64,000 bases of DNA from Isoetes taiwanensis (lineage: Eukaryota; Streptophyta; Lycopodiopsida; Isoetales; Isoetaceae), in assembly GCA_021234155.1 (NCBI GenBank), contig JAJEKV010000062.1:2825305-2889304 (forward strand). The letters are read 5' to 3'. The position numbers were made by a program, and so were the translations under genes. How positions within the stretch are numbered: position 1 is the first letter of the stretch; each line of letters opens with the position of its first letter. Positions 1 through 64,000 of this stretch are shown piece after piece. Under the pieces are notes generated by a model. That model was not told the DNA's origin. It was given only the letters and a program-made list of their open reading frames with translations, and did not search any database.

Positions 1-1204
1 CCATGCCCCTGTGTCGAGAGAAAGAAGTGAACCACGCCTGTCTATATCCTTCCAAAAATTCCTCATCCTTCAAGAATAATGTATTTAACTTGAAATATGT
101 CTTAGATGCAGCATGCACCACAGTATGAGAGCAAGAAAAATACTATGGATTATGGTCAGAAATCGCAGTATTCAACAGGTTCTCATGGTGAAAAGCAGGC
201 AACAGGGTTGCTAGCAAAGCATTATAGTAGCCTCTATCATGTCTTGCATATGCTCTACCACCACCCAACCAGCCAAGCACACCAGCCTTTGCCGAGTCTG
301 AGGCCGCAACTAGAACATTGTACTGCCTATTGATTACCGCAACAACTTTGTATGCTTTTCCAAACATACGAAGTTCGAGTCCCAGCCAGGGCCATGGACA
401 ACCTGCTCCTATGATAACACAATGATTAACGTAAGTCTACAAAATTCAACTCATCTTGTTTACTAAGGAATACCATTACCTGCACAAATATTATTGAGCT
501 AATCCATGATATTCAGAATTCGACCTAGTTCTCAGTTCCTGTCAATAATTTTGATCTTCTAAAAATAAGTTTGAGGCTAGCCATGTCAGAATATGTGAAG
601 ATCATCTCAACTATGGCATTACCATTCTGGCAGATAGTTTTCATGTCATCTTAAAGCTTCAACTTCTTCTTCCAAAAATCCTTATGAAATAAATTAAGGA
701 TGTCTATCAAATTCCATAAATAGAGTGAGGCTTCTAAATTTTTAATTATGTCCTAGAAGAAGGCTTTCGGATTTTAATGTACAAATACTTTTATCATTCT
801 AAACCATCTCAACGATTATAACAGGCTTCAAGATCTAACTAAAACTTAGCTCTGATACCAATTGATATGAATGGCCTGTACTTACTGCAAACTTAGCAAA
901 CTTTATCAGATATCTCCAAATTAAATTGTGTAACTGGGTCATCTGGCGCAAGTTCACCACACAACTAGGTTCATGCTTGAGAGGGCGAGCAAGCTTCTCT
1001 AGTTCTATCCAATCCTGAGGGTCTGACAAAACAACTATTCGATCCGCTTTGAGTTTAGCTTCATAGCTCTGGAAGAATAAGATGCGGACTCCAATCTGAC
1101 AAAGAGGCAAAGGCTAGGCTTATGATTTGATTTCCAAATGATTTGAATCTCCAACTATCCGGAATTCCAGCATACATACTTCTACTTCCTCTTACATCAT
1201 ATCC
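1..1204. other. No gene recognised; possible LTR-element remnant
   Basis: I see no convincing gene. On the minus strand near 847-861 there is a TGGTATCAGAGC-like string, the usual plant LTR-retroelement primer-binding sequence matching initiator methionine tRNA. A minus-strand open frame at 835-1110 runs into it, as an LTR placed upstream of a primer site would. No partner LTR or coding domain was found, so this is at most a fossil fragment. The rest is AT-rich and featureless. Confidence 0.3.
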
Positions 1205-3770
1205 AAGATGAGAATTGAATTGAATGGTTTTTATCGTCCACGAAGACCAATCGGCTTATGGATCCAATACAAGAGCACAACCGACGGATTACTGCCTGAA
1301 TTAAAAAAAAACTGCCCCGAAGTGTTTTCGAGGGAAAAGCCGTGGCAGTAATAAAACTGCTGACAAGCTGTACAAATATACATATGTATATGATGAAGTA
1401 TTTTCTGCTCATCTAATAGTTGTCTAGCGGCATATATGAGCTCTCAGATCCATTATCTCCTGAATATATGCTCCTAGTAATCGCACTGAAGCCCTGCTCA
1501 GCATCATGTATAGTGGCTCGCCAGTCCTGACCAAGAGAGCGTAGCACGCCCGAATCTAATTATATGTCGGGGGCAGCCCTGGAAAGTGTGACATTCATCT
1601 TCAATACCTCCCATCTGGCAGCACTGACAAAGCCTGTCCTGGTGTGGCTCCTCAATCCACCTGCCTATTTCGATTTGGAGATGGTAGGCACCTGTGCAAA
1701 TGGAGACGATGAGCCTGCACTTTTTCATCGGCAGATGTGAACGCAGGTAGCGTTGTGGACCGCAGTCTAGCATGGAGTTCCAGGGTCCTGAGTTCCTAAA
1801 GCTTTAAAACAAGTGTCAAGTAATGCCTTAGACTATCACGATTGGCCCTTGTCCTCCTGTATGCACCTGCGCTCCTGCACATTCCATCTGGCCAGCCACT
1901 GAGCTCTCTTGTCTTTTTTACAGGCCTTGAGCTGCTCCGGTCCCATTGCTATGGTGTAAGCAGCCAAGTTTAAGAAATGGGCATCGTCCATATTGACAAC
2001 CTTCTGGAAATAGACAAAGTGTCTATCAACGGCTACACTCTGAAGAGATAAGAATTGTCTGTTGTAGTAGGATTTGATACGGGACCGTGGATTTCACTCC
2101 CCCTATGCTAAGAAGGTTTTCTGCACTTATTTTAAACCATTCCAAGTCAGAAGGGACACCATGGGGCCCCAGATCTTGACTCCGTATAGAAGAACGGATT
2201 CCATCAGTACCCTGAGCAGATGTGATTGATGACCTCAATCATTGAGCTCTGCCCTGTGGTTGTTGTCCTGCATTGCATAAAGCGCTTTCCAGCCTGCCAT
2301 CACCCACAATCAGGTGGATCCCAACACAATGTAGAAGGAAACTCCACCCCCAAATACTTGTAGGTGGTTGTCACCTCCACAATTTGCCCCCTAGAAGCAA
2401 ATGAAGGGGGCTTTGGTGAAGATGAGATGAGGACTACCTTAGTTTTGGCCACATTGACGTGCATGTTTGTGGCCTAGCAGAATGCGTCCAAGGCATCTAG
2501 GTGAGACTACATATCCTCTAGAGTATGGGCCAAGAGGTCGACATCATCTGTATATATGAGCTGCCTAATGACCTAATGCAAAAATTGGGTCCTTCCACTC
2601 CCACTTCCAGTGAGCCAAGTTTCCAAATGGTCAATGTAGAGGCCAAATAATGTTGGAGAGAGAGGGCATCCCTGACGGACCCAGATACGACTAGTCAATG
2701 GTTGTCCTGTCGGCTGCATTCGATCAGAACAACTCTCATATAGATTATACACTGCATTCTGCATATCCACAGGGATCTCCCACCTTAGCAAAGTCGGCGA
2801 AGTAACAATACAGAGCCTGCTGACGGTTTCTGTTGTCTTCAACCAAGGCCCTCAACGTGAAGATATGATCAATGGTTGAGTGCTGGGATCTAAAGCTTGC
2901 TTGCATGAGGGCACGCACATTTGCTGCTTCTGTCCACCTGGTCAACTGCTGCTCAAGAATGCCAGCTAACAGTTTGCAAACACTGAACTGACCATGATTG
3001 TCCGGTAGTTGGCTGGACAATCTAGATCTCCTGCCTTGTAAATGGGAACAACCCTGCTTGTGGTCCATTGTCGGGGAAAGCCTTCCTGTAGCACCCTGTT
3101 GAACAGGGTTGAGGATCGGTACTATAGGCTGACCCACCCACTTAAGCAATTCTGCTTGCATATCGTCCAGTCCGCTGCTTTCCATTGCCTAGACGTTGTA
3201 GAGCTTGGACAACATCATCCTCTGTGAGTTCTAACATCGGATCATTCTGTGGGGATATGGTTGTTCGTGTCCCCAGAAGATCATAGAGTTGTTGTAAGTA
3301 CTGCTCCCACTGTCAAGCATGATGTGTCCTGCAGGTTGAACTGACTTTCGAAGCACCCTGCGCCAAAATGTTCTAGGATGACTGTCCAGTAAAATTTTCC
3401 CTTGATGCCTCGCAATGTACCGTGCTTTCTTTGCCTTAAGGAAAACAGATAATGTGCAATAGCTTGTGAGCACATAGTTGAATCTGCGATCTGGCAGGTT
3501 TGTGTTGCACATTCAGCATCAAGTCACCGGTTATGTGGGAAGGTTGTGGTTTTTGAGGTCCTTCGCGGATGGATTCTTTTAAAACACCTTTCTGCTGCAA
3601 TACCTAGTAGCTCAATCAGCTGACTCGTCTACTGCTTTAGTGTGGGGACCTACAAAATTTTAGCCAGGTCGTCTATGAGCATCTCGGCATAATCCTTTGC
3701 CTGCTCGTAATCCAAAGGTTGGCGAGGTGCAGCCACAGTACTACCATCTCCTGGATTCCCAATGCAACTT
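1205..3770 (-). mobile_element. LINE (non-LTR retrotransposon), 5'-truncated, decayed
   Basis: This is the 3' part of a LINE ORF2 read on the minus strand. From about 3510 down there is a linker segment (KAKKARYIARHQGKILLDSH), then reverse-transcriptase blocks: a segment containing HSTIDHIFTLRALVEDNRNR, the block WVRQGCPLSPTLFGLYIDHL near 2600-2640, and the catalytic YTDD motif encoded near 2535-2560. A C-terminal CCHC-like finger (CQCCQMGGIEDECHTFQGC) follows at about 1560-1640. The 3' end near 1205-1250 has ATTGGTCTTCGTGGACG followed by an A-rich stretch and TTCAA repeats, closely matching the LINE end at 27.0 kb on the other strand. The frame is broken in several places and no endonuclease domain or ORF1 is visible. 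Clade assignment is not possible by eye. Confidence 0.85.
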
Positions 3771-4328
3771 TTTATTTGCTATGCAGACTTAATGTGCAGA
3801 CTTCCTCTAATATAAGCTGACCAACCTTTTATTTTCCTTTTCTAGGTATCTTGAGGCAAGAAACCCTTAATCCAGATCAATTTCGTAGATGTTCACAATG
3901 CAGGCCATCATCATACATTATTAGCCATCTCAACAATACTTATTAACAATTTAACATATTCAATGGTTCCTTGCTTTAATGCATGCTTCTATTCTATTCT
4001 ATTCTATTCTATTTTATTTAAATGATAATGTTTCAATAAGAAGATATTCATATGATTATATTGGCTAAAGGAAAATATATAACCAATGGGAATGTTGTGC
4101 TTGCTTGTACTCATCTGTCAAGTGTCCTGAACCGCTCCCCCGAGCCTGTATCGCAGTAGTCGACTCCACCTATTTAACAATGCCTTGATAATTTTCCATG
4201 AAAATGTAAAAATGTTTGGCCATTAACTTAGTCTACCTTATACATGGGCCACAAGCTTATTTCAGTGCCTTTTCTCAAGTACAAGCATAGATTATTTATC
4301 AGTATATGGAATTATGTTACGTACAAAT
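3771..4328. other. Intergenic; TTCTA microsatellite
   Basis: No gene is seen. A short TTCTA pentanucleotide run lies near 3988-4013. The same kind of repeat ends the LINE fragment at 27.04-27.06 kb, so it may be another retroelement tail, but no body could be matched. Confidence 0.4.
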
Positions 4329-7300
4329 GTTGGGCTCTAGGTCATACAGGACCATTAAACCTAAATATTATAAGTTTAGGGACACATGGCATCAATCATA
4401 GTAGAAGTGCCAAGTATATAAAGACAACTAGTTAAGTAGTTATAAAGGGAAAGCACATTTGGAAGTGTTTCTAGTACAATCAGTTATGTGGTTGTGGTGG
4501 TTGTTCCATAGAGATCAATGATCCCTATGGAAGGCATAAGCAAGAGAGCAAGGAAGATAAATGTGGTTGTGTTGATCATGCTAGGATTCAAGAACATTCA
4601 ATTGGAGATTACTATATTCAAGGTGAAGCCCATTCATAAGATATAAGGATGTTATATCTCTGCTCTAGGCACTAGCATAAGTACAATCCAATAGGCAATC
4701 CAATAGGCTGGGTCTTTAGGTTCTTTACTTTATGGCGTTAGCTAGGCTATGGAATTGAATAGAGGATTCATCCATATCTTGCTTGGTGTAGGATCAGCCT
4801 ACTAGTAGCAGGACTGCTAAGTGAACCTGGGAGGTTCATCACTGTGGATCGTGTGGAGTTGAGGACTCAAAGTGTGTGTGAGCGATAGATGCATGGGCCC
4901 CAATTGGCACAATGGCACAGTGGGCGCTTAAAGAATTTCAAGTAGCTCATAATTTAGTCTGGAATCAAGCAAATTAGAATTGTGTGTCACAACATGGAGG
5001 ATCTGAGATCTATGGTGAGGGCATTAGGTGCAAGTTCTCAAAGCTACGCCACAAATTCATAAGCTTCCTTTAACCACTACAAATTCAAGCCCTAAGGCTT
5101 GTTGTCTTGGAACTTATAATCATGCGACGTACTGTTGCATATAGTAATGTCTTTGGTGTGATTCTTAATCACTCATACAATGTTACTATTAACATAATTA
5201 ATTTGACACAATCTAGTCAACAACTCAATTATATCAACAACTTAATATACTAATTGGAAATGGTTTTGGATTACCATTGCCGATTAGTATCTTAATTGAC
5301 TTTCAAATTCTCCCAGATGGTCGGAGCTCGACTCTGATACCAAAATGTCGCATACAAAGAGACCACCACCTTACTCAAACCTACCACCCCTGATCTTCAA
5401 GATTATACTCGAGTTAACATAGTCGTCTTATACTTCCCTTTTACGAATAGAAGTTTATAACTTAAACCATCCATCATCAACTGCTTCCCAACTCAAAAGG
5501 TTATTATCCCTTACCTGGAATTGACGTCTGCCTCCATCTTGTGGTAGCCTCAGTCGTGTAATATATCTTTCAAGATATTCATTCCATAGACCTACCCAAT
5601 AGAAGGTATTAGCTAGTCTTGATCTTCAAGTGGCATCTGAGATCGATTGGTTCCTTTGCCACTGAACCAGGTACTTCCATAATCCTCGATTTTAGCTTTC
5701 GATAGTAAGTGTCTAGAATTACTTCGAGTGTAATATGGGGCAAGATGTTCTAGGCATTGCAATTGGCCTAATCTTCAATTTTCTATTGCCAATACGCATT
5801 TTGACTTACAGAAAATGCTTCCCATCTTGTTCGTAAGCTATAATGGTCTCGTAAGTATTCTTTGAGAAATAGCATGGGGAATATCAATTTCTTGACAAAA
5901 GGGGTTTCAAGATCCAACCTTGAGCACACGAGTAAATCATTGTATACAAATAACAATTTACCTTCCTAGAAGGTGTTAACTAGTTATGACGTCATCTTCG
6001 ATCGATCTTAGAACTTACCTTTTAGAATATATACTACTCATATCTAGAGCATATATCATTGGTCTAACCTTGTTAAATATCCAATTCAGGTCACTTATTA
6101 GCCATCCTGACCCTCTTAACCTCAAATGAACTCTTCCTTAGAAATTAATTCAGACCTCTTGTTCCCACAAGAGCCTTGAGAGTTTTTCACTCTCCTTAGT
6201 GTGTGATTGGAGCTCTCATCCGCTATGTGTATGAACTAATAAATTATACTAGGAACCACCCGATAACAACACCTCTGCAACCTCACTAACACAGTATGTT
6301 TCTGCAAACATATATCTTAAATGGACCTTCCACATGCAAGTTTTAATATTCAGGCTATCATGCCTTCTAGCATGTTATTTAGTCATCAACTATATTTGAT
6401 ACCTTAGAAAAATCTCGTTTTGTCAATTCAATAGTATGGTCCGTAACTATTTATCATTGTTAGGTGGAATAACTCTTCCTTGAGGAATCTCCACTAATAT
6501 GCTTGATCGGCTATGATTCATCAAGTTTTGTGTTGTCTTGCCCTCGACAAGTCTATCACAACCTTTAGGCGCAATACTGTTTTAAACCCTAAGTTCTTGA
6601 ACGGTTGCTTCTCAAGTGGTGACCCTGCCCCTTATATATATTGGTATTATAGCTAGCATCACATCGTCAGAGTTCCCAACTCAAGCACGCATATAATCCT
6701 ACATCAATGTCTTTAAGACATTCAATCTCGAGCCATATTTTGCAACTCTTTACCCATCAGAATTGCAACATTATGGGGACGCTAATATATATAGATCGGC
6801 TGTAACAACACTAGTTAACATGAGGGCCATGACACTTAGTGTCTTCTTACCGCAAGTTGCTAAACATTTTTATAGGCTAACTTGCAATCATATGGTTGTC
6901 TTGCTTATAACCTAACCTGCATAGTATATATGAAATATCCTTTCGTTCAAGGTTAGTTACGTAGAAATTTTCTAAATACTATTCACAACCTTAATTATCA
7001 GACCTCATCCATAAGTATTGTCCAATAATTTTTCAAAGTCAAAAATACTTGTTACCCCTAGCTTACTCATATCATTCTATCTCTAAGTACTCTTAGTCTA
7101 TGCTTATGATTACCTCATTAGATTGCAGATAATATTCTAAAACATTGAGACACTTCTCAAATGTTGGGCTCGAGGTCATATAAAATCATTATACTTAAGG
7201 ATTATAGGTTTAGGGGACAGAATGGCATCAATGCATAATAGAAGTGCCAAGTATTTAAAGACAACTAGTTAAGTAGTTGTGAATGGAAAGAACATTGGAA

Positions 7301-8028
7301 GTGTTGGTAGCACAATCAGTTAAGTGACTGTTACAAACAAAGTACACTTACTTCACTGCTAGTAGTGCTAGAGTGAAGTGACAGTGCCACTAGAGTTAGG
7401 ATCTATATAAGATTAATCATCCCTATAGAAGGCATAAGCAAGAGAGCCAGGAAGGTAGATGTGGATCAGGCTAGGATTCAAGAACATGCAGGCGGGGATT
7501 ACTATATTCAAGGTTGAAGCTCAATGAGCAAAGATATGATGTCTTTATATGTTGAGAATGGCATTCATCACATATAAAGATGTCATATCTTTGCTCTAGG
7601 CACTAGCATAAGTACGATCCAATAGACTATATCTTTAGGGATCAAAGCCATTGAGAGGTTCTGGAGTTCTTTGGTTTATAGTGCTAGCTACGCTATGGAA
7701 TTGAATAGAGGATTCATCCATATCTTTCTTGGTGTAGGATCAACCTACTAGTAGTAGAGCTGCTAAGTAAACTTTGGAGTTTCACCACTGTGTATCATGT
7801 GGAGTCAAGGACTTAAAGTGTGTGTGGGCAGTAGATGCATGGGCCCCAATTGGGGTGGAGTGTTGTGCGTGGCGCAGTGAGTGCTTGAAGGGTTTCAAGT
7901 AGCTTACAACTTAGTTTTGAATCAAGCATTTAGGATTATGTGTCACACTATGGGGGGCCTGGGATTTGTGGTGAGGGTGGTAGGTGTGAGTTTCTAGTTT
8001 AAGATAGCGGTCTCTTTGTGTGCGACAA
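4329..8028 (+). mobile_element. Old LTR-type element, non-coding, fossil
   Basis: Two long direct repeats, about 4329-5050 and 7161-8028, both begin TGTTGGGCTC. They share many blocks, including CAACTAGTTAAGTAGTT and a stretch ending in GATTCATCCATATCTT. The right one ends TGTGCGACA, so it has TG...CA ends. By eye they are roughly 80% alike with indels, which implies an old insertion. The 2.1 kb between them holds no recognisable gag or pol, so it would be a non-autonomous or gutted element. A primer-binding-like TGGTATCAGAG on the minus strand at 5333-5346, next to TGTCGCATACAAAGAGACC, suggests a second LTR piece in opposite orientation lies inside. It is broken; I give no family. Confidence 0.5.
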
Positions 8029-9900
8029 GTTATTGTATTTGACACCTCAAGAACTCCTTAACACATTTTCTGCTACATATTCTAAATAAGATGTGCCCTG
8101 GACCACCTCGGTCGTCGATCTGACAATTCTACAATCCAAATTGTATGTTGGGGTCTCTGGTATCTCTCATTTCTATCATGGTCATATTTAAGATTGGGGG
8201 CGCCTATGATATTGAAATTTAAAATACTAGCTCGCTTAAGATTTTGAAATATGAAATACAAGGACTCGAACCCCTATACGGGTTTGCCTAAGGTTTTAAA
8301 ATATGAAATACGAGGACTCAACCCTCTATCAAGACAATTCAATCCTAACAAGAATCCTTTGACCAATACAATTAGTGAGCTAATGTGATTACTTTTTCTA
8401 TTGGATCTATATTTTATAACAACCCTTCAATTGTTCTAGAGGTATAGCCTATAGTTTCATGAATGGTCATTTAAACATCCATATTTACAAGCAGCCTCTG
8501 TTTTGTATTTTCTGAGTGTATGTTGTACTTCATCATGGCTGAGTTAAACATCGTACAAATGCAACTGTAACATCTTGGAAAATGGCTGCATTATGCATGC
8601 ATGGTGGAATCACAGATGACGCTTTAGGAAGGATTCTGAAGGATTCCCATCCTTGAATATAAGAATGGGTCCTCCATGCCTTTATGTTTGCAGCTTAAGC
8701 ATATAAGCTATATAAGAATAGTTTGTTATTTATACCCAACTAGAATGCATTTTTTCCATGAGCTTCAAAAGGTGGCTGAGCTTTAACAGAAGAATAGTGG
8801 CTAATGCATGCCATTTATTTGGAGATGCCTGAAAACTTTTGACTATATGGAGCATGGACAGCAAATGGAAAACATGTGTGAAGTCTGCCCACATGAATCT
8901 GATGTGTGAATAAGTTGCCATAATTTTTATCTTCACAGTCAGCAGGTAGATATCACACCTTTTCCCTTCCGCTTGCTATAGTCCATGTTTCACGAATTTA
9001 ACAGCGCATATAGGCATTGCGCAGTACAAGTGCACCAAACATATATAACATCAATCCAATCTAGATATTGCATAGCGCATTGTCCTTTGAAGCATCCTGG
9101 GTATGGGAAAATGCATTTGTGTTTTACTTCTAAAAGACTTTTAATACTTGGTGCTGCAGGAGCTTGAACAACATATGCATCATCCCTGTTTTGTATCTTC
9201 AGATTGTCCACTTCATTTCATCACGGCTTAGCTCAACGTCATACAAATGGATTTTTCCTTTTTTTTTCAAACATCAGGCCACAACTAGCCTAGATATACA
9301 TGGCTTTAAAGCTTTACCCAATAGTGTTCTTTTTTTGTAGACGTCTATTTTCGAACTCCTTGACTTTATTATTCAGTAATAATACATCTTCTTACTGGCT
9401 TCTATGTTGTTGTTTATAGGTATCATAATGCTGATATAAGAACAGGAAGCCCGACATATCGGCAGCTCGCAGGTCTTCAAGCATTTTGATCTCGGTTACA
9501 GGTTTCCTTTGGCTCTTATGTCATTACCAATATCGCTTAAGTATGGAACTTTATTTGGTTCCCAAAAAAGTTGTTTGATTCCATATGGCATTCTAACACT
9601 TAAAACAGTGTCATGCTGCACATTTATTGTGCTCCGATTATAGAGACACAATGCAAACTCACTCAAAGAAGGATTATAAATCCAAGAAGCATCAAGGGCG
9701 AGGTGCAAGCTTTCTATACAATGCTTGAGTTGTTTGAAAAACCTCTTCATTGTGGATCACATAAGATCTCGATTCAAAATATGTACTATTATGAATGCGC
9801 TTTTTATATGATTTATATCCACTTGTGCCCCATTTAAAGGCTTTTAAGGGCACGCATTAGTATGGTATATGCGTAGAATTTCATCATTCACATCCAAAGG
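8029..9900. other. Non-coding, degenerate repeats
   Basis: No gene is recognised. Two short similar blocks occur at 8225-8275 and 8280-8325 (both contain TTTTAAAATATGAAATAC-like text followed by GGACTC). Another diverged pair is at about 8490-8570 and 9185-9250 (TCATCATGGCTGAGTTAAAC versus TCATCACGGCTTAGCTCAAC). On the minus strand, GGGGTTCGAGTCC at about 8267-8279 fits a Pol III B box, but no A box or tRNA fold accompanies it. Confidence 0.4.
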
Positions 9901-9924
9901 AACGCTACAGCAGAAAAAAAGCTA

Positions 9925-10125
9925 CCAGTGTAGCCTCTTTTAACATGATACTATTGCTAATGTGCTCACGAAAAAAGCTACCAGTGCACAAGCTACCATT
10001 GCACACTCTTTAACATGATACTATTGCTAATGGGCACTCGATACTAGTGTGAATTCTTGAAGCTGAATTTCATGATACTATTGCTAATGGGCACTTAATA
10101 CCATTGTCTACTCTTCAAGCTGAAT
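9925..10125 (+). repeat. Imperfect tandem repeat, about 3 units
   Basis: Units of roughly 60-70 bp share CATGATACTATTGCTAATG, seen near 9943, 10013 and 10069. The last two also share GGGCACT and TGAAGCTGAATTT. It is a degenerate minisatellite-like array with no coding content. Confidence 0.7.
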
Positions 10126-10379
10126 TTCTATGTCAAACTTAGCTAATATAATTAGAACCTTCCATTCATCACTAATAAATTAGCATTTGACTGATATAGG
10201 AAACGCTTTTTATATGTTCCAGGCTTTGAAGGATACAACAAATCATATTCAAGCATATCAAACTTGGAAACAACCACTAAAGAAATTTTTGTTTGCTAGC
10301 AATAAATTTCAATTAGCATTTCGTCTAAGCACACCACGTTTTTGCCACGAAAACAAATCTGTCCTATTTGTGAAACAAA

Positions 10380-10450
10380 CAATATTGGGAAGCACAAGCC
10401 TGGCCATTGTACAAAAAAGAAGCACAAGCTTCATCATTGTACAAAAAAAA
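10380..10450 (+). repeat. Short tandem duplication, about 32 bp
   Basis: The string GAAGCACAAGC followed by CATTGTACAAAAAA appears twice in a row, the second with small changes. Nothing functional is evident. Confidence 0.6.
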
Positions 10451-10699
10451 TAATTGACAAATATACTCTCTCAGGCTCATAAAAAGAACTGGTGTTTTGC
10501 CACAGCACTAAAATTTGCCATTTGTTAGAATTTCATGTTTGTTGTAGCCCAACAAGAACACCTCCTCTCCATGGACCTCTACTTGAAAGTCTCATTTGTA
10601 ACGGAGCCAACTCCCATACTTTTTTCCTAGCAAATAATCATGGATATGTGCTCTACAATTCGTGGAACTCGGGCACACGTACTAGGTAATTTTCAGTAG

Positions 10700-11010
10700 G
10701 AGAGCCATTACACGACCGTAGTGCCTACGTGCCCCGCCGTGACGAGGCGGGCGACGACGGAAGCCGCGAAAGTGCGCGCCGCCGAAATGGCGGCGCCACG
10801 CACTTTACATCGTCCTCCTATCGAAATTACCGGACGTAATACATGGTTGCTTGAAATTACGTCCATTGACATTTCGCCACGTGTCTTGATCTCGGCTATG
10901 GCGGAAGAGCTATGGCGGCCGTGGCAGCGGCAGTGGCTATGGCGGAAGAGCTTCGTTGGGCAGGAGCTATGGTGGTCACAAACCTTCGAAGTATAAAAAG
11001 CATGAATAGG
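10700..11010 (+). promoter_or_regulatory. GC-rich island with TATA-like box
   Basis: About 300 bp is much richer in GC and CpG than its surroundings. It has repeated GCGGCGG and CTATGGCGGAAGAGCT motifs and ends in TATAAAAAGCATG near 10992. It could be a promoter or the 5' part of an element reading rightward. Open frames on both strands here look like by-products of GC-richness. No gene follows that I can recognise. Confidence 0.35.
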
Positions 11011-11402
11011 GCTCCAAATACATCTTAACAGAAAAACGTGACTTAATCCGGAGGAGGGCATAAAATCCAATTTTTTCTCGGCATGTTGAAGCTCTGGGTC
11101 AGCAAATCTGCTTCAAATCTGAAACGTAGAAACAAATAGAAACAGAACAAGTGCAGATTCATAAGTCCTGCGGATCTTGTTCTGCTGCGAGCAGAGGAAA
11201 CCTGTTGAGGAAACCGCAGAACAAGTGCAGATTCATAAGTCCGGCGGATCTTGTTCTGCTGCGAGCAGAGGAAACTTGTTGAGGAAACCGCACAAAGCAG
11301 AGAAGACTTAGCGGCGCCGCTTCAAAAATATCAGAGAGTTTTTACAGGATATAAAAGTAGCCAAAAAACCCAGTAATTTCAAGCAACCATGTATTACATC
11401 CA
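10840..11402. repeat. Inverted repeat pair around GC island
   Basis: GTAATACATGGTTGCTTGAA at about 10839 recurs as its reverse complement at about 11374-11398. The two arms share about 25 bp and lie some 0.5 kb apart, flanking the TATA-like box and the 74-bp tandem duplication. They may be ends of a small foldback or MITE-type element. Confidence 0.5.
11143..11290 (+). repeat. 74-bp tandem duplication
   Basis: Two head-to-tail copies start at 11143 and 11217, both opening CAGAACAAGTGCAGATTCAT and differing at only a few positions. The period of 74 bp was counted from the start points. Confidence 0.85.
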
Positions 11403-12194
11403 CGTTGGACCAACAAACAAACTAAACACTTCTTTTGGTATTTATACGTCAAGTCCTTATATTTTATTGTACCTAAAGCTCGGCAACGCCGAGCACCATT
11501 ACTAGTTGCATTTATATTTACAAGAAATTTATCGCGGCGGCCTTGGCCACCACGAACATTTCTCTTTGCGAAGTTGGTGTCAGTTCAAAACCCAAGCATG
11601 TTGGAGGGCATTCCAATATGAAATTTTATCGTGTTGTAATGAAAATGAACAGTGCATCTAATGTATTGTATATCACTCTTATATAAAGCAGTATCCTTTT
11701 TTGTTATTTAAGCTATTTATTTGATGCATTTTGTTTGAGACGACCTTCCGCTGACACGTGGTAGGGCAATGGTTTTAACCTCATAAATGCCTCATAAATG
11801 CGGACAACTCAGCCGCATAAATGTTGCCTCATAAATGCCTAGCTCAAAATAACGAAGGGATCATTTCATGGCACCCAAATGCTTGGCAGGCCCCTTTTGT
11901 AAGCTTTCTCTCCGTAGCCCTAGCCAGGCTCATCGACTACTCTGCTCCAAATTTCTCTATGGCATGGACTGCTGCCGCTCTTGCATCCGTGTATTGCAAA
12001 AAACTCTGCAAAAATCGGTAGCATTGAAGGCCTGTTTCGATCTAAATAGCCTGATTTGGGCTGCGGCTGAGATTCCGGCACATCAGAGTGCAAAGCAGGG
12101 CGTTTAACAATTGTCTTCTGGATAGAGGAGGATTAGGATTTTGACGGAAGAAGCGGGAGAAGCCGAGGGTCTGGCAGTATTGAAGAAAAAAGAA

Positions 12195-12330
12195 GATTTC
12201 TTCTTAAGATCATCACAAATGTAAATTAGTTTTAGCAACTTGATTGCTGCATGTTATAGTCCGATTTCTTCTTAAGATCATCACAAATCTAAATTAGTTT
12301 TAGCAACTTGATTGCTGCATGTTATAGTCC
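12195..12330 (+). repeat. 68-bp tandem duplication
   Basis: Two copies, 12195-12262 and 12263-12330, differ at one base. They sit just upstream of the RAD52-like exon and could be an unequal-crossover or replication-slip product in its 5' flank. Confidence 0.9.
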
Positions 12331-12557
12331 AGTAAGGAAAATCGCACACAATTTGTTGTACTTTCCGCTCTGTGCCATACCAGATGCGTCTTCAAAAGAA
12401 TATAAAGGAATACCAACCAGAGCTTTCTGCTTTGGAGAGACTCGGCAGCATAATACAGATGCACAGTTCATACCTTTCAGACACAGACGGCAGCATAATG
12501 CAGGGTATCTTTCATGCAATTGCAGGCATTACCTTAGCATTTCTAAATATTGTGCAG

Positions 12558-12767
12558 GCTAGAGCTTCGGATAGCAGTACCAATAGAGTTGTGCCTTATG
12601 CTAACTATGCTGTGCCACTTGACAATTCCGGAGGTTCTTCGTTTATCACACGTCTGCTGGCGGAAATTCTTAGGGACATGAATAAAAGAGTGCCTGAGAA
12701 GGTGATCAAGATCAAGGTGGATGAACATGGAAACGAGTTGAAGTACATTCCCTGGTATGGTGTGCAG
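12558..12767 (+). CDS. Organellar RAD52-like protein, single exon (partial gene)
   Basis: The translated exon contains VVPYANYAVPLDNSGGSS, then LLAEILRDMNKRVPEKVIK, and ends IPWYG. From memory this follows the N-terminal part of plant RAD52-1/RAD52-2 proteins, which read close to VVPNSNYVVPLD, LxEILRDLNKRxPD and IPWYHANRML. Those are single-strand DNA annealing proteins acting in recombination and repair in organelles or nucleus. The exon opens after a TGTGCAG acceptor and closes at CAG|GTATTC (alternatively at 12759 before GTGTGC). An upstream exon with a transit peptide may lie at 12308-12480 but is not clear. The diagnostic next exon (SFYAPGWCGEV-like) is not visible downstream before INTS7, which lies on the opposite strand. 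This is therefore a truncated or captured gene piece, or a gene with an unseen long intron. Confidence 0.6.
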
Positions 12768-13899
12768 GTATTCCACTTGTGTGTTGCCATTATATGCTGC
12801 TAGATCTAGAAGTATTTTACAGCTAGTGGACCATTGCACTTGGATATTGAGATTTCTGTGATCTTTTAGTTCAAACCGTGCTTTAGATAGCCATATTTAT
12901 CCCAAACTTCGTATCCATATGATTCGCAAGAGCAGATTGGTGCCTTTAGTTCAAATGTTTGGCTTAATTGGTCTGCTGTGATTTCCTTAATGGGCCTGAA
13001 GTTGTTACAAGCATGCAAATTTTGAGATGAGATAACCTCAAATCCAGATTAAAAAATATGGAATAATTTCGTGAAGCTGCATATATGCTAAACCTATCAC
13101 AGGCTCACGCATACGTCATGTTGTCATTTCTTTTTTAAGTTTCTCCTGCTAATTATTTGGCATGGATTTTCAAAGCCCTGCGATCTTGCCCGCAGACAAG
13201 AACAGAGCAAAAGCCCTTTTGTTTGTTTCAACCAATGGAGTGCGGCCACATGACACTCCTTTTCAATGGTTCTGCCCCCATTTAATATTTCATTTGTTTC
13301 CCCCTTTAAATGTTTCATTATCTTTGTGTGTTAAAATATTGGCCATATTTATTTCAAGGTTTATAGCATGCTAGCATATGGAAAAGCTCATGTTCCATGG
13401 TTGCACATATTCTTTTTTCTCTTTGATGTCATGGTCATGTGCTTAAACAGACACCCTTTGGAATCATTGTTATATATTGATGAAGACATCCAAATGCACA
13501 TTTCTAACTACAAGGTCATTTATCTTCTGTGGGTTCGTTTCGTGAATTCAGGCATTTGACCTAGTTAGAGTGATTCCTTTGAACTAATACTTTACTAATA
13601 CTTTGTACAGTACGTCAAATACCATTGTAATTGAGCATACAAAGCATTTAAATTTGAAAACTAAGTCGAATAACATTCTAATTGCGTGCACACACAGCAT
13701 TTAGATTTGCCTCTCACTAGATCATCTATAACTATTCTACTGCCAGACAAAATTCTAAACTATAAGTGAGTCAGTAGGACATGGGCACTGTGAATAAATT
13801 TTTTTGTTTGACTCACTTGGGTACAGACAAGGGGTTGGGAAAGAGAAATGTTCGCGGCGGCCTTGGCCGCCGCGATAAATTTCTTGTAAATATTATTTA

Positions 13900-15782
13900 C
13901 AATGAAATTTCATTTCAACAGAGTTGGATGAGGAACAAATGTGGCCATGAATAAATTGGAGATGGCTTTGATTTAAATAATCAAGAGGATGAAGTTTAAA
14001 AGAAGGAAAATTTGTCTTGTATTATGTATTTATCATTTGGGGTGGATTTAAAATTTTATCAACCATTGGATTGCAGAATTTCATGAGGAATATCCTATGT
14101 GGGCTCTTTTGGGCTGTTCCTGCAAAACAAGATGGGGTCAAACAGCCATGTTTTGAACCCATCAGATCAATGGAGACAGAAAATCTGATTCAATGGTTAT
14201 CAGCGGCATCAAATTTCTTGCTTTTCAAATCAAACCAAAGTCAAGCTCAGAGGAATTGAACCTCTGTGTTTCACCAAGTGAAGAAAATATGGCGGATATA
14301 CAAAAGCTACACAAGAACCTGCAAATCGACCGTGCTCCACTGCAAAAGAGCCTTGGCTACAAATCGGCCATGCTCCACTGCTTAGCAACAGATCTGGGTC
14401 AGAATTGGCCCCAGCTGCTGGATTTAACAAGGCCAGGCCCGCAGTGGCCATAGCCATTCTCGCCTGGAGCTATCCCAGATGCTCCAATATCACTGCGCAT
14501 CAATTTTTGATGCAACCAAAAAACACAAAATCATAACTCCGACACCTGCACAAAAATATCTAGAAGCAACACATCTGCAGCAACCCATGGAAAAATCCAC
14601 GCGCCATATCAAACCATGCCCTAATCCTTTGAACTCCAAAATAATACCACTTCTGATTCGTATATCGAGGGTCCCCTTAGCAAAATACGTATTCTCATAC
14701 AAATACAGACAAAAACCATCCAAAATCATAAGGTATATACGATTTGGCATTTTCGACACATAATTGAAAAGAGGGAAAATTTATCTTAAAACTACGTGTT
14801 TACTATATTTTTTTAGTTTATCAAAATGGCCCTATGGTATTCTTATAATCTCTATTCCGGTGTGAAAAAAGCCTTAAAAGCAATCCACAAAGACGAGTCC
14901 AGATGATTATGGAAATCAATCTCCATTTTAGTAACTTTAAAGCCCACTTTGGATGTTAATCTATATTCTGAAGCACTACAATATTTCAACTTAGATTTAG
15001 ATAGCTTCAACCATATCTTGAATAAAACGTAGGACAAGTAATATATGCTTTACTTCAGAATTTAACCAGCCAGTATATTTATGAAGAAATGCCAACAGAA
15101 TAGGCAACATGTATCATGTATTTGTAATTGATTACATTTTTTATTGATTGAAGAATTTGACAATTTTGCCACTAATGTGTCCTTGTGTCAACCAAGAAAG
15201 TTCCTGCATCATTGTGAGCAAATATATCTAAACTGATTAATTGCCCTCTCCTAGTTCCAAAGCCTTAATTTCATTTCTTGGAGAAAGGACGTGCAAAAAA
15301 AAGTCAAATTACCATTCAAGCAACATCCAAAATTTGCTTACACATCTTAATAACGTCAGGGCATTTCAAAAATTATAAAAGTACAAAGGCATTTTCAGTA
15401 TTTTCATAAAATATGAAGGCATTTTTATAATTTTCCTTTAAAAGAACAATAGCATTAAAAAACCTGCTTTGTTCCACGCTCATGTCATCCATAAGCTGAT
15501 CACATGGCTTTCCATTACTTTTGGTTGTCAGCTATTTGTGATTAGAAGATGTGCTTTGCAATTATTCAATGACAGAATGCTTGTTTAGGCATTTCCATCA
15601 TAGATTCATCTTGATTGCTCCCTCACAAATGGCCAATACCAAATCCAATTCAGTAGGCTCAGGCTCTTTAGATGATGTTGGGGACTGCAATCTTTTTTAT
15701 ATACAGTGGTGGCAGTTCTGGTAATGTTTATTTAGATATGATGCTGGATAAGGATTAGCACAATGAGGCTTGGCTATGTGCC
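13900..15782. other. Intergenic, AT-rich
   Basis: No gene is recognised. Short open frames at 14017-14763 show no family resemblance. A T-arm-like string on the minus strand (AGAGGTTCAATTCCTCT, about 14247-14264) has a good B box but no A box or acceptor stem, so it is not called as a tRNA. The part adjacent to 15783 will include the INTS7 3' UTR. No single poly(A) signal stands out. Confidence 0.5.
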
Positions 15783-18700
15783 TTACGTAATTTTTAAATG
15801 CGGGGATGCAAAAACTGGGGGAAGGATCCACTTCCTGCCCTTCTGATCAACGAAGATAGACTGAACATAAATTTTGTGCAATCCAAATGAAAGGTGGCTG
15901 ACATCCAGCACACAAGAAGTGGACCCCTGTCCCTTGCCATCTACAGTCACAGACACATAATTCTTCATTTCACTAGGATGATTCTCCATATTAGCCTGTT
16001 GACATCTTGATAATAGCCATTTCATTACTGACAGATCTTCTAACCAGCTTCCAAAACAATCCTGTTGAAAAGCTTCTTGCTTATGACTTTCCCCAACAGG
16101 AAGAACATTAATAGAACAACATATTTTCTTGGGTCTGTGGGTGGCTTTTGAGGGTAAATTTAAAACTTTGAAGCCCATGCTTAAAGTAAGGGCAGACCCA
16201 TGTACAAGAGAAAGGATTTCCATACCATTAACACCTTGTTGGGCTGCAAATATTTCCAATGCCACACGTGGCCTGCAAAAAAGGTGACATAGCAATGCTT
16301 TATCATCCAAAGTCGTTTGGTTGCATAGTTCTGATTTAGCTACTGTGGCAATATATATTTTATATTAGCATAGGCCAAGCAGGACCGAATCCATAATTGG
16401 CAGATAACAAAGAAAGCAGAGATATCAACAACATAATGAATAAAGAAGAAATAGATAAACGTGTCATACCTCGTACGGAAAAAGAACTTTGGGAGCAACC
16501 ACGGCAGGCTTACATGTTTCCCAACTGCTTCTTTAAGGAAAGGAACGCCTCTTTGCTGGATATATGTGTAAGGAATATCTTCTTTCCAATGTTCATTTTG
16601 CAAATTTCTTGCTTCGTTAGCTGCACTACGGCTGAAATTCTCAAGTAAACGCCCCTGCGGTCGAGAAAGGAGATTCGATCTAAAAGCAAACTGCAGCCTA
16701 AAATCATAATGTGCTTCTAAAACTGAAGGTATGTTTGATGGCCAATCAACAGTAAGGTCATCTTTTATCCGGTACCATAAGTCTTGAATTATTTTTTGCA
16801 TATCAAAAGGTTTATTGGGAAGTTTAGGTTCAAAAGACACTGAATTTAGTGCCCTTCCGAATGAGGTCGGCAAAAGGGCACAAGCTGTGCAAAATGCCAT
16901 TAATGAGCAGCTTAATGCAACCTCAAAAAGTAGCTGTGCACTTTCACCATCAATTCCAGGGGAGGATAATGCCAAAATATCGAACTTCTGAGATAGCATA
17001 TGAAAATTCAAAACTAAACCTTCAGCTCTCTCGGAAGCAGATTGCATAATTGATATGACTTGCTTTTGCAGGTTACTGATTGCATCAACTCCAGAAGCTA
17101 AACTGTAGTCTGTATCACAAATTTCTTCTGCCATGCTAAACGACTGCAGGACCTTTGCAAGCTCTGCCATGCTTTCAAGTAACTTGATTCTCAGCAAAAG
17201 AAAGCATTTTTGAAAACGAAAATCTGCTCTTGAATTAGAACCAGCATCTATGCTCTGAATAGCTGCATTAAGTAGAGAAAGAGCCTCGGGAACAGCTGCA
17301 GAAAATGAAACTATCTGGTTTTGTTGCACCATTTCTGGTTTGTATGTACTGGTTTCTGCCTCACTGTTAGCGCTGAAACGAACATTTGCATTCCTTTTCC
17401 TCCAAAGAAGAGCTTCACTGGCACTTAACAATGACAGACCTTTCAACCAAAAGTAGCATACCTCATACCCAACCTTATCTTTGATGAAATTGAATACATC
17501 TGCAGCAGTTGGCCAGAATGCAAAGCAAGAAGAATGCTTTCCAATTCCGTAAAGTGACCAAAAATGTGAGGATTTTATGAACTGGTCTACAAGAATTTTG
17601 ACCTTCGATTCTATGTCCGTAACCAAAAAGCAATTTTGAAAGATTTGAAGTCTACGAGCCAGATCATTGCCACCTTCAGCATCTTTGGCAGTATTGAAAA
17701 CGGCCATTTGAAATTGATGAATGACATCCATTTTCATCATGGTAAAGATCAAACTCTTGAAGGCATGAAAATAACAGTTTCGTGTCGCCAGGATATTTAA
17801 GACTCCACTTAATCTTGTATAGATCCTTAATATATCTGTCTTTTGGGAATGGACACTTTGAACACATGCATGCAAGCAGCGGCACAAAAAGACCAGCTGT
17901 ATTGCGTCAGAATTTTCTTCTTTTGCCTTGCCACCTGAAGTTTCTTCGTCAATCATTTCCACATCAACATCCTCTCCTGTGGATCTTTCAGCATTTTCTC
18001 CGCTTTGCTTTTCCTTTACAATGATATGTATTATTTCACATAGGTAATCAACAATTGAATAACACACTCTTGGACACCCTTTCACCAACTTAAACAGCAA
18101 ACTGCTTAAGCAAAATTGCAATTCAGATATGCAACTGCTATTGGTTTGCCAATGCACGTCTGGTACAGTACTACTCAGCAGCTTGCAATTAGAGCTTAAC
18201 AATGCGATCTGGTCAGAGACAAGTAAGCTACAATGTGACACAAAATCTACACGACTGCAAGAATCATTACAGAAAAGGCTTTTAATGTGATACTTCTTTT
18301 GATCAGAGACTGTTGTTTCACTGTCGTCTATTGTCAGAATAGGCGACATGCCAAACTGTTCAACTTTACAAGTCACATCCACAAGCAAGCTTAGAGCACG
18401 ATACACAACTAAATACTCCTGGTCCAATAGATTAAGTTGAATAAAGGCAACAAGCTTAAGCAAATGATCCATGTCACCTATGACAACATATGCACTTGAA
18501 TACTGCACCACAAACAGCAAAAAATTGATGCCATGTTAATAATGCAGGCAAGAAAGGGAAGCCAGGAAAAAGAGAAGGAGCACAACATAACATCAAACAT
18601 AAGTTTCATTCAATAGCTTTAAGCAAACAACCTGCTTTATCCTCAGACTTGAACAATGGGCAGATGACAATCATGGCACGCTTAATTATCACGAAGGACA

Positions 18701-21700
18701 AAACCAATCTGAGATATTTTGTAAACAAACATCTGGATAGACAAGCTCATACATGGATAGCATGCAAAAGCATGCATACTTCCCCTATATGCAATCAGCA
18801 AGGAAGAAAAGGAGGAACACAACATCAAACGTAGCTTTCATATTGAATCTATAGGCAAAATAACCATCTTTTCCGCAGACTTGAACATGGTTAATTATCA
18901 AAGAAAACAAAACCAATGTAGGTACTTTTAAACAAACATCTGGATGGACAAGCTCATACATGGATAGCTGCAAAAGCACGCATACTTCCACGTATACACA
19001 ATCAAAATAGAAGGTCAAGAAGCATAACAGCCAAGCCAAATGCACTGTTAATTATATTCCTGTCCTTTGCAAAGCCCTACATCATCTGCATCCAGTAAAT
19101 AAGCTATTTTATCAAACAAAAACGAGATGTTACCGTTTCAAGCACTTGCAAAGCCAAAGCACGCAAACTAAATGGTAGATCCAAGTTGCCGGCTATCTGC
19201 AGCAAAGGCACGAAGTTGATATCCTTCAGTTCTGTACAACTAATCGCTTTGTGTTCCATCCTTAACAAACATGTTAGGGCAGCTGCACGGACATAGGAAC
19301 GCGGATCAACCTCAATATATGTAAAAAGCAGATCAACCTGCAATATACCTCACAACTCTCAGATTTCTTATTCCCAGGCAAGCAGCTGCATGAAAGAAAA
19401 AGTAAAGGCAGCTACTGAAGTCAGCCTGCAGCCTAACGGAACTTTTCTTTCGAAAAGCACCAGAATATAGAATATAGGAAAACCTAAATATAAAGCCTAT
19501 CCTTAAAGACTTTCCCATCTTTGGAATCATCAGATCTACCTGATTTCTCAGGTTCGTGGGTGCTTTGATAGCTAACAAGGTGAGAGCTGTCAATGCCGTT
19601 GTAACATACTCTTCTGTTGGCAACTTAAGCATTAGCCTCCGCCCTGTCTGGAAAATAAAGCAGCAGCAATAAAATAGCAGCAAGACTGCATGAACGTGAT
19701 TTTTGCAAATAAAAATAACCATAAACCATTACTAAATAGGATATTTACTAAAAGCTTTGTTTCGTCTTGAAAAATGTAAAAAGTAAAATATAAAAGAACC
19801 TTGGTATCTTATTTCTCGATAGCTAATAATGCTGCCTAATCCAACAATCTTACTTTCTGCTTGTTAGAGTGTGAGTCCATCAGACATAAAATACGAAAAA
19901 TAACAGGTTTTTAAATTCTGTTGCCCAAAGGCTTGACCAGATCTCCTATACCAGCAACATGAAGATTGCCAGAATGGACAAAGTTGACATTTTCAAAAAC
20001 TTCATCATAACCAATATCCTGTTCTTGTGAAAGCATTTAGCCAACATGTTTGCTAGCAATTCCATCTGCATTATAACCATCCTTCTTTCTGTCAAATTGC
20101 TCTCTAAACACCTTACAAAAACAATGTCTGAGCAATAACTTTCACCTACATTCCCAACAAATATGCTTAGCTTCTGCTGCAAATCTGAAAAGAACCATGA
20201 CTTCTGATAGAGTTGAATAAAACAACTCAACAAAAGAAACCCACGGATCTGAACAAATCTGAGAAGACACTCGGCTAAATCTTGAAGAGTAACAAGCAAA
20301 GACGTTGCAAATTGTTTTGAAAATTGAAACCACTGGATGTTAAATATGCCAGAGAGTTGTCAAATTTGGCAAATTTGCTCTTCAAGAAAACCAAAATCCT
20401 CATGCACAAAATCAAAACTGGCAGACTAGAAGATCTTTTACCTTCGATAAATTCAACCTGATTTCCTCTAAAGACAACAAGCTGAAAAGCCCAAACAAAT
20501 CCCTTGATTTTGTACATAATTCATGTTCCAGATCCATAGGCCGGTCCCTAAACTTTTTTCCAGCCAGACATTGGATGAAGAACTTCCAAAACATGGTTAA
20601 TTCTTCATCTGGCCTCAATTGCCTTTTTTTGCATTCTAAATTGTGTATCTATCAAGTCCTTCGTATATGTTGGACTTCTCCAGCTGACATGGCAGACCGC
20701 TCATTCTACTGCAGTATAGGACTGTAGTATAGTTAGCTGTACTGTTATATGGCACTTTGTACCTTTCTCTTTTCTGTCCTGTGAATAAAGGCAATCTGCA
20801 GTTTTTTTGTGCATTCTAAATAAATCTTAGCATCTAATGAAACCAATAATGTTGCATTTTTAAGCCCTACCCACCTAACCCTTTTTAACAACTAAATTAT
20901 ATTCACACAGAATCAAGAAGCAACTAGAGTATTGTCAACCCTAGAACATTTGTTTATAATTAAATTTAGTAGCAGCCAAAAACTTCCTTGGACTGGAACT
21001 ACGGAAGCCTAATACAGTGTTCATCAATGAGTTACTTCTATACTTACAGCTGTACCTCTTGAGCTTGTGTAGCAAGCAATGAAGAAACTCCCATCTTGGC
21101 AAGAAGGCGTATAGCTCCAAATTTCAGCTCGGGTGGTGTCCTCATAAAATTTATCATTTCTGTTAACTTTTCCAGTGCCAAAGCAGCAAATGCTGCTATT
21201 CTTTCACTGAAAGTTGAAACGGCAAAGAAGGCTGCCTCCACCTGGCACGAAAAAATCATATAAGCTATCAGGAAGCATTCTGAGCACAATACTCTGGTGG
21301 TTAAAACAGACGTGAAATCTTTGTAAGAGCAACTGATGTAAAACATTGACTGTATCCCCCCTCCTATTAAAGAGTAAACCAAAGATTAGAATGGAAAAAA
21401 TCCCCTATTATAAACCATTATTTGTATCATACTTTCTGTTTATGACCCCAAGATCATAAAGCTGCGGCTTTATCTTGATACACAATGAAAGTTACATTAG
21501 CAAATTTGGAAGTTACAAAATAAACAGCATAAACTCACAGCAGTTTGATGTTGAATTACTGTGAATGTTCTCTTGCGTCATTGTGCAGTTCCAATTGAAG
21601 AAAAGTGATTGCTATAGTGTCTATACACCCAAAAACACCAGGTTGCATTTTCTGGGCTCCTAACAGGATTTCTACCCTTCATGATATGGATTTATTGCAA

Positions 21701-22512
21701 TGCAATATGCAAATCTTCCAATTCTAAATTGTTTCCAGCATACTTCCTAGTTTCCGTATTCCTCCCACCAGCCTCATGCAGGTTTTATCATATTTCAGGC
21801 TGATTCCATCAAAAAATTTATTCCTAAGGCTTCAATTTGTTGTGGTTGTATGTTATTTTATCATCATAGTTTTGTAGACGGGTTTCCCACATGTTTTCCA
21901 CAATGCCCAGTCGTAATTGTGACATTAAAAAAATATACCTCCTGCCTGTGAGCAGACTCAAGGGCTTCCCAAAATTAGTCGGTGTACATCGTAGTCATCT
22001 GCTGCAATATTTGCCAAACACCCAATGGCACGTAATGCGAGTGCTCTTGCTATCACATCTCCACTGTCCATAACGCTCTTAATCCTCCTCAACATCTCCA
22101 TATAACTTGGTATTCTATTCTTGCTAAGTAGTCCTTCAGAAGAAGCCTGTTCTTCCTTATTCACCAAAAGCAGAACCTTCAAAATGAAAGTCCTTGTGAA
22201 ATTATTTCCACCCTTAAAGGCATCAGCAAGGCGCAGCATTATTGCATTAGCCAAGGCCTGGTCTTGTCCAGCTTCCAGCTTGAAAAGGGCAGCAACAGAA
22301 GCTGAGACAGGAGGTTCAAGGTTCCATTGGACAAGGCGGGGACCCAGTTTCATGATTTCTTCCCATTGAGCACCTGCATGGATTTTGTTTTCAAGAGATG
22401 CTGGGCAAGGTGAACGACTTTCTGCAGTTCATTTACCTGGTTTAGAAGAACGCAGACCACGATCCAAGTCCAAGTTCCATGCACGCGCCTTGTTGGCGGC
22501 TATTTCTTCCAT
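15783..22512 (-). CDS. INTS7: Integrator complex subunit 7, seven exons
   Basis: INTS7 is an ARM/HEAT-repeat scaffold of the nuclear Integrator complex, which cleaves snRNA and other Pol II transcripts. Exons by splice sites and phase: 22437-22512, 21939-22373, 21056-21241, 19540-19647, 19134-19337, 16470-18502, 15783-16272. Together they give about 1176 codons, compatible with plant homologues and somewhat longer than animal ones. Recognised segments: LDLDRGLRSSKPG (exon 1), LRLADAFKGGNNFTRTFILK and ARALALRAIGCLANIA (exon 2), VEAAFFAVSTFSERIAAFAA (exon 3), DPRSYVRAAALTCLLR (exon 5), and the long helical C-terminal half in exons 6-7. All introns are GT-AG and the phases join. The start is taken as the Met of MEEIAANKARAW; an in-frame Met ten codons upstream (ATG at 22540-22542) is an alternative. 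Exon 2 has one extra base near 21967 compared with the second copy at 44.5 kb. Because everything else is intact, I suspect a sequence error. Confidence 0.9.
18548..19030. repeat. Imperfect ~250-bp tandem repeat in INTS7 intron 5
   Basis: Two diverged units, about 18548-18795 and 18796-19030, share AACATCAAAC, CAGACTTGAACA, AAACAAACATCTGGAT and ACAAGCTCATACATGGATAG. The junction between them coincides with the left edge of the 22.5-kb tandem duplication, so unequal exchange or template switching between the units is a plausible trigger. Confidence 0.75.
19946..20618 (-). pseudogene. Unidentified coding-like segments inside INTS7 intron 3
   Basis: INTS7 exon 3 joins exon 4 directly by homology and phase, so these frames should be intronic, yet they look coding. 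One (20412-20618) contains FWKFFIQCLAGKKFRDRPMD and ends at a possible donor after LNLSK. Another (about 19946-20299) contains DLAECLLRFVQIRGFLLLSC and RRMVIMQMELLANMLAKCF. They may be exons of an unrelated gene captured in the intron or part of an alternative transcript. I do not recognise the family. The same segments recur in copy B (42.5-43.2 kb). Confidence 0.35.
20624..20821. mobile_element. Small retro-type insertion with target duplication
   Basis: About 160 bp ending GAATAAAGGCAATCTGCAG is flanked by TTTTTTTGCATTCTAAA (20624-20641) and TTTTTTTGTGCATTCTAAA (20802-20821). This looks like a target-site duplication of about 17 bp, the length typical of LINE-machinery insertions. The inserted body matches nothing I know. 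It is present in both copies of the large duplication, so it predates it. Confidence 0.5.
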
Positions 22513-22611
22513 GCCGGATCCTCCAGTTTCGAATTTGAACATAGTTTTATTCAAAAGAAACCAAATAGAACTGAGATAGTGTACCCCTACGACAATGGTG
22601 ATGAGAATCTT

Positions 22612-22826
22612 AACATCTCAAACGTCTATGATCTATGACCTCGTGAAAGTATGATCCTCGTGAAAGTATGATCCCAGCATAACATCGGTATTAAAGCCGT
22701 GCTGAGTATCACATGTAGCAACTTATCACATGTAGCAACTCGTCAGGCGTGACCAACTCAGTATAGCGCACCCAGATTTGATCATATGTCGGACAGCTCT
22801 GGAGGGTATAGCATTCATCCTCAATG
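22612..22826 (-). mobile_element. LINE 3'-end fragment upstream of INTS7
   Basis: On the minus strand the frame reads GAIEDECYTLQSCPTYDQIW, like the C-terminal finger of the LINE at 1.2-3.8 kb (GGIEDECHTFQGCP). Comparison with the older INTS7 5' copy at 34.3 kb brackets the insert: sequence on both sides matches there but these roughly 215 bp are missing. The fragment lies just upstream of the INTS7 start codon, so it could affect its promoter or 5' UTR. Confidence 0.6.
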
Positions 22827-22989
22827 GCTCCCATGGAATACGTTGTCATAGTCTGCAAAACTTGCATTAACGGAGCAAGCAGTAATTGCATAGGTGGAAT
22901 TGAACGGCTAACCAAGTTCACAATGTGGTCAGGAACTAGTTTGGAACTCATGCTTTGGAATGAAGGTATCTTTCGGCATTAGAATAACA

Positions 22990-25130
22990 CCACCATGTCA
23001 GGAGCGCAAAACTGTTACCTTGTACTTTATGAGGCCTTATGATCTATATACTTTTACAGCGGGCTTAGACAATTATATAAGCAATGGTTAAGGAATAAGG
23101 TTGGCAAATTATCTCTTACTATAATTTTGTTAATGGTTTAGCGGAAATTAAGGGTTAGGGTTTTGTTGGAATTTTTTTGGACCTTTGGGTAATTTTGTAA
23201 ATTCGTGGCAGTCGCGTCCGAGCATGGTGGGCGGTGGAGTTGGGCCACATGAGGCGATGCAGGCGCAGGAGATGAGGCGATGCAGGCGATGAGGCGATGC
23301 ACGCCGCGACCGTTGTTTCGGTTTTCTGAGGGAAGATCCAGCCTTCTTCAATTGTATTTCATCTAGAGGGCGAAGTCATGGAGGAGGCAGCTTCTGCCTC
23401 GCTTGGCCGGCGTAAAACAGGAGGCTCTGGAGGTCGATTTCTGCATAAAGCTTGGCTTCCTGGAGTTTGGATGCATACTGGGTTTCTAGCTATGGCTACT
23501 CAGTTTCCAGCTATGGCTATGGTTTTCAGGGATTGTTGCTGGCGATGGGGCTTAGGATAGACACGACTCTACAAGATAAGGCAGAATCCTGTTCGGGTGG
23601 AGATAAGCCAGGACTGCCTCATGTGTTGCAGTTCTTCTTCGACCAAATTTGAGAACCTACTTTGTTGAGTTTTTGTTGTTCAAGCATGTAAAATTTCTGC
23701 TGAAATTGCAGTGCTATTTGTGCTATGGCACGTTCTCAATAGATGCCACCTCTTCACTTTAAGTTCTCATATGTTCTTCACTCTTCTTTGTTCTTATGTG
23801 TCTTTTGTGAATGCAATGGTGTTCGTGCATTTTTTATGTGTATAGATTGAAGTATACCATGTATGTATATCTCTAATATATAATTGTAATATGGAGGGTT
23901 AGGGGCAGCTTAGGGGCACGTGATATTGTTAATTTTTTTTGCTTAGAGTTGGACAGGTGTAAAGTTCTAAAATACTAAGTGAGGGAGTGAACGTTTCAGA
24001 GCTTGACAGCTGGGAGTAATGACATTTTTTGGAAACTTCTAGAAGGACCGGGTTTGAGGTCTGGCGGAGGTTCTGGAAAGAGCTAAGGCCGTTCCGGAAG
24101 GAACTGGGGCCGTTGTCCGAGAAGCATCTGGAAGGGCCAGCATAGTATAAAAGAACGAGGGCAGAAAAGTCTGAACCCAGATTGACGAGATAGGAAGATT
24201 GTCAACGGAGCGAATGTGAGTGGTTTGGCGCAGAGATTGGGTTGGAGAAGTCTATCGGACTTGAGCGTGGAGTAATTGAAGCTTTTGTTGTTTGTGGGCA
24301 TCAGGTAATTGTGTGTTTTGAGAAAGCCTATGGTGCCGTGCAATTCCGGAGACTCACATCTTGGATGAGCGGCTAATTTCATTCGCTTGCATTTTCTTTG
24401 CAGCTTCTCTGGGTTTTTTTTTTTCCTGATTTGTGGTTATGAGATACTCTTCTGCACTGCGCCCATCAGGCCGGATTCCAGAGACAGAGGAATTGTAGAG
24501 GAGTGAAGATGTGGTTTCCAACGTAATTTGGATGGAATCTTAATGATTTTTTAGGATCTGTAGCTATTAGTTCTAGAATTTGCAATCGTGGCGTCTGGGT
24601 TGCTGGTCTTGGGCATGACAAAATAATTTAATGTAATGGTTTGTTTGATTTTGTTTGCTACAAGCATAAAATAATTTAATGTTTTGTTCAGTTTGATTTG
24701 ATACGATTATGTGTTCGTTATGTAAAAGATACGTGACAATCAGAGCATGATTAAAAGGGTATGCATGTGCTTAAGCGCTTGATCTGAATCCATGCATTGT
24801 TTTCCTGTTCAAATATCTTCCGCTAAGCAAATGAAGACAAATTGAAAACATGATCATGAAGAACAGAGAGATAAGCATAAGAAAAGAGTTTTGCACCCAC
24901 CGACTTATCCCCCCCTCCCCATCATCTGGATCTGGTTTTACAGCCAACTCTGCAAGAAACCTTAAATGAAGATATGAAGACTCTGCAATTTCCTACTTAC
25001 TGTCAAACGATTCAATTTTTATTTAACATTACAAAGCATTTTTCTTGAATTGTTGTGCCAGAAATCAGATTTAAAAATAACTACTGGCCCTTATAATTTT
25101 CACGAGAATGCAATCTCAGGATAACGAAAA
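22990..25130. other. Non-coding region with TATA-like box
   Basis: No recognisable gene. The INTS7 promoter should lie in the part nearest 22.6-23.3 kb. A TATA-like GTATAAAAGAACGAGG occurs near 24147, after a GC-richer stretch with repeated CCGGG/TCTGG motifs, and may mark a promoter or LTR-like sequence reading rightward. Open frames at 23378-23652 contain repeated CTATGGCTA text and show no family resemblance. Confidence 0.4.
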
Positions 25131-25167
25131 CCTATCATCTGGTAAGAAAGTAAGTAAAACTACTTAC

Positions 25168-25285
25168 CTCTAGAACCCATATAGCCCTTTTCCATGAGCT
25201 CCGAAGCATTCGCATAACATGCTACAGTAGTGGCGCTAGTTGTCCAAAAGCAAACACTTGGTATGTGAAAAGCATTGGCAACATC
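25168..25285 (-). pseudogene. UDP-glycosyltransferase exon fragment
   Basis: On the minus strand 118 nt encode AQDVANAFHIPSVCFWTTSA followed by TTVACYANASELMEKGYM. This resembles the segment of plant family-1 UDP-glycosyltransferases with the pattern xDVAxxFxIPxxxFWTxSA, found in the N-terminal acceptor-binding half. It is bounded by a good acceptor (TTGCTCAG) and donor (GTAAGT), so it was a spliced exon. No other UGT exon, and no C-terminal PSPG box, is visible nearby, so it is an isolated piece. Confidence 0.6.
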
Positions 25286-25460
25286 CTGAGCAACAAGAAA
25301 CAAGCGGATATTTTGCCATCAAACCCTTAACCAGCTTACGCATTCCTATCAGACATTAACGCACTTTCAGCCGATCACAATAAGGTATTCTATTTCCATA
25401 ATATTGCACTCTTGGATTTCTTTCCCATATCTTTATACAATCTTCTGCACGTTTATACAG

Positions 25461-26001
25461 CCTGTGAACTTCAATGTGCGAGCCTGTATAACCTACATCA
25501 ACCCAGACCAAACTATGTGGTATCAAGCTTGCACTTCATGCAACAAGAAGGCAATAGAAAAAGACTCACACTTCTGGTGCGAAACATGTCACATGAACAC
25601 CGAAACATCAAAGAGGTATTCCTAAACAACTTATATATCACTACAATTACACATATTAACTTCATTACCTCCTTTGGAACATTGCCAGATACATTATTCA
25701 AGCAAAATTAATAGATTCGACTGCAGAGGCTTGGGTATCGATCTTCAACGAACAAGCTGAGCAAATATTTGGTCATACTGCTGACGAGATGTCCATCATT
25801 CGAACCACAGACCAAACGACATACCAAAAAAAAATTCAACAACCACTATGGGCTCCTCGAATCTTCCATCTCCTCGTGATGCACACTGAGTACATGAACA
25901 CACAGAGACAAAAGATTACAGTTCAAGAAATCAATCCCATAGATTGGTCAACAGAATGCAAAACTTTACTAGACAAAATAGCAAATTTGAAATCGTGCTA
26001 G
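25461..26001 (+). pseudogene. RPA70-like 3' exons (DBD-C domain), partial gene
   Basis: Two exons join in phase: about 25461-25615 and 25689-26001. The first carries a four-cysteine zinc ribbon, CTSCNKKAIEKDSHFWCETC. The second begins RYIIQAKLIDSTAEAWVSIF, continues NEQAEQIFGHTADE and ends ITVQEINPIDW...CKTLLDKIANLKSC. This is the layout of DBD-C, the last OB fold of the large subunit of replication protein A (Rep factor-A C-terminal domain), which binds single-stranded DNA. The splice sites (AAGAG|GTATTC and GCCAG|ATACAT) are good. The N-terminal OB folds are missing; upstream lies a UGT exon on the other strand. Plant Helitrons often carry RPA70-like genes, but I see no Rep/helicase or Helitron termini here. 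Confidence 0.75.
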
Positions 26002-26590
26002 ATCTCTGATAAACATGTACTCCATTCCAATTTCCTTTAATACTACAATAATTTTAGAATCAAAATCATTCCACTCGCATTCACTTAAATTCCTTGACTT
26101 CTGAGATATTATCAAACCAAACCTGACTGCGGCGGCGAATGCTGCCGCGACAAATTCTTGTACGTATAATAGCTGTATGGTGTGTGCAAGCTTATACGTG
26201 GTCTGATGTGGAAATTGCACAGCCCTTGATTTGGCATATTCATGAAACTATACTTGGATCCAATGATCCAAATAAAACAATAAGGATAGTGCAATAAGGA
26301 TATTCATGAATTATGCATGATGATAGAGCATTTTACCTTGTCAAATATCACAAAGAAGGACAAAGAATTTTCTTAAAAAAACTAAAAATAGTGCCCCGTG
26401 TTGCTGGAGATAAGCTGAGAATTTGTAAATCACACATTATAGCAATAAGAGAAGAGAGCATTAATAATCCAAAAGTACTCCATTATTAAAGCACTTCAAC
26501 CATTTTTCTCTTCCCTTTTTCCCTTTCCTTTTCCAATCAATCTCCAGATACGTTAAAAATTCTATCTATCAATCTTTTGCTCTTCTCTGT
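26002..26590. other. Non-coding; GC-rich hairpin
   Basis: No gene. A hairpin-like TGCGGCGGCGAATGCTGCCG near 26127 is followed by CGCGACAAATTCTTGTA, resembling the hairpin ends at 11.52 and 13.87 kb (CCGCGATAAATTTCTTGTA). It may be a third copy of the same small element. Confidence 0.45.
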
Positions 26591-27066
26591 TTTGTAGCTA
26601 TTGCATCAATTCGCACGGGGTCCCACAGGCTACGGATTGAGACGGGTAGATGGGAGCGGCTGCAATTGCCGCGAGAAGCGAGACTATGTGCCTGTTGCCA
26701 GTTACAGGTTATTGAAGATGAAAGCCATACTCTTCTGAGTTGCCCTGCTTTTGAGATAGTCCGGAATCATTTTTTGACCTTAGCATTCCATTCCACGCTT
26801 CCACAACTTCTCAGAGCACCATCTGTGCATGACTTGGCATTATACATACTTGAGGTTCTAGATAAACGTCTGCAATTACTGAGCCCTCAGTAGTCATTAT
26901 CTCTGCTTGTCTAGTATCATCATTCGCAAAGGTTTTTCCCTTGAAAACCTTTGGGCGTTTTTTAATCCTAGTAGTAATGATTGTACTAGCCCATTAGTAT
27001 GGGTCCCATGACCTATTGGTCTCCGTGGACGTTAAAAATTTATTCTATTCTATTCTATTCTTTTTC
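26590..27066 (+). mobile_element. LINE 3'-end fragment
   Basis: A plus-strand frame reads SHRLRIETGRWERLQLPREA, then CACCQLQVIEDESHTLLSCP, the CCHC-like C-terminal finger of a LINE ORF2 protein, and stops at 26891. The untranslated tail has ATTGGTCTCCGTGGACGTTA followed by A/T-rich sequence and TTCTA repeats. The closest relative in the window is the minus-strand LINE at 1.2-3.8 kb. It is heavily 5'-truncated: no reverse-transcriptase motif is present. Confidence 0.8.
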
Positions 27067-28110
27067 GTTTTCCCTTTCCCTTGCCCTTTTCCTTTTCTCT
27101 CCAACCATTTTACTTTCCCCTTCCCTTATTCCCCACCCTTTCCCCCTCTCTCCCTTCCCCCTTTTTTTTTTTGAAGGATCGACAATTTACTATCAAGGAA
27201 TATCAAGATACATACAAAGGGGCCATGACATGGGACTCAAAACCTAGAGGACGCCGAGATAGTCCACTAAGCAAAACCATCCATACACGATTATATAATC
27301 ATACTCATTTTGCCACCTTGAGACGTTTAATGGCCTCACAATCAACATGTTACTCGCAACATCGAGATGATCATCAATAGACATCAAGTTATCATGCCCT
27401 TTGAATAGTATGCGAGGATAGCCTCATAAGATGGCATAACCGGACTTCTTCCTTCCTTGTTTGCCTTCTTCCAATTGACTGTTGTCATGACTCTTTAGCG
27501 CACTGAAGATTAGGACCGTCACCCATAATAATCTCAGAAGCATGAGAAGCAGAAGCAACAACGTGGAGAGTAGTAGGAATTATAGCTACAGCTGATGGTG
27601 CTAAGGACGACACCATGGAAACTCTTCCCTTCTCTTTTTTTTTTCCTTTTCCTCTCCCTTTTCCCTTCTTCCATTTTTTCCTCCCTTTTCCTTTTTTCCT
27701 TTCACTTTTCCTTTACCATTTTCCCATTCCAGTTGTTTTGTCTTCCCTTTCATCTTTTCCCTTTTTTACTGTCGGATTGAGTGAATCTCACTCAGCGGCC
27801 TTTTTCTTTTTCCTTTTACTCTTCCTTGCTTTTTTTTTTTTTTCCTTTTTTTGGTTTTTCTATTTTCCACTTCCATCTTTCCATTTCCCATTTCCCATTT
27901 TTCATTATCCCTCTTCTCTGCAATAAAAATCATTCTTTCTTTCTCTCCTGGACATTAAAACTGTATCTATCTATCTACTATCTATCTCTTTTAATTTCCT
28001 CTTTTTTCCCCTCCTTTTTCCTGTTTTTCTCTTTCCTCCTTGCCCCCTCTCTTTTCTCTGTTTCCCTTTCGCTTTTTCCTCTCTCCTTGTCCCTTCACCA
28101 TTTTGATTCT
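27060..28110 (+). repeat. Two long pyrimidine tracts with an insert
   Basis: 27060-27172 and 27625-28105 are almost pure C/T, with embedded TCTATC repeats after GGACATTAAAACTG near 27950, like other retroelement tails here. Open frames rich in Phe, Ser, Pro and Leu across them are low-complexity artefacts. Between the tracts, 27175-27610 on the minus strand has coding-looking text (for example PSYEAILPRTIQWHDNLMSI in the second copy) that I cannot assign. Confidence 0.7.
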
Positions 28111-28304
28111 CAGATTGAGTGAATATAGGCCATCAAATGGAAGCAAGCAACGAAGAGACACATGCTTCATCTTTATCGTTAGTCGATCAAATCCTCACTA
28201 GGCAAGATCCAAATCCAACACTTACACTATAATTTTATAATATAAGAAGATAAGTAGGCTATCAGACCAAAAAAACAAAAAAACATGTTTTGCTAAACCA
28301 AATA

Positions 28305-28455
28305 CGCTTGGATTTTTATTCTAGTGGTAACACACTAATCCTAGAGCATGTAGATTTGGAGTTCAAGATCGCCCAAAGTCGCACTATATATAGATCTGTG
28401 CCAAAGCCTAATGTACAGTTCCCATGGACGTTAAAATAATATCTATCTATATCAA
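28305..28455 (+). mobile_element. tRNA-derived SINE
   Basis: An A-box-like TTCTAGTGGTAAC (28318-28330) and a B-box-like GAGTTCAAGATC (28359-28370) have tRNA-like spacing. The 3' end, TGGACGTTAAAATAAT plus ATCTATCTA, resembles the local LINE tails (CGTGGACGTTAAAAA). This fits a SINE with a tRNA head and a LINE-like tail, made by Pol III and copied by the LINE machinery. Confidence 0.65.
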
Positions 28456-28459
28456 CTGC

Positions 28460-29200
28460 ACTACTTAATCATAATATAACAAAATCTATACGGGACTTAC
28501 GGGGTTTTCTATGATGGCATATAGCATATAACATATATATTGTCATCGTGAAAATATGGGACTTTCTGTGACGCCATAGATCACATAATTCATATATACA
28601 GAGACACTATCATGTAGGATATTCAAACCTAGACCATTTAATTGTAAGCATTAGTTTTTGCCCTATATCTTTATGACTACGAACTCATATGTATTGTGAT
28701 GTCAATATACCAGATGAATGGCATAGTAGATAGCATACATGCATTGAATCTCGAATTAGGGCTCGCATGAAACATGCAAAAGCTCTCGACATTTGCAAGC
28801 TACCCACAAAAAATGAAAAAACACAGGGAATATCTAGTTATATCAGTTGGACCCCAAAAGAATTCTCTGGATGCCGGGTTAAATTGTACTGTAGGGAGCT
28901 TGTGACCGAGATTAAAACCCCGCCCTTTTGGGGTTTCGGGAAAACCCTAGTGATAAGCCCTCGGAAAAGGGCTTTGACACAACGTAAAGGCAGCAAAAAA
29001 GACTCCCCAAAAAACCCAAAAGCCTAAAGAAGATCGAAATGGTGCATCCCATTGTACCTCGCGATCAATGAACTAGAGCACAAAGATAAGAAAATAACAA
29101 CCTCAGCGAGGGATTGGTCACGCCGTGCCACACGACAAAAAAAACATGTAATGATAATATACAAAATTAAGGGAGGATGGGTGGGAGTCAAGGGAACTAT
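28460..29200. other. Non-coding
   Basis: No gene. A small stem-loop, AAGCCCT/AGGGCTT with a 6-nt loop, lies near 28955-28974 next to a CCCCGCCCTTTTGGGG near-palindrome. No function is claimed. Confidence 0.4.
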
Positions 29201-29204
29201 TGAG

Positions 29205-29355
29205 AGATGAAAAATGCCGATGAGAAGTCGATGAAAAACACCGCAAATGAACGGTTCCCCGAAAAATGCATGCAATGCATGCATGCATAGGAGATGCATG
29301 CTTGCCCTATTCGAGAATACCGATCCGATGGCTCGGATCGATGGCATTCTCGAAT
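29205..29355 (+). repeat. Flanking direct repeat with hairpin, copy A left
   Basis: About 140 bp contain ATGCATGCAATGCATGCATG and a perfect stem CGATCCGA/TCGGATCG with a TGGC loop. The same block recurs at about 33690-33860, so it brackets the HAD cluster at 29.9-33.3 kb. Copy B repeats the pair at 52.0-52.14 and 56.5-56.66 kb. Confidence 0.75.
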
Positions 29356-29949
29356 TAGGGCTCGCATGAAACAGACAAAAGCTCCCGACAAAAAGAGAAC
29401 TTCCTTATCAAAATGGGATCGAGATTGAAGGTCGAAGGATGATGGCCAAAAAAGGGACAAGATCGGGGAAGAACATGCCACAACATGAAAATAGACGTAA
29501 AAAATGTCAAACCAAGCAAGGAGAAGCCCCTCCCCTGCCTAGTGTCAAAGAAAGAGAGTCAAGAAGTCGCATTTAATTAAAGTGGGTTACATGCCATTCC
29601 CACTTTTTTTTGAAACCCTGTTATTTTACACGAAAAGGACGAGGGAAAAGTTTTCGGCCTCTATAACTATCCAAAATTTTAGTATTTCTGTCTTAGGTTG
29701 GGTCCAAGCATCCTTTATCTTTCCCCCTGTTTTCTCGGATCGCGAGTCAAGAACACCAAGAATACAACTCAAACAAAGGAATTTCATTACACATTGAAAA
29801 CAAAGGTGCAATTGAAAGAGAATTTTTATTAATAAATAGTTACAAGGTATTTTACATCAACGCTTGAGACCATGGCGGTCTTGTTGTCACTCTGATTACA
29901 TCAACCTTACAGAAGAACGTCGCGGGCTTCTTCCTACTATCTATAAGCT

Positions 29950-32900
29950 TTGGGGGGCAACCCGAAGAACGTGAAATGCCTCACGGTGGCGCCCCCGTGT
30001 GAGCCACTTTCGGCCCAGCTTTGTCAACCTATTTCTCCACCCTCATGTCGTGATCTTTTCATCAATCGCCAGGTCGAGTATGCTCATTCCACAATTTATG
30101 TGGATGTCATGCAATGCCTGCAAGATCCTTTGAGCTTTCTGGACTTGCGAAATGTTCTTCCTCTCTTCCTCATCCCTTGAGATCCCATAACGTCTACAAT
30201 CAAGAGCAAGCTTATCCCAAAGCCCTGGTCTGTGCCAGAGCCACCTAGAACAAAGAGAGTCTATGATTAACAATTACGATTGCCATTAGTCATGAGTAAC
30301 GAAGAAAAGGATGCAGAATTCAAAATAGATTGGAGAGCATTCATTCCATATAGCTGCATCTAATCACACAAAGAAGCATACAAACGGACTCATCAATGGG
30401 ACAAACAGTGCCTTTCTAGACTCCGCAATCGAGAAAGCCGCCTAAAAGTAAATATACAAGTATTTTCATTACAGAATATAGTACAATTGTTCACGTTTCT
30501 TTCAAAACTTCACATAATTTTGCTATCTAAAACCAGAGGTCACTGATCTTGATCACTATAATATTTTCGGTCCATAGCCCTCGCATCACCCCTGCTCCCG
30601 GATCAACCCGCTTGAGGTTCGGATAGTTCCTAATCACATCGCCACAAGAATGGAAAATGATTCTCGCCAACACCGAACGAGATTGTAAGACAACCACTTA
30701 TCCGCTTTTGATGCTCTTTTCCGATAACTCTTTGCAATGATTTTGTATTGTCCCCGCGGTTATGATAGCACTTGTAGGCTGAGTTGTCTATGATCGAATG
30801 TGTTGTGTTTGTTAAAATCCCTCCTGGTATGCTTCATAAACTCTCCAACTTTTTCACCATAATAGGCTTCCCTTCGTGATGGCGGATCGGTCCGACATGC
30901 TCAACCCTTTCGCTTTCCCAAACAAACTTGAACTTCAAAACGAGCGGTAGAATACACCAAGGACATTGACAACATTTTTTCTTTGCCATACAAGATCATA
31001 TGGCCACTTCAAATCCCCGATCCGGGCACCATTGAATAATCTCTTTTGCTTGAGGTCGAGGATAGACGGTCTTAGACCTTTTGTGGGCTTCCGTGGGTGT
31101 TAAGCTTCGGGGACATCACCATCGTGGTATATTGTAGCCAAAACTCCATTGACGTCAAAAATTACAAGTTTGTGGGCCCGCTTGGATTCCGGTTATCGCT
31201 TTTGGCTCGACCAGATTTCTTGATCGTGATCCAAAGCCGAGATCCTTATTCCTTCGGGTCCTTTCTGGCCCACTATCTTTTCTTTGGACTATCTTTTTTG
31301 GATGCAAATCGGTCCTCCTCAGGCCGTGAATTGCCGCAAATCCCCCTGATCGGACAATGATCCCCGATTGATTTCGGGCGATGTCTCTCGAATGATGAAG
31401 ACCATCACACAAAAGGTTCTCGACTCACTGAATCAAGAAAGGATTCATGCGAAATTGGAAAAAACGTTAAGACTTTGAGGGTTTCTCGCGGGTCGAAAGT
31501 ATGCTGGCTCCACAACCGGTCGAAGTATGCTCGCTCCACAACCTATGTGGATGTCATGCAATGCTTGCAAGATCCTTTGAGCTTTACGGACTTGCAAAAT
31601 GTCCTTCCTCTCTTCCTCATCCCTTTGAAGTCCCATAGCGTCTACAATCAAGAGCAAGCTTATCCCAAAGCCCCCGGTTCGTGCAGCCACCTAGAACAAA
31701 TAGAGTCTATGATTAACAATTACGGTGCCATTAGTCATGAGTAACTAAGAAAAGGATGCAGATTCAAAATAGATTGAGAGCATTCATTCCATACAAACAG
31801 ATCTAATCACACAAAGAGGCATACAAACGACTCATCAATGGGACAATCTCGACTTTCAGCGAGTCGAGAAGCCCCTAGAAAGTCAATATACAAGTATTTT
31901 TATTACATAATATAGTACAATTGTTCACGCTTCTTTCAAAACTTCACATAATTTTGCTATTTAAAAATCGTAGGTCACCGATCTTGATCACCATAATATT
32001 TCTGGTCCATAGCCTCATGATGCGCCAAGCCCTGGATCAACCTCGCTTGAGGTTCTGGATAGTTCCTAATCACATCGGCCACAAGAATGGAAAATGGGGG
32101 ATTCTCGCCAACACTCGAACGGTAGATTGTAAGACAACCACTTATCTCTTTTTGTGCTCTTTCCCGGGTCGATAACTCTTTGCAATGATTGTATTGTCCT
32201 GCTATGATAGCGCGTGTAGGCGAGTTGTCTATGATCGGCCGTGTTGTGTTCGTTAAAAATCCTCGGTATGCTTCATAAACTCTTTCCATCTTTTTCACCA
32301 TAATAGGCTTCCCCTTCGATGGCTGGATCAAGTCCGACACATGCTCGAATTTTTTTTTCCCAAACGAACTTGAATTTCAAAACGAAGCGCCCAAGGACAT
32401 TGACAACATTTTTTCTTTGCCATACAAGATCATATGGCCACTGAATCCCCATCCAGGCACCATTAAATAATCTCTTTTGCTTGAGGCCGAGGATAGACCC
32501 CGCCTTTGTCCCCGTTTTTGCTCAGATGGTGTTAAGCTCAAGGACATCATCATCGTGGTATATTGCAGCCAAAACTCCATTGGCGCCAAAATTACAAGTT
32601 TGTTGGGCTCGCTTGGATTCCCAGCATCGCTTGGCTCACCGGTTTCTTGGTCGGATTCAAAGCCTGGATCCTTGTTCTTTCAGTCCTTTCCTTTTGGCCC
32701 ACTATCTTTTATGGACTATCTTTTTTGAATGCGGTCCTCCCCATGCGCTTGAATTGCCGCCAGATCCCCCCGTGGATCGTGACAATAATCCTCATTGATT
32801 TCGGCCAATGTCTCCGAATGATGAAGACCATCGGGCCATTTAAAGGAGGTTCTCAACTATGCGAAATTGGAAAAACGTTAAGACTTTGAGGGTTTCTCAT

Positions 32901-33303
32901 TCAGTCGAGAAACCCTGAAAGAAAAAATAAACTCACCTCGGTCGAAGATTCTCCAATATTTGTTCCGCTGTGAGTTCGGCCAAATCTTTAACATGTGAGG
33001 GTTGACCTTGGCTGTCATCTTTATCTCCTCGTCATCTTCGCCCTTACTACTTTCAACAAACGCCTTCTTCCTGCCTTGAAAATGGTAATGAAGCGGATCT
33101 AAGTATGACGTAATGGTCTCAACCGGATCCTTGTTCCCAACCACGATATTGGTTTTATTCCATAGAGCATAGCCCCCTTGAGAAAATAGGCCATTCATAT
33201 CCACTTTCGATACTGTCTGATCTCCCTCACCAAGCTTTGTAATGAAATGATAACTCTCGGTCGGGATAGGAATTCTATGTATTGGACCCGTCGCACCATA
33301 CAT
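29950..33303 (-). pseudogene. FCP1-type HAD phosphatase-like exon cluster, copy A
   Basis: This is the counterpart of the cleaner cluster at 52.85-56.10 kb. In order on the minus strand: an N-terminal exon (about 32940-33303, starting MYGATGPIHRIPIPTESYHF), HAD unit 1 (about 31975-32600), a short C-terminal exon (about 31530-31690), HAD unit 2 (about 30550-31250) and a second C-terminal exon (about 30060-30245). The HAD core shows KxxIFDxNGVL-type and NTxIIDNxAYxCYHN-type remnants. Many frame breaks here fall where copy B has CTG or CAG, so part of the damage may be sequencing error and not true decay. Confidence 0.6.
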
Positions 33304-33689
33304 AGAACCCGCCGCCTTCTTCTAGGGTTCCATATGCTCTCGAGAAATCATGAACTTAATCCACATAGTGGTGCTCTCGGCGACCACCACTTGTCCAAGT
33401 CCTATTCTTCAACCTTGAAACCAGAACCAAAATTACGCTAAAACTTGGTGCCTTTATGTGCCAAGTCTACACGCATGTTCCAGCTCGTACATGGAATACA
33501 CTAGTTCGGGTCATATTGATCACATCTTATATCAACTGCCACGTCGCCTTTTTCATAAAATAGGGTGCCATTTTTCATCATATTCATGGCAAATAGTACC
33601 CACTGGCCCGCCCGCCAGCTCCGCACCATCAATCCCTTGTGACCCAAGGTTACCAAGAAGGGAGGGGAGCTATCGTCCCGCCTTAAACC

Positions 33690-33860
33690 TGCCGAGAGGA
33701 GAAAAGTCGATTAGAAGTCTATCGGAAAACCTAATAGTGATCCCCAAATGAACTAGGGCACCATAAAATGCATGCAATGCATGCATGCATGGGAGAGATG
33801 CATGCTCGCCCTATTTTCGAAGAATATCGATCCGATGGCTTCGGATCGATGGCATTATGC
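33690..33860 (+). repeat. Flanking direct repeat with hairpin, copy A right
   Basis: This is the second member of the pair described at 29.2 kb, with ATGCATGCAATGCATGCATG and a CGATCCGA stem whose partner arm carries one extra base here. It ends just before the old INTS7 fragment. Confidence 0.7.
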
Positions 33861-33912
33861 ACATATGATGACAATCATGCACAATACATCATACGTGTAT
33901 GACAACCGCATA

Positions 33913-34490
33913 ATGGAAATTATTTCCACCCTTAAAGGCGTTAGCATGATTACATTAGCCAAGGTCTAGTCTTGTCCAAATTCCAACTTGAAACGGCAAG
34001 AACCGGTTTGAGACATGAGGTTCAAGGGTCCATTGGGATGACGCTGAGGACCTGGTTTTATAGTTTCTTCCCATTAAGCACCAGCATTGATTTTGTTTTC
34101 TAAAACAAGAAATGCCTGCAAGGAGAAACGATATTTGGAATTCACTTACTTGGTTTAGAAGAACACCGGACTACCATCCAAATCCAAGCTCCATGCACGC
34201 CCCTTGTTGGCTATATCTTCCATGCCCGATCTGCCAGATTTAATAGTTTTATCTAAAGAAACGAAATACAACTAAGATATTATACCCCTATCACAATGAT
34301 GATGAGAATTGAATCCTTAAGAGAAGGAATGCGTTGTAATAGTTTGTAAAAACTACATCTAATAAAGCAAGCAAGAATTGCATAGATGGCAATTGCTAAT
34401 CAAGTTGATAACATTGTTCAAAAACTAGTTTGGAACTCATGCTCCATTAAATTTAAAGCTAAGGTATCTTTAGGCATTAAAATAACACCA
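33913..34490 (-). pseudogene. Old broken copy of the INTS7 5' end
   Basis: Sequence matching 22.2-22.99 kb, clearly more diverged than the 22.5-kb duplication, includes the start of INTS7 exon 2, intron 1, exon 1 and the upstream flank. Exon 1 remnants include the region encoding ARAW and LD; the exon 2 frame is broken. It lacks the LINE fragment found at 22612-22826. It therefore records an older partial duplication that preceded both the LINE insertion and the large duplication. Confidence 0.8.
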
Positions 34491-34502
34491 CTATATAAGC
34501 AA

Positions 34503-34624
<122 letters not shown>

Positions 34625-35655
34625 TTAACATCCACGTGAATCCAAACAAAGTTATGAGATGGGTACATGCAAATGACAAGAGCCCAAATGAGCTTGGGGA
34701 CTAAGCCCCATCACCATAGATAAAAACATTAGTAAAATAACAAAATATAAAGCGTAAGGCGGGCTACCCATAATTGGCCCATGGATTAGAGGGCCACTAA
34801 CCCCGGATAATAGCCCCACTCCATGATAAACTCCCCCATTTCTTTTCTCAATGAAGCTTCTACTTTGACATAGTTCCTTCTTTCGGTCTATAAAGTTGTA
34901 CCATGATACAATACATGGAGTCTAGATGTGACATCCCCCAAATGCATAAGGAGGTGCAAGGGACGATCATGTTGTAAAGCATGGTTTTAGGTTAATTAGA
35001 GAGAATAATGCGATTTTGAGAATTTCTCCTTAGCTAATCTAGTCAAGCAAGAATATTTTCTCCTACTTCTAAAGCACGAGTATTGATACATACACCACTA
35101 TTATTGATAGTAGATACATACACCATTATTATTGATAGTAGACATATAACGCCACTATTATTGATAGTAGATACATACATCATTATTATTCGTGGATATA
35201 AATATATCCGCACTTCTGAGTGAAGGAGGCATTCATTTATAATGTCTCTAAGACTTTCGTGATCTCGCTATCGATAGAGCATGGTTGTCACACCTTACTG
35301 ATATATCGGTGAGACCATCACTTGCTCCATGACTTACAATGATCGGTTAAATGCATTCATAGAGGCATTCAAATTTGATCCATACTTGCGGATCCATAGC
35401 TAATCGCCGCGATGGATTCCCTCGGTTACCACCATGTTGTTATTCATCTTGTATGGCTTCATGAGCTTAATTCTCCCACGAGATTAATTCCATATGCCCC
35501 TGCATGGTCACGGCGAAAGTAACTGTTAGATGTAACCGCTTTTAGGTGTATGTATCACCTATTCAAAGAATATATAATGTAGTGATGTTCGGCATATAAG
35601 ATATAGTAATGTATAAGAGCACTTGTATTAATCTAGAGAGTAATAACTACTTTAA
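34625..35655. other. Non-coding with short repeats
   Basis: No gene in copy A. Near 35080-35190 a unit of about 32 bp (TATTATTGATAGTAGA plus CATACACCA) is repeated about four times. An open frame in copy B at 58044-58313 (SAIDRAWLPAPATDIETITC) has a broken counterpart here and may be part of the neighbouring element. Confidence 0.5.
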
Positions 35656-35659
35656 TGTA

Positions 35660-38500
35660 CCTTGAAGATTCAAGTTTCTTCTCCGCCCTCCTCAGGGCCT
35701 CTTTGGCCGATAATTTATCGAAGCCGCTACACTTGCAAGTATCACTACCATCCGAGGCTTGTCCTTGATCCACCAACCATAGTCTTATGGTTTTGAGATG
35801 CTTGATAACGCAGGCTCGCCATTCGATTTGGCCTCCACCTTTGATGCCGCCAAATTCCTATACCTGTTGTATAAGTGGTACCTTTTCTTGCTTCGCCCCA
35901 CCAAGATACAAACACCTCTTCATAGGGGGAAGAGTTGGTCTTGTACGTATCCTCTTCAAAAAGGCCATTCATGCAGAGATGAGTATCCCGTCTAATGAGC
36001 AAGAGCATACCTTTCTTGACATCCCCGGTATGGGTCGATGTTTCAACCGGGTTCCGTTTTATTCTTTGCGTATCCGACATAGTATCTCTCTTGATGTGTT
36101 GTGTACTCGCCGAAAGACATTAATGACTCCGCCCATTAGCACCTGACCGCCCAGTGAGAGGCCGGTCTCTAATTTCTTGGTCTCGTGGGACTGTCCCAAG
36201 TGCATGCATCGAGTCGACCACCTCATTCATGTAGGATTATACCATGAGTTCACACCACCATGAGATATGTTTGCCCAATGCATCATGTACTTCGCAATGG
36301 GACGAATCGTAAGGCACCCATATCTTTGAGGCTATCATATGGCTTCCACGCGGCTTTAGGTGCTCCAAGTGGGCATTATTGTCATACCATCAACACCGGC
36401 CTTCCACATTCTTATTCCATTGTCGTGGAACCATTCTCGATGCCTTAGCCTCATCTTTGTAATACATGAGGGCCAACCATCTTTCATGCAAAATTTGAAG
36501 AGCCGGAGGGTTCGGGTGTCGTCCAAGGCGATCCTTCTTGTCGGAATGTATCCGCTCACAAATGACTTCAATCGGAACCTCGATGACTGGCATTTTAAGG
36601 CTTATAGTGCATCAAATGTCATCATGGGTGTGGCCGACCATCATGAATCCAAGTCAGTATCCGATCAAAAATCCCAGCCGCAAGATAAGAAAGGTAGGAG
36701 AAGAGATATATGTCCTTGTTCGCCGTGAGCAATTGTCTGGTTGTAAATATAGCCTTGAGTAGGTGTTTGGGATGAAAGGGAGCACTAGGAGAGGCCATAA
36801 ATTCTTGTCCAAAGTTATTGATCTTCTTAGTCCTCAATGCCATGGTGTTGAGGATCTTTATCCCATGCACAATCGAGGCGCTCAACTTCTCTTAAATGGC
36901 CTTTGTCTCTCGAAGCATCACTCCAGAGCTTTAAAGTGGTTTCAAGGAACCAATAAAGAAAACAGAATCATCCTTCCATAAATCTAGTGAAAAATGGCCC
37001 GAGAGCGCCAATACCATGGCCATGCATGCTTACTGCAGTCCACTTACTTTCAGCCGTTTATCTCCACACCGTTTGGCAACTTCTCCAATCCCAGGTACCA
37101 TTGTCTTGTTAAGATCCATCTTATCATGAATGATCATCGAGCTTGCTTTCAGAGCACGCCATGCATAAAGCTCTACAACCAACACCAGGCTCTTGCAAGA
37201 AATCTGTCATGTGTACCTTTCCTTGATCTGCCGCAATTCTCTTCTCTCTATTGGATCTCTCACCTTAGCCATTTTCTCTTTTATTACAATACAACTATCG
37301 CACTTGGAGAAAAGCTTATCCTCTTCGCACTGCAACCTCCGGGTGGTGTAACTTCACAACTTTAGAATGAAGATGGGGAGATGTGTCTCCGTCATCTCCA
37401 TAACCTTCGCATCCACCCCATGAATGTCCTTCTTTGTTAGGATAGAAGGGAGCCTCTTCACATTAGCTCTCCACACCTTCATTAGTGATTTTTTTTTGAC
37501 ACGTGGAGCATTGTCTCTCGTGATTCTCATCTATGTACATACAAGAGGGCATTTTCACGCTTTAGAGTCGCGACCTTGGTTTCTTGAGCCCGTATTACCA
37601 TGTTAAAGAATCTCTATGACCCGGCAAGGAAAAGCTTACCACTTATAGAAAGTTGACATTTACAATGTAAGTAAGTTTATGCCATGCTTTCAAGCATACT
37701 TCGCATTATTTAGATCACCTTCCCGACCGCCCATTTTACGTTAAAGGTCAAGCATATTTGTAAGCAAAGGTGGTCATGTCATGAGACTATGTTCTCAAAG
37801 AAACTGCGATGCACATGATCCGCCGGGTGGAGAAAGGGCGCGGCATCTGACGAATGCAAAGAAATTGTGGATTTGAAGTCTAGAATAGAAGCCGCAAATG
37901 ATCTTCTTTATCAACTTACATGGGGTGACAGTGTGTTCGGGTGTTCGATTCACCATTCTATAAGACCTCTTTGAGTCTTAGCAACTTCCTTGCATTGCAT
38001 AGGGTTCGCCTCGATATTACTGTATTTCAAGGCCTTTTGCGAGATCTGACATCTATGATATTTGTCTCATTGGATCACTCCTCCAGAAGTCGCGGTTCTA
38101 TGCATTTGGGCCACTGGCATCTCATAGCAAAGCTTCTGCGGCGCATAGACATATCTTCATCACGGTGGCGACCACGAAGTCTTCCTCTAATCTTATGTCA
38201 CCAACTCTGCACGGTTAGGATCAGTGAAGATGATCACCCCGCAGCATAAAACATATAGCGCCAGTCATCCATGACATGCGGTTCCTCTCCACGGCTCATC
38301 TCTTGAATGCCTTATCACCACCGGTTTGTTTGAATGGACCTTTTCGTCTTAGGCTACGGCTAGGTAATTTTAAACTGCTACCGGGCGAGTTGATATGTCA
38401 CAACCGGTATAGTTTAATACAGCGTACAAGCCACAAAATGCCACAAACTCTCCCAGGAGTGTTGAAATTTCGGTTCGGATATGGCAAGGTATGCTTTTTG
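35660..38500 (-). pseudogene. DUF7869-like gene, copy A, fragmented reading
   Basis: This is the same gene as at 58.45-61.3 kb, read on the minus strand, with the frame broken into many short pieces. Recognisable parts include DNxxx...KDIYLFSYLSYL near 36690 and YDLxxLHERWLALMYY-like text near 36480. Differences from copy B cluster at CTG/CAG sites, so this copy may be intact in reality. See the copy B entry for function. Confidence 0.55.
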
Positions 38501-40560
38501 TCTATAAACTTATCCATAGACACTACCGTTTTGGGCAAAGGAAGTTGTGATGTTTGTTGAAATAATTACTTTGCCCTCCCTTTGACACCATTAAATGGAA
38601 AATTTTCGGACCTTGATTAGGGCATTTTGAATTAGACAAAATTTCGATAGTGCTATTAGAAATGTGAGTGGCGATAATCACAGAAAACACTAAATGCTTG
38701 TTTAGGGAAAAGTTGAACAAATAGGGGAAAAGTTAGTGTCTTTTTTCGAAGACTTGGCGATCTAATAAGGATTTGAGAGGCTTGTACAAGTTTAACTCCA
38801 ATGCTAAGACACGTTTGCTCAATGCTAAGACACGTTTTGCTCCAATGCTAAGATATAATTGTTGATGAAGATAAAGCGGCCACGATCTAGCCGAGGACCG
38901 AGGCGATACGATCAAGCAATAGACATTAAATTAGTATCCATTTGCTTCATCATTAAATCAGCTTTTCCACATTTATCGCTTGTTCTACCATTTAACTATT
39001 TATACCCTGATCACGACAGAAGATTACCGTCGTCGAATGCTAAGCAGGATTTGAAGTTGTGGTTTGGTTTTCAGGATGTGTTTGCTGCAGGATAACTATG
39101 TTGTGAAATTCATTTCACAAGGACTACTTACAGAGAATATAATATACAACTGCCTCTTCCCATTGCCTAATCGCTCATTTGATAAATGTAGTTAAAATGG
39201 TATTGTGTCCTTATACCCCATTCAAAACAAAGTTTTAATAGTATATCCGCCTCGATTCCACTCTTCACGATGCGATCAAACACCGTGAAAATGTCTTCAA
39301 ATATTCAGATCGCCTTCCATTTCCAGATGAGCACCTCAAATGCCTCTTAATTTAGACGACGCTTCGAAGACCTATTCGCCACTTTAAAAGCCTCCTTCCC
39401 GAAATAATTTGAATGAATGGTCATGCAATAGCGAAGCTGGGTGAATTGAGCTTGAATTTCAAATCCAGATAATTTTGCTGGCTTCCATTGTCACCGCCTC
39501 ATTTAAAACTCGGTCGTGGAGTAATATGTTGTCCCGCGAACCTCGCCCCATGCTGCATCGGCGAGTGTCATCGGTTCTATTTAAACTCAAGATGTCGCGG
39601 ACTATTTTCCCTTCCTCTTTCCCAGTCCTATGGTACGTAATTTGAACTTAGTGTGGCGGCCCTGCGGCAGAGAATAAAACGCTGATTTCGCATTTTTAAG
39701 AATATTCGATCCGCCACCGAATTTATTTCTGTGATTTATTAGCCCGCGAATTTATTGCACCACGAAATTAATTTTCCTCGACCATCATTGTGATTCGCCA
39801 TTAATGACCCCCATTCTATAAATTCAACAAAATCCCATATCTCTAGCCCCTTCAGCGATCCACCCACGAAATACCACAGACTTTTCGAAAGCCTTCCGAC
39901 CATATCTCGGGCCAAAATTCGCCTTTAAAAAGAAGGTATTTCAGCTTTTCACTTAATTCACATTCGCCGCTCTCTAGCATTAGTTGTCATGTTTTAGCAT
40001 GCTATATGCTCGATAGAATCGCTACCGCTGATGTTAATGAAGGGTGATTTTTATTTTACAGCCTTCATAGCTTGTAGAACGATCGCGATTCTTTTCACCA
40101 ATAAATACGCGATAGCTTTAATGTGATATTGCTCACAACTATCAGCGGCACACTAGATAATACTTTTATCTCTACTTACATATTGTAGATCGCGCCACGA
40201 TACTTAGCATTAGTGCTTATATCGATCAGATTTGTTTCCATACAAGGATCGGGCGGACGCATCCCCTTAACATACTTGTTAATAATGTTTTTGTCTATCT
40301 ACTTGTAAAGAACACTCTACGTTCCTTATGTGCACTTTGCGGTCTTTGAGTAGTGAGTGGTGTCACTTATCGGTTCATATTCTACTTGCAAAGATCGAGA
40401 CTTCATGTTCCAACGATGGATCCCATGTGCATTGTAACTCCTCGATAGAAGTCGAAAATGCATGGAATAGCTCAGGCCAAACCTCATGGCAGAGACCTTG
40501 AAGGACTTGTGTCTCTTCTTGAGGAATGGAAAGGGCCCAAAAGATTTTGAACAGTTTGGC
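38500..40560. other. Non-coding with scattered imperfect palindromes
   Basis: No gene. This is the copy A counterpart of the palindrome-rich stretch at 61.5-63.2 kb. Remnants such as GATCGCGATTC (about 40081), AGATCGCGCCACGAT (about 40188) and AAGGATCGGGCGGACGCATC (about 40245) sit where copy B has more complete palindromes. Confidence 0.5.
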
Positions 40561-40562
40561 AT

Positions 40563-41030
40563 AATAGTCACAAACCATTAATCACAAATCATTAACACAC
40601 AACTAACATTATTAACACAAACCATTGCATTGACATATTTTAACTTAAAATCCCCTTAAACCCCCTTTGGTTTGCATATTCACACCTGGGGTTACTTCCA
40701 GCAATGAGTCATTTGATAGAGCATTTGCCCTATTCCAAGTCAGACTGGACATATAGCGATCCTCGTTTGTGGGGGTATGCATGTACAAGTTTTGATAATC
40801 TGTATATTAAAGTTTGCAAAAATACTATAAGGTTTGAGAATGTAATTAATGGTGTTAATTTTTGTACATGTATTAAATTTTGAGGCTCACCCTCTAATGT
40901 GAACCCCTCTGTGAATATGCACCCAAACCAAAGGGGTTTAAGGGGATTTAATTTAAATGTGTCAAAAATAAATGCCTTTGTGTAATAATGTTAGCTGTGT
41001 GTTAACGGTTTGTGTTAACTAAAATTTTTG
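40563..41030. mobile_element. Foldback (long-TIR) element, copy A
   Basis: Long inverted arms of about 140 bp (about 40565-40706 and 40890-41025) carry AACATTATTAACACAAACCA, CCTTAAACCCCCTTTGG and their complements around a central segment of about 185 bp. There is no coding capacity. Its central segment is in the opposite orientation to the one in copy B at 63.45-63.93 kb, while the flanks outside the arms are in the same orientation. Confidence 0.8.
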
Positions 41031-41034
41031 GCCC

Positions 41035-41318
41035 CTTAGGCCTTAAGGATGGTGTAGGGTGTAGATATAGATACTATTTAATCATCGAATGATAGATGGC
41101 ATATCATTGCCTCACAAATCTAACAAACTAGAGGTGCCTCAAATTATGGAAACGAAAACATTGCATGAATTGTGACATATAATATTATACTAATACCAAT
41201 GTTAATACATGGTGTAGCAATGTGAATAATAGAATTTATTCATAATGAAATGTTTAAACTCTCGCTTTTTCCTCGGGTTGCATACCATGGTACCGGAATT
41301 TCGAGAATCATAAATGTA
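41035..41318. other. Spacer before copy B
   Basis: AT-rich, no gene. The first part (to about 41090) matches the last bases of the window, so it belongs to the duplicated unit. The remainder has no partner in view. Confidence 0.6.
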
Positions 41319-42485
41319 TTGCTCAAGGAAGAAAAGGAGGAACACAACATCAAACGTAGCTTCTTCATATTGAATCTATAAAATAAATTCATCTTTTCCG
41401 CGAGACTTGAAATACATGAAGTTAATTATCAAAGAAAAAACAAAACCAATGTAGGTAATTTCTTTTAAAACAAACATCTGATGGACAAGCTCATACATGG
41501 ATAGCTGCAAAAGCATAATACTTCCATCGTGATACAATAATCAAAATAGAAGGTCAAGAAGCATAACAGCCAAGCCAAATGCAATGTTAATTATATTCCT
41601 GTCCTTTGCAAAAGCCCTACATCATCTGCATCCAGTAAATAAGCTTTGGCCTTTTATCAAAACAAAAACGATGTTACCGCTTTCAAGCACTTTGCAAAGC
41701 CAAAGCAACGCTAAAACTAAAATGGTAGATCCAAGTTGCCGCTATCTGCAGCAAAGGCAACGGTTGATATCCTTCAGTTCTGTACAACTAATCGCTTTGT
41801 GTTCCATCCTTAACAAACATGTTAGGGCAGCTGCACGGACATAGGAACGCTGGATCAACCTCAATATATGTAAAAAGCAGATCAACCTGCAATATACCTC
41901 ACAACTCAGATTTCTTATTCCCAGGCAAGCAGCTGCATGAAAGAAAAGTAAAAGGCATACCGAAGTCAGCCTGTAGCCGAACGAACTTTTCTTTAAAAGC
42001 ACCAGAATATAGAATATAGGAAAAACCTAAATATAAAGCCTATCCTTAAAGACTTTCCCATCTTTGAATCATCAGATTCACCTGATTTCAGGTTCGTGGG
42101 TGCTTTGATAGCTAACAAAGGTGAGAGCCGTCAATGCCGCTTGTAACATACTCTTCTTGTTGGCAACTTCTAGCATTAGCCTCCCTTGTCTGAAAATAAA
42201 GCAGCAGTAATAAAATAGCAGCAAGACTGCATGAACGCGATTTTGCAAATAAAAAATAACCATAAAACCATTACTAAATAGGATATTTACTAAAAGCTTT
42301 GTTTCGGCCTTTGAAAATGTAAAAAGTAAAATATAAAAGAACCTTGCATCTTATTTATTAGCTAATAATGCTGCCTAATCCAACAATCTTACTTTCTGCT
42401 TGTTAGAGGTGAGTCCATCAGACATAAAAATAATCTAAAAATAACAGGTTTTAAATTCTGCTGCCCAAAGGCTTGACCAGATCTC

Positions 42486-43164
42486 CTATACCAGCAACAT
42501 GAAGATTGCCAGAATGGACAAAGTTGACATTTTCAAAAACTTCATCATAACCAATATCCTGTTCTTGTGAAAGCATTTAGCCAACATGTTTGCTAGCAAT
42601 TCCATCTGCATTATAACCATCCTTCTTTCTGTCAAATTGCTCTCTAAACACCTTACAAAAAAACAATGTCTGAGCAATAACTTTTTCACCTACATTCCCA
42701 ACAAATATGCTTTAGCTTCTGCTGCAAATCTGAAAGAACCATGACTTCTGATAGAGTTGAATAAAACAACTCAACAAAAGAAACCCACGGATCTGAACAA
42801 ATCTGAGAAGACTTTCGGCTAAATCTTGAAGAGTAACAAGCAAAGACGTTGCAAAATTGTTTTGAAAAATTGAAACCACTGGATGTTAAATATGCCAGAG
42901 AGTTGTCAAATTTGGCAAATTTGCTCTTCAAGAAAACCAAAATCCTCATGCACAAAATCAAAACTGGCAGACTAGAAGATCTTTTACCTTCGATAAATTC
43001 AACCTGATTTCCTCTAAAGACAACAAGCTGAAAAGCCCAAACAAATCCCTTGATTTTGTACATAATTCATGTTCCAGATCCATAGGCCGGTCCCTAAACT
43101 TTTTTCCAGCCAGACATTGGATGAAGAACTTCCAAAACATGGTTAATTCTTCATCTGGCCTCAA
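42486..43164 (-). pseudogene. Coding-like segments in INTS7 intron 3, copy B
   Basis: Near-identical counterpart of 19946-20618, with the same unrecognised peptides (for example FWKFFIQCLAGKKFRDRPMD and RRMVIMQMELLANMLAKCF). A few single-base differences shift frames relative to copy A. Family unknown. Confidence 0.35.
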
Positions 43165-43169
43165 TTGCC

Positions 43170-43367
43170 TTTTTTTGCATTCTAAATTGTGTATCTATCA
43201 AGTCCTTCGTATATGTTGGACTTCTCCAGCTGACATGGCAGACCGCTCATTCTACTGCAGTATAGGACTGTAGTATAGTTAGCTGTACTGTTATATGGCA
43301 CTTTGTACCTTTCTCTTTTCTGTCCTGTGAATAAAGGCAATCTGCAGTTTTTTTGTGCATTCTAAAT
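43170..43367. mobile_element. Small retro-type insertion, copy B
   Basis: Identical to the insertion at 20624-20821, including both halves of the putative target-site duplication. Confidence 0.5.
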
Positions 43368-45158
43368 AAATCTTAGCATCTAATGAAACCAATAATGTTG
43401 CATTTTTAAGCCCTACCCACCTAACCCTTTTTAACAACTAAATTATATTCACACAGAATCAAGAAGCAACTAGAGTATTGTCAACCCTAGAACATTTGTT
43501 TATAATTAAATTTAGTAGCAGCCAAAAACTTCCTTGGACTGGAACTACGGAAGCCTAATACAGTGTTCATCAATGAGTTACTTCTATACTTACAGCTGTA
43601 CCTCTTGAGCTTGTGTAGCAAGCAATGAAGAAACTCCCATCTTGGCAAGAAGGCATTATAGCTCAAATTTCAGCTTTCGGTGGTGTCCTCATAAAATTTA
43701 TCATTTCTGTTAACTTTTCAGTGCCAAAGCAGCAAATGCTGCTATTCTTTCACTGAAAGTTGAAACGGCAAAGAAGGCTGCCTCCACCTGTACGAAAAAA
43801 ATCATATAAAGCTATCAGGAAGCATTCTGAGCACAATACTCTGGTGGTTAAAACAGACGTGAAATCTTTGTAAGAGCAACTGATGTAAAACATTGACTGT
43901 ATCCCCCCTCCTATTAAAGAGTAAACCAAAGATTAGAATGGAAAAAATCCCCTATTATAAACCATTATTTGTATCATACTTTCTGTTTATGACCCCAAGA
44001 TCATAAAGCTGCGGCTTTATCTTGATACACAATGAAAGTTACATTAGCAAATTTGGAAGTTACAAAATAAACAGCATAAACTCACAGCAGTTTGATGTTG
44101 AATTACTGTGAATGTTCTCTTGCGTCATTGTGCAGTTCCAATTGAAGAAAAGTGATTGCTATAGTGTCTATACACCCAAAAACACCAGGTTGCATTTTCT
44201 GGGCTCCTAACAGGATTTCTACCCTTCATGATATGGATTTATTGCAATGCAATATGCAAATCTTCCAATTCTAAATTGTTTCCAGCATACTTCCTAGTTT
44301 CCGTATTCCTCCCACCAGCCTCATGCAGGTTTTATCATATTTCAGGCTGATTCCATCAAAAAATTTATTCCTAAGGCTTCAATTTGTTGTGGTTGTATGT
44401 TATTTTATCATCATAGTTTTGTAGACGGGTTTCCCACATGTTTTCCACAATGCCCAGTCGTAATTGTGACATTAAAAAAATATACCTCCTGCCTGTGAGC
44501 AGACTCAAGGGCTTCCAAAATTAGTCGGTGTACATCGTAGTCATCTGCTGCAATATTTGCCAAACACCCAATGGCACGTAATGCGAGTGCTCTTGCTATC
44601 ACATCTCCACTGTCCATAACGCTCTTAATCCTCCTCAACATCTCCATATAACTTGGTATTCTATTCTTGCTAAGTAGTCCTTCAGAAGAAGCCTGTTCTT
44701 CCTTATTCACCAAAAGCAGAACCTTCAAAATGAAAGTCCTTGTGAAATTATTTCCACCCTTAAAGGCATCAGCAAGGCGCAGCATTATTGCATTAGCCAA
44801 GGCCTGGTCTTGTCCAGCTTCCAGCTTGAAAAGGGCAGCAACAGAAGCTGAGACAGGAGGTTCAAGGTTCCATTGGACAAGGCGGGGACCCAGTTTCATG
44901 ATTTCTTCCCATTGAGCACCTGCATGGATTTTGTTTTCAAGAGATGCTGGGCAAGGTGAACGACTTTCTGCAGTTCATTTACCTGGTTTAGAAGAACGCA
45001 GACCACGATCCAAGTCCAAGTTCCATGCACGCGCCTTGTTGGCGGCTATTTCTTCCATGCCGGATCCTCCAGTTTCGAATTTGAACATAGTTTTATTCAA
45101 AAGAAACCAAATAGAACTGAGATAGTGTACCCCTACGGACAATGGTGATGAGAATCTT

Positions 45159-45373
45159 AACATCTCAAACGTCTATGATCTATGACCTCGTGAAAGTACG
45201 ATCCTCGTGAAAGTATGATCCCAGCATAACATCGGTATTAAAGCCGTGCTGAGTATCACATGTAGCAACTTATCACATGTAGCAACTCGTCAGGCGTGAC
45301 CAACTCAGTATAGCGCACCCAGATTTGATCATATGTCGGACAGCTCTGGAGGGTATAGCATTCATCCTCAATG
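45159..45373 (-). mobile_element. LINE 3'-end fragment, copy B
   Basis: Same fragment as at 22612-22826, with the finger-like GAIEDECYTLQSCP on the minus strand. Confidence 0.6.
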
Positions 45374-45539
45374 GCTCCCATGGAATACGTTGTCATAGTC
45401 TGCAAAACTTGCATTAACGGAGCAAGCAGTAATTGCATAGGTGGAATTGAACGACTAACCAAGTTCACAATGTGGTCAGGAACTAGTTTGGAACTCATGC
45501 TTTGGAATGAAGGTATCTTTCGGCATTAGAATAACACCA

Positions 45540-47680
45540 CCATGTCGAGGAAAAACCATTTACCTTGTACTTTATGAGGCCTTATGATCTATATACTTTT
45601 TACAAATGGGCTTAGACAATTATATAAGCAATGGTTAAGGAATAAGGTTGGCAAATTATCTCTTACTATAATTTTGTTAATGGTTTAGCGGAAAATAAGG
45701 GTTAGGGTTTTGTTGGAATTTTTTTGGACCTTTGGGTAATTTTGTAAATTGGTGGCGGTCAGGTCCAGAGCATGGTGGGCGGTGGAGTTGGGCCACATGA
45801 GGCGATCTTGCCTTGGAGATGAGGCGATCTGGCTGATGAGGCGATGATGCGCCCCGCGACCGTTGTTTCGGTTTTCGAGGGAAGATCGGCCTTCTTCAAT
45901 TGTATTTCATCTAGAGGGCTTAAGTCATGGAGGAGGCGGCTTACGCCTTGGCTTGGCCGAAAGCAGGAGGCTCACGGAGGTCGATTTACGCATAAAGCTT
46001 GGCTTCACCGGAGTTTGGATGCATCTTTGGGTTTCTAGCTATGGCTACTCGGTTTCCGGCTATGGCTATGGTTTTCGAGGGATTGTTCTTGGCGATGGGG
46101 CTTAGGATAGACCACGACTCTACAAGATAAAGGCGTAATCTGCTGGGTGGAGATAAGCGGGGGCTGCCTCATGTGTTCGCAGTTCTTCTTCGACCAAATT
46201 TGAGAACCTACTTTGTTGAGTTTTTGTTGTTCAAGCATGTAAAATTTCTGCTGAAATTGCAGTGCTATTTGTGCTATGGCACGTTCTCAATAGATGCCAC
46301 CTCTTCACTTTAAGTTCTTATATGTTCTTCACTCTTCTTTGTTCTTATGTGTCTTTTGTGAATGCAATGGTGTTAGTGCATTTTTATGTGTATAGATTGA
46401 AGTATACCATGTATGTATATCTCTAATATATAATTGTAATATGGAGGGTTAGGGGGCGACTTAGGGGCCGCGATATTGTTAATTTTTTGCTTAGAGTTGG
46501 GCGGTGTAAAGTTCTAAAATACTAAGTGAGGGAGTGAACGTTTGAGGCTTGGCAATTTGGGAGTAATGATTTTTTGAAACTTCTAGAAGGGCCGGGTTTG
46601 AGGTCCGGCGGAGGTTACGAAAGAGCTAAGGCCGTTCGGAAGGAAGCTGGGGCGTTGTCAGAAAGCATCTGGAAGGGCCCGGCATAGTATAAAAACGAGA
46701 GGCGAAAAGTCCGAACCAGTTGGAGAGATAGGAAGATTGTCAACGGGCCGAATGTGAGTGGTTTGGAGGATTGGGTTGGAGAAGTCTATCGGACTTGGCG
46801 TGGAGTAATTGAAGCTTTTGTTGTTTGTGGGCATCGTAATTGTGTGTTTTGAGAAAGCCTATGGTGCCGGAGTGCAATTCAGAGACTCACATCTTGGATG
46901 AGCGGCTAATTTCATTCGCTTGCATTTTCTTTGCGACTTCTCGGGTTTTTTTCCCGATTTGTGGTTATGAGATACTCTTACGACTTTGCGCCCATCAGGC
47001 CGGATTCGAGCGACGGAGGAATTGTAGAGGAGTGAAGATGTGGTTTCCAGTAATTTGGATGGAATCTTAATGATTTTTTAGGATCTGTAGCTATTAGTTC
47101 TAGGATTTGCAATCGTGGCGTCTGGGTTGCTGGTCTTGGGCATGACAAAATAATTTAATGTAATGGTTTGTTTGATTTTGTTTGCTACAAGCATAAAATA
47201 ATTTAATGTTTTGTTCGGTTTGATTTGATAGATTATGTGTTAGTTATGTAAAAGATACGTGACAATCGAGCATGATTAAAGGGTATGCATGTGCTTAAGC
47301 ATCTGAATCCATGCATTGTTTTCTGTTCAAATATCTTCGCTAAGCAAATGAAGACAAATTGAAAACATGATCATGAAGAACAGAGAGATAAGCATAAGAA
47401 AAGAGTTTTGCACCCACCGGCTTATCCCCCCCCCCATCATCACGGATCTGGTTTTCTGACCAACTCTCGCAAGAAACCTTAAATGAAGATATGAAGACTA
47501 CGCAATTTCCTACTTCTTTGTCAAACGATTCAATTTTATTTAACATTACAAAGCATTTTTCTTGAATTGTTGTGCGGAAATCGATTTAAAAATAACTACT
47601 GGCCCTTATAATTTTCACGAGAATGCAATCTCAGGATAACGAAAACCTATCATCTGGTAAGAAAGTAAGTAAAACTACTT
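45540..47680. other. Non-coding, copy B of 23.0-25.1 kb
   Basis: No gene. It differs from copy A at many CTG/CAG positions: for example GGACAGGTG becomes GGGCGGTG, and CTTTGCAGCTTCTCTGGG becomes CTTTGCGACTTCTCGGG. This block is the clearest display of the site-linked discordance. Confidence 0.5.
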
Positions 47681-47682
47681 AC

Positions 47683-47800
47683 CTCTAGAACCCATATAGC
47701 CCTTTTCCATGAGCTCCGAAGCATTCGCATAACATGCTACAGTAGTGGCGCTAGTTGTCCAAAAGCAAACACTTGGTATGTGAAAAGCATTGGCAACATC
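47683..47800 (-). pseudogene. UGT exon fragment, copy B
   Basis: Same 118-nt glycosyltransferase exon as at 25168-25285, identical inside. The adjoining acceptor CAG of copy A reads CGT here, another difference at a CAG/CTG site. Confidence 0.55.
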
Positions 47801-47975
47801 ACGAGCAACAAGAAACAAGCGGATATTTTGCCATCAAACCCTTAACCGGCTTACGCATTCCTATCGGACATTAACGCACTTTCAAATTTATCACAATAAG
47901 GTATTCTATTTCCATAATATTGCACTCTTGGATTTCTTTCCCATATCTTTATACAATCTTACGCGTTTATACGAC

Positions 47976-48516
47976 TGTGAACTTCAATAATGCGAGCACA
48001 GTATAACCTACATCAACCCAGACCAAACTATGTGGTATCAAGCTTGCACTTCATGCAACAAGAAGGCAATAGAAAAAGACTCACACTTCTGGTGCGAAAC
48101 ATGTCACATGAACACCGAAACATCAAAGAGGTATTCCTAAACAACTTATATATCACTACAATTACACATATTAACTTCATTACCTCCTTTGGAACATTGC
48201 CAGATACATTATTCAAGCAAAATTAATAGATTCGACTGCAGAGGCTTGGGTATCGATCTTCAACGAACAAGCTGAGCAAATATTTGGTCATACTGCTGAC
48301 GAGATGTCCATCATTCGAACCACAGACCAAACGACATACCAAAAAAAAATTCAACAACCACTATGGGCTCCTCGAATCTTCCATCTCCTCGTGATGCACA
48401 CTGAGTACATGAACACACAGAGACAAAAGATTACAGTTCAAGAAATCAATCCCATAGATTGGTCAACAGAATGCAAAACTTTACTAGACAAAATAGCAAA
48501 TTTGAAATCGTGCTAG
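47976..48516 (+). pseudogene. RPA70-like 3' exons, copy B
   Basis: Same two-exon DBD-C fragment as at 25461-26001. Exon 2 (48204-48516) is identical. The beginning of exon 1 is altered near 47965-48000. The zinc ribbon cysteines are intact. Confidence 0.7.
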
Positions 48517-49104
48517 ATCTCTGATAAACATGTACTCCATTCCAATTTCCTTTAATACTACAATAATTTTAGAATCAAAATCATTCCACTCGCATTCACT
48601 TAAATTCCTTGACTTCTGAGATATTATCAAACCAAACCTGACTGCGGCGGCGAATGCTGCCGCGACAAATTCTTGTACGTATAATAGCTGTATGGTGTGT
48701 GCAAGCTTATACGTGGTCTGATGTGGAAATTGCACAGCCCTTGATTTGGCATATTCATGAAACTATACTTGGATCCAATGATCCAAATAAAACAATAAGG
48801 ATAGTGCAATAAGGATATTCATGAATTATGCATGATGATAGAGCATTTTACCTTGTCAAATATCACAAAGAAGGACAAAGAATTTTCTTAAAAAAACTAA
48901 AAATAGTGCCCCGTGTTGCTGGAGATAAGCTGAGAATTTGTAAATCACACATTATAGCAATAAGAGAAGAGAGCATTAATAATCCAAAAGTACTCCATTA
49001 TTAAAGCACTTCAACCATTTTTCTCTTCCCTTTTTCCCTTTCCTTTTCCAATCAATCTCCAGATACGTTAAAAATTCTATCTATCAATCTTTTGCTCTTC
49101 TCTG
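48517..49104. other. Non-coding, GC hairpin, copy B
   Basis: Copy of 26002-26590, including the GCGGCGGC...GCCGCGACAAATTC hairpin near 48642. No gene. Confidence 0.45.
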
Positions 49105-49585
49105 TTTTGTAGCTATTGCATCAATTCGCACGGGGTCCCACAGGCTACGGATTGAGACGGGTAGATGGGAGCGGCTGCAATTGCCGCGAGAAGCGAGACT
49201 ATGTGCCTGTTGCCAGTTACAGGTTATTGAAGATGAAAGCCATACTCTTCTGAGTTGCCCTGCTTTTGAGATAGTCCGGAATCATTTTTTGACCTTAGCA
49301 TTCCATTCCACGCTTCCACAACTTCTCAGAGCACCATCTGTGCATGACTTGGCATTATACATACTTGAGGTTCTAGATAAACGTCTGCAATTACTGAGCC
49401 CTCAGTAGTCATTATCTCTGCTTGTCTAGTATCATCATTACTGCAAAGGTTTTTCCCTTGAAAACCTTTCGAGGCAGGGTTTTTTAATCCTAGTAGTAAT
49501 GATTGTACTAGCCCATTGTATGGGTCCCATGACCTATTGGTCTCCGTGGACGTTAAAAAATTTATTCTATTCTATTCTATTCTTT
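49105..49585 (+). mobile_element. LINE 3'-end fragment, copy B
   Basis: Same as 26590-27066: C-terminal CCHC-like finger frame ending at 49406, then the CGTGGACGTTAAAAA tail and TTCTA repeats. Confidence 0.8.
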
Positions 49586-50625
49586 CGTTTTCCCCTTTCC
49601 CTTGCCCTTTTCCTTTTCTCCAACCATTTTACTTTCCCCCTTCCCTTATTCCCCACCCTTTCCCCCCTCTCCCCTTCCCCCCCCTTTTTTTTTGAAGGAC
49701 GACAATTTACTATCAAGGAATATCAAGATACATACAAGGGGCCTGTGACATGGGACTCAAAACCTAGAGGACGAGATAGTCCACTAAGCAAAACCATCCA
49801 TACACAGTATATAATCATACTCATTTTGCCACCTTGAGACGTTTAATGGCCTCACAATCAACATGTTCTGCAACATCGAGATGATCATCAATAGACATCA
49901 AGTTATCATGCCACTGAATAGTACGAGGCAGGATAGCCTCATAAGATGGCATAACAGACTTCTTCCTTCCTTGCTGCCTTCTTCCAATTGACCTGTTGTC
50001 ATGACTCTTTAGCGCACTGAAGATTAGGACCGTCACCCATAATAATCTCAGAAGCATGAGAAGCAGAAGCAACAACGTGGAGAGTAGTAGGAATTATAGC
50101 TACAGCTGATGGTGCTAAGGACGACACCATGGAAACTCTTCCCTTCTCTTTTTTTTTTTTTTTTCCTCTCCCTTTTCCCTTCTTCCATTTTTTCCTCCCC
50201 TTTTCCTTTTTCCCTTTCACTTTTCCCTTTACCATTTTCCCATTCCCCGTTGTTTTGTCTTCCCTTTCATCTTTTCCCTTTTTTACTGTCGGATTGAGTG
50301 AATCTCACTCAGCGGCCTTTTTCTTTTTCCTTTTACTCTTCCTTGCTTTTTTTTTTTCCTTTTTTTGGTTTTTCTATTTTCCACTTCCATCTTTCCATTT
50401 CCCATTTCCCATTTTTCATTATCCCTCTTCTCTGCAATAAAAATCATTCTTTCTTTCTCTCCTGGACATTAAAACTGTATCTATCTATCTACTATCTATC
50501 TCTTTTAATTTCCTCTTTTTTCCCCTCCTTTTTCCTGTTTTTCTCTTTCCTCCTTGCCCCCTCTCTTTTCTCTGTTTCCCTTTCGCTTTTTCCTCTCTCC
50601 TTGTCCCTTCACCATTTTGATTCTC
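49580..50625 (+). repeat. Pyrimidine tracts, copy B
   Basis: Copy of 27060-28110, with homopolymer-length differences. The minus-strand frames between the tracts (49821-50235) are the unassigned coding-looking segment. Confidence 0.7.
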
Positions 50626-50814
50626 AGATTGAGTGAATATAGGCCATCAAATGGAAGCAAGCAACGAAGAGACACATGCTTCATCTTTATCGTTAGTCGA
50701 TCAAATCCTCACTAGGCAAGATCCAAATCCAACACTTACACTATAATTTTATAATATAAGAAGATAAGTAGGCTATCAGACCAAAAAAACAAAAAAACAT
50801 GTTTTGCTAAACCA

Positions 50815-50970
50815 AATACGCTTGGATTTTTTATTCTAGTGGTAACACACTAATCCTAGAGCATGTAGATTTGGAGTTCAAGATAAGCCAAAAGTCGCAC
50901 TATATATAGATCATTACCCAAAGCCTAATGTACGCCTTCCATGGACGTTAAAATAATATCTATCTATATC
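50815..50970 (+). mobile_element. tRNA-derived SINE, copy B
   Basis: Same SINE as at 28305-28455, with A-box TTCTAGTGGTAAC and tail TGGACGTTAAAATAATATCT. Confidence 0.6.
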
Positions 50971-51270
50971 AACTGCACTACTTAATCATAATATAACAAA
51001 ATCTATACGGGACCAAAGCCTCATGGACGTTAAAATAATATCTATCTATATCAACTGCACTACTTCATCATAATATAACAAAATCTATACGGGACCAAAG
51101 CCTGATGTACAGTTCCCATGGACGTTAAAATAATATCTATCTATATCAACTGCACTACTTAATCATAATATAACAAAATCAAGCCTGATGTACAGTTCCC
51201 ATGGACGTTAAAATAATATTTATCTATATCAACTGCACTACTTAATCATAATATAACAAAATCTATACGG
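50929..51270 (+). repeat. Four-fold tandem repeat of SINE tail plus flank
   Basis: A unit of about 80-90 bp (AAAGCCT...CCATGGACGTTAAAATAAT, ATCTATC, then CTGCACTACTTAATCATAAT) occurs four times here and once in copy A (about 28400-28490). This accounts for most of the growth in offset between the two large copies. Confidence 0.9.
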
Positions 51271-51274
51271 GACT

Positions 51275-51995
51275 TACGGGGTTTTCTATGATGGCATATA
51301 GCATATAACATATATATTGTCATCGTGAAAATATGGGACTTTCTGTGACGCCATAGATCACATAATTCATATATACAGAGACACTATCATGTAGGATATT
51401 CAAACCTAGACCATTTAATTGTAAGCATTAGTTTTTGCCCTATATCTTTATGACTACGAACTCATATGTATTGTGATGTCAATATACCAGATGAATGGCA
51501 TAGTAGATAGCATACATGCATTGAATCTCGAATTAGGGCTCGCATGAAACATGCAAAAGCTCTCGACATTTGCAAGCTACCCACAAAAAATGAAAAAACA
51601 CAGGGAATATCTAGTTATATCAGTTGGACCCCAAAAGAATTCTACAGATGCCAGTTAAGTGTACCTGCCGAGAGCTTGTGACCGAGATTAAAAAACCCCG
51701 CCCTTTTGGGGTTTCGGGGAAAAACCCTAGTGATAAGCCCTCGGTAAAGGGCTTTGACACAACGTAAGGCAGCAAAAAGACGCTCCCACAAAAAAACCCA
51801 AAAAGCCTAAAGAAGACGAAATCGTGCATCCCATTGTACCTCCGCATCAATGAACTAGAGCACAAAGATAAGAAAATAACAACCTCGAAAAGCGAGGGAT
51901 TGGTCACGCGTGCCACACGACAAAAAAACATGTACGATAATATACAAAATTAAGGGAGGATGGGTGGGAGTCAAGGGAACTATTGAGAGATGAGA
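51275..51995. other. Non-coding, copy B of 28.5-29.2 kb
   Basis: No gene seen. It contains the AAGCCCT/AGGGCTT stem-loop near 51735. Confidence 0.4.
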
Positions 51996-51999
51996 AAAT

Positions 52000-52145
52000 G
52001 CCGATGAGAAGTCGATGAAAAACCTGCAAATGAACCAGTGCCCCAGAAAATGCATGCAATGCATGCATGCATAGGAGAGATGCATGCTTGCCCTATTCGA
52101 GAATACCGATCCGATGGCTCAGATCGATGGCATTCTCGAATTAGG
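52000..52145 (+). repeat. Flanking direct repeat with hairpin, copy B left
   Basis: ATGCATGCAATGCATGCATG and a CGATCCGA stem, opposite the related block at 56500-56660; together they bracket the HAD cluster. Confidence 0.75.
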
Positions 52146-52849
52146 GCTCGCATGAAACAGACAAAAGCTCCCGACAAAAAGAGAACTTCCTTATCAAAAT
52201 GGGATCGAGATTGAAGGTCGAAGGATGATGGCCAAAAAAGGGACAAGACTGGGGAAGAACATGCCACAACATGAAAATAGACGTAAAAAATGTCAAACCA
52301 AGCAAGGAGAAGCCCCTCCCCTGCCTAGTGTCAAAGAAAGAAAGTCAAGAAGTCGCATTTAATTAAAGTGGGTTACATGCCATTCCCACTTTTTTTTGAA
52401 ACCCTGTTATTTTACACGAAAAGGACGAGGGAAAAGTTTTCGGCCTCTATAACTATCCAAAATTTTAGTATTTCTGTCTTAGGTTGGGTCCAAGCATCCT
52501 TTATCTTTCCCCCTGTTTTCTCGGATCGCGAGTCAAGAACACCAAGAATACAACTCAAACAAAGGAATTTCATTACACATTGAAAACAAAGGTGCAATTG
52601 AAAGAGAATTTTTATTAATAAATAGTTACAAGGTATTTTACATCGAACGCAGAGACCATGGCGGTCTTGTTGTCACTACAGTTACATCAACCTTACAGGA
52701 AGAACGTGCGGGGCTTCTTCCTACTATCTATAAGCTTTGGGGGCAACCTGAAGAACGTGAAATGCCTCACGAGGCGGTGCCTCGTGAGCCACTCGCTGGC
52801 CTGTCCAACCTATTTCTCCACCCTCATGTCGCATCTTTTCATCAATCGC

Positions 52850-54023
52850 CAGGTCGAGTATGCTCATTCCACAATTTATGTGGATGTCATGCAATGCCTG
52901 CAAGATCCTTTGAGCTTTCTGGACTTGCGAAATGTTCTTCCTCTCTTCCTCATCCCTTGAGATCCCATAACGTCTACAATCAAGAGCAAGCTTATCCCAA
53001 AGCCCTGGTCTGTGCCAGAGCCACCTAGAACAAAGAGAGTCTATGATTAACAATTACGGTGCCATTAGTCATGAGTAACGAAGAAAAGGATGCAGAATTC
53101 AAAATAGATTGGAGAGCATTCATTCCATATAGCTGCATCTAATCACACAAAGAAGCATACAAACGGACTCATCAATGGGACAAACAGTGCCTTTCTAGAC
53201 TCGCGAGTCGAGAAAGCCGCCTAAAAGTAAATATACAAGTATTTTCATTACAGAATATAGTACAATTGTTCACGTTTCTTTCAAAACTTCACATAATTTT
53301 GCTATCTAAAACCAGAGGTCACTGATCTTGATCACTATAATATTTCTGGTCCATAGCCCTCATGATCACCCTGCTCTCCAGATCAACCTGCTTGAGGTTC
53401 GGATAGTTCCTAATCACATCGGCCACAAGAATGGAAAACAGAGATTCTGCCAACACTGGAACGAGATTGTAAGACAACCACTTATCTGTTTTGATGCTCT
53501 TCTGGTCGATAACTCTTTGCAATGATTTTGTATTGTCCGGGTTATGATAGCACTTGTAGGCGGAGTTGTCTATGATCAGCGTGTTGTGTTTGTTAAAATC
53601 CTGGTATGCTTCATAAACTCTCTCCAGCTTTTTCACCATAATAGGCTTCCCCTTCGTGATGGCCAGATCGAAGTCTGACACATGCTCAACCCTTTCGTTT
53701 TCCCAAACAAACTTGAACTTCAAAACGAGCAGGCCGAATACACCAAGGACATTGACAACATTTTTCTTTGCCATACAAGATCATATGGCCACTTCGAATC
53801 CCCGATCCAGGCACCATTGAATAATCTCTTTTGCTTGAGGCTGAGGATAGACGGTCTTAGACCCTGCCTTTGTCGGCTTCTGTGCGGTGTTAAGCTCAGG
53901 GACATCACCATCGTGGTATATTGTAGCCAAAACTCCATTGACGTCAAAAATTACAAGTTTGGTGGGCCCGTTTGGATTCCAGTTATCGTTTGGCTCTGAC
54001 CAGATTTCTTGATCGTGATCCAA
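52850..54023 (-). CDS. FCP1-type HAD phosphatase-like, tandem unit 2
   Basis: HAD/FCP1-like enzymes dephosphorylate phosphoproteins using an Asp nucleophile. Minus strand: 53781-54023 encodes KLVIFDVNGVLATIYHDGDV; 53319-53774 encodes VVNVLGVFGLLVLKFKFVWE, KGKPIMVKKLERVYEAYQDF and NTLIIDNSAYKCYHNPDNT. This matches the plant HAD group with the pattern LDLNGLL...IWSS...LLFCWD...NTxLLDDSPYK. The second motif-I Asp is Asn (DVN), as I recall is common in that group, and motif III reads DN instead of DD, so activity is doubtful. A TGA sits where the IWS tryptophan is expected; copies A and the second unit agree, so it is probably real. A C-terminal exon (about 52850-53024, RPGLWDKLALDCRRYG) follows a CTAG acceptor. 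Likely a decaying duplicate, or an exon set of one longer gene. Confidence 0.6.
53191..53216. repeat. Palindrome in intron, copy 1
   Basis: GACTCGCGAGTC core with CTTTCT/AGAAAG outer arms, lying between the HAD unit 2 stop and its C-terminal exon. Confidence 0.8.
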
Positions 54024-54289
54024 AGCCGAGATCCTTATTCCTTCAGGTCCTTTCTCGCTGGCCCACTATCTTTTACTGGACTATCTTTTTTGGATGCAGT
54101 GTCCTCCTGTGCCGTTGAATTGCCAGCAAATCCCTGTGATCGTGACAATGATCCTGATTGATTTCGCTCGATGTCTCTGGAATGATGAAGACCATCAGTT
54201 ACAAAAGGTTCTCGACTCACGAATCAAGAAAGGATTCATGCGAGAAATTGGAAAAACGTTAAGACTTTGAGGGTTTCTCGCCGGGTCGA

Positions 54290-55457
54290 GTATGCTCGTT
54301 CCACAACCGGGTCGAGTATGCTCGTTCCACAACCTATGTGGATGTCATGCAATGCTTGCAAGATCCTTTGAGCTTTCTGGACTTGCAAAATGTCCTTCCT
54401 CTCTTCCTCATCCCTTGAAGTCCCATAGCGTCTACAATCAAGAGCAAGCTTATCCCAAAGCCCTGGTCTGTGCCAGAGCCACCTAGAACAAATAGAGTCT
54501 ATGATTAACAATTACGGTGCCATTAGTCATGAGTAACGAAGAAAAGGATGCAGAATTCAAAATAGATTGGAGAGCATTCATTCCATACAGCTGCATCTAA
54601 TCACACAAAGAGGCATACAAACGACTCATCAATGGGACAATCTCGACTCGCGAGTCGAGGAAGCCCCTAGAAAGTCAATATACAAGTATTTTTATTACAT
54701 AATATAGTACAATTGTTCACGTTTCTTTCAAAACTTCACATAATTTTGCTATTTAAAATCAGAGGTCACTGATCTTGATCACCATAATATTTCTGGTCCA
54801 TAGCCCTCATGATCGCCCTGCTCTCCGGATCAACCTGCTTGAGGTTCGGATAGTTCCTAATCACATCGGCCACAAGAATGGAAAACAGGGATTCTGCCAA
54901 CACTGGAACGAGATTGTAAGACAACCACTTATCTCTTTTGTGCTCTTCTGGTCGATAACTCTTTGCAATGATTGTATTGTCCGGGTTATGATAGCACGTG
55001 TAGGCGGAGTTGTCTATGATCAGCGTGTTGTGTTCGTTAAAATCCTGGTATGCTTCATAAACTCTTTCCATCTTTTTCACCATAATAGGCTTCCCCTTCG
55101 TGATGGCTGGATCGAAGTCTGACACATGCTCGACCCTTTCTTTTTCCCAAACGAACTTGAATTTCAAAACGAGCAGCCAAGGACATTGACAACATTTTTC
55201 TTTGCCATACAAGATCATATGGCCACTTCGAATCCCCGATCCAGGCACCATTAAATAATCTCTTTTGCTTGAGGCTGAGGATAGACAGTCTTAGACCCTG
55301 CCTTTGTCAGTTTCTGTATGGTGTTAAGCTCAAGGACATCATCATCGTGGTATATTGCAGCCAAAACTCCATTGACGTCAAAAATTACAAGTTTGTTGGG
55401 CTCGTTTGGATTCCAGTTATCGTTTGGCTCTGACCAGATTTCTTGGTCGGGATTCAA
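54290..55457 (-). CDS. FCP1-type HAD phosphatase-like, tandem unit 1
   Basis: First of two tandem units about 1.43 kb apart. 55251-55457 encodes NKLVIFDVNGVLAAIYHDDD; 54766-55250 encodes KFKFVWEKERVEHVSDFD, KGKPIMVKKMERVYEAYQDF, NTLIIDNSAYTCYHNPDNT and ESLFSILVADVIRNYPNLKQ, ending MDQKYYGDQDQ. The same DVN and IDN substitutions occur as in unit 2. A C-terminal exon follows (about 54300-54482, LALDCRRYGTSRDEEERKDI), after TTGTTCTAG. Units 1 and 2 share intron sequence as well as exons, so the duplication was at DNA level. With the N-terminal exon at 55740-56100 they may form one transcript. Confidence 0.6.
54642..54659. repeat. Perfect 18-bp palindrome in intron, copy 2
   Basis: CTCGACTCGCGAGTCGAG, between HAD unit 1 and its C-terminal exon. 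Confidence 0.9.
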
Positions 55458-55685
55458 AGCCGGGATCCTTGTTCTTTCAGGTCCTTTCTCGCTGGCCCAC
55501 TATCTTTTACTGGACTATCTTTTTTGAATGCAGTGTCCTCCTGTGCAGTTGAATTGCCAGCAGATCCCTGTGATCGTGACAATAATCCTGATTGATTTCG
55601 CTCAATGTCTCTGGAATGATGAAGACCATCAGTTACGAAAGGAGGTTCTCAACTATGCGAGAAATTGGAAAAACGTTAAGACTTT

Positions 55686-55719
55686 GAGGGTTTCTCGACT
55701 CGCGAGTCGAGAAACCCTC
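55686..55719. repeat. Perfect 34-bp palindrome in intron, copy 3
   Basis: Arms of 17 bp centred between 55702 and 55703, outer arm GAGGGTTTCTCG, core ACTCGCGAGT. It lies in the intron between the N-terminal exon and HAD unit 1. The copy A counterpart (about 32886-32918) is degraded. Confidence 0.95.
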
Positions 55720-55739
55720 GGAAAGAAAAATAAACTCAC

Positions 55740-56100
55740 CTCAGTCGAAGATTCTCCAATATTTGTTCCGTTGTGAGTTCGCCTAAATCTTTAACATGTG
55801 AGGGTTGACCTTGGCTGTCATCTTTATCTCCGTCATCTTCGTCCTTACTACTTTCAACAAACAGTCTTCCTGTCTTGAAAATGGTAATGAAGCAGATCTA
55901 AGTATGACGTAATGGTCTCAACCAGATCCTTGTTCCCAACCACAGATATTGGTTTTATTCCATAGAGCATAGCCCCTTGAGAAAATAGGCCATTCATATC
56001 CACTCGCATACAATCTGATCTCCCTCGACCAAGCTTGTAATGAAATGATAACTCTCGGTCGGATAGGAATTCTATGTATTGGACCTGTCGCACCATACAT
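55740..56100 (-). CDS. N-terminal exon of the HAD cluster gene
   Basis: The minus strand begins MYGATGPIHRIPI and includes KVDMNGLFSQG-type and DLVETITSYLDLLHYHFQDR segments. It ends in an acidic stretch (SSKDEDDGDKDDSQGQPSHV) and LTTEQILENLRLR before a GTGAGT donor at 55738. I recognise no domain. Its frame shifts once or twice along the exon, and copy A has a longer open version (32878-33303), so indel errors are likely in both. Its position suggests it is the 5' exon of the HAD units downstream. Confidence 0.5.
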
Positions 56101-56499
56101 AGAACCTGCTGCCCTTCTAGGGTTCCATATGCTCCTGAGAAATCACAGACTTATAGGCATAGTGGTGCTAGAAGCGACCACCACTTGTCCAAATGCGATA
56201 CGACCTTGAAACCAGAACCAAAATTCGTTGGCAAAACTTGGTGCCTTTAGCGAGCCAAGTCTACGCGTATTCGGCTTCATTACGTGGAATACACTAGTTG
56301 GTCATATTGAGACACATCTTATATCCTTTGCTCAATGTCGGCTTTTCATAAAATAGGGTGCGTCAACCCGATCATATTCATAGCAAATATGGGTGCCAGC
56401 AGCCAGCGCTAGCTCAGAGACCACTTTAGATCCTTGTGACCCAAGGTTACCAAGAAGGGAGGGGAGCTATCGTCCGTCTTAAACTGCTGAGAGAGGAGA

Positions 56500-56660
56500 A
56501 AAAGTCGATTAGAAGTCGACGGAAAACCTAATAGTGATCCCCAAATGAACTAGGGCACCAGAAAATGCATGCAATGCATGCATGCATGGGAGAGATGCAT
56601 GCTCGCCCTATTCGAGAATATCGATCCGATGGCTCGGATCGATGGCATTATGCACATATG
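56500..56660 (+). repeat. Flanking direct repeat with hairpin, copy B right
   Basis: Partner of 52000-52145, with ATGCATGCAATGCATGCATG and the CGATCCGA/TCGGATCG stem; the stem is perfect here. Confidence 0.75.
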
Positions 56661-56709
56661 ATGACAATCATGCACAATACATCATACGTGTATGACAACT
56701 GGCATAATG

Positions 56710-57295
56710 GAAATTATTTCCACCCTTAAAGGCGTAGCATGATTACATTAGCCAAGGTCTAGTCTTGTCCAGCTTCCAACTTGAAACGGGCAGCAACCGA
56801 AGCTGAGACATGAGGTTCAAGGGTCCATTGGGATGACGCGAGGACCTGGTTTTATAGTTTCTTCCCATTAAGCACCTGCATTGATTTTGTTTTCTAAAAC
56901 AAGAAATGTCGGGCAAGGAGAAACGATATTTGGAATTCACTTACTTGGTTTAGAAGAACACGGACTACCATCCAAATCCAAGCTCCATGCACGTCCCTTG
57001 TTGGCGACTATATCTTCCATGCCAGATCTGCCAGATTTAATAGTTTTATCTAAAGAAACGAAATACAACTAAGATATTATACCCCTATCACAATGATGAT
57101 GAGAATTGAATCCTTAAGAGAAGGAATGCGTTGTAATAGTTTGTAAAAACTACATCTAATAAAGCAAACAGTAATTGCATAGATGGCAATTGCTAATCAA
57201 GTTGATAACATTGTTCAAAAACTAGTTTGGAACTCATGCTCCATTAAATTTAAAGCTAAGGTATCTTTAGGCATTAAAATAACACCACTATATAA
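56710..57295 (-). pseudogene. Old INTS7 5'-end copy, second instance
   Basis: Counterpart of 33913-34490, matching INTS7 exon 1, intron 1 and the start of exon 2, and clearly more diverged than 44.5-45.1 kb. It also lacks the LINE fragment. Confidence 0.8.
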
Positions 57296-57301
57296 GCAAT
57301 C

Positions 57302-57429
<128 letters not shown>

Positions 57430-58450
57430 TTAACATCCACAGGAATCCAAACAGGTTATGAGATGGGTACATGCAAATGACAAGAGCCCAAATGAGCTTG
57501 GGGACTAAGCCCCATCACCATAGATAAAAACATTAGTAAAATAACAAAATATAAAGCAGAAAGGGCAGGGCTACCCATAATTGGCCCATGGATTAGAGGG
57601 CCACTAACCCCGGATAATAGCCCCGCCTCCATGATAAACTGCCTATTTCTTTTCTCACGAGCTTCTCGCACCTGACATAGTTCCTTCTTTCGTCTATAAA
57701 GTTGTACCATGATACAATACATGGAGTCTAGATGTGACATCCCTGAAATGCATAAGGAGGTGCAAGGGACGATCATGTTGTAAAGCATGGTTTCGTTAAT
57801 TAGAGAGAATAATGCGATTTTGAGAATTTCGACCTTAGCTAATCTAGTCAAGCAAGAATATTTTCTCCTACTTCTAAAGCACGAGTATTGATACATACAC
57901 CACTATTATTGATAGTAGATACATACACCATTATTATTGATAGTAGACATATACGCCACTATTATTGATAGTAGATACATACATCATTATTATTCGTGGA
58001 TATAAATATATCCGCACTTGAGTGAAGGAGGCATTCATTTATAATGTCTCGGCACTCAGGATCTGCTATCGATAGAGCATGGTTGCCTGCCCCTGCTACC
58101 GATATCGAGACCATCACTTGCTCCATGACTTACAATGATCTGGTTAAATGCATTCATAGAGGCATTCAGCTTGATCCATACTTGCAGTCCATAGCTAATC
58201 GCCGCCAGATGGATTCCCTCGGTTACCACCATGTTGTTATTCATCTTGTATGGCTTCATGAGCGCAACTCCTACGAGATTAATTCCATATGCCTGCATGG
58301 TCACGACGAGTAACTGTTGTGATGTAACTGTGCTTTAGGTGTATGTATCACCTATTCAGCAATATATAATGTAGTGATGTTCTGGCATATAAGATATAGT
58401 AATGTATAAGAGCACTTGTATTAATCTAGAGAGTAATAACTACTTTAATG
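57430..58450. other. Non-coding with short repeats, copy B
   Basis: Copy of 34.6-35.65 kb, with the repeat TATTATTGATAGTAGA near 57905-57975. A plus-strand open frame at 58044-58313 is unassigned. Confidence 0.4.
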
Positions 58451-58462
58451 TACCTTGAAGAT

Positions 58463-61269
58463 TCAAGTTTCTTCTCCGTCCTCTGAGGCCTCTTTGGCCA
58501 GTAATTTCTGTAACTGAGCTGCTACACTTGCAAGTATCACTACCATCTGAGGCTTGTCCTTGACTGACCAACCATAGTCTATGGTTTTGAGATGCTGATA
58601 ACGAGGCCTGTCATTCGGATTTGGCCTCCACCTTTGATGCCAGCAGTCCCTATACTGTTGTGCATAAGTGGTACCTTTTCTTGCTTCGGCTCCCACCAAG
58701 ATACAAACACCTCTTCATAGTGGGGAAGAGTTGGGTCTTGTACAGGGTCCTCTTCAGCAAAGGCCATTCATGCAGGAGATGAGTATCCTGGTCTAATGAG
58801 CAAGAGCATACCTTTCTTGACATCCTGGTATGGGTCGTATGTTTCAACTGGGTTCTGTGGTTTATTCTTTGCAGGGCCGACATAGTGCGGATGTGTTGTG
58901 TACTCGTCGAGCATTACTGACTCCGGCTCCATTAGCACGGACTGTCTAGTGAGAGGCCAGAAGTCTCTAATTTCTTGGGTCTCGGGTGGGACCTGTCCAA
59001 GTGCATGCATCAGAGTCGACCACCTCATTCATGTAGGATTATACCATGAGTTCACACCACCATGAGATATGTTTGCCCAATGCATCATGTACTTCGCAAT
59101 GGACGATCGTAAGGCACCCATATCTTTGAGGCTATCATATGGCTTCACAGCCTTAGGTGCTCCAGTAGGCATTATTGTCATACCATCAACACCTGCCTTC
59201 CACATTCTTATTCCATTGTCAGGGAACCATTCTCGATGCCTTAGCCTCATCTTGTAATACATGAGGGCCAACCATCTTTCATGCAAAATTTGAAGAGCGG
59301 AGGCTCCAGGTGTCCAGCCAAGCGATCCTTCTTGTCTGGAATGTATCCGTTCACAAATGACTTCCAATCAGGAACCTCAGTGACTACGTACGACGCCGGT
59401 GCTTATAGTGCATCAATGTCATCATGGGTGTGGCCGACCATCATGAATCCAAGCTGTATCTGATCAAAAATCCCGAGCCAGACAAGATAAGAAAGGTAGG
59501 AGAAGAGATATATGTCCTTGTTCTGGCCAGAGCAATTGTCTAGTTGTAAATATAGCCTTCTGAGTAGGTGTTTGGGATGAAAGGGAGCACTAGGAGAGGC
59601 CATAAATTCTTGTCCAGTGTTATTGATCTTCTTAGTCCTCAATGCCATGGTGTTGAGGACTGCTGCTCCCCATGCACAATCAGAGCGCTCAACTTCTCTT
59701 AAATGGCCCCAGTTGTCTCTCGAAGCATCCTCCAGGGTTTTGAGTATGTGGTTCAAGGAACCAATATGAAAATTAGAATCATCCTTCCATAAATCTAGTG
59801 AAAAATGGCCCAGAGCGCCAATACCATGGCCATGCATCAGTGCACCAGTCACACTTACTTTCAAGCGTTCTCCTCTCCACACTGATTTGGCTAACTTCTC
59901 CAATCTAGGTACCATTGTCTTGTTCCGATCCATCTTATCATGAATGATCATCAGAGCTTGCTCAGGAGCACGATGCGATAAAGCTCTCCACAACCAACAC
60001 AGGCTCTTACAAGAAATCTGGGCTGTCATGTGTACCTTTCCTTTGATCTGCAATTCTCTTCTCTCTATTGGATCTCTCATCTTAGCCATTTTCTCTTTTA
60101 TTACAATACAACTATTGCACTTGGAGAAAGCTATCCTCTTCGCAATTGCAACCTCTGGGTGGTGTAACTTCCACTCGCCTAAGAATGAAGATGGGGAGAT
60201 GTGCTTGTCTGTCATCTCCATAACACTGGCATCCACCTCATGAAGAATGTCCTTCTTTGTTAGGATAGAAGGGAGCCTCTTCACATTCGCTCTCACACCT
60301 TCATTAGTGATTTTTGACCTGTGGAGCATCGTCTCTGCATTCTCATCTATGTACATAGACAGTAGGGCATTTCCTGCTAGAGTGTGCGACCTTGGTTTCT
60401 TTGAGCCCGTATTACCATGTTCAGCAACTCTATGACCAGCAAGGAAAAGTTTACGCCACTTATAGAAAGTTGACATTAGAATGTCGTAAGCTTTATGCCA
60501 TGCTTTCAAGCATACTTGCTTGTTATTTAGCATCACCTTCCGGACCTGCCCATTTTCTGAGCAAAGGTCAAGCATGTTGTAAGCAAAGGTGGTCCTGTCC
60601 GCAGCACTCATGTTCCAAAAGAAACTTCGCATGCACATGATCTCGCAGGTGGAGAAAGTGGCACAGCATCTACGAATGCAGCAAATTGTGGATTTGAAGT
60701 CTAGAATAGAAGCCGCAGTGATCTTCTTATCAACTTACATGGGGTGACAGGTGTTCGCGGTGTTCGATTCACCATTCTATAAGACCTCTTTCGAGTCTTA
60801 GCAACTTCCACTTGCATTGCATAGGGTTCTGCCTCGATATTCTGTTATTTCAAGGCCTTTATGAGATTCGATACTGTGATATTGTCTCATTGGATCACCT
60901 GACCAAGTCGTGCAGTTGCGGCATTTCAGCACCAGCTTAGCATCTCATAGGCAGCTTCTCTGGCATAGGACATATCTTCATCACGGTGGCAGCCACGAAG
61001 TCTTCCTCTAATCTTATGTCACCAACTGCCTGGTTAGGATCAGTGAAGATGATCACCCCGTGTGCATAAGGCATATAGCAGCAGTCATCCATCAGCATGC
61101 AGTTCCTCTCCACCAGCTCATCTCTTGAAATGCCTTTATCACCACGGGTTTGCTTGAATGGACCTTTCTCGTCTTCGACTACCTGCCAGGTAATTTTTTT
61201 TAACTGCGCTGGCGGAGTTGATATGTCACCTTCGGGCGCAAGCGACGCTATACAACGTGCAAGCCACAA
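58463..61269 (-). CDS. DUF7869-like protein, possible DDE-type transposase
   Basis: The core is an open frame of 411 residues (59403-60638, minus). Its C-terminal third has YLQLDNCSGQNKDIYLFSYL, then VWLGIFDQIQLGFMMVGHTH and DDIDAL. From memory this is the signature of the DUF7869 family (DNxxGxNKN...GxLxxxGHTHxDID), scattered in plants, oomycetes and animals. The spaced acids (D of IIHDKMD, LDN, HTHDDID) would suit an RNase H-like DDE fold; that is inference. Upstream, 60937-61269 encodes an open frame (ITWQVVEDEKGPFKQTRGDK) and downstream frames 59029-59367, 58768-59028 and 58463-58767 carry the C-terminal part, ending LLAKEASEDGEET. Frame changes between them may be introns or errors. A weaker copy lies at 35.66-38.5 kb. 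Confidence 0.55.
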
Positions 61270-61349
61270 AATGAAACTCCCGACCGACTCTCCGAGTGTT
61301 GAAATTTCGGTTCCAGATATGGCAAAGGTATGCTTTTGTCTATAATCTT

Positions 61350-63430
61350 ATCCATAGACACTACCACGGTGCCCCCGGGCAAGGGAAGTTGTGATGTTTG
61401 TTGAAGCCATATACTTTGCCCTCCCCGACTTTGACACCATTAAATAGTACGGACCTTGATTCAGGCATCTTGAATTAGACAAGGCTGATAGTGCTATTAG
61501 AAATCGCGGTGGCGATGATACGAAGCACTAAATGCTTGTTTGAGGAAAAAGTTGAACAGCAGGAAAAGCTAGTGCTGCTCAAGATCGCTGCCGCGATCTA
61601 GCTAAGGACTGAGAGGCTTGTACAAGTTTGCTCCAATGCTAAGACACGTTTGCTCCAATGCTAAGACATGTTTGCTCCAATGCTAAGATATAATTGTTGA
61701 AAGCTGATGAAGATCGCCGTCGCGATCTAGCTGAGGACCCGAGCAGCCCTGATCAAGCAATAGACATTAAATTAGTATCCATTTGCTTCATCATTAAATC
61801 AGTTTTCTCCAATATTTTATCAGTTTGCTCTAACATTAACTATTTATACTCCTTGACTGCTGATGAAGATTGCTGTCGCGTTCGGAATGCGGTTAGTGAT
61901 TTGAAGTTGTCCAGGGTTTGAAGCTGTGACAGGTTTGCCAGGGTGATAACTATGTTGTGAAATTCATTTCAGACAAGGACTACTTTACAGAGAATATAAT
62001 ATACAAATCTGGGCCTCTTCTGCTGTCTAACTCGTTCATTTGATATAACAGAAGTTAAAATGGTATAGGTGTCCTATAATTTAATTAAAACAAAGTTTTA
62101 ATAGTATATCTGCCCGATTCCACTCTTCACAGCATGCAGGAGTCGAAACACCAGGAAAATGTCTTCAAATATTCAGGATCGCCTTCCATTTCCAGATGAG
62201 CACCTCAAATGCCTCCAATTTAGACGATCGCCTTCGAAGACCTATTCAGCGCCTTAAAAGCCTCCTTCCCGAGTCCAATTTGAATGAATGGCTGGCGTGG
62301 CCATGTAGCTGGGTGAATTGAGTTTGAATTTCAAATCCAGATAATTTTGGCGGGGCTTTTCCATTGTCACTGTCTCATTTAAACTCGCGTGTCGTGAGTA
62401 ATATGTTGTCCTGCAACCCGTCCCATGCGTACTGCGAGTGTCATTGTCTCATTTAAACTCGCATGCCGTGACTATTTTGTTCTCCTTTCCCGGGTCCCAT
62501 GGTACAGAATTTTGAACTTAGTGGTGGCGTCCGTGCAGAGAATAAAAACGTTGATTCTGGCATTTTTAAGAATATTCTGGATCCGCCACCAGAATTTATT
62601 GCGCCCTCGGTATTTATTGTGCCCGCGGAATTTATTGCACCGCCGGAAATTAATTTTCTGACCATCATTGTGACGGGCCATTAATGACCCCCATTCTATA
62701 AATTCACGAAAATCCCATATCTCGGCTCCTTCGCGATCCAATTCACGAGCGCCTACAGAATTTTTCGAGCGCCTTCGACCGCCGCCATATCTCGCTCAGC
62801 CGCCTTAAAAGAAGGTATTTTCCGCGCTTTTCACGACCATTGCTGTCGTTCTAGCATTAGTTGTCATGTTTTTAGCATGCTATATGCTCGATAGAATCGC
62901 GGCCGCGATGTTCACGAGCAGTATTTCTTTATTTTTACAGTCTTCATGCTTGTGAGAATCGGGATCGCGATTCTTTTCACCAATAAATACAGTATAGTTT
63001 AATGATATTGCTCACAACTATCGCGGGCACACTAGATAATACTTTTATCTCTACTTGCTATACAGATCGCGGCCACGATACTTAGCATTAGTGCGTATAT
63101 CGTATCTGTAATTTGCTCACAAGGATCGCGGACGCGATCCTTGCGAACATATTCTTGTTAATAATGTTTTTGTCTATCTACTTGTAAAGATCACGGCCGC
63201 GTTCCTTATGTGCACTTTGCCAGGTCTTTGAGTAGTGAGTGGTGTCACTTATCAGTTTCATATTCTACTTGCAGCACTGGAGCTTTTCTGCGGCCCCAAC
63301 GTGGATCCCATGTGCATTGTAACTCCTGATAGAAGTCGAAAATGCATGGAAATAGCTCAGGCCAAACCTCATGTGGCAGGAGACCGCCAGAAGGACTTGT
63401 GTCTCTTCTTGAGGAATGGAAAGGGCCCAA
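61350..63430. repeat. Palindrome-rich non-coding stretch
   Basis: No gene. At least seven short palindromes share an ATCGCGGNCGCGAT core: about 61577 and 61711 (AGATCGC/GCGATCT arms), 62896-62909 (perfect ATCGCGGCCGCGAT), 62957 (GAATCG/CGATTC), 63066, 63121-63142 (10-bp arms AAGGATCGCG/CGCGATCCTT, GA loop) and 63187. The flanks between them are AT-rich and unrelated. Confidence 0.75.
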
Positions 63431-63454
63431 AAGATTTTGAACAGTTTGGCATAA

Positions 63455-63935
63455 TAGTCACAAACCATTAACACAAATCATTAACACACAACTAACATTA
63501 TTAACACAAACCATTGCATTTGACATATTTAACTTAAAATCCCCCTTAAACCCCCTTTGGTTTGGGTGCATATTCACACGGGGGGTTACGTAGGGCAGCG
63601 AGAGCCTCAAAAAATTTATAATACATGTACAAAATTAACACCATTAAGTACATTCTCTCAAACCTTATAGTATTTTGCAAACTTTAATATACAGTATACA
63701 AAAACTTGTACATGCATACCCCACAAACGAGGATCGCTATGTACGGTCCAGATCTTGGAATAAAGGGCAAATATGCCTATCCGACAGCTCTCGTTGCCAG
63801 AAGTAACCCCCCCGTGTGAATATGCACCCAAACCAAAGGGGGTTTAAGGGGGATTTTAAGTTAAATATGTCAAATGCAATGGTTTGTGTTAATAATGTTA
63901 GTTGTGTGTTAATGGTTTGTGTTAACTAAAAAATT
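63455..63935. mobile_element. Foldback (long-TIR) element, copy B
   Basis: Arms at about 63460-63608 and 63785-63930 pair over about 140 bp with few mismatches (for example CCCTTTGGTTTGGGTGCATA against its complement). The central 180 bp has no gene and is inverted relative to copy A. A hairpin GGCCCCTTCGGGGCC follows at about 63940-63954. Confidence 0.9.
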
Positions 63936-64000
63936 TTTTGGCCCCTTCGGGGCCTTAAGGATGGTGTAGGGGTGTAGATATAGACATTATTTAATACTGT

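Follow-up and report, generated by a model that had tools for sequence, protein, structure and literature searches.

Several systems are known in which a short segment stands reversed between inverted repeats. In the hairpins described in PMC8794818, template switching reverses a loop in place inside its stem (a loop reversed in place is also seen at the locus presented here), and a single switch is able to mend mismatches in the stem as well. An example is the MIR633 loop, which was inverted on the baboon lineage (PMC8794818). According to the same source, a loop inversion accompanied by a compensatory stem change would be the best possible evidence for template switching; such combinations, of which it counts 6, are extremely rare and show no enrichment relative to simulation. 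Small inversions in plastid genomes are likewise hairpin loops that occur in either orientation between relatives (PMC6824564; PMC12928735), and human-chimpanzee microinversions are likewise flanked by inverted repeats, in 59 of 59 cases (PMC8755829). For many of these short microinversions, microhomology-mediated break-induced replication is the preferred explanation; the authors further describe that template switching at imperfect inverted repeats renders them perfect, and quote a minimum homology of 50-250 bp for recombination in eukaryotes (PMC8755829). Finally, the foldback-like transposon Galileo has long inverted arms, one of which is copied over the other (PMC3573991), a pattern that may have its counterpart in our element.

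Here we analyse a 64,000-nt stretch of Isoetes DNA (hereafter the window) that holds two copies of a foldback element. The two copies occupy a shared site, and their cores are flipped with respect to each other.

Results

A tandem duplication with a foldback element in each unit

Self-BLAST reveals that a segment of approximately 22.5 kb is present twice, in tandem, within the window. The units and the gene matches found in the frames scanned with Pfam are as follows:

18799-41323, plus strand: tandem unit 1, holding foldback copy A close to the right end (self-BLAST, unit alignment and junction)
41324-64000 and continuing beyond the window, plus strand: tandem unit 2, with foldback copy B inside (self-BLAST and unit alignment)
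16340-18535, minus strand: Pfam match to INTS7_HB
15783-16364, minus strand: Pfam match to INTS7_C_plants
44411-44974, minus strand: Pfam match to INTS7_N

Positions 18799-28496 and 41324-51013 are 96.1% identical, and 28404-40695 matches 51181-63589 on the plus strand with 88.9% identity. Unit 2 has a sharp left edge, with likeness to unit 1 beginning at 18799/41324. The units may be tandem paralogues, or two alleles placed end to end by the assembler; under either reading two related copies have cores of opposite orientation. Because of its gene content (Pfam models of Integrator subunit 7) the window can be regarded as plant nuclear DNA. The INTS7 frame yields two matches among 7995 scored candidates (the best, from Spirodela intermedia, being 22% identical), and a DUF7869 frame yields seven among 3353 candidates (30-44% identical). 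Within the window Rfam gives no matches at gathering scores, and ARAGORN finds no tRNA genes.

The two foldback copies are composed as follows:

40569-41018, plus strand: foldback copy A, spanning the left-only CACAAACCATTAA through the TTAA on the right
40578-40581, no strand: left-tip TTAA of A, which may form a target-site duplication with 41015-41018 (the motif is repeated inside the arms)
40583-40706, plus strand: left arm of A (AL)
40707-40896, plus strand: core of A, taken as the reference orientation by choice (edges approximate)
40897-41016, minus strand: right arm of A (AR), the divergent arm
63459-63925, plus strand: foldback copy B, with TTAA at 63468-63471 and 63922-63925
63472-63605, plus strand: left arm of B (BL), apparently left-type in tip and middle and right-type near the core
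63606-63788, minus strand: core of B, the reverse complement of the core of A (edges approximate)
63789-63922, minus strand: right arm of B (BR), with a right-type outer tip and an apparently mostly left-type remainder

Both copies have the build of a foldback (MITE-like) element: long terminal inverted arms (approximately 120-134 bp) enclose a core of approximately 183-190 bp, and no frame of at least 150 aa overlaps A or B. The arms of B are 95.7% alike over 139 columns and those of A 81.6% over 114 columns (80.7% in a second BLAST run), so the perfect inverted repeat assumed in an earlier note on this DNA is in fact imperfect in both copies. When folded as single-stranded DNA, B forms an almost perfect hairpin of -168.1 kcal/mol (mean of 100 shuffles -46.2, z -24.9), whereas that of A is weaker (-89.2 kcal/mol; shuffle mean -43.0, z -10.5). 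No further copies are seen within the window. Exact element patterns of 29 and 24 bases have zero occurrences in the viral_contigs and genome_contigs collections, respectively, and copy B has no blastn match among plasmids, but these collections are not meant for plants and absence from them says little.

Left and right tips differ, and they do so alike in both copies. On the left, both copies carry an extra CACAAACCATTAA ahead of CACAAATCATT (with one additional T between them in A); on the right, both read AG and then TTAACACAAACC in the inward direction; and at column 16 the marker CACAAA[T/C]C distinguishes left from right by T versus C, again in both copies. These tip sequences, common to A and B, point to one shared insertion that predates the separation of the units. 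TTAA is present at both tips of A and of B and may represent a target-site duplication; TTAACACAAA is also repeated inside the arms.

The core is reversed between the copies

A and B match over their full length solely on opposite strands, whereas the flanking sequences agree in plus orientation (self-BLAST): a minus-strand alignment joins 40578-41018 to 63925-63468 (84.7% over 472 columns; 84.0% over 468 in a second BLAST), and the right-side sequence 40904-41082 aligns to 63808-63995 on the plus strand. In local alignments the cores (40728-40885 and 63615-63772) score 216 as reverse complements against 20 in direct orientation, for which 200 shuffles give a mean of 19.9 and a maximum of 29. 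The flanks show the opposite pattern, with direct and reverse scores of 707 and 25 on the left and 80 and 16 on the right. A search for 17 of the 18 letters of the motif by which the reversal had been recognized, allowing up to 2 mismatches, hits the window twice, once per strand (40773-40789, plus; 63705-63721, minus), against an average of 0.03 in shuffled sequence. The claim of the earlier note that the core is reverse-complemented between flanks of unchanged orientation is herewith confirmed. Shuffle controls on both the core scores and the motif search rule out that the cores are alike by chance. What is found is the arrangement of a hairpin-associated loop inversion, with a segment reversed between inverted repeats and co-linear flanks around it.

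Sequence quality around the copies

Differences between the units are distributed in patches: the kb from 25799 has 1000 matching columns and no difference, whereas beside copy A only 797 columns match in the kb that starts at 38799 and 795 in the kb that starts at 39799. With the foldback excluded, we scored such patches for the presence of CG or CHG in either unit, and compared them to length-matched controls from clean sequence (the lower figure is for one sequence, the higher is a bound for two). CG/CHG is found in 94% of 120 patches with 4-9 differences (39% in clean sequence, two-sequence bound 63%), in 84% of 114 patches with 2-3 differences (22%, bound 39%) and in 61% of 107 single differences (16%, bound 30%). 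The 65 patches with at least 10 differences are little informative, as their 98% compares with a bound of 93%. The difference rate amounts to 18.3% near CG/CHG and 2.8% elsewhere in 28401-40560, and to 6.9% and 1.6% in 18799-28400. Isolated substitutions consist of 47 transitions and 14 transversions (n=61), and part of the CG/CHG pattern could be true deamination. Errors clustered at CG/CHG would resemble methylated cytosines misread by nanopore basecalling, and we infer a nanopore origin of the assembly; methylation differences are described as likely to reduce basecalling accuracy in PMC9749173, the consulted portion of which does not mention CHG.

A 443-aa DUF7869 frame is open in unit 2, while its counterpart in unit 1 consists of pieces in three frames (35-51% identity). 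Judged from the sequence, unit 1 is the poorer copy around A. Since A belongs to this noisier unit, base-calling error may account for some of what separates the arms, and perhaps for AR itself. The middle of AR is without CG/CHG, however, a property shared by just 8 of the 185 larger patches (at least 4 differences), which leans towards true divergence there. Noise blurs the comparison of the arms, yet it cannot reverse a core, since the differences sit in local, CG/CHG-linked patches that are unable to turn approximately 180 bp.

An apparent mosaic of arm types

If the core turned together with its borders, the inner arms are expected to swap sides. This is what the alignment scores suggest: AL scores 58 with BR against 40 with BL, and AR scores 66 with BL against 43 with BR. 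The highest of the six inner-arm scores is nonetheless that between BL and BR (67), which counts against a mosaic. At the outer tips the left and right markers keep their sides in both copies, and the earlier note's statement that the outer arms share one orientation can be read solely at this outermost tip, where left and right differ. With tips that stay and inner arms that swap, the breakpoints appear to lie inside the repeats, although the markers are few and the resolution is limited by noise.

In the middle of the arms, a stretch picked after inspection of the alignment, BL and BR are identical except for trimmed ends. Here AL and BL differ by 0 substitutions and 4 one-base gaps, whereas the 71 columns of AR against BR hold 4 substitutions and 8 gap events, one of the latter close to a trimmed end. 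All of these AR-BR columns lie away from CG/CHG, and at the rate seen between the units at such a distance (2.81% in 28401-40560, 6.05% in 36000-40560) 2.0-4.3 differences would be predicted. The contrast is weaker for whole arms (5 substitutions and 14 gap bases for AL-BL; 8 and 24 for AR-BR).

We then aligned all four arms and fitted switch points to the 67 diagnostic columns (134 cells), which are not independent and many of which come from gap placement. A model with two switch points explains 76 cells, against 63 for one crossover, 57 for a flip of the whole element and 50 for no flip; only 1 of 300 shuffles of the column order reaches 76. A single reciprocal crossover and a whole-element flip thus fit more poorly, though the winning model has one free point more than the single crossover and yet fits just 76 of the 134 cells. 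Its tied best solutions range from (91, 17) to (138, 18), such that BL would change from left-type to right-type at columns 91-138 and BR from right-type to left-type at columns 17-18. At several columns (e.g. 102-105) the odd arm is AL, not AR. Overall, the two-switch mosaic is suggestive: the footprint, seen against a noisy consensus, may reflect two jumps with one arm rewritten from the other, or equally a crossover with conversion.

Discussion

The history that we consider moderately probable is one shared foldback insertion followed by one loop inversion via its inverted arms. The foldback would have been in place before the 22.5-kb segment became two copies, and the flip would have happened in one lineage, that of copy B judging by the arm pattern. 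Synthesis or repair might have made a first jump from the left arm to its inverted partner on the right, read the core in reverse and continued through the complement of the left arm, until a second jump returned it close to the right arm's outer tip. This would leave a turned core and a right arm rewritten as a copy of the left arm. A reciprocal crossover between the paired arms, combined with a conversion tract, could have given the same product. In either case a template switch or recombination event between the arms probably turned the loop, one time. The near-perfect arms of B fit the conversion of imperfect into perfect repeats by switching, and the arms fall inside the quoted homology range of 50-250 bp (PMC8755829). 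The mosaic of arm types is supported but blurred by noise, and the direction of the event, with A the older state and B the turned one, would depend on AR being truly divergent. The inversion through inverted arms proposed in the earlier note is the best reading, towards which the arm mosaic leans.

An assembly artefact, in which the true locus or loci have a single core orientation and contig or consensus building reversed the core of one copy at the inverted repeat, is unlikely but is the main rival. The window is rich in errors and patchy, with the drop to 797 and 795 matching columns directly beside A and the DUF7869 frame broken up in unit 1, and the near-perfect arms of B are a hard case for assemblers. 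Against this, the indel patches at CG/CHG suggest long reads, which would span the 470-bp element, and the arms of A are just approximately 81% alike, which would anchor its core if the divergence is real. Furthermore, no other segment is inverted between the units (minus-strand BLAST, E up to 0.001). The wrong assembly path that had been put forward as the dull alternative is thereby weakened, and keeps a minor share of the probability.

We find it very improbable that one inversion of the loop was in fact many, i.e. that the core turns repeatedly and both orientations coexist at a locus in different cells or individuals, perhaps serving a function. In favour of this, the arms of B (approximately 134-139 bp, almost perfect) are within the quoted minimum homology (PMC8755829), and plastid hairpin loops do reorient repeatedly (PMC6824564). 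It would be equally doubtful, as an extension of this, that near-perfect arms lead to repeated core turnover in living plants and hence to orientation differences among neighbouring copies and individuals, with arm homogenisation resetting the hairpin in a self-renewing manner that needs no recombinase of its own. However, two copies amount to one inferred event, and no site-specific recombinase is present among the six frames scanned with Pfam; the earlier suggestion of a flip-flop site thus finds no support.

Transposons of the piggyBac type prefer TTAA as target and excise seamlessly. The TTAA at both tips would permit such excision, but a move of the whole element (its precise excision followed by reinsertion, or two separate insertions into the same TTAA in opposite orientations) is very improbable, given that the tip differences are fixed in place (T/C at column 16 and the left-only CACAAACCATTAA in both copies, of which the T/C site alone counts if the element begins at TTAA), that this model explains 57 of 134 cells against 76 for two switch points, and that no transposase is found among the six frames scanned with Pfam.

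If real, the single loop inversion favoured here is a large nuclear one coupled to arm homogenisation. It would suggest how foldback elements can retain near-identical arms while their cores reorient, and it cautions against reading the direction of insertion from that of the interior. Until reads confirm the finding, it is of limited practical use.

Comparison with known systems

The differences from the described cases mainly concern scale and setting. The rRNA-gene loops in PMC8794818 are typically 4 nt long (some 7-8 nt), whereas here a core of approximately 183-190 bp is turned within a transposon-like element. Plastid inversions measure 5-50 bp between repeats of 11-24 bp (PMC12928735), while the Isoetes element is nuclear and far larger; the human-chimpanzee segments (17-33 nt, with repeats of 3-75 nt per flank; PMC8755829) are shorter as well. 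Galileo is a Drosophila P-element relative with a transposase, for which the consulted part of the account describes arm extension and not a turned core (PMC3573991). A turned MITE core was not encountered in the literature searched, as judged by titles and the openings of abstracts, which is no proof of absence. Summarizing, the class of mechanism is known from plastid small inversions, primate microinversions and template-switch loop inversions; less usual here are the dimensions, the occurrence in a nuclear foldback and the footprint that loop and arms share.

Differences and repeats within the units

Between 18799-41082 and 41324-63995, the differences between units 1 and 2 (the two tandem copies of a segment of about 22.5 kb) gather in garbled patches at CG and CHG sites, and between these patches long stretches are identical. 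By their appearance the patchy differences look like methylation-linked long-read miscalls, and the pattern may be of use as a crude methylation map.

Each unit carries two copies of a 1.35-kb direct repeat (84-94% alike in a self-comparison of the window); a Pfam scan of the frame in 53319-53780, within the unit 2 repeat, gave no match. The kilobase matching the array of 82-bp repeats contains 266 gap bases between unit 1 and unit 2.

Repeats and frames of the two units
30069-31407, 31518-32832: 1.35-kb direct repeat, unit 1
52849-54217, 54307-55654: 1.35-kb direct repeat, unit 2
50940-51273: 82-bp repeat, about four copies, unit 2
34506-34624: ATAG microsatellite, unit 1, 29.8 uninterrupted copies
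57303-57429: ATAG microsatellite, unit 2, 31.8 uninterrupted copies
55686-55719: perfect 34-bp palindrome
63940-63954: GGCCCCTTCGGGGCC, short perfect hairpin directly right of foldback copy B
41030-41042: GGCCCCTTAGGCC, its counterpart right of foldback copy A
59403-60734 (-): DUF7869 frame (Pfam), unit 2, open over 443 aa
about 36615-37858 (-): DUF7869 counterpart, unit 1, only as pieces in three frames
18563-19004: tandem repeat (about 237 bp, diverged), spanning the left edge of unit 1
44411-44974 (-): INTS7 N-terminal frame, unit 2 (Pfam, run on this copy only)
21958-22428 (-): the same frame, unit 1

Left edge and INTS7

The duplication starts at the second copy of the tandem repeat of about 237 bp. 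Both units share the N-terminal frame of INTS7 (Integrator subunit 7); therefore unit 2 seems to hold a portion of the gene from its 5' side and to lack the C-terminal frames found left of unit 1.
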